From Astropecten irregularis (lineage: Eukaryota > Echinodermata > Asteroidea > Paxillosida > Astropectinidae), in assembly GCA_963971285.1 (NCBI GenBank), contig OZ020255.1, positions 10,932,931-10,996,930 of the forward strand: 64,000 bases of DNA. Reading direction: 5' to 3'. A program made the position numbers and the translations under genes. Shown in pieces: positions 1-64,000 of this stretch (the stretch's first letter is position 1; each line of letters opens with the position of its first letter). The notes under the pieces are model-generated. The model was not told the DNA's origin. It saw only the letters and a program-made list of their open reading frames with translations, and searched no databases.

Positions 1-50
1 TTGAAGATTTCTGTTTCGGTATGCTAACAAAGTATGATAGTACCTTTAAA
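1..50 (-). mobile_element. End of an X arm (TTAA element), cut by window edge
   Basis: The final 50 bases match X-arm termini elsewhere, ending ...AAAGTATGATAGTACCTTTAA. Confidence 0.8.
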
Positions 51-540
51 CCAAGTCACGACAATAACAAGATATCATTGACTGTCATTGTTCTGATTAA
101 TAATGTACTTAAGCAGTGTCTCAAATCTCTGGCTGCGGCTGCAAATTACACACACACCTATGGCAGCCACAAGCCAGTGACTGCAGCCGTTTCCATAGAC
201 TTGTGTGTTATTTGTGGTCGCAGCCAGATATTTGGGATACAGCCTCAGTGTGATATTTCTGTTTTCACCGATACTGATACCAATATTGCGAAACTTGCGA
301 AAGACACAATACCCTGCGATACGAGCTGTACATGACGCGCATCAAATATCAATATTGATGAATTCCTGGAATATTGAAGAGCACAAACAACAACATCTGA
401 TAGGCCTTTATACTGATTCAAAAACAATGTGATATCCATGGCAATACGAAACCTTGGTTTGTGTTTCACACATCCCTCGATACAGTGGCAGAATCAGGGA
501 CGATAATAAACGCCGACCTTTGACCTATATGGGATATTGG
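51..540. other. No gene recognised
   Basis: Mixed-composition sequence with CTGCGGCTGCAAATT / GTGACTGCAGCCG near 130-190. Short open frames only. Confidence 0.5.
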
Positions 541-733
541 GCGTTTACGAAACGGAGGCTCAGGCTCGGGCTTCATCTCTATAATCCATATGATGAAAAT
601 ATAGGTTGTGGTTTTTCATTGAAGCTGAAGCTCTGTTTTCCTTTTCAAACCAGAGAATCTACATCTGAACCGCAGCGAAAAGCCTCTATTTTTGATTCCC
701 ATTATTTTAGAATGGATTCACTGAATAGAACCG

Positions 734-781
<48 letters not shown>

Positions 782-797
782 CCGTTTCGTAAACCCC
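541..797. mobile_element. Element bounded by GAGCCT microsatellites
   Basis: Ends GTTTACGAAACGGAGGCTCA and complement. The right side carries about eight GAGCCT units (739-782). The centre contains TTCATTGAAGCTGAAGCTC. Confidence 0.75.
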
Positions 798-896
798 CAT
801 AGACGGACGCCCCCAGTCATGTCCTATAATATTACACTAATCAGAAATCCAGCTATGTCCTAATTAGTCGTATAACTCCGCCAAGTTCACCGTTCG

Positions 897-1106
897 GATC
901 TGAGGCCAATTTCATAGAGATGCCTAAGCACTATAGGATTTGCTTAAGCACCAAAACCTTGGTAAATAGAATCAGTATGCCAGCCAAAACTCCTTGTGAA
1001 TGTTATGCTCAGCAAACAATGGCCGAATATAAGTCAACAGCAGTATTTAACATCACATGCAAATTTGATTGGTAATCCTGTTTGATCAAGGAAGACTTTT
1101 CATGCA
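897..1106. mobile_element. Variant GGGGCCAATTTCA element, cut at TCATGC
   Basis: Interior matches the 58589 variant in reverse (CAAACAATGGCCGAATATAA). The second end is lost at the X-Y element starting at 1107. Confidence 0.75.
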
Positions 1107-1470
1107 AAAGGTACTGTCATACTGTTGGAAACCGAAAAAGAAAATAATCTCCACATATTTACCTTTAACTTACAGGGTATAACGATGGTGATGGTAGAAA
1201 CATGCCGTTAAAATGTTTCTACCTGAAATGCTGTATGTATCCAGAAAAGGGTAAAAACCAATGACCAAAAACAATTCAGTGATCTCCGGAAGATCAAAAA
1301 TCCTGTGAAAATATTTTTTTTAAAATACTGTGAGCGTTTTTCACTGTTTTGTCAAAAAGTGGACACCGTATGGGGCTGTGAATTTCACAGAATGATGACT
1401 GTTACTGTATCTTTCTTGATATTTTTGCCCATGAATCTGCATTTCTTTCATGTATGAAATCACCTTTAAG
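1107..1470 (+). mobile_element. X-Y element (TTAA-flanked MITE)
   Basis: X arm, central GATC palindrome and Y arm are all present. The copy is diverged at both tips. It interrupts the element at 897-1106. Confidence 0.8.
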
Positions 1471-2251
1471 CAAATTCTTTTCCTCTCGTTCGAGGAATTG
1501 TTTTTCGAATCTCTGCCAGTTCTCTCCACTGTCATCTATTCTCGTACTGAAGCCATTTCCCTCCATGATTTAAATTAAGCACAAAGAACGTGCCGAGACG
1601 TCGTCCGAGTTTTGTTGTTGCAAGTAGTTTCTTCGTGAATTCCTAACAACCGACTGAACCTCTCTAAATATAGCGGTTATAGAGGAATACAATGCTCGTA
1701 TGCCGTTTCAAACTCAATGATATTCACTCTATTCACTTGAACCATATTTTTAGCCAACTCGATACCGAAAATTTGATTGGTTTTGCTGTCCAAACAGCAA
1801 CAGTGTCGTTTTACAGGCTGGCTTCGCGCATGCGTGTTTGCCAACGATATCGCTCTCTGTAATCTGTTGGCACCGGATCGAATGTAGTTAATCGTTGGGT
1901 CAGAGTATAACAATTATGAGAGTGCAGTGTTGGCGCTGTATTAGGGATATGTCTGCAACGGTGATATGTTTTCCCTGAATTCTGCTTGGGCTTTACCCGT
2001 TTAGGGACACTGCTACGATGTTTTCAGTATCAGACCTGTCTTGCACGATTGTGTACTGTTACTGTCAGTAGTGAGTTACATTGTGAAACAGACACTCGGG
2101 TAGGCTGGATCGAATTGAGAACAGATCTGGCGAGTTCGCTAATTTTAAAGGTTGAGTGAAACAGTTATATTTTTGTCGTGCCAGTGCAATGTGATAACGA
2201 GATTCTGATATTGAATAGATAACTTTTTTGGACTGCATGCTGAAGTGAAGA
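1471..2251. other. 5' flank of the first GPCR
   Basis: Unique sequence. Possible acceptors at TTTTCAG (about 2026) and CGTGCCAG (about 2182) would allow a 5' UTR intron. No TATA box stands out. Confidence 0.4.
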
Positions 2252-3403
2252 ATGGATAACTTGGGGAATACGACGGACGGCTCTGGTTTGTCTCGATCTC
2301 CGACCGTCTCTGGGATGAACGTCAACGCCGTCGTGTGGGACTGGTTCCACATCGTGCAGCTGACACTGGCCGTGGTAGGGATCCTGGGCAACACGCTTGT
2401 CATCACGGTGTACGCCAAGAAGCTCCGTGTTCGCAGCAACTCCAACCGGTTGATCGCCCTGCTGGCGGTGGCCGATCTCCTGACATCGGTGGCGACGGTT
2501 CCAACGCCCGGTCTGGCGGTCGTGCCTCAGACGGCCGCCGGCAGCGCCTACTGCAAGTTGGTCCACTCACGGGTTGTCATGTGGATCACCATCGTAGCGT
2601 CGGTCTTCACACTGACGCTGCTGTCCGTGGAACGGTTCTTCGCCGTGGTGTACCCGGTCAAGCACAAGACCGTTTTCAAGGCACGGAACCTGAGGTACTT
2701 CGTGGCTGCCGTTTGGGTGTCCGCAGTGGTGCTGAACATGGGTAGCTTCTACGTACCGGTGGTGGGCGATGGAGGGTACTGTGTGTTGAGCTGGCCCTCA
2801 CCGGCGTACCAAGCCTTCCACGGGATAGCCCTGTTCGTCTTGGAGTTTGTCATTCCAGTGGTCGTCATGGTCGTGTCGCACTGGTTCGCCGTCAGGGAGC
2901 TGAAGAGGCAGGCCTCGTCGCTCCTGCAGAGGAACAACTCCAAGTCCTCCCCGGCCTTCTCGCTGCTGCAGTCCCGCCGCCGAGTCATCAGGATGGTCCT
3001 CATTGTGGTCATCACCTTCATCGTCTGCTGGGCTCCGGACCAAATCGGCTTCCTGATTCTCAATCTGGGCGGCCTGTCTCCGGAGTACTTCAGCAGTCTG
3101 ACCTACTACTCTTTCACCGTCTTGGCCTTCATCAACTCCTGCGCCAATCCGTTCATCTACATCGGCCTGAACAAGAACTTCCGGCTGGCCGTGGGTCAGC
3201 TCCTGCCCTTCGTCAAGCAGAGAGTGGGGGTGAGTTCGGAGGAGAGGACCGGGACGGTTGCTCTGGCCGACTCGGGGCCTGGAGGTACAGGCGACGGCGG
3301 GCCGTCCCGTGCCCACCCCGCTGCGAACCCCCCGAACCGCCCGGCGTCCCGGTCCCGGCAACACAGTGAAGAATTATACATCGTGTCCTGTTCGCAACCA
3401 TAA
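2252..3403 (+). CDS. Rhodopsin-family (class A) G protein-coupled receptor, peptide-receptor type, single exon
   Basis: A 383-residue open frame encodes a complete seven-helix receptor of the plasma membrane. Visible landmarks are an N-glycosylation site at N6, the TM1 GN pair (G46-N47), TM2 LAVAD (D75), the TM3 cysteine C101 paired with C177 in loop 2, ERF in place of DRY at 127-129, TM6 CWAP (259-262) and TM7 NPFIY (299-303). Approximate helices are 33-56, 66-89, 101-131, 147-168, 190-213, 245-271 and 285-306. The tail of about 75 residues is rich in Gly, Pro, Ser and Arg. The ATG has A at -3 and G at +4. No intron interrupts the frame, and the GC-rich coding sequence stands out from its AT-rich surroundings. 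The NSCANP motif and basic third loop fit peptide receptors (galanin, allatostatin, somatostatin, QRFP groups), which is an inference from family knowledge; the ligand cannot be named. Its paralogue is at 52609-53769. An AATAAA follows at 3493. Confidence 0.93.
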   Translation: MDNLGNTTDGSGLSRSPTVSGMNVNAVVWDWFHIVQLTLAVVGILGNTLVITVYAKKLRVRSNSNRLIALLAVADLLTSVATVPTPGLAVVPQTAAGSAYCKLVHSRVVMWITIVASVFTLTLLSVERFFAVVYPVKHKTVFKARNLRYFVAAVWVSAVVLNMGSFYVPVVGDGGYCVLSWPSPAYQAFHGIALFVLEFVIPVVVMVVSHWFAVRELKRQASSLLQRNNSKSSPAFSLLQSRRRVIRMVLIVVITFIVCWAPDQIGFLILNLGGLSPEYFSSLTYYSFTVLAFINSCANPFIYIGLNKNFRLAVGQLLPFVKQRVGVSSEERTGTVALADSGPGGTGDGGPSRAHPAANPPNRPASRSRQHSEELYIVSCSQP

Positions 3404-3492
3404 CTTATTTTGAGTTCACCGTCATGAATATACACAATCTTGCCGCTCTACATAGTTCACTGTATAAAGAATGCTACATGCCCAACATACAA

Positions 3493-3498
3493 AATAAA
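3493..3498 (+). promoter_or_regulatory. Likely polyadenylation signal of the first GPCR
   Basis: A canonical AATAAA lies about 90 bases after the receptor stop codon on the same strand. No experimental 3' end is available. Confidence 0.5.
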
Positions 3499-3637
3499 AT
3501 GCGTTACTTGGCAAACACAAAGAAACAAAGGAAAGGAACTTGCAGAACTGAGATGATAAAACTGTGGAGAAGAAATTCCCCATTTTGACTCTTATTTATT
3601 TGGACTGAAGCCCGAGACTTCCGTCGGACAGATCCAT

Positions 3638-3784
3638 GGGTCGATTTCACGAATCCCTACGGTCGATCGTAACTCGAGTTACGAAGGATAACCCATCGCA
3701 GGGGGCCTATCCCTCGTAGGGTTTCAATGCATCAAAAGTCATATGATTGATAGTAAGTTACGAAGAGTTTTGTGAAATCGACCC
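3638..3784 (+). mobile_element. GATCGTAAC hairpin element (copy 1)
   Basis: Ends GGGTCGATTTCACGAA / TTGTGAAATCGACCC, with an internal GATCGTAACTCGAGTTACGA palindrome. 147 bp, about 140 bases after the GPCR polyadenylation signal. Confidence 0.8.
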
Positions 3785-3895
3785 CATGTTAGACAAGTTC
3801 CTGCTCCGTAGAGCACCTCGGGCAAGAACTGGAACGAACTGGCCATTTTCCCACTTCTCATAGAGTCGGGTATCGCTACACATGCATTAATTCAT

Positions 3896-4009
3896 ACCTT
3901 CAGGTCTCATTCCCCTATACATAATTACCTATAGGTCTCATTACACATACATAATTACCTTAAGGTCTCATTACACATACCCATAATTACTTTTAGGTCT
4001 CGTTACACA
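3896..4009 (+). repeat. About 30-bp tandem repeat, four units
   Basis: Unit of type AGGTCTCATTACACATACAT followed by AATTACCTTA. The last unit resumes after the hAT-like insertion (4308-4330). Confidence 0.75.
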
Positions 4010-4307
4010 CAGGCGCGGTTCTAGAGTCAAAATTTTGGGGGGCTAGAAGAGCCATTATTTTTTGGGGGGCTAGAAGACCCAATATTTTTGGGTTCTTCTA
4101 ACACTCGCTTCTGCTATGTCTTATTAGGGGTCGAAAAACATGCACATTATAGCCCACACAACCCGTTTTTTTATGTCATTTGCGCTTAATAACTGAAAAA
4201 AATCAAGTATTTTCAAGAATTTTTTTCCACTTGCATTTTTTTGGGGGGGCTAGACAAAATTTTGGGGGGGCTAAAGCCCCCCCTAGCCCCCCGTAGAACC
4301 GCGCCTG
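4010..4307 (+). mobile_element. hAT-like non-autonomous element, G-rich
   Basis: Ends CAGGCGCGGTTCTA and complement. GTTACACA at 4002-4009 is repeated at 4308-4315, an 8-bp target duplication typical of hAT transposons. No ORF. Runs of G/C (TTTTGGGGGGCTAGA) fill both arms. It sits in a 30-bp tandem repeat. Confidence 0.88.
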
Positions 4308-4472
4308 GTTACACATGTGTAATTACCTTTATTTATGACAGCTCCGGGTGAACAGGGCCGGGGGGGGGGGGGTATTCAGGTTGTTGCAAAACGCATGAGT
4401 CAAACGCATTTTTGACTCAGAATTGCGCCCTATACGAGCTTAATATTCCTGTATGTCCGTAAACGGCCAGCT

Positions 4473-4952
4473 TTAATGGTCGTATCAAACTTCGGTTAAG
4501 TTGACAGAACATAGTGGTCTGTTCATAATTTGATTTGTCATGAAATAAAAAAAACAAACCTGTGAAATATTCAGCTCAATGGGAGACTTTTGAGAATCGG
4601 TCTTCAAGTCAACAGCGCACGCGCACGCATATTATGGGCATGCGCGCTTTGTTTTGCGCCTGCGCTGTTGTGCGTGCCTGTCCGGTGTTGACACGAACAC
4701 CGATTAAGAAACAGTACAAAACGGCGAAAAAAAACGTTGCAATTTTTACGCAAAATGGTTAGGTAATTGTCATTGTGAGGTATTTTGTTTTACTCTTTTT
4801 CTGACAAAAAAACCCACCAACAGCATTTCAGACTCTGGCAGAAAATGTTAATGGTATGTTGTACCAGGTCTGTCTTTATACCGTGTAAGTTATACTTTAA
4901 TCTGTTAACATTTCTGTTTTGGTTTCCTACCAAAGTATGATACTACCTTTAA
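4473..4952 (-). mobile_element. W-X element with nested hairpin element
   Basis: The W arm (with the segment CAAACCTGTGAAAT) is broken at 4578 by a CpG-rich hairpin element and continues to an X arm ending CTACCTTTAA. Confidence 0.75.
4578..4695 (+). mobile_element. CpG-rich hairpin element, degraded copy
   Basis: It begins AATGGGAGACTTTTGAGAAT, with CAACAGCGCACGCGCACGCA and a partly matching second arm. Same family as 28981-29125. Confidence 0.7.
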
Positions 4953-4955
4953 ACG

Positions 4956-5370
4956 CTTCCATGTTATTAATTGAGTCACCAGGGTACATGTACTTTCATT
5001 ATCAGAAAGAGTACACTCGCGTTAATGTATATTAATGGTTGTGAAAGTACATTACACCTCATTAAAGGTTTTTGTTTTGGGTTTTCTTGGGTTTTTTTTA
5101 TCATGTCTTCGGTTTCGTTTTCATGTACATTGACCAGAATATTGTAACTTTGAAATAATATCAGTTTGTTCCTGAACCAACAACGCTTGTCAAAACAGTA
5201 ACCTTAGCTTATGACCTTGGTTTAATACACGTAAGCCATCCCATGATAACCTTGATGAAAAGGATAGGCCTATTATATGACTGCGGTGGAAAGAAAAACA
5301 ACCAAAAGGATGTAATCCTTACTGTACACGGTGCCCCCCCCCCCCCCCATTAAAAAAAAAAACCTACCTT
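4956..5370. other. No gene recognised
   Basis: AT-rich, with a run of C followed by a run of A at 5334-5361. Confidence 0.5.
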
Positions 5371-5795
5371 AACACTTTGTGTTGAGAACTATTATATGAA
5401 AATTAAACTGTTTATCACTTCAAGATTCAGATATGTGATACAGCAATGTCTTGGCTATCACCGTGTAGAATGTGAGCAACAATTGACTGAAATTGAGGGG
5501 AAAAACTAAGACTGAATTACCCAACCTCAAAACCCGATTTTTCATCTTTCTTTCATACACATTATGTGTGCATTGACCACTTATTCTGGAATACTGCAAC
5601 ATTGTTTTATAAAGAGTACTCTTTCATTTGGTCATATTTTCACCAATTTCAGCCCGATTTTGCTTAAATTGTACATGGTGATAGCCAAGACATGGCTGTA
5701 TCATATGACTGAATCTTGAAGTGATAGACAGTTTAATGTTAACATAATGGGTCCCGACACAGTGTTGTGTTTTTTCTGGGACACCCTGTATAGGC
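5371..5795. mobile_element. About 425-bp element with long imperfect inverted ends
   Basis: AAACTGTTTATCACTTCAAGA..GTCTTGGCTATCACC at the left and its complement at the right give arms of roughly 110 bases. It ends TTCTGGGACACCCTGTATAG. Confidence 0.75.
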
Positions 5796-6309
5796 ATATC
5801 ATAATACAATCTATCGAAGGCTATATTACTGCTCACAATGCACGCCAAAATATTAAAAAGCTGTTTTACATTGTATGTGATTATAATGCACACCTCATTT
5901 CAATTTAATGTAGCATCTATTTCCATAAATAGATTGACAGGCAAACACTATAAATGTGAATTAAAGTAATACAAACACAAAATCAATATGGATAAAACAA
6001 TGAAAAAGATATATGGGGGTATTTTCAGACTTGGCAATAAAGTCTTGTCAAGAATTGCCCGTTGAAAAAAAATTACGCACTAAAATATACATCAACAACT
6101 AATTATTTATAATATAGATTATAAAAAGATACTATGATAAAAAAAAAACTATGATGAAAGTAGACAGGTTCGACAAGCCCTCAAAATGCACGTATAATTC
6201 GCACGTATGCACATACGTGCCAGGAACATCGCTTAACTATACGTACACGTATACTGGTTCATGAAATCTGCAAGATTTAGCTACTTAAAGCATTGAGGAA
6301 CATCCATGC
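5796..6309. other. No gene recognised
   Basis: AT-rich sequence with a CACGTATG.. cluster near 6188-6250. Confidence 0.5.
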
Positions 6310-6680
6310 TTAAAGGCAGCGTACAGGATTTGCAAGACCTCCAAACAATATTATTGAGTTTGAGACAGAAAATGGACTCAACAAACTGTCACCATGGGAA
6401 ATCTTGGTTCATCAGATGCTGGGTTTTTCAAGGAAATCAAGATTTAGTGTCGTTTCCAAAGATCGTTCGTCCGAACGTTTTAGTAGCATTTCGAACGCGT
6501 GGTGTAACAAGGATTCAGAGGGGCCAAATTATTTCGGCCGTGTTTCTGCTATCCAGATGAACAAAGCATAAAAAGGTACTTGAAAGAACGTCTGTAAGGA
6601 AGTTTAAGACCTTCACTTCTGTTTAAGTACCGAATTCAGCCAAAACTCACATCTTTGCAAATCCTATATGCTCCCTTTAA
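6310..6680. mobile_element. TTAA-flanked element with TACAGGATTTG ends
   Basis: TTAAAGGCAGCGTACAGGAT to AATCCTATATGCTCCCTTTAA, 371 bp. Tips resemble the X family only in TTAAAGG. Confidence 0.75.
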
Positions 6681-7428
6681 ATCGACCATAAAGCAATGTG
6701 TGGTGTATTTTGCATCATTAGAAAAATTATGTAGGACAACGCTGAGTGTTATAAAAAGGCAAAACGTTTAGCACATTGTTGTGTGTAAATGAAAAAGAAC
6801 TTTGATACATACCACTTCCGTGTAACATGGCTTAGTTACACGGATTTCACGTATTAAGTTTTCGCATCGCGTATGAAAAGGCACACAAAGCCTGATGACG
6901 TCATCCGCAGAAAAAAATACGGATACGTAATATGGATTTTGAGCTTGCCGAACTTCTCTAGTAGTTAAGTAGGAGTTAATTTAAACCTCCCACAGTAGTT
7001 TATGTACACGTTTTTTGTTGTGTAGGCAAATTTAAAACCATTTTTTGAACAAGTATCTTATTTATACGAGTAACAACTTACGCTGGTAAAGCTAGGATAA
7101 TGTTTTTGGTGCACAACATTTGGCGTAGTGAATTTCTGAGCGTCATCTTCCTGCCTAGCCTGTATTTCCTTTGACAAATATTTATTTTCCTGCATGTCGG
7201 TCAACCAGTAATCTTATATGCCGGACGATCAATGTAATGCGGCACTGTATTTGTTGTGCTATTTTTTGGTGTGGTTTCCTGAATGAGCATTTATGACAAG
7301 TAACCTTATCTACGAAGCTCAAGACACAGAGGTTGCATTTTTAGTGGTTTTTGAAACCAACATGCATGAGGTTAATTGTTTGTTTTGTATTGTTGATTAT
7401 TGGATCATCTTCATATTTACTTGACGAT
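6681..7428. other. No gene recognised
   Basis: Unique AT-rich sequence, no coding or repeat signal seen. Confidence 0.5.
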
Positions 7429-7789
7429 AAAGGTAATATCATACTTTGGTTTTCGTCAAGGAAATGCAGATTCATGGGCAAAAATATCAATAAAGATACA
7501 GTAACAGTCATCTGTGAAATTTACAGTCCCATACGGTGCCTACCTTATGAGAAAACAGTGAAAACGCCCACAGTATTTTTTAGAATCATTTTACAGTTAT
7601 TTTTTTTTTTATCTTTAAAGGATCAAAATTGTTTTGGGTCATTTGTTTAACCCTTTTCTGGATACATACAGCATTTCAGATAGAAACATTTTAACGGTAG
7701 TTTCTACCATCACCATCTTTTACTGTTATAGGTAAATCTGTGAACATTTCTGCTTTCGGTACACTACCAAAAAATGATAGTACCTTTAA
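7429..7789 (-). mobile_element. Y-X element
   Basis: A full-length copy from AAAGGTAATATCATACTTTGG to TAGTACCTTTAA, 361 bp. Confidence 0.85.
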
Positions 7790-7819
7790 GAAGTTCAATG
7801 TATGAACTTGTTAAACCTT

Positions 7820-8170
7820 AAAGGTATGATACATGATTGGTAATGGTCACAGAGCAGCACCCACACTTTGTCTAATCCACCATGTATATGAAATAATAAG
7901 ACTTTGATTTTTTTGTAGCTTAATCGGACATCTGAGTCACGAGAAAATAGCGGACATTTTTTTTTTCTTATGAAATATAGAATGTTCTTGATCTCGCCGA
8001 GACCTAAATTATTTGTTTCGTACGTTCCTAAACAAATCATAGCATTTCAGGCAGAAATATTTTAGCAGGGGGTTTCTATCATGTCCATTTTTCGTGTAAG
8101 TTTAGTTATAGGTATAAATCTGTGAACATTTCTGTTTTGGTTTCTTACCAATCCTGTACTATACCTTTTA
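7820..8170 (-). mobile_element. Z-X element
   Basis: It starts AAAGGTATGATACATGATTGG and ends TACCAATCCTGTACTATACC. The centre reads GATCTCGCCGAGAC rather than the usual palindrome. Confidence 0.85.
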
Positions 8171-8452
8171 ACACCGGACCCTTCCACATGCCAACACAAC
8201 ATGTTATAACATAATGAATAATATATTCACTTTGCACATGCATGTATCACTTTAATTCCACGAAAGTTGCTAAATATTTTTGAAGAAAATACAGCGATTA
8301 TTGTTGTGTGATATTTGTTTGTGATAGTAAGTTATTGATAAAAATAAAGTGCGGTGCCTTTGACAAAATGTATGTGCTATCCGTACACAATATTTGAAAT
8401 AACATCATAATAATATTTATATTGTTACAGTAATCCGAGCACACGGTTTAGA

Positions 8453-8742
8453 ATGGCGCCCTCATTGGTTAAAAGTAAAACAAGAAACTGCGGTGGTGTT
8501 TATCGATCTAAATGCACTACAACTCCGGCTTGTTGCGTGGTGCGTGCGCAATTTATTCCTGAAAGAAACATGGAGTTAGAAGAATGCTTGGCATGGACAA
8601 CATCTCCCGGATTTCCCCACAGGTCTTTTGCTCATGATTAGCTTTCCTGCTTCCCAAATTTCAATAAAAGATGATCGGTGGTGTACAAAATAATATACTG
8701 ACACCAACGCAGTTTCTTGTTTTAATCAAAAGAGGGCGCCAT
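8453..8742. mobile_element. 290-bp element with GGCGCCCTC ends
   Basis: ATGGCGCCCTC..AAACAAGAAACTGCG at the left is matched by CGCAGTTTCTTGTTTTAAT..GAGGGCGCCAT at the right, arms of about 40 bp. Confidence 0.8.
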
Positions 8743-8802
8743 TCGTATCCAATATGATTAGTGCAATGGTACGGTGCAAAACATTGTTAAAGGAACAATA
8801 CA

Positions 8803-9000
8803 CGGGTTTACACCATGGCGGCCATCTTGGATTTTGATCGTAACTTCAAAACGAGGCATTTCCACGCGTGCGCACTTTTCTAAGTGTAAGCCCGTCAATT
8901 GTCGAAGACAATACACGGGTTTACACTTCGGCAGTTTTGATCGCGACTTCAAAACGAGGCACTATCACGCATGCGCTTTTTTGGAAGTGTAAACCCGTGT
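8803..9000. mobile_element. Nested element with GGGTTTACAC ends and internal tandem duplication
   Basis: CACGGGTTTACAC opens it and GTGTAAACCCGTG closes it. Inside, a segment of about 95 bases containing CTTCAAAACGAGGCA is present twice. ATACAC occurs on both sides as a possible target duplication. Confidence 0.65.
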
Positions 9001-9162
9001 ATACACGATTGGTAAAGGTCACAGAACAGCGCTCACACTTTGTCTGATCCAGTATGTACATGATTATGATAAACCTGTGAAAATGTGAGCTCAATCGGAC
9101 ATCTTAGTCTCGAGAAAATAGCGAAAAACCAACTCATTTTTCTTATAAAACATACAGAATGG

Positions 9163-9336
9163 TTAATATTCCGGTAGTTCAGGGCGCGCAGCAAGCCAGG
9201 CGGCCACTACAGGGTCGGCCACAATACGACTCTTGAGAGTTCTAAGCTCGGGGAACTTTTCCAAGGTGTCAGTGCCCTTGGCTACAAAGTCCACGAAGTC
9301 TACTGCGGTGAAGAAGAAGAGATCGGCCGCTGTCAT
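9163..9336 (-). CDS. GST exon 5 (C-terminus)
   Basis: This phase-0 exon follows a TTCTCTTTGCAG acceptor. It encodes 57 residues (MTAADLFFF ... AAWLAARPELPEY) and TAA at 9165-9163. Helix alpha-6 with the N-cap box region is recognisable. Both flanks are arms of a Z-X mobile element: the stop codon abuts the Z arm, and the X arm resumes near 9450 inside the preceding intron. Confidence 0.9.
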   Translation of the reverse strand: MTAADLFFFTAVDFVDFVAKGTDTLEKFPELRTLKSRIVADPVVAAWLAARPELPEY

Positions 9337-12300
9337 CTGCAAAGAGAATTGGGTGGAATTTTGAAATTGGGGGGAAATAAAATGCTTCTACACAGGACCT
9401 AGGTCTGCCGATACCAAAAATGTAGAAAGACCTACTTTCAGACGTGATATTCCGTTTCGTCTTTTCCGTCTTTGTTTTACTCATTTTTGGATAACTACAC
9501 CATTTCAGGTGGAAATATTTTCGCGGCATGTTTCTATCAGCACCATCTTCATATCCCGAAAGTTATATGTAAATCTGTGAACATTTCCGTTTGGGTATGT
9601 TACCAATCCTGTACCCTTCCTTTGATGGGCATTTGAATATTTGATTATGTGATGGGTCACATTAAAAAAATTTCCTTGCATCTATAAATCGACGTGTTAC
9701 AATGATGTGCATCCACCTTGTAAAAAATAGTTCCTCGAATACATTTTTTCAGTTGAATTTAATGTTTTGTTCACTACCTATAATTGTCTCTATTCAGAAT
9801 ATTCATGCCCTTGCATGACTGCTACTTGATATGAGCTTGGGGGAAAGGTTTTATCAGTGGATAAGCTTGGACAAAATCCCAAACTTTGCACCGAAAATTT
9901 GAATTTATCATACCGAGTTCCCGAGGAAAAATGTTCCAGCTTGTTCCAGGTGCAGAAGGCGTTCTAGGGCTGCGTATACCGGCGGAACGATCTCACTCAG
10001 GTACTTTTTTGTTTTTGCCGCCTAAAAAAAGAAAAAATCCAAAAGATGTTAGAGTTAACCTGGCGATACTTAGAAGTGGAGTGGATGTGACTTCTGGCGT
10101 TTCTTGCTTTTCTGTCTCGGGAAATATTGGTTGCAGATTTTACGTGTTTCTCCTGGCAACCAATGAGGGCGCTATTTCGTTTGGATACCAAGTGACATCG
10201 TTATATTATTAGCTGTACATGATTTAATAATGCTATATGAAATTTATAAAGCGCCTAATTCCAATAGTTTCTAAGGCGCCGTACAACATAATTATGAAAT
10301 ACTATACAAAGAATATAAATTATAGCACACCAAATAAATAGGAAAACAAAATAGATGAAATTAATTACATGTATGGTCATTGTCGCCCACACGGGTTCAA
10401 ATTAAAATTTACTGCCCTTTTGTTTTATATTGAAACCAATATGAGACTTGTCAATATGATTTTGTTGTTGGAATCTTGGTGAATATTTAACTTTACCAAA
10501 TATGAACCTGTTTGTAAATGATGTGGGTAAACAACAACAACAAAACAAACAAACAGCACCTGTTCTTCTGTGGTCCCTTCGTACGCCTGCCCATATATCT
10601 TCGGCAGTATCAATGGCTTGATCTATGTAGGCAGCATCTAAAGACGACTTGCCGTACAGTCCTGAACAACAACAACAAACAAACAAACAAACAAACAAAG
10701 TAAACAACAAACAGCTCCGGGAGAATATGAGGTCGGGTGAAGTAAGTTTTAATTCTGTCTGGTACCCCGACGTCGGCCCCTTTTGCATGCACTTTATCTA
10801 TGAAATGAAACTGAGTTGAGGACACTGTTACTGCGTCCAATGATTCGTGGTAACTATTGAGAGAAGGCCAGGGTTCGATTTTACGACGCCTTACGATCGA
10901 TCGTAAGTCGAGTTACGAAGGATAACCCATCGATCATAACCTACGACTTCCAATCAGGGCTGCAATGGCTTCATAAGTCCCACGATTGATTAAGTTACGA
11001 TGAGTTTGGTGAAACCCTTGATACCCGTGTTACTGTGTGCAAGAATGGCATAACAACACGAGAAGTCTTATAAAATCCCGCGCAAAATCTTGCATGACCA
11101 ATGGGTTTTTGGCGTTGGAAATAGTCGGGAGACTCAAAAGTTAAGTTCTCTGAATGTGCATGGGGGAATGTAAACAAGTCAAGGTTCTAGACACTAATAT
11201 GGCCACTAATAAAATTTCATTGTACATTTGCCAGGGGGATCTTGATTGGAATCTTCCCCTTTGTCAGAAAGCCTCGATTCCACTGCACTGTCTTCCGTAT
11301 CTAAATATTGAACATTCATGTTGGTTACTTGATTGGGTCACTGTACTGAAAAGTAAACTCACCAAATTCCTTGGCAACATATCTCAATATTGCCTTGCTC
11401 TGTCCAATCATCTTCCCATCTACCTCCAATACGGGTATTTGTTGGGTCGGATAGTCTGAAAAAGTTCAGAAAAGGGGGACAGGTCTCTTGGAACATGAAG
11501 TCTGTATTAAGAGGTTTGAACTGGTTTATTCTCTCAGGCAAGTACCATGGAAAACCCATGTAAGAAAGTATTGGGAAGAGTTTGATAAAAAGCGAGTAAT
11601 TTCATACTTTTATTTTGTCAAAGAAATGCAGATTAATGGGCAAAAATAGCAAGGAAGATACAGTGACAGTCGTCTGTGAAATTCCCAGTCCCATTCGGTG
11701 CCCACTTTTTGAGAAGCATTGAAAAAACGCCCGCGATAGTTTTAAATCTGTTTACAAGATTATCTTCGGAAAATCACAATTGTTTTTGGTCATTGGTTTG
11801 ACTCTTAAATAAAGGATAAATACAACATTCAGGCAGAAAACGGTATGTTTCTACTATCACCATCTTTATAATTATACCCTGCAAGTTATATAGGTAAATC
11901 TGTGGAGATGTCTGTTTCGGTATGCTACCTTTAAGCAACTGCAACGTATAGAAGGGGCCCCACGCGTTGTCTCATGCCTAATTGATATTACGGGTACACG
12001 TGTATACCAGACTATTTTGAATCCAAACCTCAGTTTGATTGCACTGCTTCAAATAAGGATGGTGCACTGTGAATAAGGCCTGCAGGTTGCACCCAAGTAA
12101 ATAAACTCCCATAGACAACAGTGGTAAATCCTCAAACTTCAAAAATCATTTAAAAATATACAGAACTCTCACAGCTGTTCAAGTTGCACAGTAAAATGAT
12201 GATGAACATGTCACCTTTCATTTTCTTTTCATTTTATGGTAGGGTGACCATTGAATTTTTGAGATATACTCATTCTCAGCTGACCACCCCTAAAACAAGA

Positions 12301-12858
12301 TATGGATCACTCCAGTCAAAGAAGCCATCCCTCTGCAAAGCGGCTGAAATAGACCCACTTTCTCACCCAATTGCATCAAAAATGGTCACAAATGGAAGCC
12401 CAGAGTTCAGGCAGGAGGTCCAGTGCCATATTTCTTCAATCCTTCATTTTCATAGCTCTCACAACTATCTTATTTAAAATATATGGAGTGCTTAACTTTT
12501 GATAATGAGCTTGGCGGACGGATTTTGGCACTATTTACTTGGGTGCACCCTGCACAAACTGTCAAACGGTGAGAATGTGACAGCGCCACCAAGTGTCCTA
12601 CATTCCACAACTAACCTATAAATAATGGGTTCCACTTTTCCCTCCAAATTTCCAATGACACTCGAAATAAAAAGGGCCTTTTTTTAACTCACTCTGTTTC
12701 CGTTGAAGCCACTCTGACTCGTCTATGTATTTCTCCTTATAGTCCACTCCGGCTAGCTTGAAAGCCAGACGGATTGCCTCTGCACGGCCGGGGAATTTGT
12801 AATAGTGAAGCACGTATCGATCCATACCTTCACGTTTTAATCTTGTTCCGATGATGAC
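9163..12858 (-). CDS. Sigma-class glutathione S-transferase / haematopoietic prostaglandin D synthase-like gene, five coding exons, possible frameshift
   Basis: Five coding exons on the minus strand rebuild a cytosolic GST of about 200 residues: 12693-12825, 11363-11455, 10560-10661, 9914-10021 and 9163-9336. The enzyme conjugates glutathione to electrophiles; sigma members also isomerise prostaglandin H2. Visible features are Tyr8 in the catalytic position, the GRAEAIR helix, the glutathione-binding QSKAI in exon 2, the GLYGK start of the all-helical domain, and an RPELPEY end. Splice phases agree at junctions 1-2, 2-3 and 4-5. Exon 3 enters in phase 1 and, with the consensus-like donor, exits one base out of phase with exon 4. 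The coding total is 610 bases, where 612 would restore the usual length. This may be a 2-base deletion, a sequence error, or use of another donor (GTACGA after 10576) that gives 197 residues. An AG acceptor before 12858 implies an upstream non-coding exon. Confidence 0.88.
9914..10021 (-). CDS. GST exon 4
   Basis: A 36-codon phase-0 exon lies between a T-rich TTTTTTTAG acceptor and a GTATGA donor. It encodes AAKTKKYLSEIVPP, then a helix, then AGTFFLGNS, which is the typical GST segment before the last helices. The open frame on the opposite strand here is a shadow. Confidence 0.88.
10519..10555 (+). repeat. CAA/ACAA microsatellite in GST intron 3
   Basis: AACAACAACAACAAAACAAA beside the exon 3 donor. 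Confidence 0.8.
10560..10661 (-). CDS. GST exon 3 (start of helical domain), frame disturbed
   Basis: The exon opens GLYGKSSLDAAYIDQAIDTAEDI in the correct phase (first two bases complete a Gly codon). GST-like sequence then continues in the next frame (YGQAYEGTTEEQ) up to a CAG|GTGCTG donor that matches the phase-0 start of exon 4. The shift falls at an ATATAT-like run near 10585-10592. Introns on both sides carry CAA/ACAA microsatellites. Confidence 0.8.
10662..10705 (+). repeat. CAA/ACAA microsatellite in GST intron 2
   Basis: AACAACAACAACAAACAAAC runs right up to the exon 3 acceptor. Confidence 0.8.
10871..11017 (+). mobile_element. GATCGTAAC hairpin element (copy 2, inside GST intron)
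   Basis: GATCGATCGTAAGTCGAGTT and AGTTACGATGAGTTTGGTGA mark the same family, between GST exons 2 and 3. Confidence 0.75.
11363..11455 (-). CDS. GST exon 2 (glutathione-binding region)
   Basis: The 93-base exon lies between a TTTTTCAG acceptor and a GTGAGT donor. It enters in phase 1 and leaves in phase 1. It encodes the cis-proline segment QQIPVLEVDGK, the QSKAI glutathione-gamma-glutamyl binding loop, and LRYVAKEFG at the domain boundary. Confidence 0.9.
11590..11934 (-). mobile_element. Y-X element in GST intron 1-2 flank
   Basis: A worn start (AGCGAGTAATTTCATACTTT) leads through Y, the centre and X to GCTACCTTTAA. It lies inside the GST gene, between exons 1 and 2. Confidence 0.8.
12001..12083. 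mobile_element. TAGGCCTTATTCA element fragment
   Basis: TATACCAGACTATTTTGAAT through GTGCACTGTGAATAAGGCC; abuts the next element at 12084. Confidence 0.65.
12084..12550 (+). mobile_element. TTGCACCCAAGTAAAT element (copy 1, inside GST gene)
   Basis: About 467 bp, ends GGTTGCACCCAAGTAAATAA and ATTTACTTGGGTGCACCC. It lies between GST exons 1 and 2. Its 97-codon open frame has no resemblance to a known protein. Confidence 0.85.
12693..12858 (-). CDS. GST exon 1 (thioredoxin-fold start)
   Basis: Coding begins at ATG 12825 and gives 44 residues plus one base: the first strand, Tyr8, then PGRAEAIRLAF and ESEWLQRKQ. A GTGAGT donor follows (12692-12687). Bases 12826-12858 are 5' UTR after a TTTTCAG acceptor. 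Residues align one-to-one with the start of haematopoietic prostaglandin D synthases. Confidence 0.9.
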
Positions 12859-13349
12859 CTGAAAATGATGTTAAGGGCACGGAGAAAGGTTAGATTTTAG
12901 AGTAGCCAAGGCTTTGCGTCTTACTTTATCAATGTCAAAAACTCAAAGTGCAAGTCCTTCTAGGATTTGAACAAGAGCACACGGCCTTCAGTTCTGTATG
13001 AAGTTGTTCACCGGCAAATGCCCTGGGAATAATTATGGCGACGTTGATCTTTACTGTCAGTGCGGGCTAGAACAAACTGTGGCACATCTACGAAGTTTGT
13101 CGATCCCAAGTACACGAAATGACCTCCAAACCCTAAGTACGTACCTAGGCAAGGTTTTTGGTGCAACACTGATGGAAGGTTGTAGTGTATAGCGTTTCTA
13201 TATAAAAGAAGGAAAAGCTAAGGCTGTATCCCAAATTTTACAGCTTACAATGCACTGGTTTCATACAGTGTCAAATACTGTACATGTACATGACTGTGCA
13301 GAGTGGCGCATAGGTTCAAAGTTCGCGGAATTGTTATGATTCTTTTCAT
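12859..13349. other. Upstream flank / likely first intron of the GST gene
   Basis: The acceptor at 12859 implies this is intronic; the first non-coding exon was not located. Confidence 0.4.
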
Positions 13350-13637
13350 CTTAAGTTGTGAATTTGATCTTATGATCTCTGTGCGATGACGTTTATATTC
13401 ATATTCTTTGTCATGCCACAGGGCCCCAAATTAATGTCTTAAGAACAAGAGATCGAGTGTGTTAGATGCCGCGCAAGTTAGGTCTGATTTTCGCGCGTCA
13501 TTTTTAAAGGTTCACTAGTAATTAAAAGTCATTTGAAGTTAAATACATCTGTATTGATATAAAATTCAACCAGTCTATCATTGTTTTAGTCTGAGTATCA
13601 CCTGTTCTGCTCCGTGTCACTATACGTACGAACGTCT
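13350..13637 (+). repeat. Copy 1 of a 288-bp direct duplication across the gap
   Basis: The sequence matches 15390-15677 with a single difference noticed (C/A near 13499/15539). Near identity suggests the other haplotype or a very recent duplication. Confidence 0.9.
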
Positions 13638-13672
13638 GGTACATGCGCACGTGCAAGTTTTATGCAGCCAAT

Positions 13673-13768
13673 TAGTTGCGATGATCGTAACCCTAGGTCT
13701 GACATGGGGACTGGGACCTTAGGGTTACGAGAAAACGTGTTCAAAATGTTTGGGAATGACATTTTGGC
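13673..13768 (+). repeat. 96-bp block, forward copy, with internal inverted repeat
   Basis: The block contains arms reading CGTAACCCTA-GGTC and its complement around a short loop (about 13687-13730). The reverse complement of the whole block is at 15684-15779, next to the duplicated segment. Confidence 0.85.
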
Positions 13769-14812
13769 CAACTCCTGAAGTACGTTTCCACTTAGTTTTC
13801 CACTTTCCAAAATCCAAACACAAAATCTGACTACATGGATCTGATTGGTACTAATCAATGAGTCATATAAAACCACTTTGAATATCGAAAGATCATTTAG
13901 TTCAGAAAAAATGACCCAAAACTTACCGAAGGTGTCGAGATTCCCTCCGTTTGCCGTCAGTCGGCCATTTTGAATAGTGCGCAGTGTGCCATCTCGACCA
14001 AATCACGTCATGCGAAATGCCGTTTTGGCTGTTCCACCTTTCAAACTCAAACTCGCAGCCCTATGGAGGGCTCGTATCACGTGCGTTGTACAGTGCTATA
14101 TATACACGGCATATCGCATACAGTGTGTGATCGTGTCCGTTAAATAAATCACATGTTATTGAATTGACCAGACCCGCGCCCGTGTGCCGAAACTGCCGAA
14201 TTAAGTTTATTTTCCGCCACTCTTCTAATATGACAGGTGAAGAAAAACGTATACGGCGTGATTTTTTTCCGACATCCAACAAAGGCCGACATCCAACCAA
14301 CACATGCGAAAATACGATTCAAGGAGAAAGAAATGGTGTAACATACACGACATGTATGCGTTATATCGTTGCGAAATCTAAATAAAAATATTCTGATCGA
14401 CCGTCCTTCCAAAGTACCGTAAATCGTAGGCTGATCAGCTTATAAATCTTACTTAAATTTCACTCAGTTATTTTGTTCAATTGGCCAAGTAGAAACACTC
14501 TTTTCATAATTATACGTCTGAATCTAAAAAAATTATCGTGAAATCCTTCCGAAACCGACCGACGATTGCATTAAAAAATTAAAACGTAAAAACATTGTCT
14601 ACACCGCAGAGAAAGACGGCCTGGTATCCGCGTGCGTAACAGCCACAGTTTCAAAGCAAACATTGTGTACGTACACCAGCGAAAGTCTCAATCTGTACGT
14701 TACACGTACGTGCCGTGTGCTTGAAATGAAGTGTAAATATTGCGCTCGGTCGGAAGGCCTACCTTTTTGGATCGCGGCCGTATGGTGTACTATAAAGGAC
14801 ACCTATCTGTTA
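13769..14812. other. No gene recognised
   Basis: Part (14450-14600) resembles 28120-28270 (TTATTTTGT..CCAAGTAGAAACAC), pointing to an old repeat. Confidence 0.45.
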
Positions 14813-15176
14813 TCGTCGTGCGTGTGGGGAGCTCCGTCGTGCGTGTGAGCAGAGCGTCGTGCGTGTGAGTAAAACCGTCGTGCCTGTGAGCAGGTCCGTC
14901 GTGTTTGTGAGCAGAGCGTCGTGCGCCTGTGGGGAGCTCCGTCGTGCGTGTGAGCAGCTCCGTCGTGTTTGTGAGCAGAGCGTCGTGCGTGTGAGTAAAA
15001 CCGTCGTGCCTGTGAGCAGCTCCGTCGTGCGTGTGAGCAGAGCGTCGTGCGTGTGAGTAAAACCGTCGTGCCTGTGAGCAGCTCCGTCGTGCTTGTGAGC
15101 AGAGCGTCGTGCGTGTGAGTAAAACCGTCGTGCCTGTGAGCAGGTCCGTCGTGCCTGTGAGTAAAACCGTCGTGCC
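14813..15176 (+). repeat. 20-21-bp minisatellite
   Basis: Variants of a unit CGTCGTGCGTGTGAGCAGAG / ...GAGTAAAAC / ...GAGCAGCTC alternate about 17 times. Open frames on both strands are by-products of the repeat. The array runs into the gap. Confidence 0.9.
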
Positions 15177-15189
15177 GGTTTTACTCACA
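15156..15189. repeat. Fold-back at the gap edge
   Basis: TGTGAGTAAAACC (15156-15168) and its complement (15177-15189) are separated by 8 bases. The last 13 bases before the gap are therefore the minisatellite unit in the opposite orientation. Confidence 0.85.
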
Positions 15190-15389
15190 NNNNNNNNNNN
15201 NNNNNNNNNNNNNNNNNNNNNNNNNNNNNNNNNNNNNNNNNNNNNNNNNNNNNNNNNNNNNNNNNNNNNNNNNNNNNNNNNNNNNNNNNNNNNNNNNNNN
15301 NNNNNNNNNNNNNNNNNNNNNNNNNNNNNNNNNNNNNNNNNNNNNNNNNNNNNNNNNNNNNNNNNNNNNNNNNNNNNNNNNNNNNNNNN
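15190..15389. other. Assembly gap (200 N)
   Basis: Exactly 200 unknown bases lie here. The left side is a minisatellite that folds back on itself; the right side is a second copy of 13350-13637. Confidence 1.
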
Positions 15390-15677
15390 CTTAAGTTGTG
15401 AATTTGATCTTATGATCTCTGTGCGATGACGTTTATATTCATATTCTTTGTCATGCCACAGGGCCCCAAATTAATGTCTTAAGAACAAGAGATCGAGTGT
15501 GTTAGATGCCGCGCAAGTTAGGTCTGATTTTCGCGCGTAATTTTTAAAGGTTCACTAGTAATTAAAAGTCATTTGAAGTTAAATACATCTGTATTGATAT
15601 AAAATTCAACCAGTCTATCATTGTTTTAGTCTGAGTATCACCTGTTCTGCTCCGTGTCACTATACGTACGAACGTCT
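15390..15677 (+). repeat. Copy 2 of the 288-bp direct duplication
   Basis: It begins immediately after the gap and ends at GAACGTCT, where it diverges from copy 1 into the inverted block. Confidence 0.9.
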
Positions 15678-15683
15678 ATATGC

Positions 15684-15779
15684 GCCAAAATGTCATTCCC
15701 AAACATTTTGAACACGTTTTCTCGTAACCCTAAGGTCCCAGTCCCCATGTCAGACCTAGGGTTACGATCATCGCAACTA
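15684..15779 (-). repeat. 96-bp block, inverted copy
   Basis: This is the reverse complement of 13673-13768 with one or two differences. Both junctions break within a few bases of the same positions (ATGCGC on one side, ACTA and CAGCCAAT on the other). Confidence 0.85.
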
Positions 15780-16819
15780 GCAGCCAATCAGATCTGTTTT
15801 GAGAACATTTCCGTCAGTATCGTGACGGAGGATGCTGATTAGTCAATTTCGCGCCTCCGTTGGAGGTTGAACCATTTTGTTTTGCCCTCTTACCATTAAT
15901 AGCCAAGCATGGCGATAATACAGTGTTCAGGGACTGTAATGTGTACGATATAATGATGGCCTACCTTGAAATGTTGTTTGAACATGTTTGGCATAATAGG
16001 TTGTGCTTGACAATCGACTTGAATAATTCCCCTATCCCCCCCCCCCACTTGTGGTTACGTCATAGGACGAGACTATGGTGCATTCATGCCACATTTGACC
16101 ACAGAGCAAGGAAGAGTGACCATGGACCCCATGGTTTGCGTGCATCTGTTGCCACCGTATTTTTTTTTCCAAATAAGTAGTGCATTTTTTTTGGAAAAAG
16201 GACGCGGAAAGTTCTTTACATTATGGTCGTATCTAGTGGTGAGTCACTGTGTTCATTCATAATTTTGGTAGCTTTTCATTAAAGCCTACAACAAGAACTA
16301 CTGAGTTTTATTTTATACACCATTCGGGGTAACCAGATAGTCCGTGTAGTGGCTTGTATTGAACAATACTTGTATCTATAGCACTGGAGTCGGCAAGAGT
16401 ACACAGTATAAAGCTCACATGCATTAATTCCTGCCGACCTTTGGTGTGTGTCTCTCATAGCTGGAATTCCTTGAACAGACGCAATTTCTGAAGCACACAA
16501 ATAATTATGCTGTGAGCGTGCGCTTCGATGTCTCTATAATTGTAGACCCTTCTTTTGCAACGTCACAGCCCTAGTTTGTGTACCTACCAACACGGCATAG
16601 CGAGCCGTCAAAGCCAGACATCAATTTAAACACATCGTTTCATAAACGTTGAAAGATATTGCTGAATGTAATGGAAACAACACAAGCAATGATGGCATGT
16701 ATTTTGTACAGCTATGGAAAGTTTACAAATTACGTTAAATTTGGTCACGCCGTCTGTCAAGAAGACGAAATGATTTGCCACATTTTGGCCGCCCATAAGA
16801 TTTGCCTACCAGTGTGTCA
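15780..16819. other. No gene recognised
   Basis: Unique sequence with short open frames only. Confidence 0.5.
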
Positions 16820-17300
16820 GGGTGCACCCAAGCAAATAGTGCCAAAATCCGTCCGCCGAGCTCATGAATAAAAGTTAAGCACTCAATATATTTTAAATAA
16901 GAGAGTTGTGAGAGCTATGAAAATGAAGGATTGAAGAAATATGGCACTGGACCTCCTGCCTGGACTCTGGGCTTCCATTTGTGACCATTTTTGATGCAAT
17001 TGGGTGAGAAAGTGGGTCTATTTCAGCCGCTTTGCAGAGGGATGTTTTTTTGAAAATGGCTTCTTTGACTGGAGTGATCCATACCTTGTTTAAGGGGTGG
17101 TCAGCTGAGAATGAGTATATCTCAAAAATTCAATAGTCACCCTACCATAAAATGAAAAGAAAATGAAAGGTAACATGTTCATCATCATTTTTCTGTGCAA
17201 CTTGAACAGCTGTGAGAGTTCTGTATATTTTTTAAATGATTTTTAAAGTTGGAGGATTTACCACTGTTGTCTATGGGAGCTTATTTACTTGGGTGCAACC
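16820..17300 (-). mobile_element. TTGCACCCAAGTAAAT element (copy 2, reverse)
   Basis: Reverse complement of copy 1 with a few changes, ending TTTACTTGGGTGCAACC. Confidence 0.85.
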
Positions 17301-17675
17301 GTCAGTGTTTGTAAACAAACGAAAGGTCTATTGACAAGGTGGTTAAAATTTATTAGAGAGTGAGAGAGGGCGCTCTTTAGACGCATGCTGTGCGCGCCGC
17401 GTCAAGATGAATAATTATCCGGTTGAAGTTGTTTATGCATAGGCTAGGAAAGGTCCCTATCCGGTGTCGAGAATTCATTCTCTTTTAGTTTGTGGAACAA
17501 CTTCGGTGGGCTAAATGCACGTTGGTCCGATCCGGGTCGGAGATCACCTAATTATAGTACGACTGACTGAGCACAATACCTTTTTTTTTTAACAAGAATT
17601 ATTATTCAAGTATGTTGATAAATTGTGCAATACAATGTAAAACATCTTTTTGTGTGTATTTTTGTGGTTTAACAG

Positions 17676-17740
17676 ACTGTTATTAGGCATCGACGATGAC
17701 GTCCTTTTATAGCTGCACGAAGATCAAGCAAGGAAATAAG
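17676..17740 (+). CDS. Candidate first coding exon of an unidentified gene
   Basis: A TTTAACAG acceptor is followed by 20 bases of leader, ATG at 17696 with a good context, 15 codons (MTSFYSCTKIKQGNK), and a strong AAG|GTAAGG donor at 17741 in phase 0. It has the shape of a 5' exon with a short N-terminus. The protein is not recognised and no second exon was found in the window. Confidence 0.35.
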
Positions 17741-19607
17741 GTAAGGTTTTTATTTATTTGTTTTTTTATTTGTTTCTTTTTGGAGAAAAGGGAACTTTTG
17801 TTAGTGGAACAGAGACAGTTTGTGTCGGCCGTGATGGTATACCCATAAATTGGAATCAATATGACAGAACCAAGTTAAACCTATATACATATGAGTAGCC
17901 AATTTTGAATCCGGAACTGAAGAATTGCCACAACTTTTTTAGCGTGCCTTCGAAACCACCTTGGTCTAGGTTTTATTAGTATGTATCTCTATGGTTGTAC
18001 TACATTACGCGCCGGCAATAGACGTAGCCGTATATAGCAGTGTGCACACTGTGAACAATTTCGGTAGGCCTAACATTTTCGGTAACACATTGTCCAGTTA
18101 GGACAACACACCTGGTCAACACGACTTAGGGTCCTGTGTAAAACATTTGGCCAACATGTTACCGAAAAAAATACCGAAAAATAATGTTGACTTTGCTTAA
18201 CTCCGTTGCCTGAGAGCCCATTCCATAACATGACACTGCCTTTATACTGTTCAGTAAAAGAAACAGCGACCTCTATGTGTGAAGTTAGTCCAGCTAGTTT
18301 TGATTTTCAGTATTATTTTTGCAAGGCTACTAGATAAGATGTTCGCTGAATTGTCTAACAACCTTAGCTGCAAACCCTCAGTAAGAACCTTTAGCATGTG
18401 ACATACACATCTCATTGGCAGTTAATAAAGATGACAGGTACGTTATCTTTAAGTGTCATGGAATAAGTCCTCATCATCATCTTAATGATGATGATGACCA
18501 TTTCTTGAGTTTATTTTCTCCCATTTATGAGCTCATGCATGCGATGAAAGTGCATTTTGTGTTATTAAACTGTTCTTGAATATGACAAACCGCAGTTTGA
18601 CACACTGTAATGACCAACTTGATGGGTAATTTATGAGCAAGTCTTATGAAATAATAATGTACATAGGCTTAATGTTGGTGATGATGACAGCTATCTGAGT
18701 CCAATTTACTCGTATTAATAACCTCATACATCTAACGAGAGTGTATTTGTGCTAATTAGTACTGGGATATGTCAACGTGTTCCAGTGACATGCAGTTGTC
18801 TAGAACAGAATACTCAACCAACTAGCTCAGGAGAGGCTATGTGCCCCAAATGCATGTTTAATTATGACCTAATTGGCCCCATTGCGCTCCACCAGTGACA
18901 GCCATATAGCAATGACAATACAGCAATAATATGAGACCGTGTCGTGCCCTGTTTATTCTTTTGGTCGGCCCAATAACACTATAATTAGTTTCTAGGGCCA
19001 TAATATTTGATGGGTTTTTTAAGTCAGTTTCTTTTATTTGTATAGAGACGTCTGCTGTAGTTTGGGTGTCTTTTCGAGTTGCGAGCGTGTTCTAATTTAA
19101 GTTCGTGCTGCATGCCTTTGGGCCCATGTTTTCAGTGCCCACATACAAAGAAGACTTCTTTTTGATGTTGTTGAGACGTCATGTTCCCCGGAGCCGAAAC
19201 GTCACGAGCTGGGCACGTGATACGCACGCGCGTCGATATCTGGCTGGAAATGTTCTTTTTCCCGCTCTTTTTCCTTCAATACGGTCACTGTTTGATATTT
19301 ACTCGACACTTTCATCAATTTAAGTCTCCAAGCACTAAGGGTTGATTGCAGTGTGGGGTCGTCGCTTCTTGTTCTTCTACTTCTTTTAGCACCCTTGTAC
19401 TGGTTATAGTGCTTCCGAGCAATCTATCACGTGTTTATTTGTACCATGCTGTCATAAATGAGACGACCATACTCTGTGGATGATAGGTGATGAGATTCAG
19501 ACGAGATGTTCCAGTTTTGGGTGTGTGTGTGGGTGTGTGTGTGTGCAGACTAGAAGCTTTGGTATTCGAGTTGAGGCCTATTCCACTGTGGTGTCACGGT
19601 GCATGGG
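17741..19607. other. No gene recognised apart from one inverted repeat
   Basis: It could be intron after the candidate exon at 17696. Contains the TTCGGTA repeat at 18057. Confidence 0.4.
18057..18188. repeat. Short inverted-repeat element with TTCGGTA ends
   Basis: AATTTCGGTAGG..AACATTTTCGGTAAC and GTTACCGAAAAAAATACCGAAA flank about 80 bases. Confidence 0.5.
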
Positions 19608-20110
19608 CTTGTTGGTGTTGCTTCTGCTGCTGTGCTATTGTCGCCATTGGTATTGCTTCTGCTGCTGTTGTTGCTGCTGCTACCCATTTTCAGGTCCTGC
19701 TGTATCAGTTGATATTGGAGCTGTTGCTGCTGATGATGATGATGTGGCTGTTACTGCTGCTGTTGCCGCTAATTGCTCTTGCTGTTATTGCTGCTGTTGG
19801 TAGTTAAATTGCTGCTTTAGGTGTTGATGTCTGCAGTTGCTATGTCTCCCGCTGTTGCTGCAGTTGGCGTATAATTCATTGCTGGTGCTTGCTGTTGTTG
19901 ACACTATTGCCACTGCTGCTGCTGTTACTGCTTTTGTCTTCCTTGCTGCTGCAACTTTTGTGTCTCCTGCTGCTGTTATCGTAGCAGTCGATTAAACTGG
20001 TGCAGTGACAACAGCTGCCGCTGACATTGATGTTCCTGCTGCCAATGCAAATGCTGCTGCTAATATGTTTCTGCTTGCTGGTGCTGCTACAGTTGCTGCT
20101 GCTGTTTTTC
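19608..20110 (+). repeat. Degenerate CTG/TTG-rich triplet region
   Basis: Long stretches of interrupted GCTGCTGTT-type triplets. The Cys/Leu/Ala-rich open frames are by-products. Confidence 0.8.
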
Positions 20111-20208
20111 AGTGTTTTAAGATGACATGTATACGTGAGCGTTCTTTGAATTTCTGAGCCAGTTCACACACAAACAGCATTCTGGGTTTTTAAATCGAGG
20201 CTATAATG

Positions 20209-20512
20209 CAGGCGCGGTTCTAGAGTCCAAATTTAGGGGGGGCTAGAAGAGCCATTATTTTTTTGGGGGGCTAGAAGACCCAATATTTTGGGTTCTTCTA
20301 ACACTCGCTTCTGCTATGTCTTATTAGGGGTCGAAAAACATGCACATTATAGCCCACACAACGCGTTTTTTATGTATTTGGTGCTTAATAACTGAAAATA
20401 TCCAGTATTTTTAAGAATTTTTTTTTTTCACTTGCATTTTTTGGGGGGGCTAGACAAAATTGTTGGGGGGCTACAGCCCCCCCTAGCCCCCCCCCCCGTA
20501 GAACCGCGCCTG
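20209..20512 (+). mobile_element. hAT-like non-autonomous element, G-rich (second copy)
   Basis: Same element as 4010-4307 over its length. CTATAATG at 20201-20208 recurs at 20513-20520. Confidence 0.9.
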
Positions 20513-20520
20513 CTATAATG

Positions 20521-21309
20521 TCAGCTGACGATAAAAGCATTATCTGAAACTGCATCCGTTATTTGAGGGATTTTAGCATATCGGGCCATGAATTCACGAT
20601 TTTGAGCACACCAGTAACCCAATCGCTTGGCCAGAGACCACCAGACAGAACCTACCTTTCATGGGGTCATAATGTCGGTGGTGCGGGCGGCCTAGGTACA
20701 CACAGAGTGTCCGGGATAACACGAAAGACTGGTGATAGTAAAAAAAAAAATGAGACATTATTAACCCAGTCAAGACTTCAGTTCATTAATAATGGAACTC
20801 CTTTATAAATCACTCGATAAGTATACATTATCCCTCTCAAACACACTTTCTCCCGTAATTTTTAACACCCCTTCCCTCACATAAAAAAAGGTATCATGGA
20901 TACCATTAACAATGCCCGTGACAAATTATGCTTCATTAGATCAAATCTCATTAGAAATTGACTGTGTTTATTCTGCATTCCTCCGGGGACGCGACCACTG
21001 AGAGACGGAGAGGGAGAGGGCGAGCTATGAGTGAGCGATGTCTGTTGTTAATGTTATCCCTCGAGTCTTACCCTTTTAGCATCGGGGGCCGGTGTTTACA
21101 TTTCCGTGATAAATTAATGTTTCTTGGACACATCAATGTGAGTGTGGATGTATCATGTATATCATCTGCGATGTGTTTTCTCTTCCGTTGATAAGCTATC
21201 AAGGAATATTCTCAATTTGTCAACCAACCGTCAAGGGGCTTTTTTTTAACGCAGTTGAAATAATTATGTGAAGCCGTCAAGTGTACCGGTAGAAGTATCG
21301 GTATAATGT
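20521..21309. other. No gene recognised
   Basis: Unique sequence; open frames up to 81 codons show no family features. Confidence 0.5.
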
Positions 21310-21423
21310 TTTCACGAAGCCCTAACGATCGATCGTAACTTGAGTTACGGAGGATAGCCCATCGTATGCTACGTATAGGGCTGCAGTGCATCTTAAGTCC
21401 TACAATTAGTTAAATCGACCCCT
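21310..21423 (+). mobile_element. GATCGTAAC hairpin element (copy 3)
   Basis: Contains CGATCGATCGTAACTTGAGT. The second terminus is shortened (TTAAATCGACCCC). Confidence 0.75.
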
Positions 21424-21488
21424 GGTGTCGACAGAGCCTACAGGCGTTTGCCATTTTGGCGGAATTGGGTTCCAGTCTCTTTGAATTT

Positions 21489-21790
21489 GAGGGGGGTGCT
21501 GTGGCCTAGCTGTCTGCTATGGCGTGTCGCACTCAAGATCTTGTGGTCAATCTGGAGATTGTATAGGTTCGAATCCAGCCATGGGCTAGTGGCGCTTTCG
21601 TCCTTTGGCAAGACGCCGTGTCACATTGTTCCTCTTCACCCAGGTGTAAATGGATACCTGTGAGGGTAGAGGTGGCTTTGTGGCTATGGTAGCACGGACT
21701 GTATACCCCTCAAGGAGTTGAGATGGTTTCAGGAATATAAATTATTGCCCGGTGACCAAGGATGATATATAATTGGGCTTAGAAACACAG
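21489..21790 (+). mobile_element. tRNA-derived SINE
   Basis: Pol III A box TGGCCTAGCTG (21502-21512) and B box GGTTCGAATCC (21566-21576) are followed by a tail containing TTCACCCAGGTGTAAATGGA and TACCTGTGAGGG, found in many invertebrate SINEs (family knowledge). The 3' end is approximate. Confidence 0.75.
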
Positions 21791-22493
21791 TATTATACAT
21801 TCTGTAATGCTCGAGGCTGGGATTTATTTGGCTGAGCTAGGGAATTGATTTGTTTGCTGCCACCTATTGGCAACTTGTAGACATGTTTTTCCCTTTCATC
21901 CTGAGCTGCTAATAGGCACATGAAAATTGCCCATGAAATGTGGTTTAAAGTAAGTCAATGTGGACACAGTTGTTATTTCAGTAGGCCTACATGTCTAATT
22001 TCATATTACTACAAATTAAATGATACAAATAATCGTCTTCAGTTCAGTAACCTCTTCTGCTGAGAAGCAAGGTTACGAGTATGAGAACGAGTGAGACATG
22101 CGGTGACACCATGTAGAGGAAGATATGTGGTCCTGAAAGGACCGATGAGAGTGAATTCTCGACGTTTCGACTAGTGTGCTCTAGTCGTCCTCAGGAGAGA
22201 GACGTTACGAGTGTTATTCATCCTGGCACTGTATAGGCCTACCTTGCGTCCTGCATAAATCACGAGAATGGCGCAATTATTAATGCACTGAGGTCTTGGG
22301 ACAAGAGTGAAGATGGCGGCCTGTTTATTCTCTTCCAACTCGTGACAAGTTGTCACTGATCTCAGCACACGCTGTCCATACAATGTACCATTTATGTTTA
22401 TACCGAATACTAATCTGCATTGGCCATCAAAGCCAGCATACATAAGGCCATAGATGATAATAGGTAAAACATTTTATTATCATACCGCTGTCC
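21791..22493. other. No gene recognised; possible retroelement remnant
   Basis: TTCTCGACGTTTCGACTAGTG..TCCTCAGGAG near 22152-22197 resembles 3' parts of retroelements I have seen in invertebrate DNA; not confirmed. Confidence 0.3.
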
Positions 22494-22876
22494 TTAAGGG
22501 TACTATCATACTTTGGTATAGGAAACCTAAACAGACATGTTCACAATTTACGTATAACTTACAGGGTATGAAGATAGACTTGGTACAAACATATCGTTGA
22601 CAATTTTCGCCCGAAATGCTGTATTTCTTTTTAGTGAAACAAAATAGCTTAATACCGAATTTTGATCTCCGAGATCAAAACCTCACAATCACAATTTACC
22701 GGCACATTATTTCGCGTACTATAGCACTTACAATGGTTTCTCGCTGTTTTCGAATGTTTGCAATTTTATTGAGCTGAAAATTCGCAGGTTTGTTTTTACT
22801 CCATGACAAATCAAATTATAAACAGACCGGAGCTGTTCAATCAACTTTACCAAAGTATATGAGAGTACCTAAATAG
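22494..22876 (+). mobile_element. X-W element
   Basis: X arm, GATCTCCGAGATC centre, then W arm (AAACAGACCGGAGCTGTTCA) to GAGAGTACCTAAA. Confidence 0.8.
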
Positions 22877-23226
22877 CAAAGCAATGGGATTCATTTTGTC
22901 GACAGAAGGAAGATACATTAATTTGTATTAGATGTGACATTTTAGTCAGTGAGTTTTGACATGTTCACCTAATCTCCGCCCTCGGACAGAATTATTACCA
23001 GCGGTGACAGTGACCGGTGCCATGCGATCATATTGATAGCAGAAACAAAATCAAGAAATATGTCTTGTTCATTTTTCACATCCATTCATCATCGTCATCT
23101 ATTTTTTACTGCATTCATAGTCGCTTTGACGCCGAGAGCCTATTAATGCGGATTCACCGCATGGACAGCACGTCTTTTTTTTTTAGCAATGTCGTACTAT
23201 ACTGACGATTAGTTGGGGTTTGATGC

Positions 23227-23592
23227 TTAAAGGTACAATACATGATTGGTAAAGGTCACAGAACAGCACTCACACTCATGTCTAATCAGTATGTACATGA
23301 AATGATAAACCTGTGTAAATTTGAGCTCAATCGGACATCTTGAGTCACGAGAAAATAGCGAAAAACCCAACTCATCTTTTCTTTTAAAATATAAAGAATG
23401 GTTTTGAACTCACCCCAAGATCAAAACTATTCTCGGTCTTTGTTTTACTATTTTCTGGGTGAATACACCATTTCAGGCAGAATAATTTTAACGGTATGTT
23501 TCTAACACACCATGTTTATACCCTGTAAGTTATAGGTAAATCTGTGAAGATTTCTGTTTGGGAATTTTACCAATCCTGTACTGTACCTTTAA
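23227..23592 (-). mobile_element. Z-X element, well preserved
   Basis: TTAAAGGTACAATACATGAT to CTGTACTGTACCTTTAA, 366 bp. A good reference copy for the Z-X family. Confidence 0.9.
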
Positions 23593-23921
23593 GCTTTCCT
23601 GGGGAAAACGAGTAATTATTATACAGATGTCAAATGATACTATTAATGTCACAAGGAGCAGAATTGAATGGTCTTCTTGAAAGACCGTAAGGGAGTATCA
23701 CGTAATGATCGAATCCAGCCCTTCACTGATGATAGCTCTCGTGCTACATCATTCATAATCCATGCTCATCGCGTTTAGTTGCATTATTGAGCATTATCTC
23801 AACTCTCTTGCGGTGTAAACAACCCCATGCATTTCAATAGCCAATTCTAACCAACAGGCTTTATCACGTCTCAGGTATAATAAACTAGAGACGGGGAGAA
23901 TGAATCGGTGAAGAGTCTTGC

Positions 23922-24292
23922 TTAAAGGTAGTATCATACTTTGGTTTTTTTTCAAGTAAAATGTAGATTCATGAGCATAAATATCAAGAAAAATACAGTA
24001 ACAGTCATCTGTGAAATTTCCAGTCCCATATAACGGTGTCCGCGTTTTGAGGAAACAGTGAAAACGCCCACAGTATTTTAAAAATCTTTTCACAGGCTTT
24101 TCAATCTTTCTTCCGAAGATCAAAATTGTTTTTGGCCATTGGTTTTACTCTTTTCTGGATAAAACAGCATTTCAGGCATTAGCATTTTAACGGTATGTTT
24201 CTACCATGACCATCTTTATACCCTGTAAGTTATAGGTAAATCTGTGGAGATTTCTATTTCGGTATGATTCCAAAGTATGATAGTACCTTTAA
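23922..24292 (-). mobile_element. Y-X element, well preserved
   Basis: TTAAAGGTAGTATCATACTT to GATAGTACCTTTAA, about 371 bp, centre GATCTTTC...CCGAAGATC. Confidence 0.9.
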
Positions 24293-24479
24293 GGACATGA
24301 GATGATACCACCGTCACATGCCTGGCTTTCTACCGCCAGATGCTCCCCGCGGCATCCGAGGTTAGAATCATGATTTGTCAAACGGTTGATGCCTTGGTCT
24401 TTTAAATATTGAAGAACTCCTCTTCCCTCAAAGGGAACTTGGCCTACTCCTTCCAATTTAGAACCGAACACATTATACC

Positions 24480-25192
24480 GCTAGGCGACATTATTATTCA
24501 GTGCAAGGGGATGAATTGTCAGTATGTCGATCACACGGCCTAGCTTGAAGTGGATCCGAACATAATCCCCAACAAGAGCATTCGCTGTTCCATTTCCACT
24601 TGACCGTCTCCGATTGGTCGACTTGTCGTTTCCGTGAGTATCGGTAGCACGTGATGAACGGACCGCTCCGCCGTCCGGATCTGCAGTCGTATTCATTACC
24701 ATCCCGGATCCGCGCTGATTCACGCGATGCCGGTTGATAACGCCGTATAGTACACGGGGGCCACCGCCGTGCACGACTGACGGCCATCTCGCTAGGTTGC
24801 GACCGGAACGGGTTGACGTCCTGATCATCCTCACCCCCTTCCTGATTGGCTCGCTTCATGTCCGCTCAGCTTGACCGCTACTGCTATAACCCCAAGCCTG
24901 GATTATTTTGTTTATCCATCCGGCCGGCTAGACGGACGTGAACTTCACCGTGTTATCTCTCAGTATCATCAGCTTTCGCTGAACTTCGGCGTCGTCAACG
25001 CACTTGTTCCTCCCCGATCCTGAGCTGCTGCAGATTCACCGGGCGCTGAGTGATGCAATTCCCTGCTGATGATCATACTTGCAACTTTCGAGTTTTGCGT
25101 CCTGCTTATATCCCTTTGTGCGCTCCATTAGCTATGCTGATCTGGTTTTCCAAATTTTGTTTCCGTGTGAATTTCGTCGCGGAGCAAACGAG
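24480..25192. promoter_or_regulatory. GC/CpG-richer unique region, possible promoter
   Basis: This stretch has frequent CG dinucleotides and no recognised repeat, in contrast to the AT-rich neighbours. It ends at the small ATG exon at 25193. No TATA box was identified. The minus-strand open frames of about 120 codons here resemble no family that I know. Confidence 0.25.
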
Positions 25193-25222
25193 ATGTGGTT
25201 AACGAACAGTCGTCGTAAGAAG
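25193..25222 (+). CDS. Candidate alternative first coding exon of an unidentified gene
   Basis: ATG at 25193 opens ten codons (MWLTNSRRKK) that run into an AAG|GTAAAG donor at 25223, also in phase 0. The 700 bases upstream are GC-richer than the surroundings, as expected for a promoter region. It could be an alternative start for the same gene as the exon at 17696. This is an inference from splice signals alone. Confidence 0.25.
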
Positions 25223-25584
25223 GTAAAGGAAACAGTCATTTTATGTATTTGAAATGAAGTCTTATTCGGGGATTGTTTTGTATGGCAATATAGTTTTTAG
25301 TGTAACGGTGAAGTTGTAATAAGATGACCTTTGTACAGTTCAGAAACGAGCTGCACTTGCCGTTGTTGCTGTTGTTCTTTTTGGTGTTGTTTGAACTTGT
25401 TCGTGCTGTTGTCTGATGCCGCTGCTAATGCTGTTGATGTTGATGTTGATAATTATTGCTGCTGTAGCTGCTGATGCTGATGCTGATGCTGATGCCGATG
25501 CTGATGCTGATGCTGATGCTGATGCTGTTTGTTGCTGTTGCTGTTGCTGTTGTATGTTGTTGTCTGTTGCTGCTGCTGTTGCTG

Positions 25585-27384
25585 TTGATGTTGATGTTGA
25601 TGTTGATGTTGATGTTGATGTTGATGTTGATGTTGATGTTGATGTTGATGTTGATGTTGATGTTGATGTTGATGTTGATGTTGTTGATGCTGTTGATGTT
25701 GATGTTGATGTTGATGTTGATGTTGATGTTGATGTTGATGTTGATGTTGATGTTGATGTTGATGTTGATGTTGATGTTGATGTTGATGTTGATGTTGATG
25801 TTGATGTTGATGTTGATGTTGATGTTGATGTTGATGTTGATGTTGATGTTGATGTTGATGTTGATGTTGATGTTGATGTTGATGTTGATGTTGATGTTGA
25901 TGTTGATGTTGATGTTGATGTTGATGTTGATGTTGATGTTGATGTTGATGTTGATGTTGATGTTGATGTTGATGTTGATGTTGATATTGCTGTTGTTGCT
26001 GCTGTTGATGTTGATGTTGATGTTGATGTTGATGTTGATGTTGATGTTGATGTTGATGTTGATGTTGATGTTGATGTTGATGTTGATGTTGATGTTGATG
26101 TTGATGTTGATGTTGATGTTGATGTTGATGTTGATGTTGTTGCTGCTGTTGATGTTGATGTTGATGTTGATGTTGATGTTGATGTTGATGTTGATGTTGA
26201 TGTTGATGTTGATGTTGATGTTGATGTTGATGTTGATGTTGATGTTGATGTTGATGTTGATGTTGATGTTGATGTTGATGTTGATGTTGATGTTGATGTT
26301 GATGTTGATGTTGATGTTGATGTTGATGTTGATGTTGATGTTGATGTTGATGTTGATGTTGATGTTGATGTTGATGTTGATGTTGATGTTGATGTTGATG
26401 TTGATGTTGATGTTGATGTTGATGTTGATGTTGATGTTGATGTTGATGTTGATGTTGATGTTGATGTTGATGTTGATGTTGATGTTGATGTTGATGTTGA
26501 TGTTGATGTTGATGTTGATGTTGATGTTGATGTTGATGTTGATGTTGATGTTGATGTTGATGTTGATGTTGATGTTGATGTTGATGTTGATGTTGATGTT
26601 GATGTTGATGTTGATGTTGATGTTGATGTTGATGTTGATGTTGATGTTGATGTTGATGTTGATGTTGATGTTGATGTTGATGTTGATGTTGATGTTGATG
26701 TTGATGTTGATGTTGATGTTGATGTTGATGTTGATGTTGATGTTGATGTTGATGTTGATGTTGATGTTGATGTTGATGTTGATGTTGATGTTGATGTTGA
26801 TGTTGATGTTGATGTTGATGTTGATGTTGATGTTGATGTTGATGTTGATGTTGATGTTGATGTTGATGTTGATGTTGATGTTGATGTTGATGTTGATGTT
26901 GATGTTGATGTTGATGTTGATGTTGATGTTGATGTTGATGTTGATGTTGATGTTGATGTTGATGTTGATGTTGATGTTGATGTTGATGTTGATGTTGATG
27001 TTGATGTTGATGTTGATGTTGATGTTGATGTTGATGTTGATGTTGATGTTGATGTTGATGTTGATGTTGATGTTGATGTTGATGTTGATGTTGATGTTGA
27101 TGTTGATGTTGATGTTGATGTTGATGTTGATGTTGATGTTGATGTTGATGTTGATGTTGATGTTGATGTTGATGTTGATGTTGATGTTGATGTTGATGTT
27201 GATGTTGATGTTGATGTTGATGTTGATGTTGATGTTGATGTTGATGTTGATGTTGATGTTGATGTTGATGTTGATGTTGATGTTGATGTTGATGTTGATG
27301 TTGATGTTGATGTTGATGTTGATGTTGATGTTGATGTTGATGTTGATGTTGATGTTGATGTTGATGTTGATGTTGATGTTGATG
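25585..27384 (+). repeat. About 1.8-kb TTGATG hexanucleotide array
   Basis: Four runs of TTGATG are separated by short TGTTGCTGCTG interruptions near 25681-25692, 25984-26006 and 26137-26148. The last run is uninterrupted for more than 1.2 kb (about 206 units). CTG/GATGCT triplets flank it (25440-25584, 27385-27450). Five of six frames stay open, so the 640-680-codon ORFs are artefacts. Confidence 0.97.
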
Positions 27385-27450
27385 TCATGATGGTGTTGAT
27401 ATTGCTGTTGTTGCTGCTGTTACTGCTGCTGCCGTTGCTGTTGATATAAC

Positions 27451-28980
27451 TGGTTGTTGATTTGCATGGAATACACCCATAGACATAAATAACCTAGGTT
27501 TGTATGTGATTACACCCCATACTTTTTTTGCGCCGTGGATGGCAAAAAGCGCAGGGTGTGACGTTGCAGGGTCGCAGACGCAAGTGATGTAGCCATCTCA
27601 GGCCTGGGCAGGCAAAACTGTCAGTGCACTCGCAATTAATTAATGCACTTAAGTCGATATACTAGACGTTCAAATACATGCAGTCCTGCCATTTGAATCC
27701 GGAGGCATATTCCGTCCATATAAGCACAGCAAAATGATGTTCACAATCATAATCATCAACTTGTTTTGTTTTTTTAATCTTGGCTTGATCGATCGTTGCC
27801 AACGGGTCAAAAACCTAAAAGCCACATGTCCGTCCTTACTTCAGCATCCCATCAGCAAGATGACGTAGACCCTACACAATTATAATCAACTCAATTGTTG
27901 TTGTTTTTAAATGTCAACCGTGATCAACCGTTGCCAACCGTTGCCAATGGATCTGAGTAAGCCTGTATGTCCGGTTGTGTGTTCTATACCTTTAATTAGT
28001 GGTGGGATTTTTATCCAGTTAAAGGTTAACCGACCCGGATTTATTTACCTAGTGACAAGTTTTCACAAACCGTTAACCACAACTGAAGGAAAAAAAGCAA
28101 AAGGCTCAACAACCCCAAAAGTGTACCCTGTAGAATTTCAGTCAGTTATTTTGTCCTTTTTGCCAAGTAGAAACACGCTTTTCACATACTGGATCTAAAA
28201 GAAACATTGTATACTTGATCTAAATGCTTGATCTAAAGAATAACATCATAAAAAGCATTCCGAAAGCAACAATCACATTGAAGAAGACGTATACCATGAA
28301 TCGCACACGTTGCACGTTATTGCCGTTAACCTGTTTTAATCAGTAACCGGATATAAGGCCACATAAAAAAAAATTACTTGTTTAGCGTCCCCGCCCGACC
28401 TCCGATATGAGCCCGACCTGTATTATTTTTTTATTTTTTATTTGTCTCAAAAAAAAAAAATATTGGGGGAAACAATTATTTCTTGTATGTAAAAGCAGTG
28501 TGCGCTAATATTTACCGTAATTTTCGGACTAAACATCATGAAGGCCACCTGGGGTAGAAGCTGCAGCATGCGAAAAATGTACAAATTTAAGCGGAAGGGA
28601 CATTTGATAATCAACGTTCCGGAAATTTGTACCGATGTGGCGGACTGAAGGAATATCAGCCGAGCGCATGACTAGAACTACCGTAACCCGACTTGAGTCA
28701 AGTCTACATACTTAGGTTTCTCTAGTCTACTTAAATTTCCAATGGTCAGATATCTAGCTTGAAAGCTTCTATGGTCTTCAGTATCTTCCTAACATGTTTT
28801 CTGACCATGAATACCATGTATCTTTTCTTCCACAGGCATGTTGCCATTCTATCCTTAAAATAAAAAATAAAAATAAAAACCTCCCTCCCTACCTAGAAAA
28901 TTTGGAAGAGGTGGACGCTAAACAATTTTTTTTTTTATGTGGCCTAAAAATTACCCGATTCGGCCCAGCACTATACCTTT
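27451..28980. other. No gene recognised
   Basis: GGACGCTAAAC / GTTTAGCGTCC and TATGTGGCC sequences near 28355-28400 and 28915-28945 are inverted, so an unidentified element of about 600 bases may lie here. Confidence 0.35.
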
Positions 28981-29125
28981 AATGGGAGACTTTTGGAGAG
29001 TCGGTCTTGAGTCAACAGCGCACGCGCACGCACGCGCAATACAACGCGCGCATGCTCACAATTGCGCAAGCATGGTTTGCGCGTGCGCTGTTGACTCAAG
29101 ACCGACTCTCCAAAAGTCTCCCATT
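28981..29125. mobile_element. CpG-rich perfect hairpin element
   Basis: The 48-bp arms (28981-29028 and 29078-29125) are perfect inverted copies starting AATGGGAGACTTTTGGAGAG, around a 49-base loop of alternating GC/CA. Very low divergence implies recent activity or conversion. Confidence 0.9.
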
Positions 29126-29765
29126 CTAACCTGCTTGAGGTGCTGGCATGTTTTCCGTTGTTGGTTCGTTTCCCTCCCCTGCTCTCGAATAAATTTCTGG
29201 GCCGAGTATCCTCTCTGTTGTTTCACTGTCCCCTGGCCCTTAGGGATGTTCCATATTGGGAAAACTGTAAAGTGTGCTACTAGGCCGGGGCGCTAACAGA
29301 AGGCTGAGGGGCCGTAATGAATCTTATTCCCTCCGTGGTGATGTATGGGATATAACGAAAAGAAGTCCAGTCCAATTTGCTTGTTATAGTTGACCAGTGA
29401 AAACCACAACATGTAATTAGAACAGAGATCCAGTTTCGTGTATGTTGTTGGAGTCGAACACAGAACCTCCATTGAATACTGATGCTTTCTGGGGTCCTAC
29501 TTTTACACATTTGTACCACTGATAGGCATTGGGGAAATGATGTGCCCAACAAGCCTATACTGGATGAGTAAAAAAGAACTTGACCATGATTGGTGATGTT
29601 TTTTTTTTAAACAAACAAATGACACTCAAAAGTTCAGTAAAGCACATCACTAGCATTCTCTGCCTTTTTGATTCGCTCTGTATCTCTCTTTTTCTGAAAC
29701 TATTGCTGATTTTATTGGGATGATTCTGCGAAAATAATACGTCGTCGAGATGCGCATTGGGTCCA

Positions 29766-29874
29766 CAATGGGAAACTTTGGAGCATCGGTCTTCAATCAA
29801 CACGCATGTGACAATTGCGCGCGCATGCTCAGAGATAGCAAAAAGAGACTTCAGTCGACGTCTCAAGTCTCCCG
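29766..29874. mobile_element. CpG-rich hairpin element, diverged copy
   Basis: Begins AATGGGAAACTTTGGAGCAT and ends AAGTCTCCCGTT. Confidence 0.65.
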
Positions 29875-29947
29875 TTTCCCTGCATTTTGTGATTGGCCAA
29901 CACGTTGCAAACTATTGGTGGCGCACTCTTGTGAATCGCCCTTATTC
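29875..29947 (+). repeat. Short repeat shared with 30855-30930
   Basis: Both read TGCATTNTGTGATTGGCCAAC..CGCAAACT.TTGGTGGCGCAC with few changes. Family unknown. Confidence 0.6.
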
Positions 29948-30114
29948 TGTAGACCATATAGAGCTAGGAACAAAGGCAAATTGGCAGCCTGGGAGGAGAA
30001 ACTGGTATTTTGAAGAAAACAAAAGTTGCGTATTTGGCCTTGTAACAACCAGTTCCCTTCTGTGGAATTGCTACACACAACGTGTAATGCATAGCCCATG
30101 AATGATATTTATTC

Positions 30115-30854
30115 ACACCTAAAGTATTTACCTTTAAAATACACCCACCGCATCTTCTTGAAACCTTTATTTATAAATGGATTAACATTCTCCATTAGGC
30201 CTAAGTATAGTAACGAACATCATGTTTCCCGTGTCAATCCCTTTAACATGGAGTTCATTCAGATGCACGTGGCATAATATGCCACGTGCTTATGAAACAA
30301 TGTCTCTTACGCCTAAAAGCTGCCTTGTCGTCCTTTATAGGGGCTTTATGATAACATTCTTAAGGGGTTCAATCGCTCAACATTGACATTGCCTCGAAAT
30401 TATGTTGACATGCAGAGCAAATTCTCCGTATTAGTGGTTCGCGCTTCTTCTTTTTTTCGGTATTGAATGTGTATATAATGGATCGAGTGTCGTGCGTGGA
30501 TATTTTGTCCGGTGTTTTTGTTGCCGGTGTTTGTTTGGCATTCCGAGTTCGGGGTTTGTTTGGTAACCCCGCGGGCAGAGCGTGTTCGATGCAGTCACCG
30601 CGCACGTACGTTCTATTTTGGCCACTACTGTACATCAAACCAAACCGGAGATGCATTTTTTAATAGGGAATGCACTGCATCAAATTGCCATTAACTTTCC
30701 TGTGCGATAACGTTTTGAATATTTTACACTTGCAAATACTGTAGTTATATGCGTCGTTCTTCACGTTGTTCTCTTTTAAACAATCTGAAAATGACGGTTT
30801 TAACGTAAGTTTGCGAACTCAAACGTCTTTCCAGACGCGCATTGATGGGTCGAC
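30115..30854. other. No gene recognised
   Basis: Unique; several overlapping open frames of 60-95 codons on both strands, none convincing. Confidence 0.45.
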
Positions 30855-30930
30855 AAATTCCATGCATTGTGATTGGCCAACGCGTCGCAAACTCTTGGTG
30901 GCGCACACCTATTTGGAATCGGCCATATTG
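30855..30930 (+). repeat. Short repeat shared with 29875-29947
   Basis: Second copy of the TGATTGGCCAAC..GGTGGCGCAC sequence. Confidence 0.6.
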
Positions 30931-31583
30931 TCAAACACAGTTTGTTAACAATCATTGACAATCGCGTTTTTTGGCATTTGTTAACTTAATTATTTAATCG
31001 TTTTGTTATTGTCAGTATTGAAGCAAATACTCGGAAGAAATTGTTCAGTTGATATTTTAAGAGTGTAATAATGGACACTCACGGTGTAGCAGAGTGTTAT
31101 TCTGACACCGTGACCTATAATGAACGGGCCGTCCTCAGTCTCAGTATTATTGTGGAGTTACAGGGTGTGGAGTATTCTGGTTCGTCACAATTTGTTGTGT
31201 AGCCCGTCCCACTCCCCGGCCCTAAGGGACCGTGCGCGGCGTTTGGTCCCGCGGGCAAAAGACGTCCAAACTTGCCACTAATTACTCAGTCTTCCTCCAC
31301 CCGGAACTTAATTGGTATAATACCTGCGGGGGAACGCAGGGTGCATGATTGGTTATGTGACTGATGAACCTTCGTGCGGAGGTTTGGAGAGTCAGCTGTG
31401 ATAATGGCCTGTCCCTAGCTCCGAGGGAGATGGAATTATTTCAGGTCCACTTGTCTCATCCCAAATGACCAGCGACCATATTGGTGCGAAGTGCATTCAC
31501 GAATTTACGCGCGTCACTTATACGAGTTAAGTATAAAGAACTACTCCAAGCGTATGTAGTTATTACCTTAAAATTAGAATTTA
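30931..31583. other. No gene recognised
   Basis: Unique sequence. CACGGTGT and ACACCGTG pair around 31080-31112. Confidence 0.45.
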
Positions 31584-31692
31584 AAGGATATCATACTTTG
31601 GTAGAAGTGATATAGAACAGCTGCGGTCTGTTCATAATTTGATCACGGAATAAAAACAAACCTGTGACATTTTCAGCTCAATTGATCATTGG

Positions 31693-31833
31693 AAACTACC
31701 GAAGGGAATTTAGGACCTGGTTTAAACAATCCTAATTCGTAAGTACGAATCCGTACGTACGAATTAGTAAACCATACGTACAAATTACTCAAGTTCTTTT
31801 TTACCAGGTCCTACATATACCCTTCGGTAGGAA
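31693..31833. mobile_element. Nested 141-bp element with CTACCGAAGGG ends
   Basis: Ends CTACCGAAGGG...AGGACCTGGT and complement, with a second inner palindrome of AATTCGTA/TACGTACGAATT type. Palindromic throughout. Confidence 0.65.
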
Positions 31834-31947
31834 ACAGCAGAAAAACAGCGAAAAACCGTTGCAATTTTTACGCGAAATTGTGAGAAAGTTTTAATTGTGA
31901 GGTTTTTATCTCGGAGATAAAAATAAATTGTTTTCGGTGTTTTGATT

Positions 31948-32310
31948 TTAAAAGTAGTATCATACTTTGCTTTTAGTCAAAGAAGTACAGATTCATGGGC
32001 AACAAATATCAAGGACGATACAGTCACAGTCATCTGTGAAAATTTCAGTCCCATGCGGTGCCCACTTTTTGAGAAAATCGTGAAAAATGGCCATAGTATT
32101 TCTTAAGTCTTTTCTCTTTTATTTTTTATCTTTTAAAAGATCAAAAAGATTTTCGGTCGTTTTACCAATTTCTGGATAAATACAGCATTTCAGGGGGAAA
32201 GATTTTAACAGTAGGTTTCTACAAGCATCATCTTCATACCCTGAAAATTATACGTAAATCTGTGAACATTTCTGTTTTGGTCTCTTACCAAAGTATGATA
32301 CTACCTTTAA
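31948..32310 (-). mobile_element. Y-X element nested in a W-X element
   Basis: Full length. TTAA is present at both junctions inside the host element, which supports TTAA targeting. Confidence 0.85.
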
Positions 32311-32863
32311 TATCCATTTCTGGGAAAAATACAACATTTCATGCAGAATTTGTTAACACTATGTTTGAGCCAGGTCTATCTTTATACCCTGTAAGTTATG
32401 TGAACGTATTTGTTTTGGTTTCTATACCAAAGTGTGACATACCTGCCTAAATGTTCAATATTGTTTTTATAGACCAGCATACGGCTACCCACGATAGACT
32501 TCAGTATATTATTTTTTTTTTTAAATATGCCTATGTGAATCGTAATTCTGTTTTCCCTTCAAGAGGTGTATTGACATTAAAAGGTAATGCTGCCCCAGTT
32601 CCCCACATTCTGTAATTTGAATCTAATTACATGAATTAATGTCGCCGAACACTCGTAGCTCGTCACTTAACGTACGCTAAAGAGGAAGGCTTCACCTGGA
32701 AGGTCTAGAAAGTGAGAGAGAGAAAGGGAGAGATGGGATGGCTTTATTTGATGGATGTAGCCTGTTTTTTGCAGAGGCCTTGAGGTTAATATTTGGCGTC
32801 ATGGTGGAGAGGCAGTCGCTGGGATTCCGTGAACACATCCGATTGCTTCATACGCCAGTCTGG

Positions 32864-33067
32864 GCCAATTGTATAGAGCTCAGCTTGAGCACCATAATTT
32901 CCTTATATGCACCAGAAACCTTAGCAAATAAAATCAGTATGCCAGCCACTCCTTGGGAATTTTATGCTCAGCAAATAATGGCCGAATGCAAGTCTAAAGC
33001 AGTATAAACATCTGATAAAGATTTTGGTTGGTATAATCGTGTTTGATCAAGGAAGACCTTTCATGCT
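32864..33067. mobile_element. Variant GGGGCCAATTTCA element, cut at TCATGCTTAA
   Basis: Same interior as 897-1106. Ends at the lone Z arm starting at 33068. Confidence 0.7.
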
Positions 33068-33242
33068 TAAGTTCACAGAACAGCACTCAAACTTTGTCTG
33101 ATCCAGCATGTACATAAAATGACACACCTGTGAACATTTTAGCTTAATCGGACATCTAAGTCACGAGAAAATCCCGAAAACCCGACTCAATTTTTCCTAT
33201 AAAACATCATAAAGAATGGTTTAGATCTTGAGATCAAAACTG
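33068..33242 (-). mobile_element. Lone Z arm
   Basis: The Z arm lacks its outer tip and stops at GATCTTGAGATCAAAACTG, the central palindrome. No X arm follows. Confidence 0.75.
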
Positions 33243-33873
33243 GAAAGATGCGCATTTTTTCGACAAGTGTCATGGTGGCGCATTATTTTGGTATTGCCCG
33301 AATTCTGTATTTTCTTAAGGAGATTAATCAACTTCAAACTCTGTCTTTTGCTTCCGAGAATAGTCGACCAGCCATAGATGAGACGTCTATAGTTCAATAT
33401 AAGAAAACATCCCATAATTACAATGTTAAGTGAAGGGGAAAACCGCATAAAAGACCAGGGCATACAAGTTCACGGTCGAACGAACCCACAGGGACAAACA
33501 CGCATGCGCCGTGCTCTCTTTTGCTCTGTCAGCTACATTATTTTTCATGATTGCTTCAACACATTTTTTTTATTTCCCGTGTCGCTGATTGGCCTTATTA
33601 ACTCACAAGCTAGTAGCCCTGGGGGAAAAACAGCTTCTCAATTTGGTCACTAATAATGTCACGCCTCCAGGGATGACAATAATCTTCGTTATTTGAACTT
33701 GACCGTTTGGTTTTGTTGTCCGGAACCGCGACGGGAAGAAGTGATTATTCACGCAGTGCTGATCTAATATGATGCCACCTTAATCAAAAACGTGTCTTTG
33801 CTATCATGCGTTGCATGACTTGGAAGCAATGGTTGGCCAGCGTGGCTCTATTATCTACTTCTGTTTTCTCTCA
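33243..33873. other. No gene recognised
   Basis: Unique. An open frame at 33806 has a signal-peptide-like start but runs into the Tourist-like MITE. Confidence 0.45.
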
Positions 33874-33992
33874 GGGCCTGTTTGTTGAACGCACGGGATC
33901 CCAGATCTGGGGATCCACGTCCTATATGCAGGGTACGCTAAAATGGAATCGGATCAGCAGGATTGTGATCTTGTGCGTTAAACAAACAGGCA
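33874..33992. mobile_element. Tourist/Harbinger-like MITE, second copy
   Basis: GGGCCTGTTTGTTGAACGC to GCGTTAAACAAACAGGC, with the same GGATCC motifs inside. No clear target duplication. Confidence 0.7.
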
Positions 33993-34161
33993 GTATCTGC
34001 GTAGGATGTTGTTTGTGCTTCAGATTATTTGATGTAATCTTCCTTCTTCTTTCACCTTGCTCTTGCTAACCTTCAATCTCATTCTATGTTTGTCAATGCC
34101 CTTCCACTGCCTCTAAGGACACGCCCCTTTAGCTTAGCATAATTTTCTTGCTATTAGATCA

Positions 34162-34393
34162 GGGGCCAATTTCATGGCCCTGCTAAGCAAAACAATTTGC
34201 TTAGCACAAACATGTCTTGCCCAATAAAACAGACCACCGTTAAAAAATTAATTTGATGTTCATGGTCAGTGAACATCGGTCAAAGAACAATCACAAGCGA
34301 TACAAAACACATGGACATTTGGTTGTTTTTATTAAGACAGAAATGTCCTGCTTAGCAATTTTTTGTGCTAAGCAGCGCCGTGAAATTGGCCCC
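34162..34393. mobile_element. GGGGCCAATTTCA element
   Basis: GGGGCCAATTTCATGGCCCTGCTAAGC.. and its inverted end ..GTGAAATTGGCCCC; contains AACACATGGACATTTGGTTG. Confidence 0.85.
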
Positions 34394-34527
34394 AGACACC
34401 AATGATCTCACCATTTGCTACCCCCAATTAGAGTGCATCGAAAACCATCATACTCTTCAGCCGTAAAATATCTGTATAATTACTTAGCAAGTTAATAACT
34501 TAAAATTACAAATGGGGTATTAGGGAG

Positions 34528-34632
34528 ACACAATCATTAGCGTCTAAAAGTGGACATAAGGGAGACATCGTGACTTAGGGAGACTTTTCGATGTCTCCCT
34601 AAGGTACCAGCTACCTTTTAGAGACATATTTT
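34528..34632. repeat. Short inverted repeat with AGGGAGACA units
   Basis: TTAGGGAGACA occurs three times and its complement TGTCTCCCTAA once within 105 bases. Confidence 0.4.
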
Positions 34633-35429
34633 TCCAGTCCATATTTTAATAGAAGACAAAGAATGTTCTCAATATGAACATATTTCAATTTCAAGTTCAT
34701 TGGTTTGGAGGATGTTTAGAAATAGGTAAGTCAGGTTTGTGCAAGACCCTATGGGAAAGTCTACGGCTCCCTACGGTCCCATCCTCGGTTATTATTATTA
34801 TCTTTTGGCATTTCTTGTCGTGGGATATGACAACTTTTGACTATATTTTCAGCAGGGTCCTTCAGCAGAAGAACAGAAAGGGGTTTTTTTGGGGAGGAAA
34901 AACCTAGATCATAATTCTGGGTAAGACCCCATGAGATCAGGTTTATGCATAGCCATTTGGTGGCCTTGGTGGGATTCGAACCTTGGACCTTGGAAGGTGG
35001 TGCGAAAACCTTGATGGGGTATGAATATCTCTTTTGTAGCAATCTGACGGCCGAATCCAACGTACTGATACTAATGTTCGCCTACGGTACACCCCATCGG
35101 CCATTCAGAAGTCTTTTCTCGATGCTCCAAACTCATGAAATTATTAGGCATAGATCGCCACCTTACGGTAGCTATTTTTTTCCCAAAGTGGGCTCTCAAA
35201 TTGTGTACATTTACTTGAGCTTGCTCTTAACCACTGGAATTGCTATTGTGGATAGACATGTAGATAATATTATGTGGGGTTCGGCAGATAACTGCTACGC
35301 AAAGAAATGTTTTCACCTGGCACCTGACCATTTCGGAATTGTTTTGTCATTGCGCACATAGGCCATCAAGATTATAAAATTAAAATGCCATCATACACAA
35401 TCATATTGCAATGTATATTAAAGTTACCC
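34633..35429. other. No gene recognised
   Basis: Unique sequence; a 138-codon open frame at 34945 shows no known motif. Confidence 0.45.
34960..35020 (-). repeat. Possible SINE-like remnant with B box
   Basis: The minus strand reads GGTTCGAATCCCACCAAGG. No A box was found at the right distance. Confidence 0.25.
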
Positions 35430-35463
35430 TTAAAGGGAATATCATACTTTGGTTTGGTTGGCC
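35430..35463 (-). mobile_element. Short Y-arm end fragment
   Basis: TTAAAGGGAATATCATACTT and a few bases more are followed directly by the element at 35469. Confidence 0.6.
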
Positions 35464-35468
35464 AGACT

Positions 35469-35715
35469 GGGGGCCAATTTAATAGAGCTGTTAAACACAA
35501 GGAAAATTGCTTAGCACAAATAATTATGTCTTGTTCAATCAAACAAACCACCATAAAAAATTCCATTTGAAATTCATGGTCAATGAACAACAGTCAAAGA
35601 ACAATCTGAGCGATACACAACACATGGACATTTGGTTGTTAATCCTGTTTTTATCCAGACAGAGATTTCAAGATTAGTAATTTTGTGTGTTAAGCAGGGC
35701 CGTGAAATCGGCCCC
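35469..35715. mobile_element. GGGGCCAATTTCA element
   Basis: Full-length copy; sits directly on the Y-arm fragment at 35430. Confidence 0.85.
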
Positions 35716-36514
35716 AGTACACAAGAAGTAGAAATAAATTGCTTAAAATACATTTGACAGTCTTCGGATTCCGTTTCGATTCATCAATTACAAGAGGCCA
35801 GCAAACAATACTAGGCGCATGTAAACTAGACTTCCGTGTGGGCCTCTTGGCCGGGTATCAGATGGCTCTCTGCGGGGGGATATTGTTCGCTATCCCCTGC
35901 ATCGATTTGTTCATTTTGCCTGGTGCTGGTGCATGCTTCGGTCTTTCTTTACTGACCTGGTTTCCCCCTTTTCATTCCCCATCCCCGTCCGTCCGTTGAT
36001 CAAAGACTGCACATGTAGAAGGGGAGGGGCGAACTAACCGTGTTTTCTTACCATTTCCTGTCGATGTGATGGCGAATGTTTCTTGTTTTGTCCCATAGTT
36101 CAGAAAAGAAGACTAAATGGCGACACTAGGGCGACGCAATTAGTCCTACGAATGTATAAAGTGCCCGGTTTCTCGACACGGGCATCTAAGCACGGCCTGA
36201 TTGTGTATCTGGGCAGTATTTCACCTCCTATAAATATAACACCAATGTGATTTTAGAAATAGGAAAAAAATTGTTTAACAAGATGTGTTAGGCCTGTGTG
36301 CTTTACATGTATACTGTAATTCAAAGTAGGTCTACTCGTTGAGCTGTTTTGTGGTTCTGGTATAGGTTTTCCCGGTCATTTTTTTGACAAATGAGCGGAT
36401 TTTGTAAACGCTGCGTCATTCCATTTCACGTGAAACTGCAAGGCACCTCAAAGTAGTTATTCGATTTCACTTACAAGCAAAATATTCACAAGCGATTTAA
36501 ATAAATCGCCTTTT
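35716..36514. other. No gene recognised
   Basis: Unique. A hydrophobic 86-codon frame (35739) lacks support. Confidence 0.45.
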
Positions 36515-36635
36515 AATGGGAGACTTTGGAGAACCGGTCTTCAAGTCAACAGCGCACGCGCACGCACAACAGCGCAGGCGCAAAACAATGCGCGCATGCT
36601 CACAATTGCGTGCGCGTGCGCTGTTGACTTGAAGA
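36515..36635. mobile_element. CpG-rich hairpin element, right end truncated
   Basis: AATGGGAGACTTTGGAGAAC opens it; the right arm stops at GTTGACTTGAAGA. Confidence 0.75.
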
Positions 36636-37002
36636 TTTAAAATTGATTTAAAAACTTGATTTAAAATTTAATTCGAACAGCATTTAAATTTGCAACGGCT
36701 TTTTGCAGCATGCTAAATTGAATGGAGATTTTGCATGGCAAAACCCTTGATTGATTAATTTGATTGAATGCAATGCTATATAAATACGGATGCATCAAAG
36801 TGAAATCTAGTGACGGTTTCAATCGAGGAGGCAAAATCACGTCAACACGACGAATGCGTGGAAATGAAATTGTCCGCTCGTTTTGCCGAAAATGGCAGGG
36901 ATAAATCATAAGAGAAGTGGCCTAAAAATGTGATGTGTGTTTGATTCCGATTTGCAGAAATTGTATATAGGCGTCCAGCGAGTGTATTCAAAAAAACTTT
37001 CA

Positions 37003-37483
37003 GGTTGCACCCAAGTAAATAAACTTCCATAGACAACAGTGGTAAATCCTCCAACTTCAAAAATCATTAAAAAATATACAGAACTCTCACAGCTGTTCAA
37101 GTTGCACAGAAAAATGATGATGAACATGTCACCTTTCATTTTCTTTTCATTTTATGGTAGGGTGACCATTGAATTTTTTAGTTATACTCATTCTCAGCTG
37201 ACCACCCCTAAAACAAGGTATGGATCACTCCAATCAAAGAAGCCATTTAACAAAAAAACATCCCTCTGCAAAACGGCTGAAATAGACCCACTTTCTCACC
37301 CAATTGCATCAAAAATGGTCACAAATGGAAGCCCAGAGTCCAGGCAGGAGGTCCAGTGCCATATTTCTTCAATCCTTCATTTTCATAGCTCTCACAACTC
37401 TCTTATTTAAAATGTATTGAGTGCTTAACTTTTATTAATGAGCTCGGCGGACGGATTTTGGCCCTATTTACTTGGGTGCACCC
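37003..37483 (+). mobile_element. TTGCACCCAAGTAAAT element (copy 3)
   Basis: Nearly identical to copy 1, with a 15-base AACAAAAAAAC-type insertion near 37250. High similarity suggests recent spread. Confidence 0.85.
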
Positions 37484-37523
37484 TTCAGACGCAATTTCCT
37501 CAATGGCGCCTTACTGCATTTCA

Positions 37524-37769
37524 GGGGCCAATTTCACGGCGCTGCTAAGCACAACATTTGCTTACCACGAAAATGTCTTGCCCAATACAACAAACCACAG
37601 TTAAAAAAAAAATTTCTTTTAATGTTCTTGGTCAGTCAACAACAGCCAAAGAACAATCACAAACAATACACAACACATGGACATTTGTTTGTTAACCCTG
37701 TTTTTATTCAGACAGAAAAAGTCATGCTTAGCACAGTTTTGTGCCAAGCAGCGCCGTGAAATTGGCCCC
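37524..37769. mobile_element. GGGGCCAATTTCA element
   Basis: Full-length copy, GGGGCCAATTTCACGGCGCT to CCGTGAAATTGGCCCC. Confidence 0.88.
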
Positions 37770-37798
37770 AGATGGATTGATATACTTTAAAGGATGAT

Positions 37799-37853
37799 TT
37801 GCATTGATGAATCAACTTGCATTGATGAATCAACTTGCATTGATGAATCAACT
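37799..37853 (+). repeat. 18-bp tandem repeat, three units
   Basis: TTGCATTGATGAATCAAC repeated three times. Confidence 0.85.
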
Positions 37854-38018
37854 TTATAAAGAATAAGCTTTCAAACAACTCCGAACTGTGTACCATAAAT
37901 ACCAATTATAATATAATTAACAAACCTTTCACGATGTGATTGCCCACTCTATACATACTTCAAATTTTTTGTTATTTTGTTTTTACTAGACAAATCTTCA
38001 CTCGGGCTTCAAGCCTTG

Positions 38019-38051
38019 AGATTACCCCCTTGAAGTTCAAGGGGGTAATCT
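38019..38051. repeat. 33-base perfect palindrome with one-base centre
   Basis: AGATTACCCCCTTGAA, a single G, then the exact complement. Confidence 0.85.
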
Positions 38052-38255
38052 TGACTAAAAAGCAAAAGTCCAAAGAATGATTAAAAGTCACTCGGAACGC
38101 CACTTGACTCTCATACAAACACAAACGAGGAAATTTAATCGTAACGAAGGGAAATCAGGAAGTAAGTCGAGATTTTCTTTTACGGTAATTTCTTTAGGAG
38201 AGGTACTTGAAAATGTTTGCTTCCTGCGCATTTTATCTTTAAGATGAGATATCCA

Positions 38256-38489
38256 GGGGCTAATTTCATGGAGCTGCTAAGCACAAAAGAATTGCTTAGC
38301 ACAAAATGTCTTGCCCAATAAAACAAACTACCATTAAAAATTCCATTTGATATTCATGGTCAGCGAACAACAGCCAAAGAACAATCACAATTGATACACA
38401 ACACATGGACATTTGGTTGTTAACCCTCAAACAGCAAATGTCATGCTTAGCAATTTTGTTGTGCTAAGCAGGGCTGTGAAATTGGGCCA
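38256..38489. mobile_element. GGGGCCAATTTCA element
   Basis: Full length with small changes (GGGGCTAATTTCATGG to TGAAATTGGGCC). Confidence 0.85.
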
Positions 38490-39426
38490 AGGCATGCACA
38501 CAGAGTGTCTCTTGGTGTGTTTGTTTGCAGTCGCAGTACGGAGGCCGCGAACTGCCAAGAGGGAGACTGTGAGTATGAATAAGGAACACACGCGCTATGG
38601 GTATCAGGTGTTTCACGGTCGACTGGAAAACACTCGACTTGCATAAATATCCAGTGACATTATCTAATTATGTAGAGAGTAATGTGATATAACAATGGCG
38701 GAGGTAAACACACAACTGCATTCAAGTAATAATATAAGAACATGTCATTGTGTCAGTGGTGAGATTTTCTATACTCCTTTCGCATGCGTTTCGGTTTTAC
38801 GCTTGCGTTTCGTTTCTATTCTATGCGAATTCGAGTTTTGGCAGGCATCCAAGAGTAAAATCTGGAGTTTTTTAATTCACAAATAGGAGCAATCAAAATT
38901 CGCAGAATTTGGCGAGACCTAGTGACCACTTGTAATAAACTTGATTGAAAACAAAAATTCATTGTACTTGGACATTTTATAGGGGACGTATCAAAATGGC
39001 AGGCGGTTTGTATTATCGCCTAACCATCGAGCCACTTTATATTTCGGTTATAGATTGGAAACTGAAGATGGAGATGATTTTAGTTTCATTTCTCGGTAGA
39101 GAGTGAACAATGCGGCAATGATAATGTCATTCATCATATCATGGGATATACATCATCTATTTCCAGAGACACTAGCCGTGATGCAAGCTCCAATATCAGA
39201 TCATCTATCGTTATAATCACTTTGTTTTCGTGTCCAAGCAAATCTAATGTTGATCCAGGGGTCTCACTTGTTTAATTTTACATGTCAGCTTATTTTTCGT
39301 CTTCATCAAAGGACTTGCAGGGAAAGGAAATTAAGAAAAGGATAGGCAAGATATTTTTTCATTTTTAGTGATGCGAAGCCAAGCTTCGGATTGCAACATT
39401 AATCAAATCTGCTTTTCTCGTTATAG
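38490..39426. other. No gene recognised
   Basis: AT-rich unique sequence. Confidence 0.5.
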
Positions 39427-39457
39427 GGCCTTTTCGAAACGGAGGCTTAGGCTTAGG

Positions 39458-39526
<69 letters not shown>

Positions 39527-39657
39527 CGGTTCCAGTCATCCATAAGCTGAAAATATAGGTTGTGGGTTTTCATTGAAGCTGAAGCTCCGTTTTCCTTTTC
39601 AAACAAGAGAATGTACTTCCGAAAAGGAGCCAAAAGCCTCTCTTTTGATACCTGCTA
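39427..39657. mobile_element. GAGCCT-bounded element, left part of a split copy
   Basis: CGAAACGGAGGCTTAGGC and a GGCTCA array (39447-39524), then the family core. It continues at 40519 after the Mutator-like insertion. Confidence 0.8.
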
Positions 39658-39666
39658 TTTTAGAAT

Positions 39667-40509
39667 TAGCCTTGACCAAGGCTATGAAGCTGTTCCCGGC
39701 GAGCGATCAGTACGGGGCACCCGGTACGTACCGACCACGCACACACGCATACGTTACAGTAACCGCCGGCCCCGGTTCAGCCAGGATCATAGCCTTGACG
39801 CAAGCGCGATTTGATAATTATTATGATAAATATAACCGCTATGGTAAACAGTCTTCTCTCATTGGATAACGGCTGTCGAGAAAAATGAATATTTATAAGT
39901 ACTGCACAATCTTACGGTGCTGAGATTTCCGGAATCTGGTCGGCAAATTTACCAAATCGTCGTGTCCTTCAAGAAAGTACTGAAGGGCAGTCCGCTACTC
40001 AAGTGGAAAATCCTCAATTTGTAACTTATGAACGCCAGAGTTGAGACTTACATTTACTTCTCGGATAAACCATGGATAAACGAACGAGTCGAGTCCGCGA
40101 CACCGCCATTGTTTTGTATACGCTATACAATATGACGTGTACTGACATGCCGTACGATCGTCATGTGTTACACGCGTAGGCCTACACACAGCGAAAAGCT
40201 CATGAATATGCATATCCGGTCAAAGATCACGGAGTTTGATTGGATACCGTTTTATATATGCACATAAAAGATCTTCGGCCAATATTGGCCGAAAATGTAA
40301 AGAAACACATAAGAAAAGACTGACGGTTGCGTCAACGCTATGATCCAGCCTCAATTGGGGGCGGATTCTGTACGTATGCGTGTACGTATGCACGGTACGT
40401 ATCCGTGCAGCTAGCTGGCTTGGTACGCGGTACGTACGGTACGGGGACAGTACTGCCGGGTGGCCCTGATCGCTCGCCGGGAACAGCTTCATAGCCTTGG
40501 TCAAGGCTA
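39667..40509. mobile_element. Mutator-like non-autonomous element, 843 bp
   Basis: Perfect 44-bp terminal inverted repeats begin TAGCCTTGACCAAGGCTATG. TTTTAGAAT at 39658-39666 is repeated at 40510-40518, a 9-bp target duplication. Subterminal GTACGTACG-rich sequence is also inverted. No transposase ORF. It splits the GAGCCT-bounded element cleanly. Confidence 0.88.
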
Positions 40510-40518
40510 TTTTAGAAT

Positions 40519-40567
40519 GGATTCAAGAAATGGTGCCTGAGCCTGAGCCTAAGGTTGAGTTGAGGCT

Positions 40568-40621
<54 letters not shown>

Positions 40622-40635
40622 CCGTCTTGTAAATC
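40519..40635. mobile_element. GAGCCT-bounded element, right part of the split copy
   Basis: Resumes GGATTCAAGAAATGG, then GAGCCT units (40537-40620), ending CCTCCGTCTTGTAAATC. Confidence 0.8.
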
Positions 40636-40689
40636 TCGAAGTCTCTGCGAGACCAGAAGTCTTCGCTCATTTCAATTGGAATTTGTAAT

Positions 40690-40766
40690 GGCGGTTTGTT
40701 TTATTGAGCAAGACAGTTTGTGCTGAACAATTTTTTGTGCTTAACAGCTCTAGGAAATTGGTCTAA
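40690..40766. mobile_element. GGGGCCAATTTCA element, end fragment
   Basis: Only the right terminus is present (TTTTGTGCTTAACAGCTCTA..AATTGGTC). Confidence 0.55.
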
Positions 40767-41430
40767 TCTTGTCATGCTTATGCCGTATACGTGGGTATAT
40801 ATGAGATGGGGGTGGTGTTTGTCGGTGGGGGGGGGGGGGGGGGGTGTTGATATGGAACTGGGTTAATTTGCACTGATTCATTATCTGTAACGAATTTTGT
40901 GTGACGATGACAAAATGCACTTTGGAGCACTCAAATAACAGTGTTCATCATATCATAAGTTCATTCTTTTCCCGTGTGTTAATTATCAAGTGTTCAATTT
41001 CAAAAAAAGGCAGGCTCGATTTCAAATTTGACAATGCCAGCTTGTTTCGAATGCACGCGTTTATGTATGCACGCCCAACCCTAATCGCGTTTTACATGTC
41101 TTTTGGGATATTATCGGTAGAACTTCGGCGGAAACGCAAACCACTGTCTAGTCCGGAGGGAAAAGACCGCCTTGTGAAGGAGGCTATTCCAACGCCCCCA
41201 CCGTACATGGCAATCAATTATGATGGTAACATTAGACTGGAAACAAGACGCGCACTCGGTGTACATCCCACGGGATTCATACCCCGTTTACCGTTGTTGG
41301 AGCTTTCCGGCGTCTTATCTTTCGGCTCTGAAGTTTTACGAGGTAAAACGACTCGTCAAGAAATATGCTCGCTACCGGAGCTCCGCGGAGCCTGTCTAGA
41401 AGGCCGAAATCAATCGCCGTTTCAGGGCCC
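40767..41430. other. Uncharacterised open region
   Basis: A run of G (40829-40844) is followed by a 193-codon open frame at 40901-41482. Its later part (41100-41420) is more GC-rich and codon-like, but it ends inside a hairpin element, so I do not call it a gene. Confidence 0.3.
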
Positions 41431-41576
41431 CGGGTCAACTTCACGAAGCCCTACGATCGGTCGTAACTCGAGTTACGAATGATAACCCATCGTTTCCTAT
41501 GTAGGGCTGCAATGCATCATAAGTCCTACGATTGATATGATACGTCACGATGCGTTTTGTGAGATATTGATCCCCG
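41431..41576 (+). mobile_element. GATCGTAAC hairpin element (copy 4)
   Basis: Starts CGGGTCAACTTCACGAAGCC and ends TGAGATATTGATCCCCGG; full length. Confidence 0.8.
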
Positions 41577-42698
41577 GTAACGTTTTTTTGGACTGTTCTG
41601 TGTGGAAGAATATGTGAACCGAGCTTTGGTAACGGAGCATTGCATTTGCAATAATTATAAATAGACCTAAGGACTCTCATATAAACACAAAAAAGCTAGT
41701 AACGGATTAGACGTCGTTTGTATTCTTTTCCTTACTCCATGGTATTAATGTATCAAGTTGATTTGAATTATTGCAAAGAGTCTGCAACCAGACTTATAGG
41801 GAGACAGTCGTTTTCATTATTACTTTTTTTCGTCATTTTACATTTATTACATCTCATCCTTTTTAAGACGAACAGAGCACACTGTCCGGAACGTCGAGTG
41901 ATCACAATCGGTTTTTCTCAGAACCACACACTTAGAAAAGAGGTTGTTTGTACATGGCGCAACCGCAAATCTTACCTTGTCAAGTACTTCCACCATGCAT
42001 ATAGCTTTAAGTCTTTTTCTTGTTTTCATAATAATTATAGGCCTGCATCTTCAACATTCCAAGACGCTTCCAATAAAACTGATTAAATTGTCGCCGATTA
42101 ATAAAGGTTCTGACAGCTAGCGGCCATGACCAAGTTCCCCAAATAGTGAACAAACAAAAAAACATTCAATAATTTGTTTAATGGTGTCCAAAGTTGACAA
42201 TTTCGAATGGAATTGTGAAAAACCAAATTATAAACATTATGTTTCCGTTGTTCATGTACATTTCTGAAGCAGTCGAAGGTTATATCACGAACGTCATGGT
42301 TCCATTTTACCCTTCTACTTTAGGTAATGTGTATCAAGAGCCATGCACATGCCTTTGAATAACGTCAGTGGGCAAGAATTAGAACGTGGAATTAGAACAG
42401 AACGATTTTATCTTCGATTCTGACGTGAAAAACAACAAAAGTATTTACACAGCTACCCGTCATATGTGGGACAGTCCTCCCTTTAATATCGGCACTGAAT
42501 TCCTCTCAAATCAAGCGATAAGGTCAAGCTATGATTTGTGTATAGCCTGGCCAGGCTATGGCCTCCAAATGCGTAGTTTACTGTGTGCCCTGATAAAATA
42601 GATGCTGAGCAGAAGGGAGATTTATGACATTCTTGGAATCATACACATATAGGCCAACTACATTTTGGAATCATACACAAAATAATAGCCCTATTACA
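41577..42698. other. No gene recognised
   Basis: AT-rich unique sequence leading into the 26-bp minisatellite. Confidence 0.5.
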
Positions 42699-42910
42699 TG
42701 AGTAATACTCAGATATTACATTTTGGAGTAATACTCAGATATTACATTTTGGAGTAATACTCAGATATAACATTTTGGAGTAATACTCAGATATTACATT
42801 TTGGAGTAATACTCAGATATTACATTTTGGAACCATATACATATTATTACATTTTGGAAGCATACACATATTGGAATCATACACAGATATTACATTTTGG
42901 AATCATACAC
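42699..42910 (+). repeat. 26-bp minisatellite
   Basis: Five near-identical units of GGAGTAATACTCAGATATTA + CATTTT, then diverged units with ATCATACACAG. Confidence 0.9.
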
Positions 42911-42949
42911 AGATAAGATATTTTAGTATCGTAAATTATGTGTAACATA

Positions 42950-43560
42950 TTAGTATCATACACAGATGATACATTTTGCTATCATACATAGGACCTGGTA
43001 TAACATTTTGATATCATGCATAGGACCTGGTATAACATTTTGCTATCATACATAGGACCTAGTATAACATTTTGCTATCATGCATTATTTTGCTATCATG
43101 CATAGGACCTGGTATAACATTTCGCTATCATACATAGGACCTAGTATAACATTTCGCTATCATGCATAGGAACTAGTATAACATTTCGCTATCATGCATA
43201 GGACCTGGTATAACATTTTGCTATCATACATAGGACCTGGTATAACATTTTGCTATCATGCATAGGACCTAGTATAACATTTCGCTATCATGCATAGGAC
43301 CTAGTATAACATTTCGCTATCATGCATAGGACCTGGTATAACATTTTGCTATCATACATAGGACCTGGTATAACATTTTGCTATCATGCATAGGACCTGG
43401 TATCACATTTTGCTATCATGCATAGGACCTGGTATAACATTTCGCTATCATGCATAGCACCTGGTATAACATTTTGCTATCATACATATGACCTGGTATA
43501 ACATTTCGCTATCATGCATAGGACCTGGTATAACATTTTGGTATCATACATATGTACATG
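42950..43560 (+). repeat. 31-bp minisatellite derived from the 26-bp array
   Basis: About 18-20 units of type CATAGGACCTGGTATAACAT + TTTGCTATCAT, with TTTCGC and CTAGTA variants. Confidence 0.9.
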
Positions 43561-44681
43561 TATCACACAGATACATAAATTGGAATTTTGGTATCATACA
43601 TAGTTGTAAGCCTGTAACACATTCTTGGCGTCCTACATTATTGATACCAAACGTCTTGTATAACAATTACGTATCATACATTGGATTTGTCTGCATGTAT
43701 TCGACATTCTTACCTGCATCTATGTCCAATTGGAAAATTCTATACGAAATCGTCTTACAAGCATTAAATCGAGGGAATTACCTAAAAGACATGACCTGTC
43801 TGACTTCAAAGAACTTAAGCCACTTATAGGCACTATAGGATGTTAGTCAAAATGTCACACGAACATGTCTTGTTCACGTTTCAGCATTATGTCTAGGCCC
43901 GTCCATGTTTAAAAAAGCGCCGGCCGGCGGATTTGCGAAATTTGGAGGGAAATGTCACGGACAAACCGTCTGATGTTTAGGCCTGTTTCTCCCCCGATGT
44001 TTGCGGCTTTTCGCGGTTTTTTTTTCTCTTCAGGGAATTCGTCCTTTTACTGTCATTCCTTTTTGTGTTTGTTTGATGCGGTCCTCACACATTGCGTACC
44101 CTTAATAAACTGACAGAACCTTGAAGATGCAATATCGAGATGTCCTGAATCCTTCGCTCCCAGTCCTGAAAATGAGTTTATAGTTCAAGGTATAGCCTTC
44201 GTTGGACTTCTCCATCCAAATCTACGCGTCAGTAAAAAATAGATTTAATTTCTTTTGAAATGGGAGCTACTGTTAAGTTATTCACTCTCAGTTATTAATT
44301 TATTCCTATTTTCTCGATAGAAAGTAATTGACTTTATATCGATCGTTCCAAACTGCAAATTACATCTCCACGGCACAGCTATCGGTTTCTCAGGTTTGGG
44401 AGCAAACGTTGTGGGAACAACCATGCAGGACATTGTAATTTCAGACTATTTTGGTTTGGTTTTCGTCAGCTAGCGTGTTACAATTACACTGAGTAATTTG
44501 ATTCGACCTGGTTACTTACACAGCGGCCGGAAAAGCCGTGTCAGACAGGCCTTCAATTTCCCACCGTGGACGGCTTGACATCAGCGCGGGTAAATGTTGA
44601 CCGTGCGACGCCGCGGCCCAAGACTGACCAACAGAACGAGTAAATTGCAGTCGCAACTTGATAGTCCCAATCATGTTCCAA
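43561..44681. other. No confirmed gene
   Basis: The stretch 44520-44660 is GC-rich and ends, on the minus strand, at a perfect GTAAGT donor. Confidence 0.35.
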
Positions 44682-44985
44682 TTAAAGGTATAATACATGA
44701 TTGGTAAAGGTCACAGGACATCACTCATACTTTGTCTGATCAAACATGTACATGAAATAATAAACCTGTGAAAATTTGAGCTCAATCGGATATCTGAGTC
44801 ACGAGAAAATAGCGAAAACCCGATTCAATTTTTCTTATAATACATGAAGAATGGTTTTGATCTTACCCCGAGATTAAAACTGTTTTCGGTCTTGTTGTAC
44901 TAATTTCTGGATAAATAGGCCTACACCATTTCAGGTGGAAATATTTTAACGATATATCTTTCGACCAGCACTATCTTCATTCCTT
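44682..44985 (-). mobile_element. Z-X element, X end truncated
   Basis: TTAAAGGTATAATACATGAT through the centre (GATCTTACCCCGAGATTAAA) and most of X. It is cut near TTCATTCC and joined to another element at about 45000. Confidence 0.8.
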
Positions 44986-44999
44986 GAGTGAAAGGGGAT

Positions 45000-45230
45000 A
45001 ACTAAAACAACTCAAGTGAGGGTGTCCTTTATTGTTCCAAAAATCATTCGGACAAACGATCTTTGGAAAAGACACTAAATCTTGGATTTCCTTGAAAAAC
45101 CCAGCATCTGATGAACCAAGATTTCCCATGGTGACTGTTTGCACTGTTTACGAACTGTTGAGTCCATTTTCTGTCTCAAACTCAATAATTTTTTGGAGGC
45201 CTTACAAATCCTGTAATGCTCCCTTTAATT
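45000..45230 (-). mobile_element. Truncated reverse copy of the TACAGGATTTG element
   Basis: Shares AAATCTTG.. and the GAGTCCATTTTCTGTCTCAA block with 6310-6480, ending CTCCCTTTAA. It replaces the end of the Z-X element at 44682. Confidence 0.7.
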
Positions 45231-46009
45231 ATCCAGCTTTGTTGCTCGGTTTTCAAAAAGTCTTGTGTTCCCTATAACTGGACTTAGCCACGTCACACGA
45301 GGCGATATTTACAGGCAACTTATACACCGCATGCAAAACATCGAAAACGTGATAATTTCTGGCAGCGTCTTATACAAGCGAATGTCGTGAAAATTGACAG
45401 ACGGATAAGATTTCGTCTCGGAGATTGCTCGGTTAAATTGCTCCAGTGTGTGACACGGGCCTGATAGGCCACTTGCTGAGCCCCTTTAAAGACGAAGTTT
45501 CGAGACGGTGTCATCGGACAACGATTGAGCGTTGAACGGCTCTCTCGTCAAATCCTTGAAAGGATTCGATTGTGCGCCGTAAAAATAGGCCGTAAAACTG
45601 ATAGATGATACCACACTTTTGTACCCTATTTAGGTTTCATTAATTTCTTTCTGAAAATCCAAAATGGTTTCACTGTGGGGCATGTCAGTGACTAATATTA
45701 CACGCATATACGTTGAGCGTACACCTCCAAATGACTTCGTGTTCAATACTGCTTGCTGTGATTTATGTGTGTTTCAGTTTCACGCCTTTTGAAGAAGATC
45801 TCGCTCTTGGATCGAAACGTCAAACCCTCTTGTGAAACTGACCATTATTATAATATTACAGGTCATTACATTCTAGGTGGTGTGTATTTAGTGTAGCAGC
45901 TTATACTGACCTTTATTAATTTCATAATTCTATTAATTATTTCATATTTTCCAAGTCTTGGCTGGTCTTGCATAATTACTCTGTCATTGTTCTATCGGCA
46001 GGTATAGCA
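45231..46009. other. No gene recognised
   Basis: CTCTTGGATCGAAACGTC at 45812-45829 resembles a retroelement tail motif; nothing else seen. Confidence 0.4.
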
Positions 46010-46366
46010 TTAAAGGTAGTATCATACTTTGGTAAGAGACCAAAACAGAAATGTTCACAGATTTACCTATAACTTTCAGGGTATGAAGATGATGCTGGTA
46101 GAAACCTTCCGTTAAAATGTTTCCGCCTGAAATGGTGTAATTATCCATAAATTAGTAAAACAACGACCGAAAATCTTTTTGATCTTTTAAAAGATCAAAA
46201 ATAAAGGAGAAAAGACTTAAGAAATACTGTGTCACTGTTTTCTCAAAAAGTTGGCACCGTATGGGACTGAAATTTTCACAGATGACTGTTACTGTATCTG
46301 TCTTGATATTTTTGCCCATGAATCTGTTTTTCTTTGACAAAAACCAAAGTATGATACTACCTTTAA
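46010..46366 (+). mobile_element. X-Y element, well preserved
   Basis: 357 bp between TTAA sites, centre GATCTTTTAAAAGATC. Confidence 0.9.
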
Positions 46367-46428
46367 CTCGTTCATAATTATACAATGTGGAAATATCATG
46401 ATAAATTGATATTCTTGTTGTGGAATGT

Positions 46429-46578
46429 ATTTGAATTGATTTTATTCATTGAAAGGTGAACAAATAATAATTGACAGGAGCTGGACTCGAATGGGCGATA
46501 TCCGGAGGTCGCCGGTTTGAGTCCCCCTCCAGTCACTTTTTCTTCGTTCACCTTTCAATGAATAAAATCAATTCAAAT
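46429..46578. repeat. 33-bp perfect inverted repeat around a tRNA-like loop
   Basis: Arms 46429-46461 and 46546-46578 are exact complements (TGATTTTATTCATTGAAAGG inside). The 84-base loop holds GGTTTGAGTCC, close to a Pol III B box, and a TTTTT tract. It could be a tRNA-related SINE remnant; no cloverleaf was confirmed. Confidence 0.6.
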
Positions 46579-47037
46579 CAATTACAATTCAGTCAGTTTC
46601 CCCTGTGGTTATTTGATGATTAATTGATTATAATGTGTGAATTTGGTATTGAAAATCAGCTTCGGTCCCGTGTATATCAGCGTGTTGTTTGGTTGTTTTT
46701 CTCGCTTTCACACAGAGATTTGTGAAATCCCCCTCGGGATCGAAAAGCAGAAGCCTCGTCCATTATAAATAATTATTGCCCAGAGTTTTGACATTTGCAA
46801 GTAATGACTGCAATGGATTTGAATTTGTGCTGGAATTGCCCTATTTATCCTCGGGCAATGGCTAGACTAAATGTCTTCGCAGCTGCATGGTTGGCCAGCG
46901 GCAAGCAATATTGAGTGATATACGGTCTTTTCTATCTGTTTTTGCAAACTATCTGAGTTCGTTTTTATTACCGTCACGACGAATCTCAGAAGGAGAAATT
47001 TTGAAAGTATTTCCGAGCACAGGAACAAACGACTGAA

Positions 47038-47462
47038 GTAAACTCATCAAAATAGTTCTGCAACTCAAGTTTGAGGGATGATATCTTTTTTGTTACTGAT
47101 CTATGAACGGTGGACCTGGTATCATTGGAAAGCGTGATTATTCCTCTTTACAATGATGTGTCATTTGGTATGCTAATGGAATCGTGGAATGTACAGCCCT
47201 GATGAATATGCAGCAATGTCAAAAATGAAATGTTGAAAAATGTGTTGATTTCAGGAGTGAATTCCCAATCGTTTCGTGGATGGACCGAGTTTGATGAATG
47301 GTGTTGATGCGCTGATGCGTGAAAGCACGGTCTAAACATGATGTATTCTCATTTGCATTTTGCAACATTTCACTTTTGACTTTGTCCTTTATTCAGGAGA
47401 AATGCACATTCCATTATTACATAATCACAACAAATGACACATCATTGTAAAGAGGAACAATC
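47038..47462. mobile_element. GTTCTGCAACTCAAG element, right arm truncated
   Basis: Matches 55130-55510. The right end is replaced by a lone X arm at 47463. Confidence 0.8.
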
Positions 47463-47637
47463 ACGATCAAAACTGTTTTCGGTGTCTGTTTGATTAATTT
47501 CTGGATAAATACAACATTTCAGGCGGAAATATTTTAAGGGTATGTTTCTATCAGCACCATCTTCAGACCCTGAAAGTTTAACATAAATCTTTGAACATTT
47601 CTGTATGGGTATAACGTTACCAATCATTACCTTTAAA
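47463..47637 (-). mobile_element. Lone X arm
   Basis: It begins at CACGATCAAAACTGTTTTCGG, i.e. at the central palindrome, and ends CATTACCTTTAAA. It abuts the interrupted element 47038-47460. Confidence 0.8.
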
Positions 47638-47758
47638 TCTGTTTCAAGCGTAGTTTGTTTTATAGTCCCACCGTAACAAATGTCGCACCGAGAAATTTTG
47701 AGATATTTTGCCTAGCACAGGGGCAAACTGGCCGGTTTAATTGCGAAAAAAACGCAAC

Positions 47759-48030
47759 ACTGTCTTGTCAGTGTCGAGAACTATTTTATAAACATTAAAC
47801 TGTTTATCAATTCAAGATTCAGATGTGTGATACAATCATGTCTTGGCTATCACCATGTACAATGTGAGCAAAATTTGATTAAAATTAAGTGAAAAAAAAC
47901 TAAGACTGAATTACCCAACCTCAAAACCCGATTTTCATGTGTTTTGACCACTATGCGCGTTATCCTTGCAAATTTGTTTTTAAGGAGTACTCTTGCAATT
48001 GGTAAAATTTTCGCTTATTTCAGCCCAAAT
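47759..48030. mobile_element. Second copy of the 425-bp inverted-end element, truncated
   Basis: Left arm and centre match 5371-5700; the right arm is absent after TTTCAGCCCAAATAGG. Confidence 0.7.
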
Positions 48031-48340
48031 AGGCATAAATTTCACGGACTGCACACGTCGTACGAGGCAAATTTCCCGGAAATAGATTGTATTTTATATG
48101 CCCCCAATGGTACCGATTGGAACACACCCGGTATAGAACACAACCGCATTTTTACCGTAACCCTAATTTTGTTTTGACAATTTTATTTCGGTCAATCATA
48201 ATTTTATTATCGTGAAGATGGCCAGAGCCATGCAGTCCAGCGCGAAATATTATAAATTTATTGTCCGGACAGTGGCTCGCTATAATGCCATATCTAGGTC
48301 ATTCAAAATAATGCATTGTGCTCATATGAAAAATAAGAGC

Positions 48341-48700
48341 TTAAAGCTACTGCGGTTTTTTGTCAAAGAAATGCAGATCATTCATGGGCAAAAATATCAA
48401 GAAAGATACGGTAACAGTCATCTGTGAAATTCCCAGTACCATACGGTGCCTTCCTTTCCAGTGGGGGAAAACAATTAAAATCTTTTCACCGTTATTTTTG
48501 ATCTTCCGAAGATCAAAATTGTTTCTGGTCACTGGTTTGACTCTTTTCTGGATAAATACGCCAGCATTTCAGGCAGAAGATTGTTAACGGTATATAACCT
48601 ATGTTTCTACCATCACCATCTTTATACCCTGTAAGTTATAGGTAAATCTGTGAAGATTTCTGTTTCCGTATGCTACCAAAGTATATGATACTACCTTTAA
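48341..48700 (-). mobile_element. Y-X element
   Basis: Full length with a worn tip (TTAAAGCTACTGCGG). Centre GATCTTCCGAAGATC. Confidence 0.85.
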
Positions 48701-49183
48701 TAAGGTCAAGGACTCGAAACGAGGCCACGTAGACTATTCTGCGCATGTCAGGTAAATAAATAATTTATGCTGACGTAGCTTGTCGTATCCTAGCAACTAT
48801 AAGCAATCTGCATAATTACGATTAACTAAATACATCCTGAAGGTTAACCTTATTCAATTAGAATCCATCCTATACAGTCGTTTCGTCAGCCTGTAAGAAG
48901 AATCCCCATGCATCTTCTCTTATTTGATTATGAGATGTGAACAAAATAATGTAGTTTTAGTGTGACCATGCAGTTATGGTTTTAATGCTTATCTCTGAAT
49001 GTCGTGACAACAGCGTTGTGTCTCGTGAAATGTTTTCCCAGTAAGTGATCAAAGTTACATTTTCTTTCGTGAATTATGATTAGCAGTTTATAACCACGCA
49101 TTAAAATTCACGCATTATACTCGACTCAAGATATCACGCATACTCGACTCAACACAATCACGCATTAAATTCACGCAATTAAT
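48701..49183. other. No gene recognised
   Basis: AT-rich; short CACGCATTA and TACTCGACTCAA motifs repeat near 49090-49170. Confidence 0.45.
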
Positions 49184-49370
49184 TTAAAGGTAATATCATA
49201 CTTTGGTTTTTGTCAAAGAAATACAGATTCATGGGCAAAAATATCAAGGAAGATACAGTAACAGTCATCTCTGAAAATTGCAGTCCCATACGGTGCCCAC
49301 TTTTTGAGAAATAGTGAAAAACGTATTTCTTAATTCTTTTCTCTTTTATTTTTGATGAAACTACCTTTAA
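49184..49370 (-). mobile_element. Y arm with only the tip of X (internal deletion)
   Basis: The Y arm to TTATTTTTGATGAAACTACCTTTAA. Everything between the centre and the last 12 bases of X is missing. Confidence 0.8.
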
Positions 49371-49569
49371 ACGAGAAAGAGTGTGTGGTTGTTTCTGAAT
49401 TGAGCTAGGCTACAACATGGAAACTGCCATCACACGCGGGAAAATAATCTGAAAGAAAATGAATTGATTAATACCCATCTGTGCTATCCTGGATTAAGGC
49501 AATAGAATTTACCCGTGGATTAATATGCCACCATGTCTGCCGGCTGCGTCCCGCGAACAGTTCAAGGTA

Positions 49570-49937
49570 TTAAAGGTACTATCATACGTTGGTATAGCAT
49601 ACCGAAACAGAAATCTTCGTCACTAGATTCACCCATAACTTATAGGGTATAAAGATGGTCATGGTAGAAACACACCGTTAAAATGTTTCTGCCTGAAATG
49701 CTGTATTTATCCAGAAAAGAGTAAAACCGATGACCAAAATCAATTTTGATATTTTAAAGATAAAAATAACAGTGCACAATTTCTAAAAAATACTGTGGAT
49801 ATTTTTCACTGTTTTCTCAAAAAGTGGGTACCGTATGGGACTGAAATTTTCACAGATGACTGCTACTGTATCTGTTTTGATATTCGGCATGAATCTGTAT
49901 TTCTTTGATAAACACCAAAGTATGATATTACCTTTAA
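49570..49937 (+). mobile_element. X-Y element
   Basis: Full-length copy, 368 bp, from TTAAAGGTACTATCATACGT to GATATTACCTTTAA. Confidence 0.88.
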
Positions 49938-50611
49938 AGGTCACTCGCGTTCATATTCAATTACTCCTCGCTTCAAATATTCTATTCTCGTCTGCCATAA
50001 ACTACTCCGCCATCTTGGCGTCTGGGTATAGCACGCAAGTAGCATTAACTATGAATAAATTAATTAACGAAAAACCGAAATTGAATCCCCAAGCATGTTT
50101 TTTTTTTATCCCAAACGGATATTAGTTTTTCTCTACAGAAATGTTGTTATCAAAAATGCAAATTGTGAATAGTTATATACACAACACAACAATGCGGGGA
50201 GCGAGGTCTTGAACAAAAGCAAGCTAACAAACAAACACCTCGACGAACCATACAACCTCAGCGACCAGGAAACAAGTTGCATGCAATGTCCCAAAAATAG
50301 ACTCGTTTCCGTTTTCAATTTCATTTGGTCAATTGCAAATAGCTATCAATTTCTCCCCGGATAAAACGTATACGGTAAATTGAAATTGAGAACAGGGTTT
50401 CAATTCGACCAGGCTCCGCTGTGGTCCGTCCATTTTAATCAAGCTTAATGAGATTTTGATGTATCCACTCACTTTTATAAACATGCCTTATTATCCATCA
50501 TTGACCGGCTGAAATAATTTTCAATTGAATGGGAATTTGGTGACATCATGTATACCGTATACGTGTAATGCAGGATTCTCATTGGCATTGGGTAGATTTT
50601 ATGGATAGAAC
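49938..50611. other. No gene recognised
   Basis: Unique AT-rich sequence. Confidence 0.5.
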
Positions 50612-50974
50612 TTAAAAATGTAATACTTGATTGGTAGAGGTCACAGAACTGCACTCACACTTTGTAAGATCCAGCATTTACATGAAATAATAAACCTGTG
50701 AATATTTGAGCTCAATCGGACATCTGAGTGGCGAGAAAATAGCGAAAACCCGACTCATTTTTTTTTTTAAACATAAAGAATGGTTTTGATCTTACCCCGA
50801 GATCAAAAGTGTTTTCGGTCGTTGTTTTACTAATTTCTGGATAAATGCAGCATTTCAGGCTGAAATATTTGAACGGTATGTTTCTACCAGCACCATCTCC
50901 ATATCCTGGAAGTTATACGTAAATCTTTGAACATTTCTGTTTGGGTATATTACCAATCCTGTACTGTACATTTA
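50612..50974 (-). mobile_element. Z-X element
   Basis: TTAAAAATGTAATACTTGAT to CTGTACTGTACATTTA, centre GATCTTACCCCGAGATCAAA. Confidence 0.88.
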
Positions 50975-51130
50975 CGTACTTAATTCCGTACATAACATCG
51001 TCGAACGCTTACTGCGCTCACGGTCATTGGGCACGTCTTCATGAAAATCATTTCTTTTTTAAACCCCCCCCCCCATCTCATGGGCTCTGAGGGGGCCCAA
51101 CTCACCCTTCACTGTCTTTACTAATTTCCT

Positions 51131-51355
51131 TAAGCACAAAAAAGGCTTAGCATAAAATATCTTGCTCATTAAAAACAAACCAGCATTCAAAATTCCATTT
51201 GATATTCACGGTCAGCGAACAACAGCCAAAGAACAATCATAAGTGATACACAACACATGGACATCTGGTTGTTCATCCTGTTTTTATTTTATTAAGACAG
51301 AACTGTCATGGTTAGCTATTTTTTTGTTGTGCTAAGCAGGGCCGTGAAATTGGCC
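51131..51355. mobile_element. GGGGCCAATTTCA element, left end lost
   Basis: From CTTAAGCACAAAAAAGGCTT to GGCCGTGAAATTGGCC. Confidence 0.8.
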
Positions 51356-51443
51356 TAGCTGGTAACTACATTTTTGGAGACACTTCCACTGGGTTGTGCA
51401 CAAACATTTACGCATTCTTTGTGCAGTCAAAATATTATCCAAG

Positions 51444-51620
51444 TTAAAGGTAGTATCATACTTTGGTAAGACACCAAAACAGAAATGTTCACAGATTTAC
51501 GTACAACTTTCAGGGTATGAATATGGTGCGGGTGGAAATCTACCGTTAATATTTTTCCGCCTCAAATGGTGTATTTATCCATAAAGTAGTAAAACAACGA
51601 CCGAAAATATGTTTGATGTA
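51444..51620 (+). mobile_element. Lone X arm running into microsatellites
   Basis: Begins TTAAAGGTAGTATCATACTT and stops at GAAAATATGTTTGAT, the start of the central palindrome, after which TGTTGAAT-type repeats begin. Confidence 0.8.
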
Positions 51621-51654
51621 ATAATGTTGTATAATGTAAAATGTTGTACAGAAT

Positions 51655-51846
51655 GTTGAAAGTGTTGAATGTTGAATGTTGAATGTTGAATGTTGAATGC
51701 TGAATGCTGAATGTTAAATTTGAATTTGAATTTGAATTTGAATTTGAATTTGAATTTGAATTTGAATTTGAATTTGAATTTGAATTTGAATTTGAATTTG
51801 AATTTGAATTTGAATTTGAATTTGAATTTGAATTTGAATTTGAATG
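51655..51846 (+). repeat. TTGAAT microsatellite with a 7-bp prelude
   Basis: GTTGAAT heptamers (51655-51715) change into about 21 perfect TTGAAT/TTTGAA hexamers. Confidence 0.95.
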
Positions 51847-51999
51847 CTAACTTTGGTATAAAGTTAACCAAACACAAGATAATGTGTAACTTTATTTGAG
51901 TTAACTGTATCTTTTATTTCCAGTTGAAGATCTTAATACCTTCTTTTTATATTTTTGTTAATTTTCCTTGAAATAAGTACTCAACTGGAAAAGTGAAAG

Positions 52000-52185
52000 T
52001 GTTGATTGTTGATTGTTGATTGTTGATTGTTGATTGTTGATTGTTGATTGTTGATTGTTGATTGTTGATTGTTGATTGTTGATTGTTGATTGTTGATTGT
52101 TGATTGTTGATTGTTGATTGTTGATTGTTGATTGTTGATTGTTGATTGTTGATTGTTGATTGTTGATTGTTGATTGTTGATTGTT
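52000..52185 (+). repeat. TTGATTG heptanucleotide array
   Basis: About 26 uninterrupted TTGATTG units. It ends about 240 bases before the 5' UTR acceptor of the second GPCR. Confidence 0.95.
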
Positions 52186-52424
52186 AAATTAATGCCAAAT
52201 TTAAAATGTTTGAACTGTCGAAGCATCATTTTCAATGATAACCATCTTATAACCTCATGGCCACATCTTCAGCACTTTGGTGCAAGTGTGTGAAACACGT
52301 ACGTCAAACCCTTACGTCCTTTCCAGAATGACCCGCGAGCCTTCTCACCTCGATTGCTTTCCATCCTCACACCATCCTCCCGTAGATCAACACTGACGGC
52401 AAATTTCCTTGGTCTCTCCCACAG

Positions 52425-52608
52425 GAAGCACCCGAGAAAAGCAGAGGGTGATCAAGCAGAGATAATACAGCAGGGTCTTCATTCACTCGTCCGGAGAGAT
52501 GTGTCCTATAATATCTCTTCTGGTTTATATGATCTGAAATCAGTTGTTTGTTGAGTTTTGACCCAAACAGTGGATGTTAGCACTCTGGAGTTGAGACCAG
52601 CGGTTGCA
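52425..52608 (+). other. Probable 5' UTR exon segment of the second GPCR, with acceptor and short upstream ORF
   Basis: A pyrimidine-rich tract ending in CCCACAG (AG at 52423-52424) is a strong splice acceptor, and the sequence then runs uninterrupted into the receptor ATG. A 6-codon upstream ORF (ATG at 52574, TGA ending at 52594) lies 14 bases before the receptor start and could reduce its translation. This is inferred from sequence only. Confidence 0.45.
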
Positions 52609-53769
52609 ATGGATACCTTCAACGGGACGATGAACGGCACGGACGGGGGTATGTTGTGGTCGGCCTCCTCGGGTGGCTGGCCCTGGCAGGACATTTGCAA
52701 GTTGATCATGGGCGTCATGGGGATTGTGGGCAACACGCTGGTCATTGTCGTGTACAGGGGCGAGGCCAAGCAGAAGAACTCCGTCAATGTCCTCATTCTT
52801 GCTCTGGCCTGTGCCGATCTGATCAGCTCCATCATGTTCCTCCCCATCCCCGTGGCCAGGGTGGTGCCCAACAATATCTGGGGCCAGATCTACTGCCGAG
52901 TGATCTTCTCCCAGGCTTTTCTCTGGATCTCCATCGAGGCTTCCGTGTACACTCTGACGCTGCTCTCCGTGGAGCGGTACATGGCGGTCGCCCACCCGAT
53001 CCGCTATCGGAACATCTTCAACGGCAAGCGGCCCAAGCGGTTCATCTGGGTCATCTGGCTCTTTGCCGTCACCGTCAAGTCTTTCAACTTCTACAACACC
53101 AAGATCGTGGACGGCGAAGGTTGTGAGTACATCAGCTTCCCCAAGGGATTTAACCTGTTTCTCGCCGTGGGCATCGCTCTTGTTGAGTACTTCATACCTA
53201 TAATCGTGATGGTCACCTGTAACTTCTTCACCGTGAAGGCCCTCAGAGGCCAGGCGCGCAAACTGCAGAGTCACGGCCCGGGCGGTGGCAGCTTGAACCC
53301 CCACAGCGGCCCGGCTTACTCGGTCCTTCAAACCCGTCGCCGGATCCTCCATATCGTGCTGATTGTCATCGCTACCTTCATCATCTGCTGGACGCCCGAC
53401 CAGATATCGCTGCTCCTCATGAACCTGGACGTGCTGTCGTTCCAGGAGCACTTCCACAGCAACGTCCACCAGTCTTTCGTCATCTTGGCCTTCTTCAACT
53501 CCTGCGCCAATCCTCTCATCTACACCTTCAAGAACCAACACTTCCGCGCCTCCGTCTGCGAGCTCTTCCGCTGCTGCTCCAACCGAGTGTCGACGGCGTC
53601 CGACGAGGAGCGCGCCACCTCGCCGCACGGGGTCGGACAGGGACGCGAGCTTGTGAACGCAGCAGTCCCCAGGAGGACTAACGTCTCCACGGTCGGCGTC
53701 TCCGACCAACCCGGTCCCCTTCCCAACTCCATCCGCACCGTAAGAGGTGCGAACGAGGAATCCGTATAA
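52609..53769 (+). CDS. Rhodopsin-family (class A) G protein-coupled receptor, peptide-receptor type, single exon (paralogue)
   Basis: This is a 386-residue seven-helix receptor. The reading frame is open from a TTG at 52558, but the first ATG is at 52609. It has G at -3 and +4, and an in-frame TGA lies at 52552, so 52609 is the likely start. Numbered from that ATG: N-glycosylation sites N5 and N9, TM1 N42, TM2 LACAD (D70), C96-C172 disulfide, ERY at 122-124, TM6 CWTP (260-263), TM7 NPLIY (301-305) and a CC pair at 322-323 that may be palmitoylated. The third loop ends in Leu-Gln-Thr-Arg-Arg-Arg, close to the Leu-Gln-Ser-Arg-Arg-Arg of the receptor at 2252. The CWxPDQI and NSCANPxIY signatures are also shared, which shows that they are paralogues. 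It couples to G proteins by family knowledge; the ligand is unknown (galanin/allatostatin-like is possible). A splice acceptor at 52421-52424 suggests a 5' UTR intron. Confidence 0.93.
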   Translation: MDTFNGTMNGTDGGMLWSASSGGWPWQDICKLIMGVMGIVGNTLVIVVYRGEAKQKNSVNVLILALACADLISSIMFLPIPVARVVPNNIWGQIYCRVIFSQAFLWISIEASVYTLTLLSVERYMAVAHPIRYRNIFNGKRPKRFIWVIWLFAVTVKSFNFYNTKIVDGEGCEYISFPKGFNLFLAVGIALVEYFIPIIVMVTCNFFTVKALRGQARKLQSHGPGGGSLNPHSGPAYSVLQTRRRILHIVLIVIATFIICWTPDQISLLLMNLDVLSFQEHFHSNVHQSFVILAFFNSCANPLIYTFKNQHFRASVCELFRCCSNRVSTASDEERATSPHGVGQGRELVNAAVPRRTNVSTVGVSDQPGPLPNSIRTVRGANEESV

Positions 53770-54070
53770 ACCGTACGGGCCGTCATACCCACGTGCAACG
53801 TGCGTCTGTTCTCGAACACTCAATCATTTGGAACCTTGAACTTTGGATGCTCGAAGCACACACGCACCCGAGTACAAACTGCTGCACGCTGCAGATTTTT
53901 GTTATAAAGCCAATGCAATAGTTAATGCAAATTGTTAATTGAGGTGGCTGCCCATATCCCAATGTTGATGCTACTTTCTCTGTCAAACCCATTCCGTGTC
54001 AAGGCAAAGTTTACACGCCTACGGAAATTCTTGCCAGGCCTCAGACCTTATTCGCTACATCACGTCTAAA

Positions 54071-54483
54071 TAGACCTTATTCACGGTGCATCCGTTCCTA
54101 CATTCTGAAGTCTCCTGATAATGACTAGGGGCCTGTTTGTTTATGACGAATCTTGCGGATCCGGATCCCATTTTTGCGTACCCTGCATAGGACGTGGATC
54201 CCAAAATCTGAGATCCAGTGCATTAAACAAACAGGCCCTAGAGCAGGAAAGTCGAAACATTGAGACCTTACGATAAGTGCGAACGAAACAGAAGTGCGAA
54301 AGTACGAACGATTCTTACATGGTGTTTCCGCAAACCGATCAATACATTCTAAGCAGTGTTATCAAACCGAGGCTTGGATTTAAAGTAGTCTGGTACCCGT
54401 TTTCCTTTTAGAATTGGTGTTGTCTTTTCCAACGGGTAAACGAGGAAGGTGACAAGATGGATGCGTCGTGAATAAGGCTATAG
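54071..54483. mobile_element. Element with TAGGCCTTATTCACGGTGCA ends, containing the Tourist-like MITE
   Basis: TAGACCTTATTCACGGTGCA at the left and GATGCGTCGTGAATAAGGCTA at the right. Internal GTCTGGTACCCGTTTTCC matches the copy at 57225. Confidence 0.7.
54129..54238. mobile_element. Tourist/Harbinger-like MITE, 110 bp
   Basis: Ends GGGCCTGTTTGTTTA and complement, flanked by TAG on both sides (54126-54128, 54239-54241). The terminus resembles PIF/Harbinger ends; a 3-bp duplication fits. Confidence 0.8.
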
Positions 54484-55120
54484 CTGTGCGTGAATCGTTG
54501 CGGCTACGTAGTCTTACACCATGGAGCTGGCACTCTACTTAATATAAGAGGCTGAGATTGCTCTTTGAATAATTCTTCTGAATCTAGACTGCTAAAGAAA
54601 GTGAGATGACAACTCCAACAGAGAACTCAACTCGGACACGAGTCCTGGAGCTTTGTGCACTGAGATCGAGCCCAGTCAAACTTCATAACAAATTGCTGTA
54701 GTTACCTCAACAATACGGTGCACAAAATCCATCTTGCTTTAATGTACAAAATGGGTTGCTAGTCAAACTTGATGATTATTGCTTTGGACAAATACTAGGT
54801 TTGTTGAAACCTCGTAAGAAAATCCCCAAGTGAAACGGCTGCCAAACATTTCCGTGATGAGCAAAGCATCAGAGACAGATTTCTGATCAAGTGGTACTCA
54901 CATTATGTTTAATAATGCTGAGGACAATAATCTGTTGCAAACTGCTTGGAGTTAGGAGGGCCTCATGTTTTGATCCTAGCAGGATCTTTGTCAAAGGCTA
55001 AATGACAAGAGGACAAGAGCAGGCAAGTAATGCACTCATTAAAAGGATACAAAGGATCAGAACAAAGGTGGACAGTGTGACCAGGGCAACAAGGAAAGAA
55101 TGCAGTAAGGTTGGAAAACT
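54484..55120. other. No gene recognised
   Basis: Downstream flank of the second GPCR; no AATAAA was found between its stop codon and 54070. Confidence 0.45.
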
Positions 55121-55616
55121 TAACTCCTCAAAAAAGTTCTGCAACTCAAGTTTGAGGAGTTATTAATTTCTTATTGCTCCATCATCATATTTGAATATGG
55201 TATCATTGGAAAGCGTGATTATCCCTCTTTACAATGGTGTGTCATTTTTATGCTAATGTAATCATGGCATGCGCAGCTATGATAAATATGCATCGTTGTC
55301 AAAACGAAATGTTACCAATTTGTGTTGTTGTTTTCAGTAAAGATGGACTGAGTTTGACTGATGTTGATGCGCTGATGCGTGAAAGTCCACACATGATGCA
55401 TTCTCATTCGCATTTTGCAACATTTCACTTCTGACTTTGTCCTATATTCAGTAGAAATGCACATTCCATGATTACATAATCACAACAAATGGCACATCAT
55501 TGTAAAGAGGAATAATGAAGCTTTCCAATGATACCAGTTTCACCGTTCATAGATTAGTCACGAAAAAGGTATCATCCCTCAAACTTGAGTTGCAGAACTT
55601 GTTTGAGGGGTTTAGT
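55121..55616. mobile_element. About 500-bp element with GTTCTGCAACTCAAGTTTGAGG ends
   Basis: Long imperfect inverted arms of about 160 bp (GAAAGCGTGATTATCCCTCT..) around a core with TGATGCGCTGATGCGTGAAA. No ORF of note. Confidence 0.8.
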
Positions 55617-56046
55617 TGCCAAGTAATAGAAGTTGTACAACGTTTGGGTAATAGATCTTGTCACCCTTTGATTGTCAAGCTAGACATTTCCCTGCGTAAC
55701 TCTGTGGAATAACTGTCGCATATCGTCAATACGTCACGGGTATTTGGAAATATTCTAACTGAAATACACCAAAAACCTCATTATATTTTATAGCGCTTGA
55801 GTAGGGAACAATACAATTTTGGCTGTCAAAAAAATGTAACATTACCTGTATTTTCTCATACAGTTATTGATTATCAAGAGTGCTTGTAAATAAAATTATA
55901 TAAACCTGCAAGGAATCTGAACAGCATTGTTAATTGTCAATTTATGCAGTTATGATCATTTTTCACCATCCATTTATCAACCAAATCTATGCTCTTTACT
56001 ATCCATTTCATGTTATGTCTTTCTTTTAAAAATAATGTTGTGAAGA

Positions 56047-57098
56047 TAACTACCTTAATGGCTATAACTACCTCATCAATGGGTATAACTACCTCAACAA
56101 TGGGTATAACTATACCTCATCAATGGGTATAACTACCTCATCAATGGCTATAACTACCTCAACAATGGGTATAACTATACCTCATCAATGGGTATAACTA
56201 CCTCATCAATGGCTATAACTACCTCATCAATGGGTATAACTACCTCATCAATGGGTATAACTATACCTCATCAATGGGTATAACTATACCTCATCAATGG
56301 GTATAACTATACCTCATCAATGGGTATAACTATACCTCATCAATGGGTATAACTACCTCATCAATGGGTATAACTATACCTCATCAATGGGTATAACTAT
56401 ACCTCATGAATGGGTATAACTACCTCATGAATGGGTATAACTATACCTCATCAATGGGTATAACTATACCTCATCAATGGGTATAACTATACCTCATCAA
56501 TGGGTATAACTATATACCTCATCAATGGGTATAACTATACCTCATCAATGGGTATAACTACCTCATCAATGGGTATAACTATACCTCATCAATGGGTATA
56601 ACTACACCTCAACAATGGGTATAACTACCTCATCAATGGGTATAACTATACCTCATCAATGGGTATAACTAAACCTCATCAATGGGTATAACTATACCTC
56701 ATCAATGGGTATAACTATACCTCATCAATGGGTATAACTATACCTCATCAATGGGTATAACTATACCTCATCAATGGGTATAACTATACCTCATCAATGG
56801 GTATAACTATACCTCATCAATGGGTATAACTACCTCATCAATGGGTATAACTATACCTCATCAATGGGTATAACTATACCTCATCAATGGGTATAACTAT
56901 ACCTCATCAATGGGTATAACTATATACCTCATCAATGGGTATAACTACCTCATCAATGGGTATAACTATACCTCATCAATGGGTATAACTACCTCATCAA
57001 TGGATATAACTATACCTCATCAATGGGTATAACTATACCTCATCAATGGGTATAACTATACCTCATCAATGGGTATAACTATACCTCATCAATGGGTA
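56047..57098 (+). repeat. 23/21-bp minisatellite
   Basis: Roughly 46 units of ACCTCATCAATGGGTATAAC + TAT or + T. The two unit lengths alternate irregularly. Confidence 0.93.
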
Positions 57099-57224
57099 TC
57101 TTTATGCATTTTGTAGTTTTGAATTTTTTGACAAGTTTCAGGTTCTCTCGAAACTTACAGAAGTCCAGATGGAATAGTTGTAATTGTTGCAAAGTATCGT
57201 AATAACCAATACAGCTGTACGGTG

Positions 57225-57402
57225 TAGGCCTTATTCATGGTGCATTCATTTTGGCACCTTCTCTGTATAACCTTCGCGAATTTGGAAAAGATAACACCAA
57301 TTCTGAAAAGAAAACGGGTACCAGACTACTTTGAATCCAAACCTAGGTTTGATTGCACTGCTTCGAATGTAGGATATAGATGCACACTGAATAATGCCTA
57401 TA
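57225..57402. mobile_element. TAGGCCTTATTCA element, compact copy
   Basis: TAGGCCTTATTCATGGTGCA to TGCACACTGAATAATGCCTA, 178 bp, containing AACGGGTACCAGACTACTTT. Confidence 0.75.
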
Positions 57403-57475
57403 CAGTACAGTAACCAGAATCTTTACACACACGTTCATATTATTTTAAAAAGATTGTAAATAATAGGCTTAGTGC

Positions 57476-57859
57476 CCTTAGGTAGTATCATATTTTGGTA
57501 GCATACCGAAACAGAAATCTCCACAGATTTACCTATAACTTACAGAGTATAAAGATGGTGCTGGTATAGAAACATACCGTGGAAATTGTTCTGCCTGAAA
57601 TACCGTATTTATCCAGAAAAGAGTGAAAACAGTCACCAACGTTATTTTTTATCTTGTAAAGATCAAAAATAAAAGAGAAAAGAAGTAAGAAATACTGTAG
57701 CCGTTTTTCACTGTTTTCTCAAAAAGTGGCCACTGTATATATGAGACTGAAATTTACACAGATGACTGTTTTTGTTTTTGCATTTTCCTTGATAAAAATT
57801 ATGTTTGCCCATTAATCTGTATTTCTTTGACAAAAACCAAAGTATGATATTACCTTTAA
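57476..57859 (+). mobile_element. X-Y element
   Basis: Full length. The Y arm carries a small insertion around TTGTTTTTGCATTTTCCTTG. Confidence 0.85.
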
Positions 57860-58379
57860 GATGTAGGCCATAATGTCTAATCCGGGACCCTTAAGGCTCT
57901 TAACAGGATTGGATTGTCTCGGATTGTCTGGAGCTTATAGGATGGCCGTGAAAGCGAATGGCTTTTTAAATCAAGCATGATTACCTTCTGGTTGGATTAT
58001 TCTTCCTCCTGTGGCAATGCGCCGTATTTTTGAACGCAAGAGGGCGCTGTTAGGTACAACTTTATTTACTTTCTGGGGGTATGGTCCGATTAATTGTCAA
58101 TTGAGCAGAGGTCATTTACGGACAATTTTGTCTGTTGGGATACGATAGAAGTGTATATTTTTACTACGACATGTACGAGTTGTATTCTGACACAGCGGTA
58201 CACAAGAACAAGGCATTGTCAAATGACCCCCGGAAGTTATTCGAAGCGCCCTCACTCGTTCAAAAATACCGCGCATTGGATGTATAATTCTGGCAATTCC
58301 AAATAGTACGCCACCAGGAGTTTGCAACGTACGGTATTTGTCGATCACACTAATGCATGCAAATCTGAGGTCAATTCTC
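57860..58379. other. No gene recognised
   Basis: GCAAGAGGGCGCTGTTAGGT and GAAGCGCCCTCACTCGTTC around 58036-58262 are inverted; an unidentified element of about 230 bases is possible. Confidence 0.35.
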
Positions 58380-58535
58380 AAAGCTCTGCTCAGGCTCCAT
58401 TTTGGTAAATCCATTCTAAAACAATGAGATTACTATTAGACTTTTGGCTGCGCACGGTTCGGAAGTAGATTCTCTGGTTTGAAAAGGAAAACAGAGTTTC
58501 AGCTTCAGTGAAAAACCACATTAAATTATTCACAT
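58380..58535 (-). mobile_element. GAGCCT-bounded element fragment
   Basis: Reverse copy of the core (TCTCTGGTTTGAAAAGGAAA) with only two microsatellite units (GCTCAGGCTCC). Confidence 0.7.
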
Positions 58536-58588
58536 CAAGTTCTCATGGATGGTAATACAACGTCAGTATAATGTAGTGAAGTGGGTCA

Positions 58589-58828
58589 GGGGCCAATTTC
58601 ATAGAGCTGCTTAAGCACAACATTTGCACGAAAAGTCTTCCTTGATCAAGCAGGATTCCCATCTAAATTTTCAATGCGATGTTTACTGCTTTTGACTTGT
58701 ATTCGGCCATTGTTTGCTGAGCATAACATCCACAAGGAGTTTTGGCAAGCATACTGACTTAAATTACCGAGGTATTTCATGCTTAATCAACTTTTGGTGC
58801 TTAAGCAAGTCTATGAAAATTGGCTCCT
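58589..58828. mobile_element. GGGGCCAATTTCA element, variant subfamily
   Basis: Same termini but a different interior (TCTTCCTTGATCAAGCAGGA, ATTCGGCCATTGTTTGCTGA). Confidence 0.8.
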
Positions 58829-59081
58829 GGTTGGGATGCGGTGCCATTGGTTACCGCCTTAGATTTATGATAAAAACATAGTGACTTGTGCGACGTGGCT
58901 TGAACACACTGTGCGGTTAGCCTAGATTTCACCCCTCCCCACCCCCTCCCCCGCTCTCTCCCCCTCCCCCTCCCCCTCCTAATGTCCTTGCATGTCCATT
59001 TTCCCCATTAAGCAGTTTTATTTTTGGCCGTGGCCATTAAATGACATGTACCGTCATTCCTTTCTGCGTGACTCGTCCTTT

Positions 59082-59258
59082 TTAAAGGTAGTATCATACT
59101 TTGGTTTTTGCCAAAGAAATGCAGATTCATGGGCAAAAATATTCAGAAAGATACAGCAACAGTCATCTTGTGAAATTCCCAGTCCCATATACGGTGGCCA
59201 CTTTTTGAAAAGAAGAAGAGTGAAAAACGCCCATGGTATTTTTAAAAACTGTTCATAG
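59082..59258 (-). mobile_element. Lone Y arm
   Basis: TTAAAGGTAGTATCATACTT to about TTTTTAAAAACTGTTCATAGG. Ends near where the central palindrome would begin. Confidence 0.75.
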
Positions 59259-59288
59259 GATACATTCAGTTCACATACCACGGATCAT

Positions 59289-59672
59289 GGGTGTCGATCC
59301 CGGGGGGGGGGGGGGGGGGAGGGGTTGGGGGGGGGGTTGTAGGGGGGATGCGGGGGAATATATCCCCCCAATATTTGAGGTGGGGGGATGGCGTGTATTA
59401 TCATCCCCCCAATATTTTGAGGTTGAATGTCATTCAAGTTTATTGTATAGAAAAATTACATGATCCTTGTTTTGTGTGTTTAATTCTTCTGAATACCGTT
59501 TTTAAATGCTCTAAAATGCGACTTTTCTACTGTTTTTATTAAAAAGTCCCTGGTTTGGGAGGGAGTATCCCCTCCCACAGCCTCCCCTGGCTCGGTCGCT
59601 TCGCTCCCCGTCGCATAGGACACCAAATCATCAATCATCCGTCTCCCCCAATCATGAAAAGAAATCGACACC
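59289..59672. mobile_element. G-rich element with GGTGTCGAT ends
   Basis: GGTGTCGATCCC followed by a poly-G run (59300-59334), two TCCCCCCAATATTT copies, and an end AAATCGACACC. Boundaries uncertain. Confidence 0.5.
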
Positions 59673-60134
59673 AGTGCCACGGAGTGCATGATAGGTATAC
59701 ATAATCTGTTGGACATTTTGCAGCAATGATATCGGAACGTATCTGATGCATGTTGTACCATGTACATGTACTATAGTCGCAGTCTTGGTAAACGTATTAT
59801 AGTGATTAATCGGTCTTTTATCTTAACGCCTGCCCTTCTAATTCTCAGTGGAACTAGTGCAATTGACTCCGCCGCAGACGGAAATCAGATCCAGAAGAAA
59901 CGGACTGAGTTGGACGGGCGAGCCTGGCGGATCGACCCGGTCTAGAATGAGATCTGACACGAGGTCGAAAGACTATAAGAAAGTCCGAGTAGAATGAATG
60001 AGAGAAGGTGGACTGTCGTGATTGAGACGTCAATTTAATTTTCTCCCCGTTCCCCTTCTGCTCTGCTGGTAATGGATAGTCTGGTGACTAGCTATTGTGT
60101 AGGTCTGGCCCCCGCCTGCCTGTATTTTAAGACA
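59673..60134. other. No gene recognised
   Basis: Unique sequence with an open frame of 61 codons, not convincing. Confidence 0.45.
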
Positions 60135-60499
60135 TTAAAGGTAATATCATACTTTGGTTTTTGTCAAAGTAATACAGATTCATGGGCAATAATATCAAGG
60201 AAGATACAGTCACAGTCATCTGTGAAAATTTCAGTCCCATACGATGCCCACTTTTTGAGAAAACAGTGAAAAACGGTCACAGTATTTCTTAAGTCTTTTC
60301 TCTTTTATTTTTGATCTTTTAAAAGATCAAAAAGAGTTTCGGTCGTTGTTTTACTAATCTCTGAATAAATACACCATTTCAGGCGGAAAAATGTTAACTG
60401 TATGTTTCTACCACCACCATCTGCATATTCTGTAAATTATACGTAAATCTGTGAATATTTCTGTTTTGGTTTTTTACCAAAGTATGATACTACCTTTAA
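60135..60499 (-). mobile_element. Y-X element, well preserved
   Basis: 365 bp between TTAA sites, centre GATCTTTTAAAAGATC. Confidence 0.9.
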
Positions 60500-60751
60500 A
60501 TCGTACTGTTCCATATTCGTTTCGATCTTCGTGGCTATTATGGTGTTGTACATCACAGATTGTGTTATTTTTTGTTGTTGGGACAGCTGTCATTCTGGCG
60601 GGAAATATTTTCACAAGAAATTGATATTGATTCCAGTAGGCCTTTGATCTTTATTTTTTTTTTAAGTAGGTCACCGAAAAAGATGTTGTTCATCCTTTGC
60701 AATCATGGGCAGTGGCACTATACCTTAACGTAGAAGGGTCATGTAGTGACA

Positions 60752-61100
60752 CCATTATACACCATAACATACCAAACAGAAATCTTCACAGATTTACCTA
60801 TAACTTACAGGGTATGAAGGTGGTGATGGTATAAACATACCGTTAACATGAAATGTTGTATTTATCCAGAAAAGAGTCAAACCAATTTACCTAAAACAAT
60901 TTTGATCTTCGGAAGATCAGAAATAACGGTGAAAAGATTTAGAAATATTATACCATGGCCGTTTTTCACGATTTTCTCAAAAAGTGGGAACCGTATGGAA
61001 TTGAAATTTTCACAGATGACTGTGACTGTATCTTCCTTGATATTTTTGCCCATGAATCTGCATTTCTTTAACAAAAACAAAATATGAAATTACCTTCAAT
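60752..61100 (+). mobile_element. X-Y element, diverged tips
   Basis: Centre GATCTTCGGAAGATC. The outer X tip is degraded; the Y end reads AAATATGAAATTACCTTCAA. Confidence 0.8.
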
Positions 61101-61392
61101 CATAAATACTCGTGTAAGGAACTAAATTCACACTGAATTGAGTGAAGTGAAGGCAAATAATGTTTGATATTATAAGGATGTCAACGTTATAGGGAAGGTC
61201 TTTCTTTTTGGCATTAATATCAATACAATGAGAAGCATTTTATATCATTATGCGGAAAAGCCTTATGTGCTGTTTAAAACAGCAATAAATGTCTACTTAT
61301 TGTTATTGTTGTTCGTGATGTTGTTGTTGTTGACATTTTGGAGCTAATGTTACCTGTATACATCAAAGATTGTTTTGACTGAGCGCATCAAG

Positions 61393-61761
61393 TTAAAGGT
61401 AGTATCATACTTCGGTAAGAGACCAAAACAGAAATGTTCACAGATTTACGTATTTTTTTTAGGGTATAAAGATGATGCTTGTAGAAACATACCGTTAAAA
61501 TTTTTCCGCCTGAAATTGTGTATTTATCCAGAAATGAGTAAAACAACGACCGAAAATCTGTTTGATCTTTTAATAAAAGATCTTTTAATAAAAGATCAAA
61601 AATAAAAGAGAAAAGACTTAAGAAATACCGTGGCCGTTTTTCACGATTTTCTCAAAAAGTGGGAACCGTATGGAATTGAAATGTTCACAGATGACTGTGA
61701 CTGTATCTTCCTTGATATTTTTGCCCATATGACAAAAACCAAAGTATGATATTACCTTTAA
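61393..61761 (+). mobile_element. X-Y element
   Basis: Full length. The central palindrome is partly duplicated: GATCTTTTAATAAAA occurs twice. Confidence 0.88.
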
Positions 61762-62326
61762 GCCCGAGCATTTATAGCCCTTTGCGTCCATCCCTATATC
61801 CGACTCGTGCTCACCAATAATGCCATTACATGTAGGCCCTAATTGTTGTGAAACACCAACTTATACCACTCTTCGCAGTAATGTGTACACACTCTCCACA
61901 ACTTTGTTAAAAATAAATCACATATTTTGTGTCAATTTGCTGGAAATAAAATGACAAGACATGACAGTTTCCTGTGCTTCAAAATGTCGCAATGCATCGG
62001 CAAACTTATAATAGATGGGGAAAACGAAGCTTTTTAAACCGACTGTATTTATAGCGTGTTCTTTATTATTACATCTATGGCCACGGTTTGCAATACAGTT
62101 ATTTACTGTCACAATATTTGGTGAAGACGCATGGTCATGTCTTTTAAATTGAGAAAACAGTAGTGGATGTGTTCCGTAGTGTCGCTATAAACTAATAATG
62201 TTAACAATGTTGCACGTTCGTTTATTATGTTATGGCAATTTATTTTTGTTGTCGGTCAAGCAGAACAGCAAATCAGTCTTAAGTTCAGTTCTCAAGGAGA
62301 AAGGAACGTGCTTTCGAGTTGAATGT
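61762..62326. other. No gene recognised
   Basis: AT-rich unique sequence. Confidence 0.5.
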
Positions 62327-62692
62327 TTAAAGGGCATAATTATACAACATTAGTAACGAACCAAAACAGAAATGTTCAAATATTTACGTGTAACTTACAG
62401 GGTATAAAGACGGTAATGGTAGAAACGTGCGGTGAGAATCGTTCTGCCTGAAATGCTGTATTTATCCAGAATAGACTAAAACCAAACATAAAAACATATT
62501 TGATCTTGGTAAGATCAAAATTGAGACAGCTATTCCCTCACAATTTGCCGTAACAATTGCAACAGTTTTTCGTTGTTTTCTACTGTTTTCGATGATAAAA
62601 TGAGCTGACAATTTCACAGGTTTGTTTTTATTCCATGACAAATCAAATTATGAGCAGCCTGCAGCTGCTCTGTCACCTTTATGCCCTTTGAA
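62327..62692 (+). mobile_element. X-W element
   Basis: TTAAAGGGCATAATTATACA to CACCTTTATGCCCTTTGAA. The tips match each other but differ from those of X-Y copies. Confidence 0.85.
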
Positions 62693-63227
62693 TTGTAAAC
62701 AGCTATATTGTCTTATATGCACCGACTTATTAACTGCTCGCAAGTGCACATTTTATGCTTCATGCGGAATTAGGTGAAATTAATTAAGTTTGACGCCATA
62801 AACTTCACTGCGAACAATTTGCCAAAGTTGAAAAAGCTCTCAATTTCTTGCGAACATTCATTACTTTATCAGTTGTCCCACATTTTTTTATTTCAGTTTT
62901 CCTCGAACAACATTGATTAGAAATGTAGGACTACTCGCATAATGAATCGATTAAAATATTTGAGTAAACCGTTTAAAGAAAATCCTTTGATCAACTGAGG
63001 TACTTTTTAAAGTTGAGCCAGGACTCATACAAGTCCGCCATAAATGTTAAGGGAGTTATTGATGATTAGCAGTTTTCACGTTATTACACATCTAGGACTG
63101 TTTCCGTAATGGGGAGGGGGGGTCCACGGGGCACGGGATCAGCGAAAAACGCAAATGTAGAAAGAAAATGGCAAAGTGCAGCAGTCGCATTTTATGCTGG
63201 AAAAGATCGCAGGACCTACTTAAGACT
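62693..63227. other. No gene recognised
   Basis: AT-rich unique sequence. Confidence 0.5.
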
Positions 63228-63578
63228 TTAAAGGTAGTATCTGTGAACAGAAATTTTCACAGATTTACGTATAACTTACAGGGTATGAAGATGGTGGTGG
63301 TAGAAACATACTGTTAAAATGTTTCCGCCTGAAATGGTGTATTTATCCAGAAATTAGTGAAACAACGGCCGAAAATCTTTTTGATCTTTTAAAAGATCAA
63401 AAATAAAAGAGAAAACACTTAAGAAATACTGTGGCCGTTTTTCGCTGTTTTCTCAAAAAGTGGGCAACGTATATGGGACTGAAATTTTCACAAATTACTT
63501 TTACTGTATCTTCTATTAAAATTTTGCCCACGAATCTGTATTTCTTTGACAAAAACCAAAGTATGATATTACCTTTAA
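63228..63578 (+). mobile_element. X-Y element
   Basis: Short tip deletion after TTTAAAGGTAGTAT, otherwise full length. Centre GATCTTTTAAAAGATC. Confidence 0.85.
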
Positions 63579-63658
63579 CATCCTTCGCAAATCGTTTGTG
63601 TGCCTCGTAAAAACTGCATTTTAATATTAAATGTAGCCAGGTTTAAAACGAGTGTTAA

Positions 63659-63748
63659 AATAACCCAAAATATTGGGTCTTCTAGCCCCCAAAAAAATAA
63701 TGGCTCTCCTAGCCCCCCAAAAAATGTTGGCTCTAGAACCGCGCCTGG
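63659..63748 (-). mobile_element. hAT-like element fragment
   Basis: Reverse-complement terminal part ending TAGAACCGCGCCTG, about 90 bp. Confidence 0.75.
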
Positions 63749-64000
63749 GTCATAGAACAGCACTCACACTTTGTCTGATCCAGCATGTACATGAAATTAT
63801 AAGCCTGTGAAAATTTGAGCTCAAATTGGACATCTGAGCCACGGCACGAGAATATAGCGCAAACCCAACTCTTTTTTTATCAAACATGAATGGTTTTGAT
63901 CTCACCGAGACCTAACTTTTAACAAATAATAATTATAGCATTTCAGGCAGAAATGTTTTAGCAGTTTCTATTATGTCCATCTTTATAACGTTTAAGTTAA
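63749..64000 (-). mobile_element. Z-X element, cut by the window edge
   Basis: The Z tip is missing; a G-rich hAT-like fragment (63659-63748) joins directly to it. The X arm reaches the end of the window. Confidence 0.8.

Follow-up and report, generated by a model that had tools for sequence, protein, structure and literature searches.

The MITEs of Branchiostoma floridae, named LanceleTn, were reportedly described by Osborne et al. in 2006. The closest precedent for the elements analyzed here is provided by the CMITE families of Acropora corals, which have TTAA ends, a high copy number, and different TIRs combined with a common internal region (PMC2872659). In Galileo/Foldback elements, structural change has been attributed to gap repair, template switching and ectopic recombination (PMC4168063, PMC2955051).

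Element architecture and classification

The stretch of DNA analyzed here (64 kb, hereafter the window) belongs to an animal genome of 475.7 Mb. It contains non-coding MITEs of about 365 bp, with TTAA termini, 24-bp TIRs and two arms meeting at a short central palindrome, in the order TIR, left arm, palindrome, X arm, TIR. The claim of an earlier note that elements of the X-Y, X-Z and X-W types are all near 365 bp and share the X arm is borne out; 116 distinct two-arm copies were readable. The copies in the window are as follows.

1105..1469, minus strand: Y-X, old Y2 type; adjoins an R-type TTAA MITE; TTAA at the X end mutated
4473..4953, plus strand: W-X, left arm broken by a palindromic insert
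7427..7789, plus strand: Y-X, Y2 type
7817..8166, plus strand: Z-X, variant Z', unusual X arm
8997..9630, plus strand: probable Z-X, split at the centre by an insertion (about 9165-9462)
11590..11937, plus strand: Y-X, Y2 type, right TIR with a deletion
22494..22880, minus strand: W-X, Y-type TIRs at both ends
23227..23600, plus strand: Z-X, mixed X arm
23922..24292, plus strand: Y-X, Y2 type
31590..32440, plus strand: probable W-X, split by the nested Y-X at 31948-32311; W palindrome TTTTTATCTcggAGATAAAAA
31948..32311, plus strand: Y-X, young Y1 type
33064..33242, plus strand: lone Z arm, ends 16 bp past the centre, left TIR absent
44682..44990, plus strand: Z-X, X arm truncated near +119 relative to the centre
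46010..46366, minus strand: Y-X, Y1 type
47463..47635, plus strand: lone X arm, break at the central palindrome (+3)
48345..48700, plus strand: Y-X, Y2 type, left TIR unrecognizable
49184..49370, plus strand: Y arm running at the palindrome straight into the final 11 bp of an X-side TIR, the X arm having been lost by deletion (identified by eye)
49570..49937, minus strand: Y-X, mixed left arm
50610..50979, plus strand: Z-X, X of alpha type
51444..51620, minus strand: lone X arm, Y1 type, break at the palindrome; adjoins a TTGAATG array
57476..57859, minus strand: Y3 mosaic, Y1-type left arm and Y2-type X arm
59082..59258, plus strand: lone Y arm, ends 16 bp before the centre
60135..60500, plus strand: reference Y-X, Y1 type; centre GATCTTTTAAAAGATC at 60313-60328
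60755..61099, minus strand: possible mosaic, left arm resembling 61393 and the remainder of Y2 type, with the changeover to the left of the centre
61393..61761, minus strand: Y-X, Y1 type, palindrome duplicated
62340..62700, minus strand: W-X, left end damaged
63225..63578, minus strand: Y-X, Y1 type, subterminal TTTGGT..ACCAAA motif absent
63745..64000, plus strand: Z-X, Z' type, truncated by the end of the window

These elements have the features of MITEs: they are short, bounded by inverted terminal repeats, devoid of a coding region, and present in very high copy number. None of the eight ORFs of at least 180 aa in the window overlaps a copy, and a first look at the genome with four overlapping queries yielded 8643, 8179, 9813 and 4970 candidates, 40 of each being scored. 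Intact copies are flanked by TTAA on both sides, and one apparent nested insertion lies at TTAA. In the DNA examined, each of the 100 TIR pairs encloses a two-arm MITE (97 recognized and three found by inspection, two of these three being second readings of known copies).

The Y, Z, W and V subfamilies all start with AGG directly inward of TTAA, the Kolobok combination of a TTAA target and an RR terminus (PMC6004289). The terminal AGGRR of T2-MITEs is found in V alone (AGGGA), with AGGTA in Y, Z and intact-ended W. Assignment to piggyBac-type MITEs or CMITEs, defined by CC[C/T]T termini (PMC2872659), was rejected on the same AGG. The internal organization is nevertheless CMITE-like: between the Y1 and Z-type X consensuses (built from six and four window arms, respectively), 127 of 133 positions of the X body are identical, compared with 16 of 23 in the X-end TIR. 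The elements are probably mobilized in trans by a Kolobok-like transposase. A putative autonomous partner would carry TTAAAGGTA TIRs. Scans of IMG/VR with the TIR and with X returned no matches.

Relationships among the left arms

According to the earlier note, the arm opposite X differs completely among the three element types, which proved to be wrong. Profile searches connect the Y left arm with Z, and Z with W, with position and order conserved; on sequence grounds, the Y, Z and W left arms thus go back to a single left arm from which they diverged. Because the first iterated profiles blended Y, Z and W, homology was assessed with un-iterated models, with arm boundaries borrowed from those first profiles. 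The X model also matched Y arms through a shared short motif, at up to 5.4 bits compared with a shuffle maximum of 2.0, and scores of about that size were therefore not accepted as proof.

Plain pairwise identity is blind to distant homology, its baseline being 0.70; it averages 0.84 between Y1 and Y2 left arms, and 0.67 between Y1 and Z (shuffle baseline 0.70). This baseline Y-Z identity is in line with a history in which three unrelated arms were each fused afresh to a single X arm at a GATC hairpin, and so is copy L043, in which the Z palindrome and X are attached to one half of R, a TTAA MITE of unrelated sequence. However, a single copy shows the R-X joint, and unrelated left arms are rejected on the un-iterated models, with the detectable Y-Z and Z-W homology, collinear as it is, making such a history highly improbable.

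Affinities of the X arms and mosaic copies

The X arms of Y1 are closer to those of Z (identity 0.87) than to those of Y2 (0.83). Of the 14 X-arm sites that separate Y1 from Y2 (each state present at >=60% in its group), Z agrees with Y1 at 11 and with Y2 at two, and has a state of its own at one; the names Y1, Y2 and Y3 were assigned after the trees were inspected. In the best X-arm trees, where many forks are weak, Z-partnered X separates the Y-partnered X arms into two groups, and the Y-partnered arms form a single clade in none of 200 bootstrap trees. Thus, the one clean X clade per partner that, according to the earlier note, would speak against exchange is not seen in the best trees, but the AU tests are mixed: a single Y clade has p 0.04 with 24 window X arms, and is not rejected with subfamily consensuses (p 0.095) or 107 X arms (p 0.44). 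The last value comes from a careful repeat of a quick-tree test (p 0.896) that was discarded because the constrained tree outscored the free one. W X arms as one clade are rejected (p 0.017, subfamily consensuses). In the consensus tree, Z pairs with W_L054, not Y1; forcing Y1 with Z costs 3.3 log units (p 0.20, not rejected). The X arm is short (about 140 bp); the trees excluded short X arms, retaining 24 of 26 in the window set and 113 of 116 in the large set, the 107-arm set additionally excluded W, Z' and V, and the left-arm tree retained 72 of 73 arms.

The two AU tests compatible with a single Y clade would also fit a history free of exchange, where X is functionally constrained, for instance as a binding site for mobility, and remains similar as the left arms drift apart. 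In coral CMITEs, the internal region is more conserved than the TIRs, and the study describing it suggested that it functions in transposition (PMC2872659). We consider this explanation unlikely.

Among the 73 Y copies, 71 could be scored: 34 are Y2 in both arms, 22 are Y1 in both, 12 are mixed, and three, denoted Y3, are Y1 in the left arm but Y2 in the X arm. The Y3 left arms have the Y1 state at 7/7, 7/7 and 6/6 sites and the right arms at 0/12, 2/14 and 3/11, copy by copy (none of 14 in the 14-site comparison). Their switches lie between about -16 and +20 from the centre, an interval that contains the palindrome; some other switch points are well away from it. W_L054 joins a W-type left arm to a Z-like X arm (identity 0.88 to Z, compared with 0.78-0.79 to two other W) and has Z TIRs at both ends. 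The Z' copy at 7817 has a Z-type left arm and an X arm that clusters with that of W 22494 (95/77). Applied to 13 window copies, the PHI test gave mixed results (p 0.15, 0.011, 0.063 and 0.38 at window sizes 20, 40, 60 and 100).

No clean reciprocal copy, Y2 on the left and Y1 on the right, occurs among the 71 scored; L023 is weakly reciprocal (Y1 state at 2/7 left and 8/13 right sites, p 0.35). Ten copies combine a mixed left arm with a Y2 X arm, which suggests gradual left-arm change, and therefore Y3 may be an intermediate rather than a recombinant.

TIR types never mix: the X-arm end carries the TIR type of the left arm, with no mismatched pair among the 97 copies with both ends classed, so a plain whole-arm swap is insufficient. 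The W-X element at 22494 bears Y-type TIRs at both ends.

Central palindrome and truncated copies

The palindromic junction, described in the earlier note as always kept despite variable middle bases, is typical but not invariant. In V, the central palindrome is quite different while the arms are homologous, and two W copies have paired changes in the palindrome stem. At the copy level, five compensated double changes were counted, whereas shuffled data average 3.3 and attain five in 207 of 1000 cases; hence, there is no sign of ongoing correction of the palindrome. The hairpin energy has a z of -3.0 in Y1 and -3.2 in V, with weaker values, from -0.5 to -1.7, in four further copies.

Lone arms do stop at or near the centre, as had been noticed before: Z at 33064 runs 16 bp past it, X at 47463 ends at +3, X at 51444 at the palindrome, and Y at 59082 16 bp short. 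Instead of being evenly spread, 9 of 26 truncation ends lie within 20 bp of the centre, where about 3.5 are expected (p 0.005); with the copy at 49184 corrected by eye, 10 of 26 do (p 0.0013). Five rows were removed post hoc (window 4776, 22492 and 32317, L002 663, and L003 579): four W elements beyond the reach of the Y and Z models, L003 579 being just probably W, and one nested insertion (window 32317). The raw pipeline before this removal gave 11 of 31 (p 0.0016). Two ends marked as continuing elsewhere (9010/9470) are outside the count.

These ends bear on ectopic gene conversion between dispersed copies sharing X homology, to which we assign a little less than an even chance. Under such conversion, switches would occur wherever homology permits, the palindrome would be a bystander, and central truncations would reflect the ordinary fragility of AT-rich DNA; yet truncations near the centre exceed expectation, and the Y3 switch interval includes the palindrome. 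This explanation overlaps with the one we favor below, and the probabilities of the readings do not sum to one.

Origin of the subfamilies

On balance, we lean towards W, Y2, Z, Y1 and V being subfamilies of one old, high-copy TTAA MITE clan whose arms were reassorted by repair recombination, with matched TIRs kept. The left-arm homology, the conflict between left-arm and X-arm affinities, the three Y3 copies, the TIR concordance and the central excess of truncations are shown by the data; we infer the repair route, the matched-TIR filter and the type of transposase. Left arms would have diverged until apparently unrelated, while X arms passed between subfamilies; the new subfamily Y1 would accordingly combine a Y left arm with a Z-like X arm. 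Excision or stalled replication may have been the trigger, after which repair synthesis would copy one arm, pause, and resume on its similar counterpart in a different subfamily, frequently close to the palindrome. The products that spread would be those with matching TIRs. That neither an excision site nor a donor or intermediate was observed counts against exchange.

For the exchange at the hairpin that the earlier note proposed, the affinity conflicts in identifiable copies and the central truncations stand. It is, however, only possible, because the arms are related rather than separate modules, the AU tests for Y are mixed, some switches are off-centre, TIRs do not mix, and covariation is no better than in shuffles. 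That the palindrome is a working exchange point, where hairpin stalling repeatedly swaps arms and a matched-end filter picks family-founding chimeras, seems rather improbable. If true, it would be a combinatorial engine for new MITEs, and the different palindrome of V together with the paired stem changes in W would mean that palindromy counts, not its letters.

Trading of halves between branches is a plausible route to new MITE families. A clan with thousands of candidate copies, datable subfamilies and arm mosaics allows a test of whether recombination, in addition to decay of an autonomous parent, gives rise to families, and the matched end types beside exchanged bodies can be used to test which ends the transposase tolerates.

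Comparison with known systems

Among titles and abstract openings in a literature collection that many journals fall outside, none describes an exchange of arms at a central palindrome. Like coral CMITEs, the present elements have TTAA ends, high copy numbers, and families with different TIRs around a shared internal region; CMITEs differ in being about 100 bp long with piggyBac-type CCYT termini, and the available text describes neither a two-arm plan with a central palindrome nor a test of arm exchange (PMC2872659). With the Kolobok T2-MITEs of Xenopus they share the TTAA target, a terminus starting with two purines (here AGG), and a long-lived clan of many subfamilies; the T2 terminus AGGRR fits V (AGGGA) but not Y, Z and most W (AGGTA), and the accessible part of that report describes no arm exchange (PMC6004289). 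The Anopheles AgaP2-P12MITE is similar in that its two ends derive from two different element subfamilies, whereas here TIR types never mix (0/97) and the exchanged part is the inner body (PMC1562414). Galileo/Foldback elements likewise comprise subfamilies with variously combined modules, but are far larger and have long inverted repeats (PMC4168063, PMC2955051).

Organization and abundance of the elements

The window is crowded with small elements that start and end with TTAA and carry inverted ends, and in all copies read, the parts follow the order TIR, left arm (Y, Z or W), palindrome, X arm and TIR. The inverted end of the Y type is TTAAAGGTA[A/G/C]TATCATACTTTGGT; the Z-type end is related to it and terminates in GATTGGT. 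Allowing up to 5 mismatches, the two strands of the window contain 27 matches to the 23-base Y-type end, compared with 0 in each of 5 single-base shuffles searched on one strand. The arm profiles were made from window arms (15 Y, 7 Z, 4 W and 23 X). A separate profile search brought up additional X pieces.

Additional X pieces (profile search)
2-28, X piece
32315-32422, X piece
63929-63999, X piece

Across the genome (475.7 Mb, 168 contigs), searches returned 8643 first-look candidates for the young Y subfamily, Y1, 9813 for the old one, Y2, 8179 for Z and 4970 for W (overlapping sets, 40 of each scored), and 20 preset regions of 3 kb (60 kb total) matched 3 Y, 1 Z, 0 W and 4 X arms. Two rhodopsin-class receptors, each a single ORF, are also encoded in the window (at 2252-3403 and at 52558-53769), and the host is therefore regarded as an animal.

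A second TTAA MITE, denoted R (ends TTAAGCA, about 150 bp), was recognized by eye.

R elements (by eye)
930-1105, R element
32890-33066, R element
58560-58800, R element

At 1105 and 33067, a Y-X or Z element abuts the R end, as if one TTAA had been reused. Elsewhere in the genome, at L043:880-1420 (- strand), half an R element is fused at TTATG to a Z-type palindrome and X arm; TTAA stands at each outer end of this composite, which may be a chimera of two TTAA MITEs that are unrelated. The W arms hold two unlike palindromic inserts (4575-4705 and 31700-31830), with inverted ends AATCGGT..ACCGATT and ACCGAAGGG..CCCTTCGGT, respectively. Other repeats include a dispersed one of about 430 bp (12133-12552, 16818-17251 and 37056-37484; copies 93-98% complementary) and about 2 kb of 12-base repeats with several open frames on both strands (25349-27449); GC skew is extreme at 24-28 kb.

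Termini follow the left arm

In the window consensuses (from 6 Y1, 4 Z-type and 8 Y2 X arms), the X body of Y1 is identical to that of Z at 127 of 133 positions and to that of Y2 at 120 of 138; the X-side TIR of Y1 matches that of Z at 16 of 23 positions and that of Y2 at 22 of 23. The TIR type follows the left arm. Among 109 of the 116 two-arm copies that lie far enough from the locus edge, 12 had a damaged or ambiguous end, and the remaining 97 were Y/Y (60) or Z/Z (37), with no mixed pairs.

Conflicting arm affinities

In the best tree of window X arms (24 of 26 arms), Y1 joins three Z-partnered and two lone X arms (support 80/94), and a single clade of all Y-partnered X arms is rejected (p 0.04). 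In the 113-arm X tree, Z-partnered arms fall between Y1 and Y2, Y requires 5 changes, and none of the 200 bootstrap trees contains a single Y clade; good support is confined to 8 of the 110 inner branches of this tree, however, and its bootstrap was still unsettled. AU tests did not reject a single Y clade for 107 X arms (p 0.44) or for subfamily consensuses (p 0.095). The consensus X tree places Z with W_L054, a W-type copy at locus L054, and forcing Y1 and Z together gives a tree that falls slightly short of the best one (p 0.20). In a quick left-arm tree of 72 rows, X type takes 6 changes vs 18.5 in shuffles.

The left arm of W_L054 is closer to two W copies (0.85 and 0.88) than to Z (0.75), whereas its X arm resembles Z more (0.88) than W (0.78-0.79). 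This copy has a Z-type TIR at either end; constraining W X arms together is rejected (p 0.017). A weaker case is the Z' copy at 7817, a Z variant with a Z-type left arm, the X arm of which clusters with that of the W copy at 22494 (support 95/77). Of seven uncorrected single-copy mosaic tests in the window, three gave low p values (0.0015 for 57476, 0.007 for 60774 and 0.008 for 49570), and the other four gave p 0.08-0.41.

Central palindrome, switch points and breaks

Between TTTTGATCT and AGATCAAAA, the commonest middle is TTTAAA in Y1, TCCGA or TTAAA in Y2, and TACCCCG in Z. A further subfamily, V, the arms of which match the Z and X profiles, carries a different palindrome between them, GAATAAA.CGCTTCGAAGC..TTTATTC.

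Subfamily V copies
L036:760-1120, TIR begins AGGGA
L077:1-270, TIR begins AGGGA

The V left arm holds a second hairpin, GTGTACAG..CTGTACAC, at both loci. Stem-preserving paired changes occur in two W copies (L054 and 31590); across copies, compensated palindrome changes show no excess over shuffles. The palindrome is duplicated in the copy at 61393.

Switch intervals, relative to the centre, are about -16 to +20 bp in Y3 (three copies combining a Y1-type left arm with a Y2-type X arm), +20 to +25 in L067_7 and -44 to -32 in 60774. Truncation ends lie within 20 bp of the centre in 9 of 26 cases vs 3.5 expected (raw count 11 of 31, before removal of five rows); within 10 bp, the count is 3 of 31, which is not significant. 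In the copy at 49184, the palindrome leads directly into the final 11 bp of an X-side TIR. The stretch 9010-9605 resembles a copy carrying an insertion at the centre. Three adjacent arrays of 6-7-base units (TTGAATG, TTTGAA and TTGATTG; 51600-52200) begin next to a broken X arm. At the X end of 63246-63578, the subterminal TTTGGT..ACCAAA motif is gone, and CACAG, complementary to a nearby CTGTG, has been gained, as if copied through a hairpin.

Proposed mechanism

The elements form a common clan with contradictory arm affinities, matching ends and a mild excess of central breaks. We somewhat favor the view that arms reassort within this MITE clan; a causal role of the hairpin appears unlikely. 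Exchange might take place while excision gaps or stalled synthesis are being repaired, through plain homologous conversion inside X or through a template switch at the palindrome, and products with matching ends would then spread.

Comparison with known systems

The element ends do not fit the piggyBac motif and agree with the general Kolobok rule (PMC6004289). In an Anopheles P-MITE, the ends are supplied by two subfamilies, and its authors proposed ectopic gap repair (PMC1562414). Coral CMITEs have a common interior and differing TIRs, with one mismatch between family and interior (PMC2872659), and the window elements display the same unusual combination of a shared interior and unlike TIRs.
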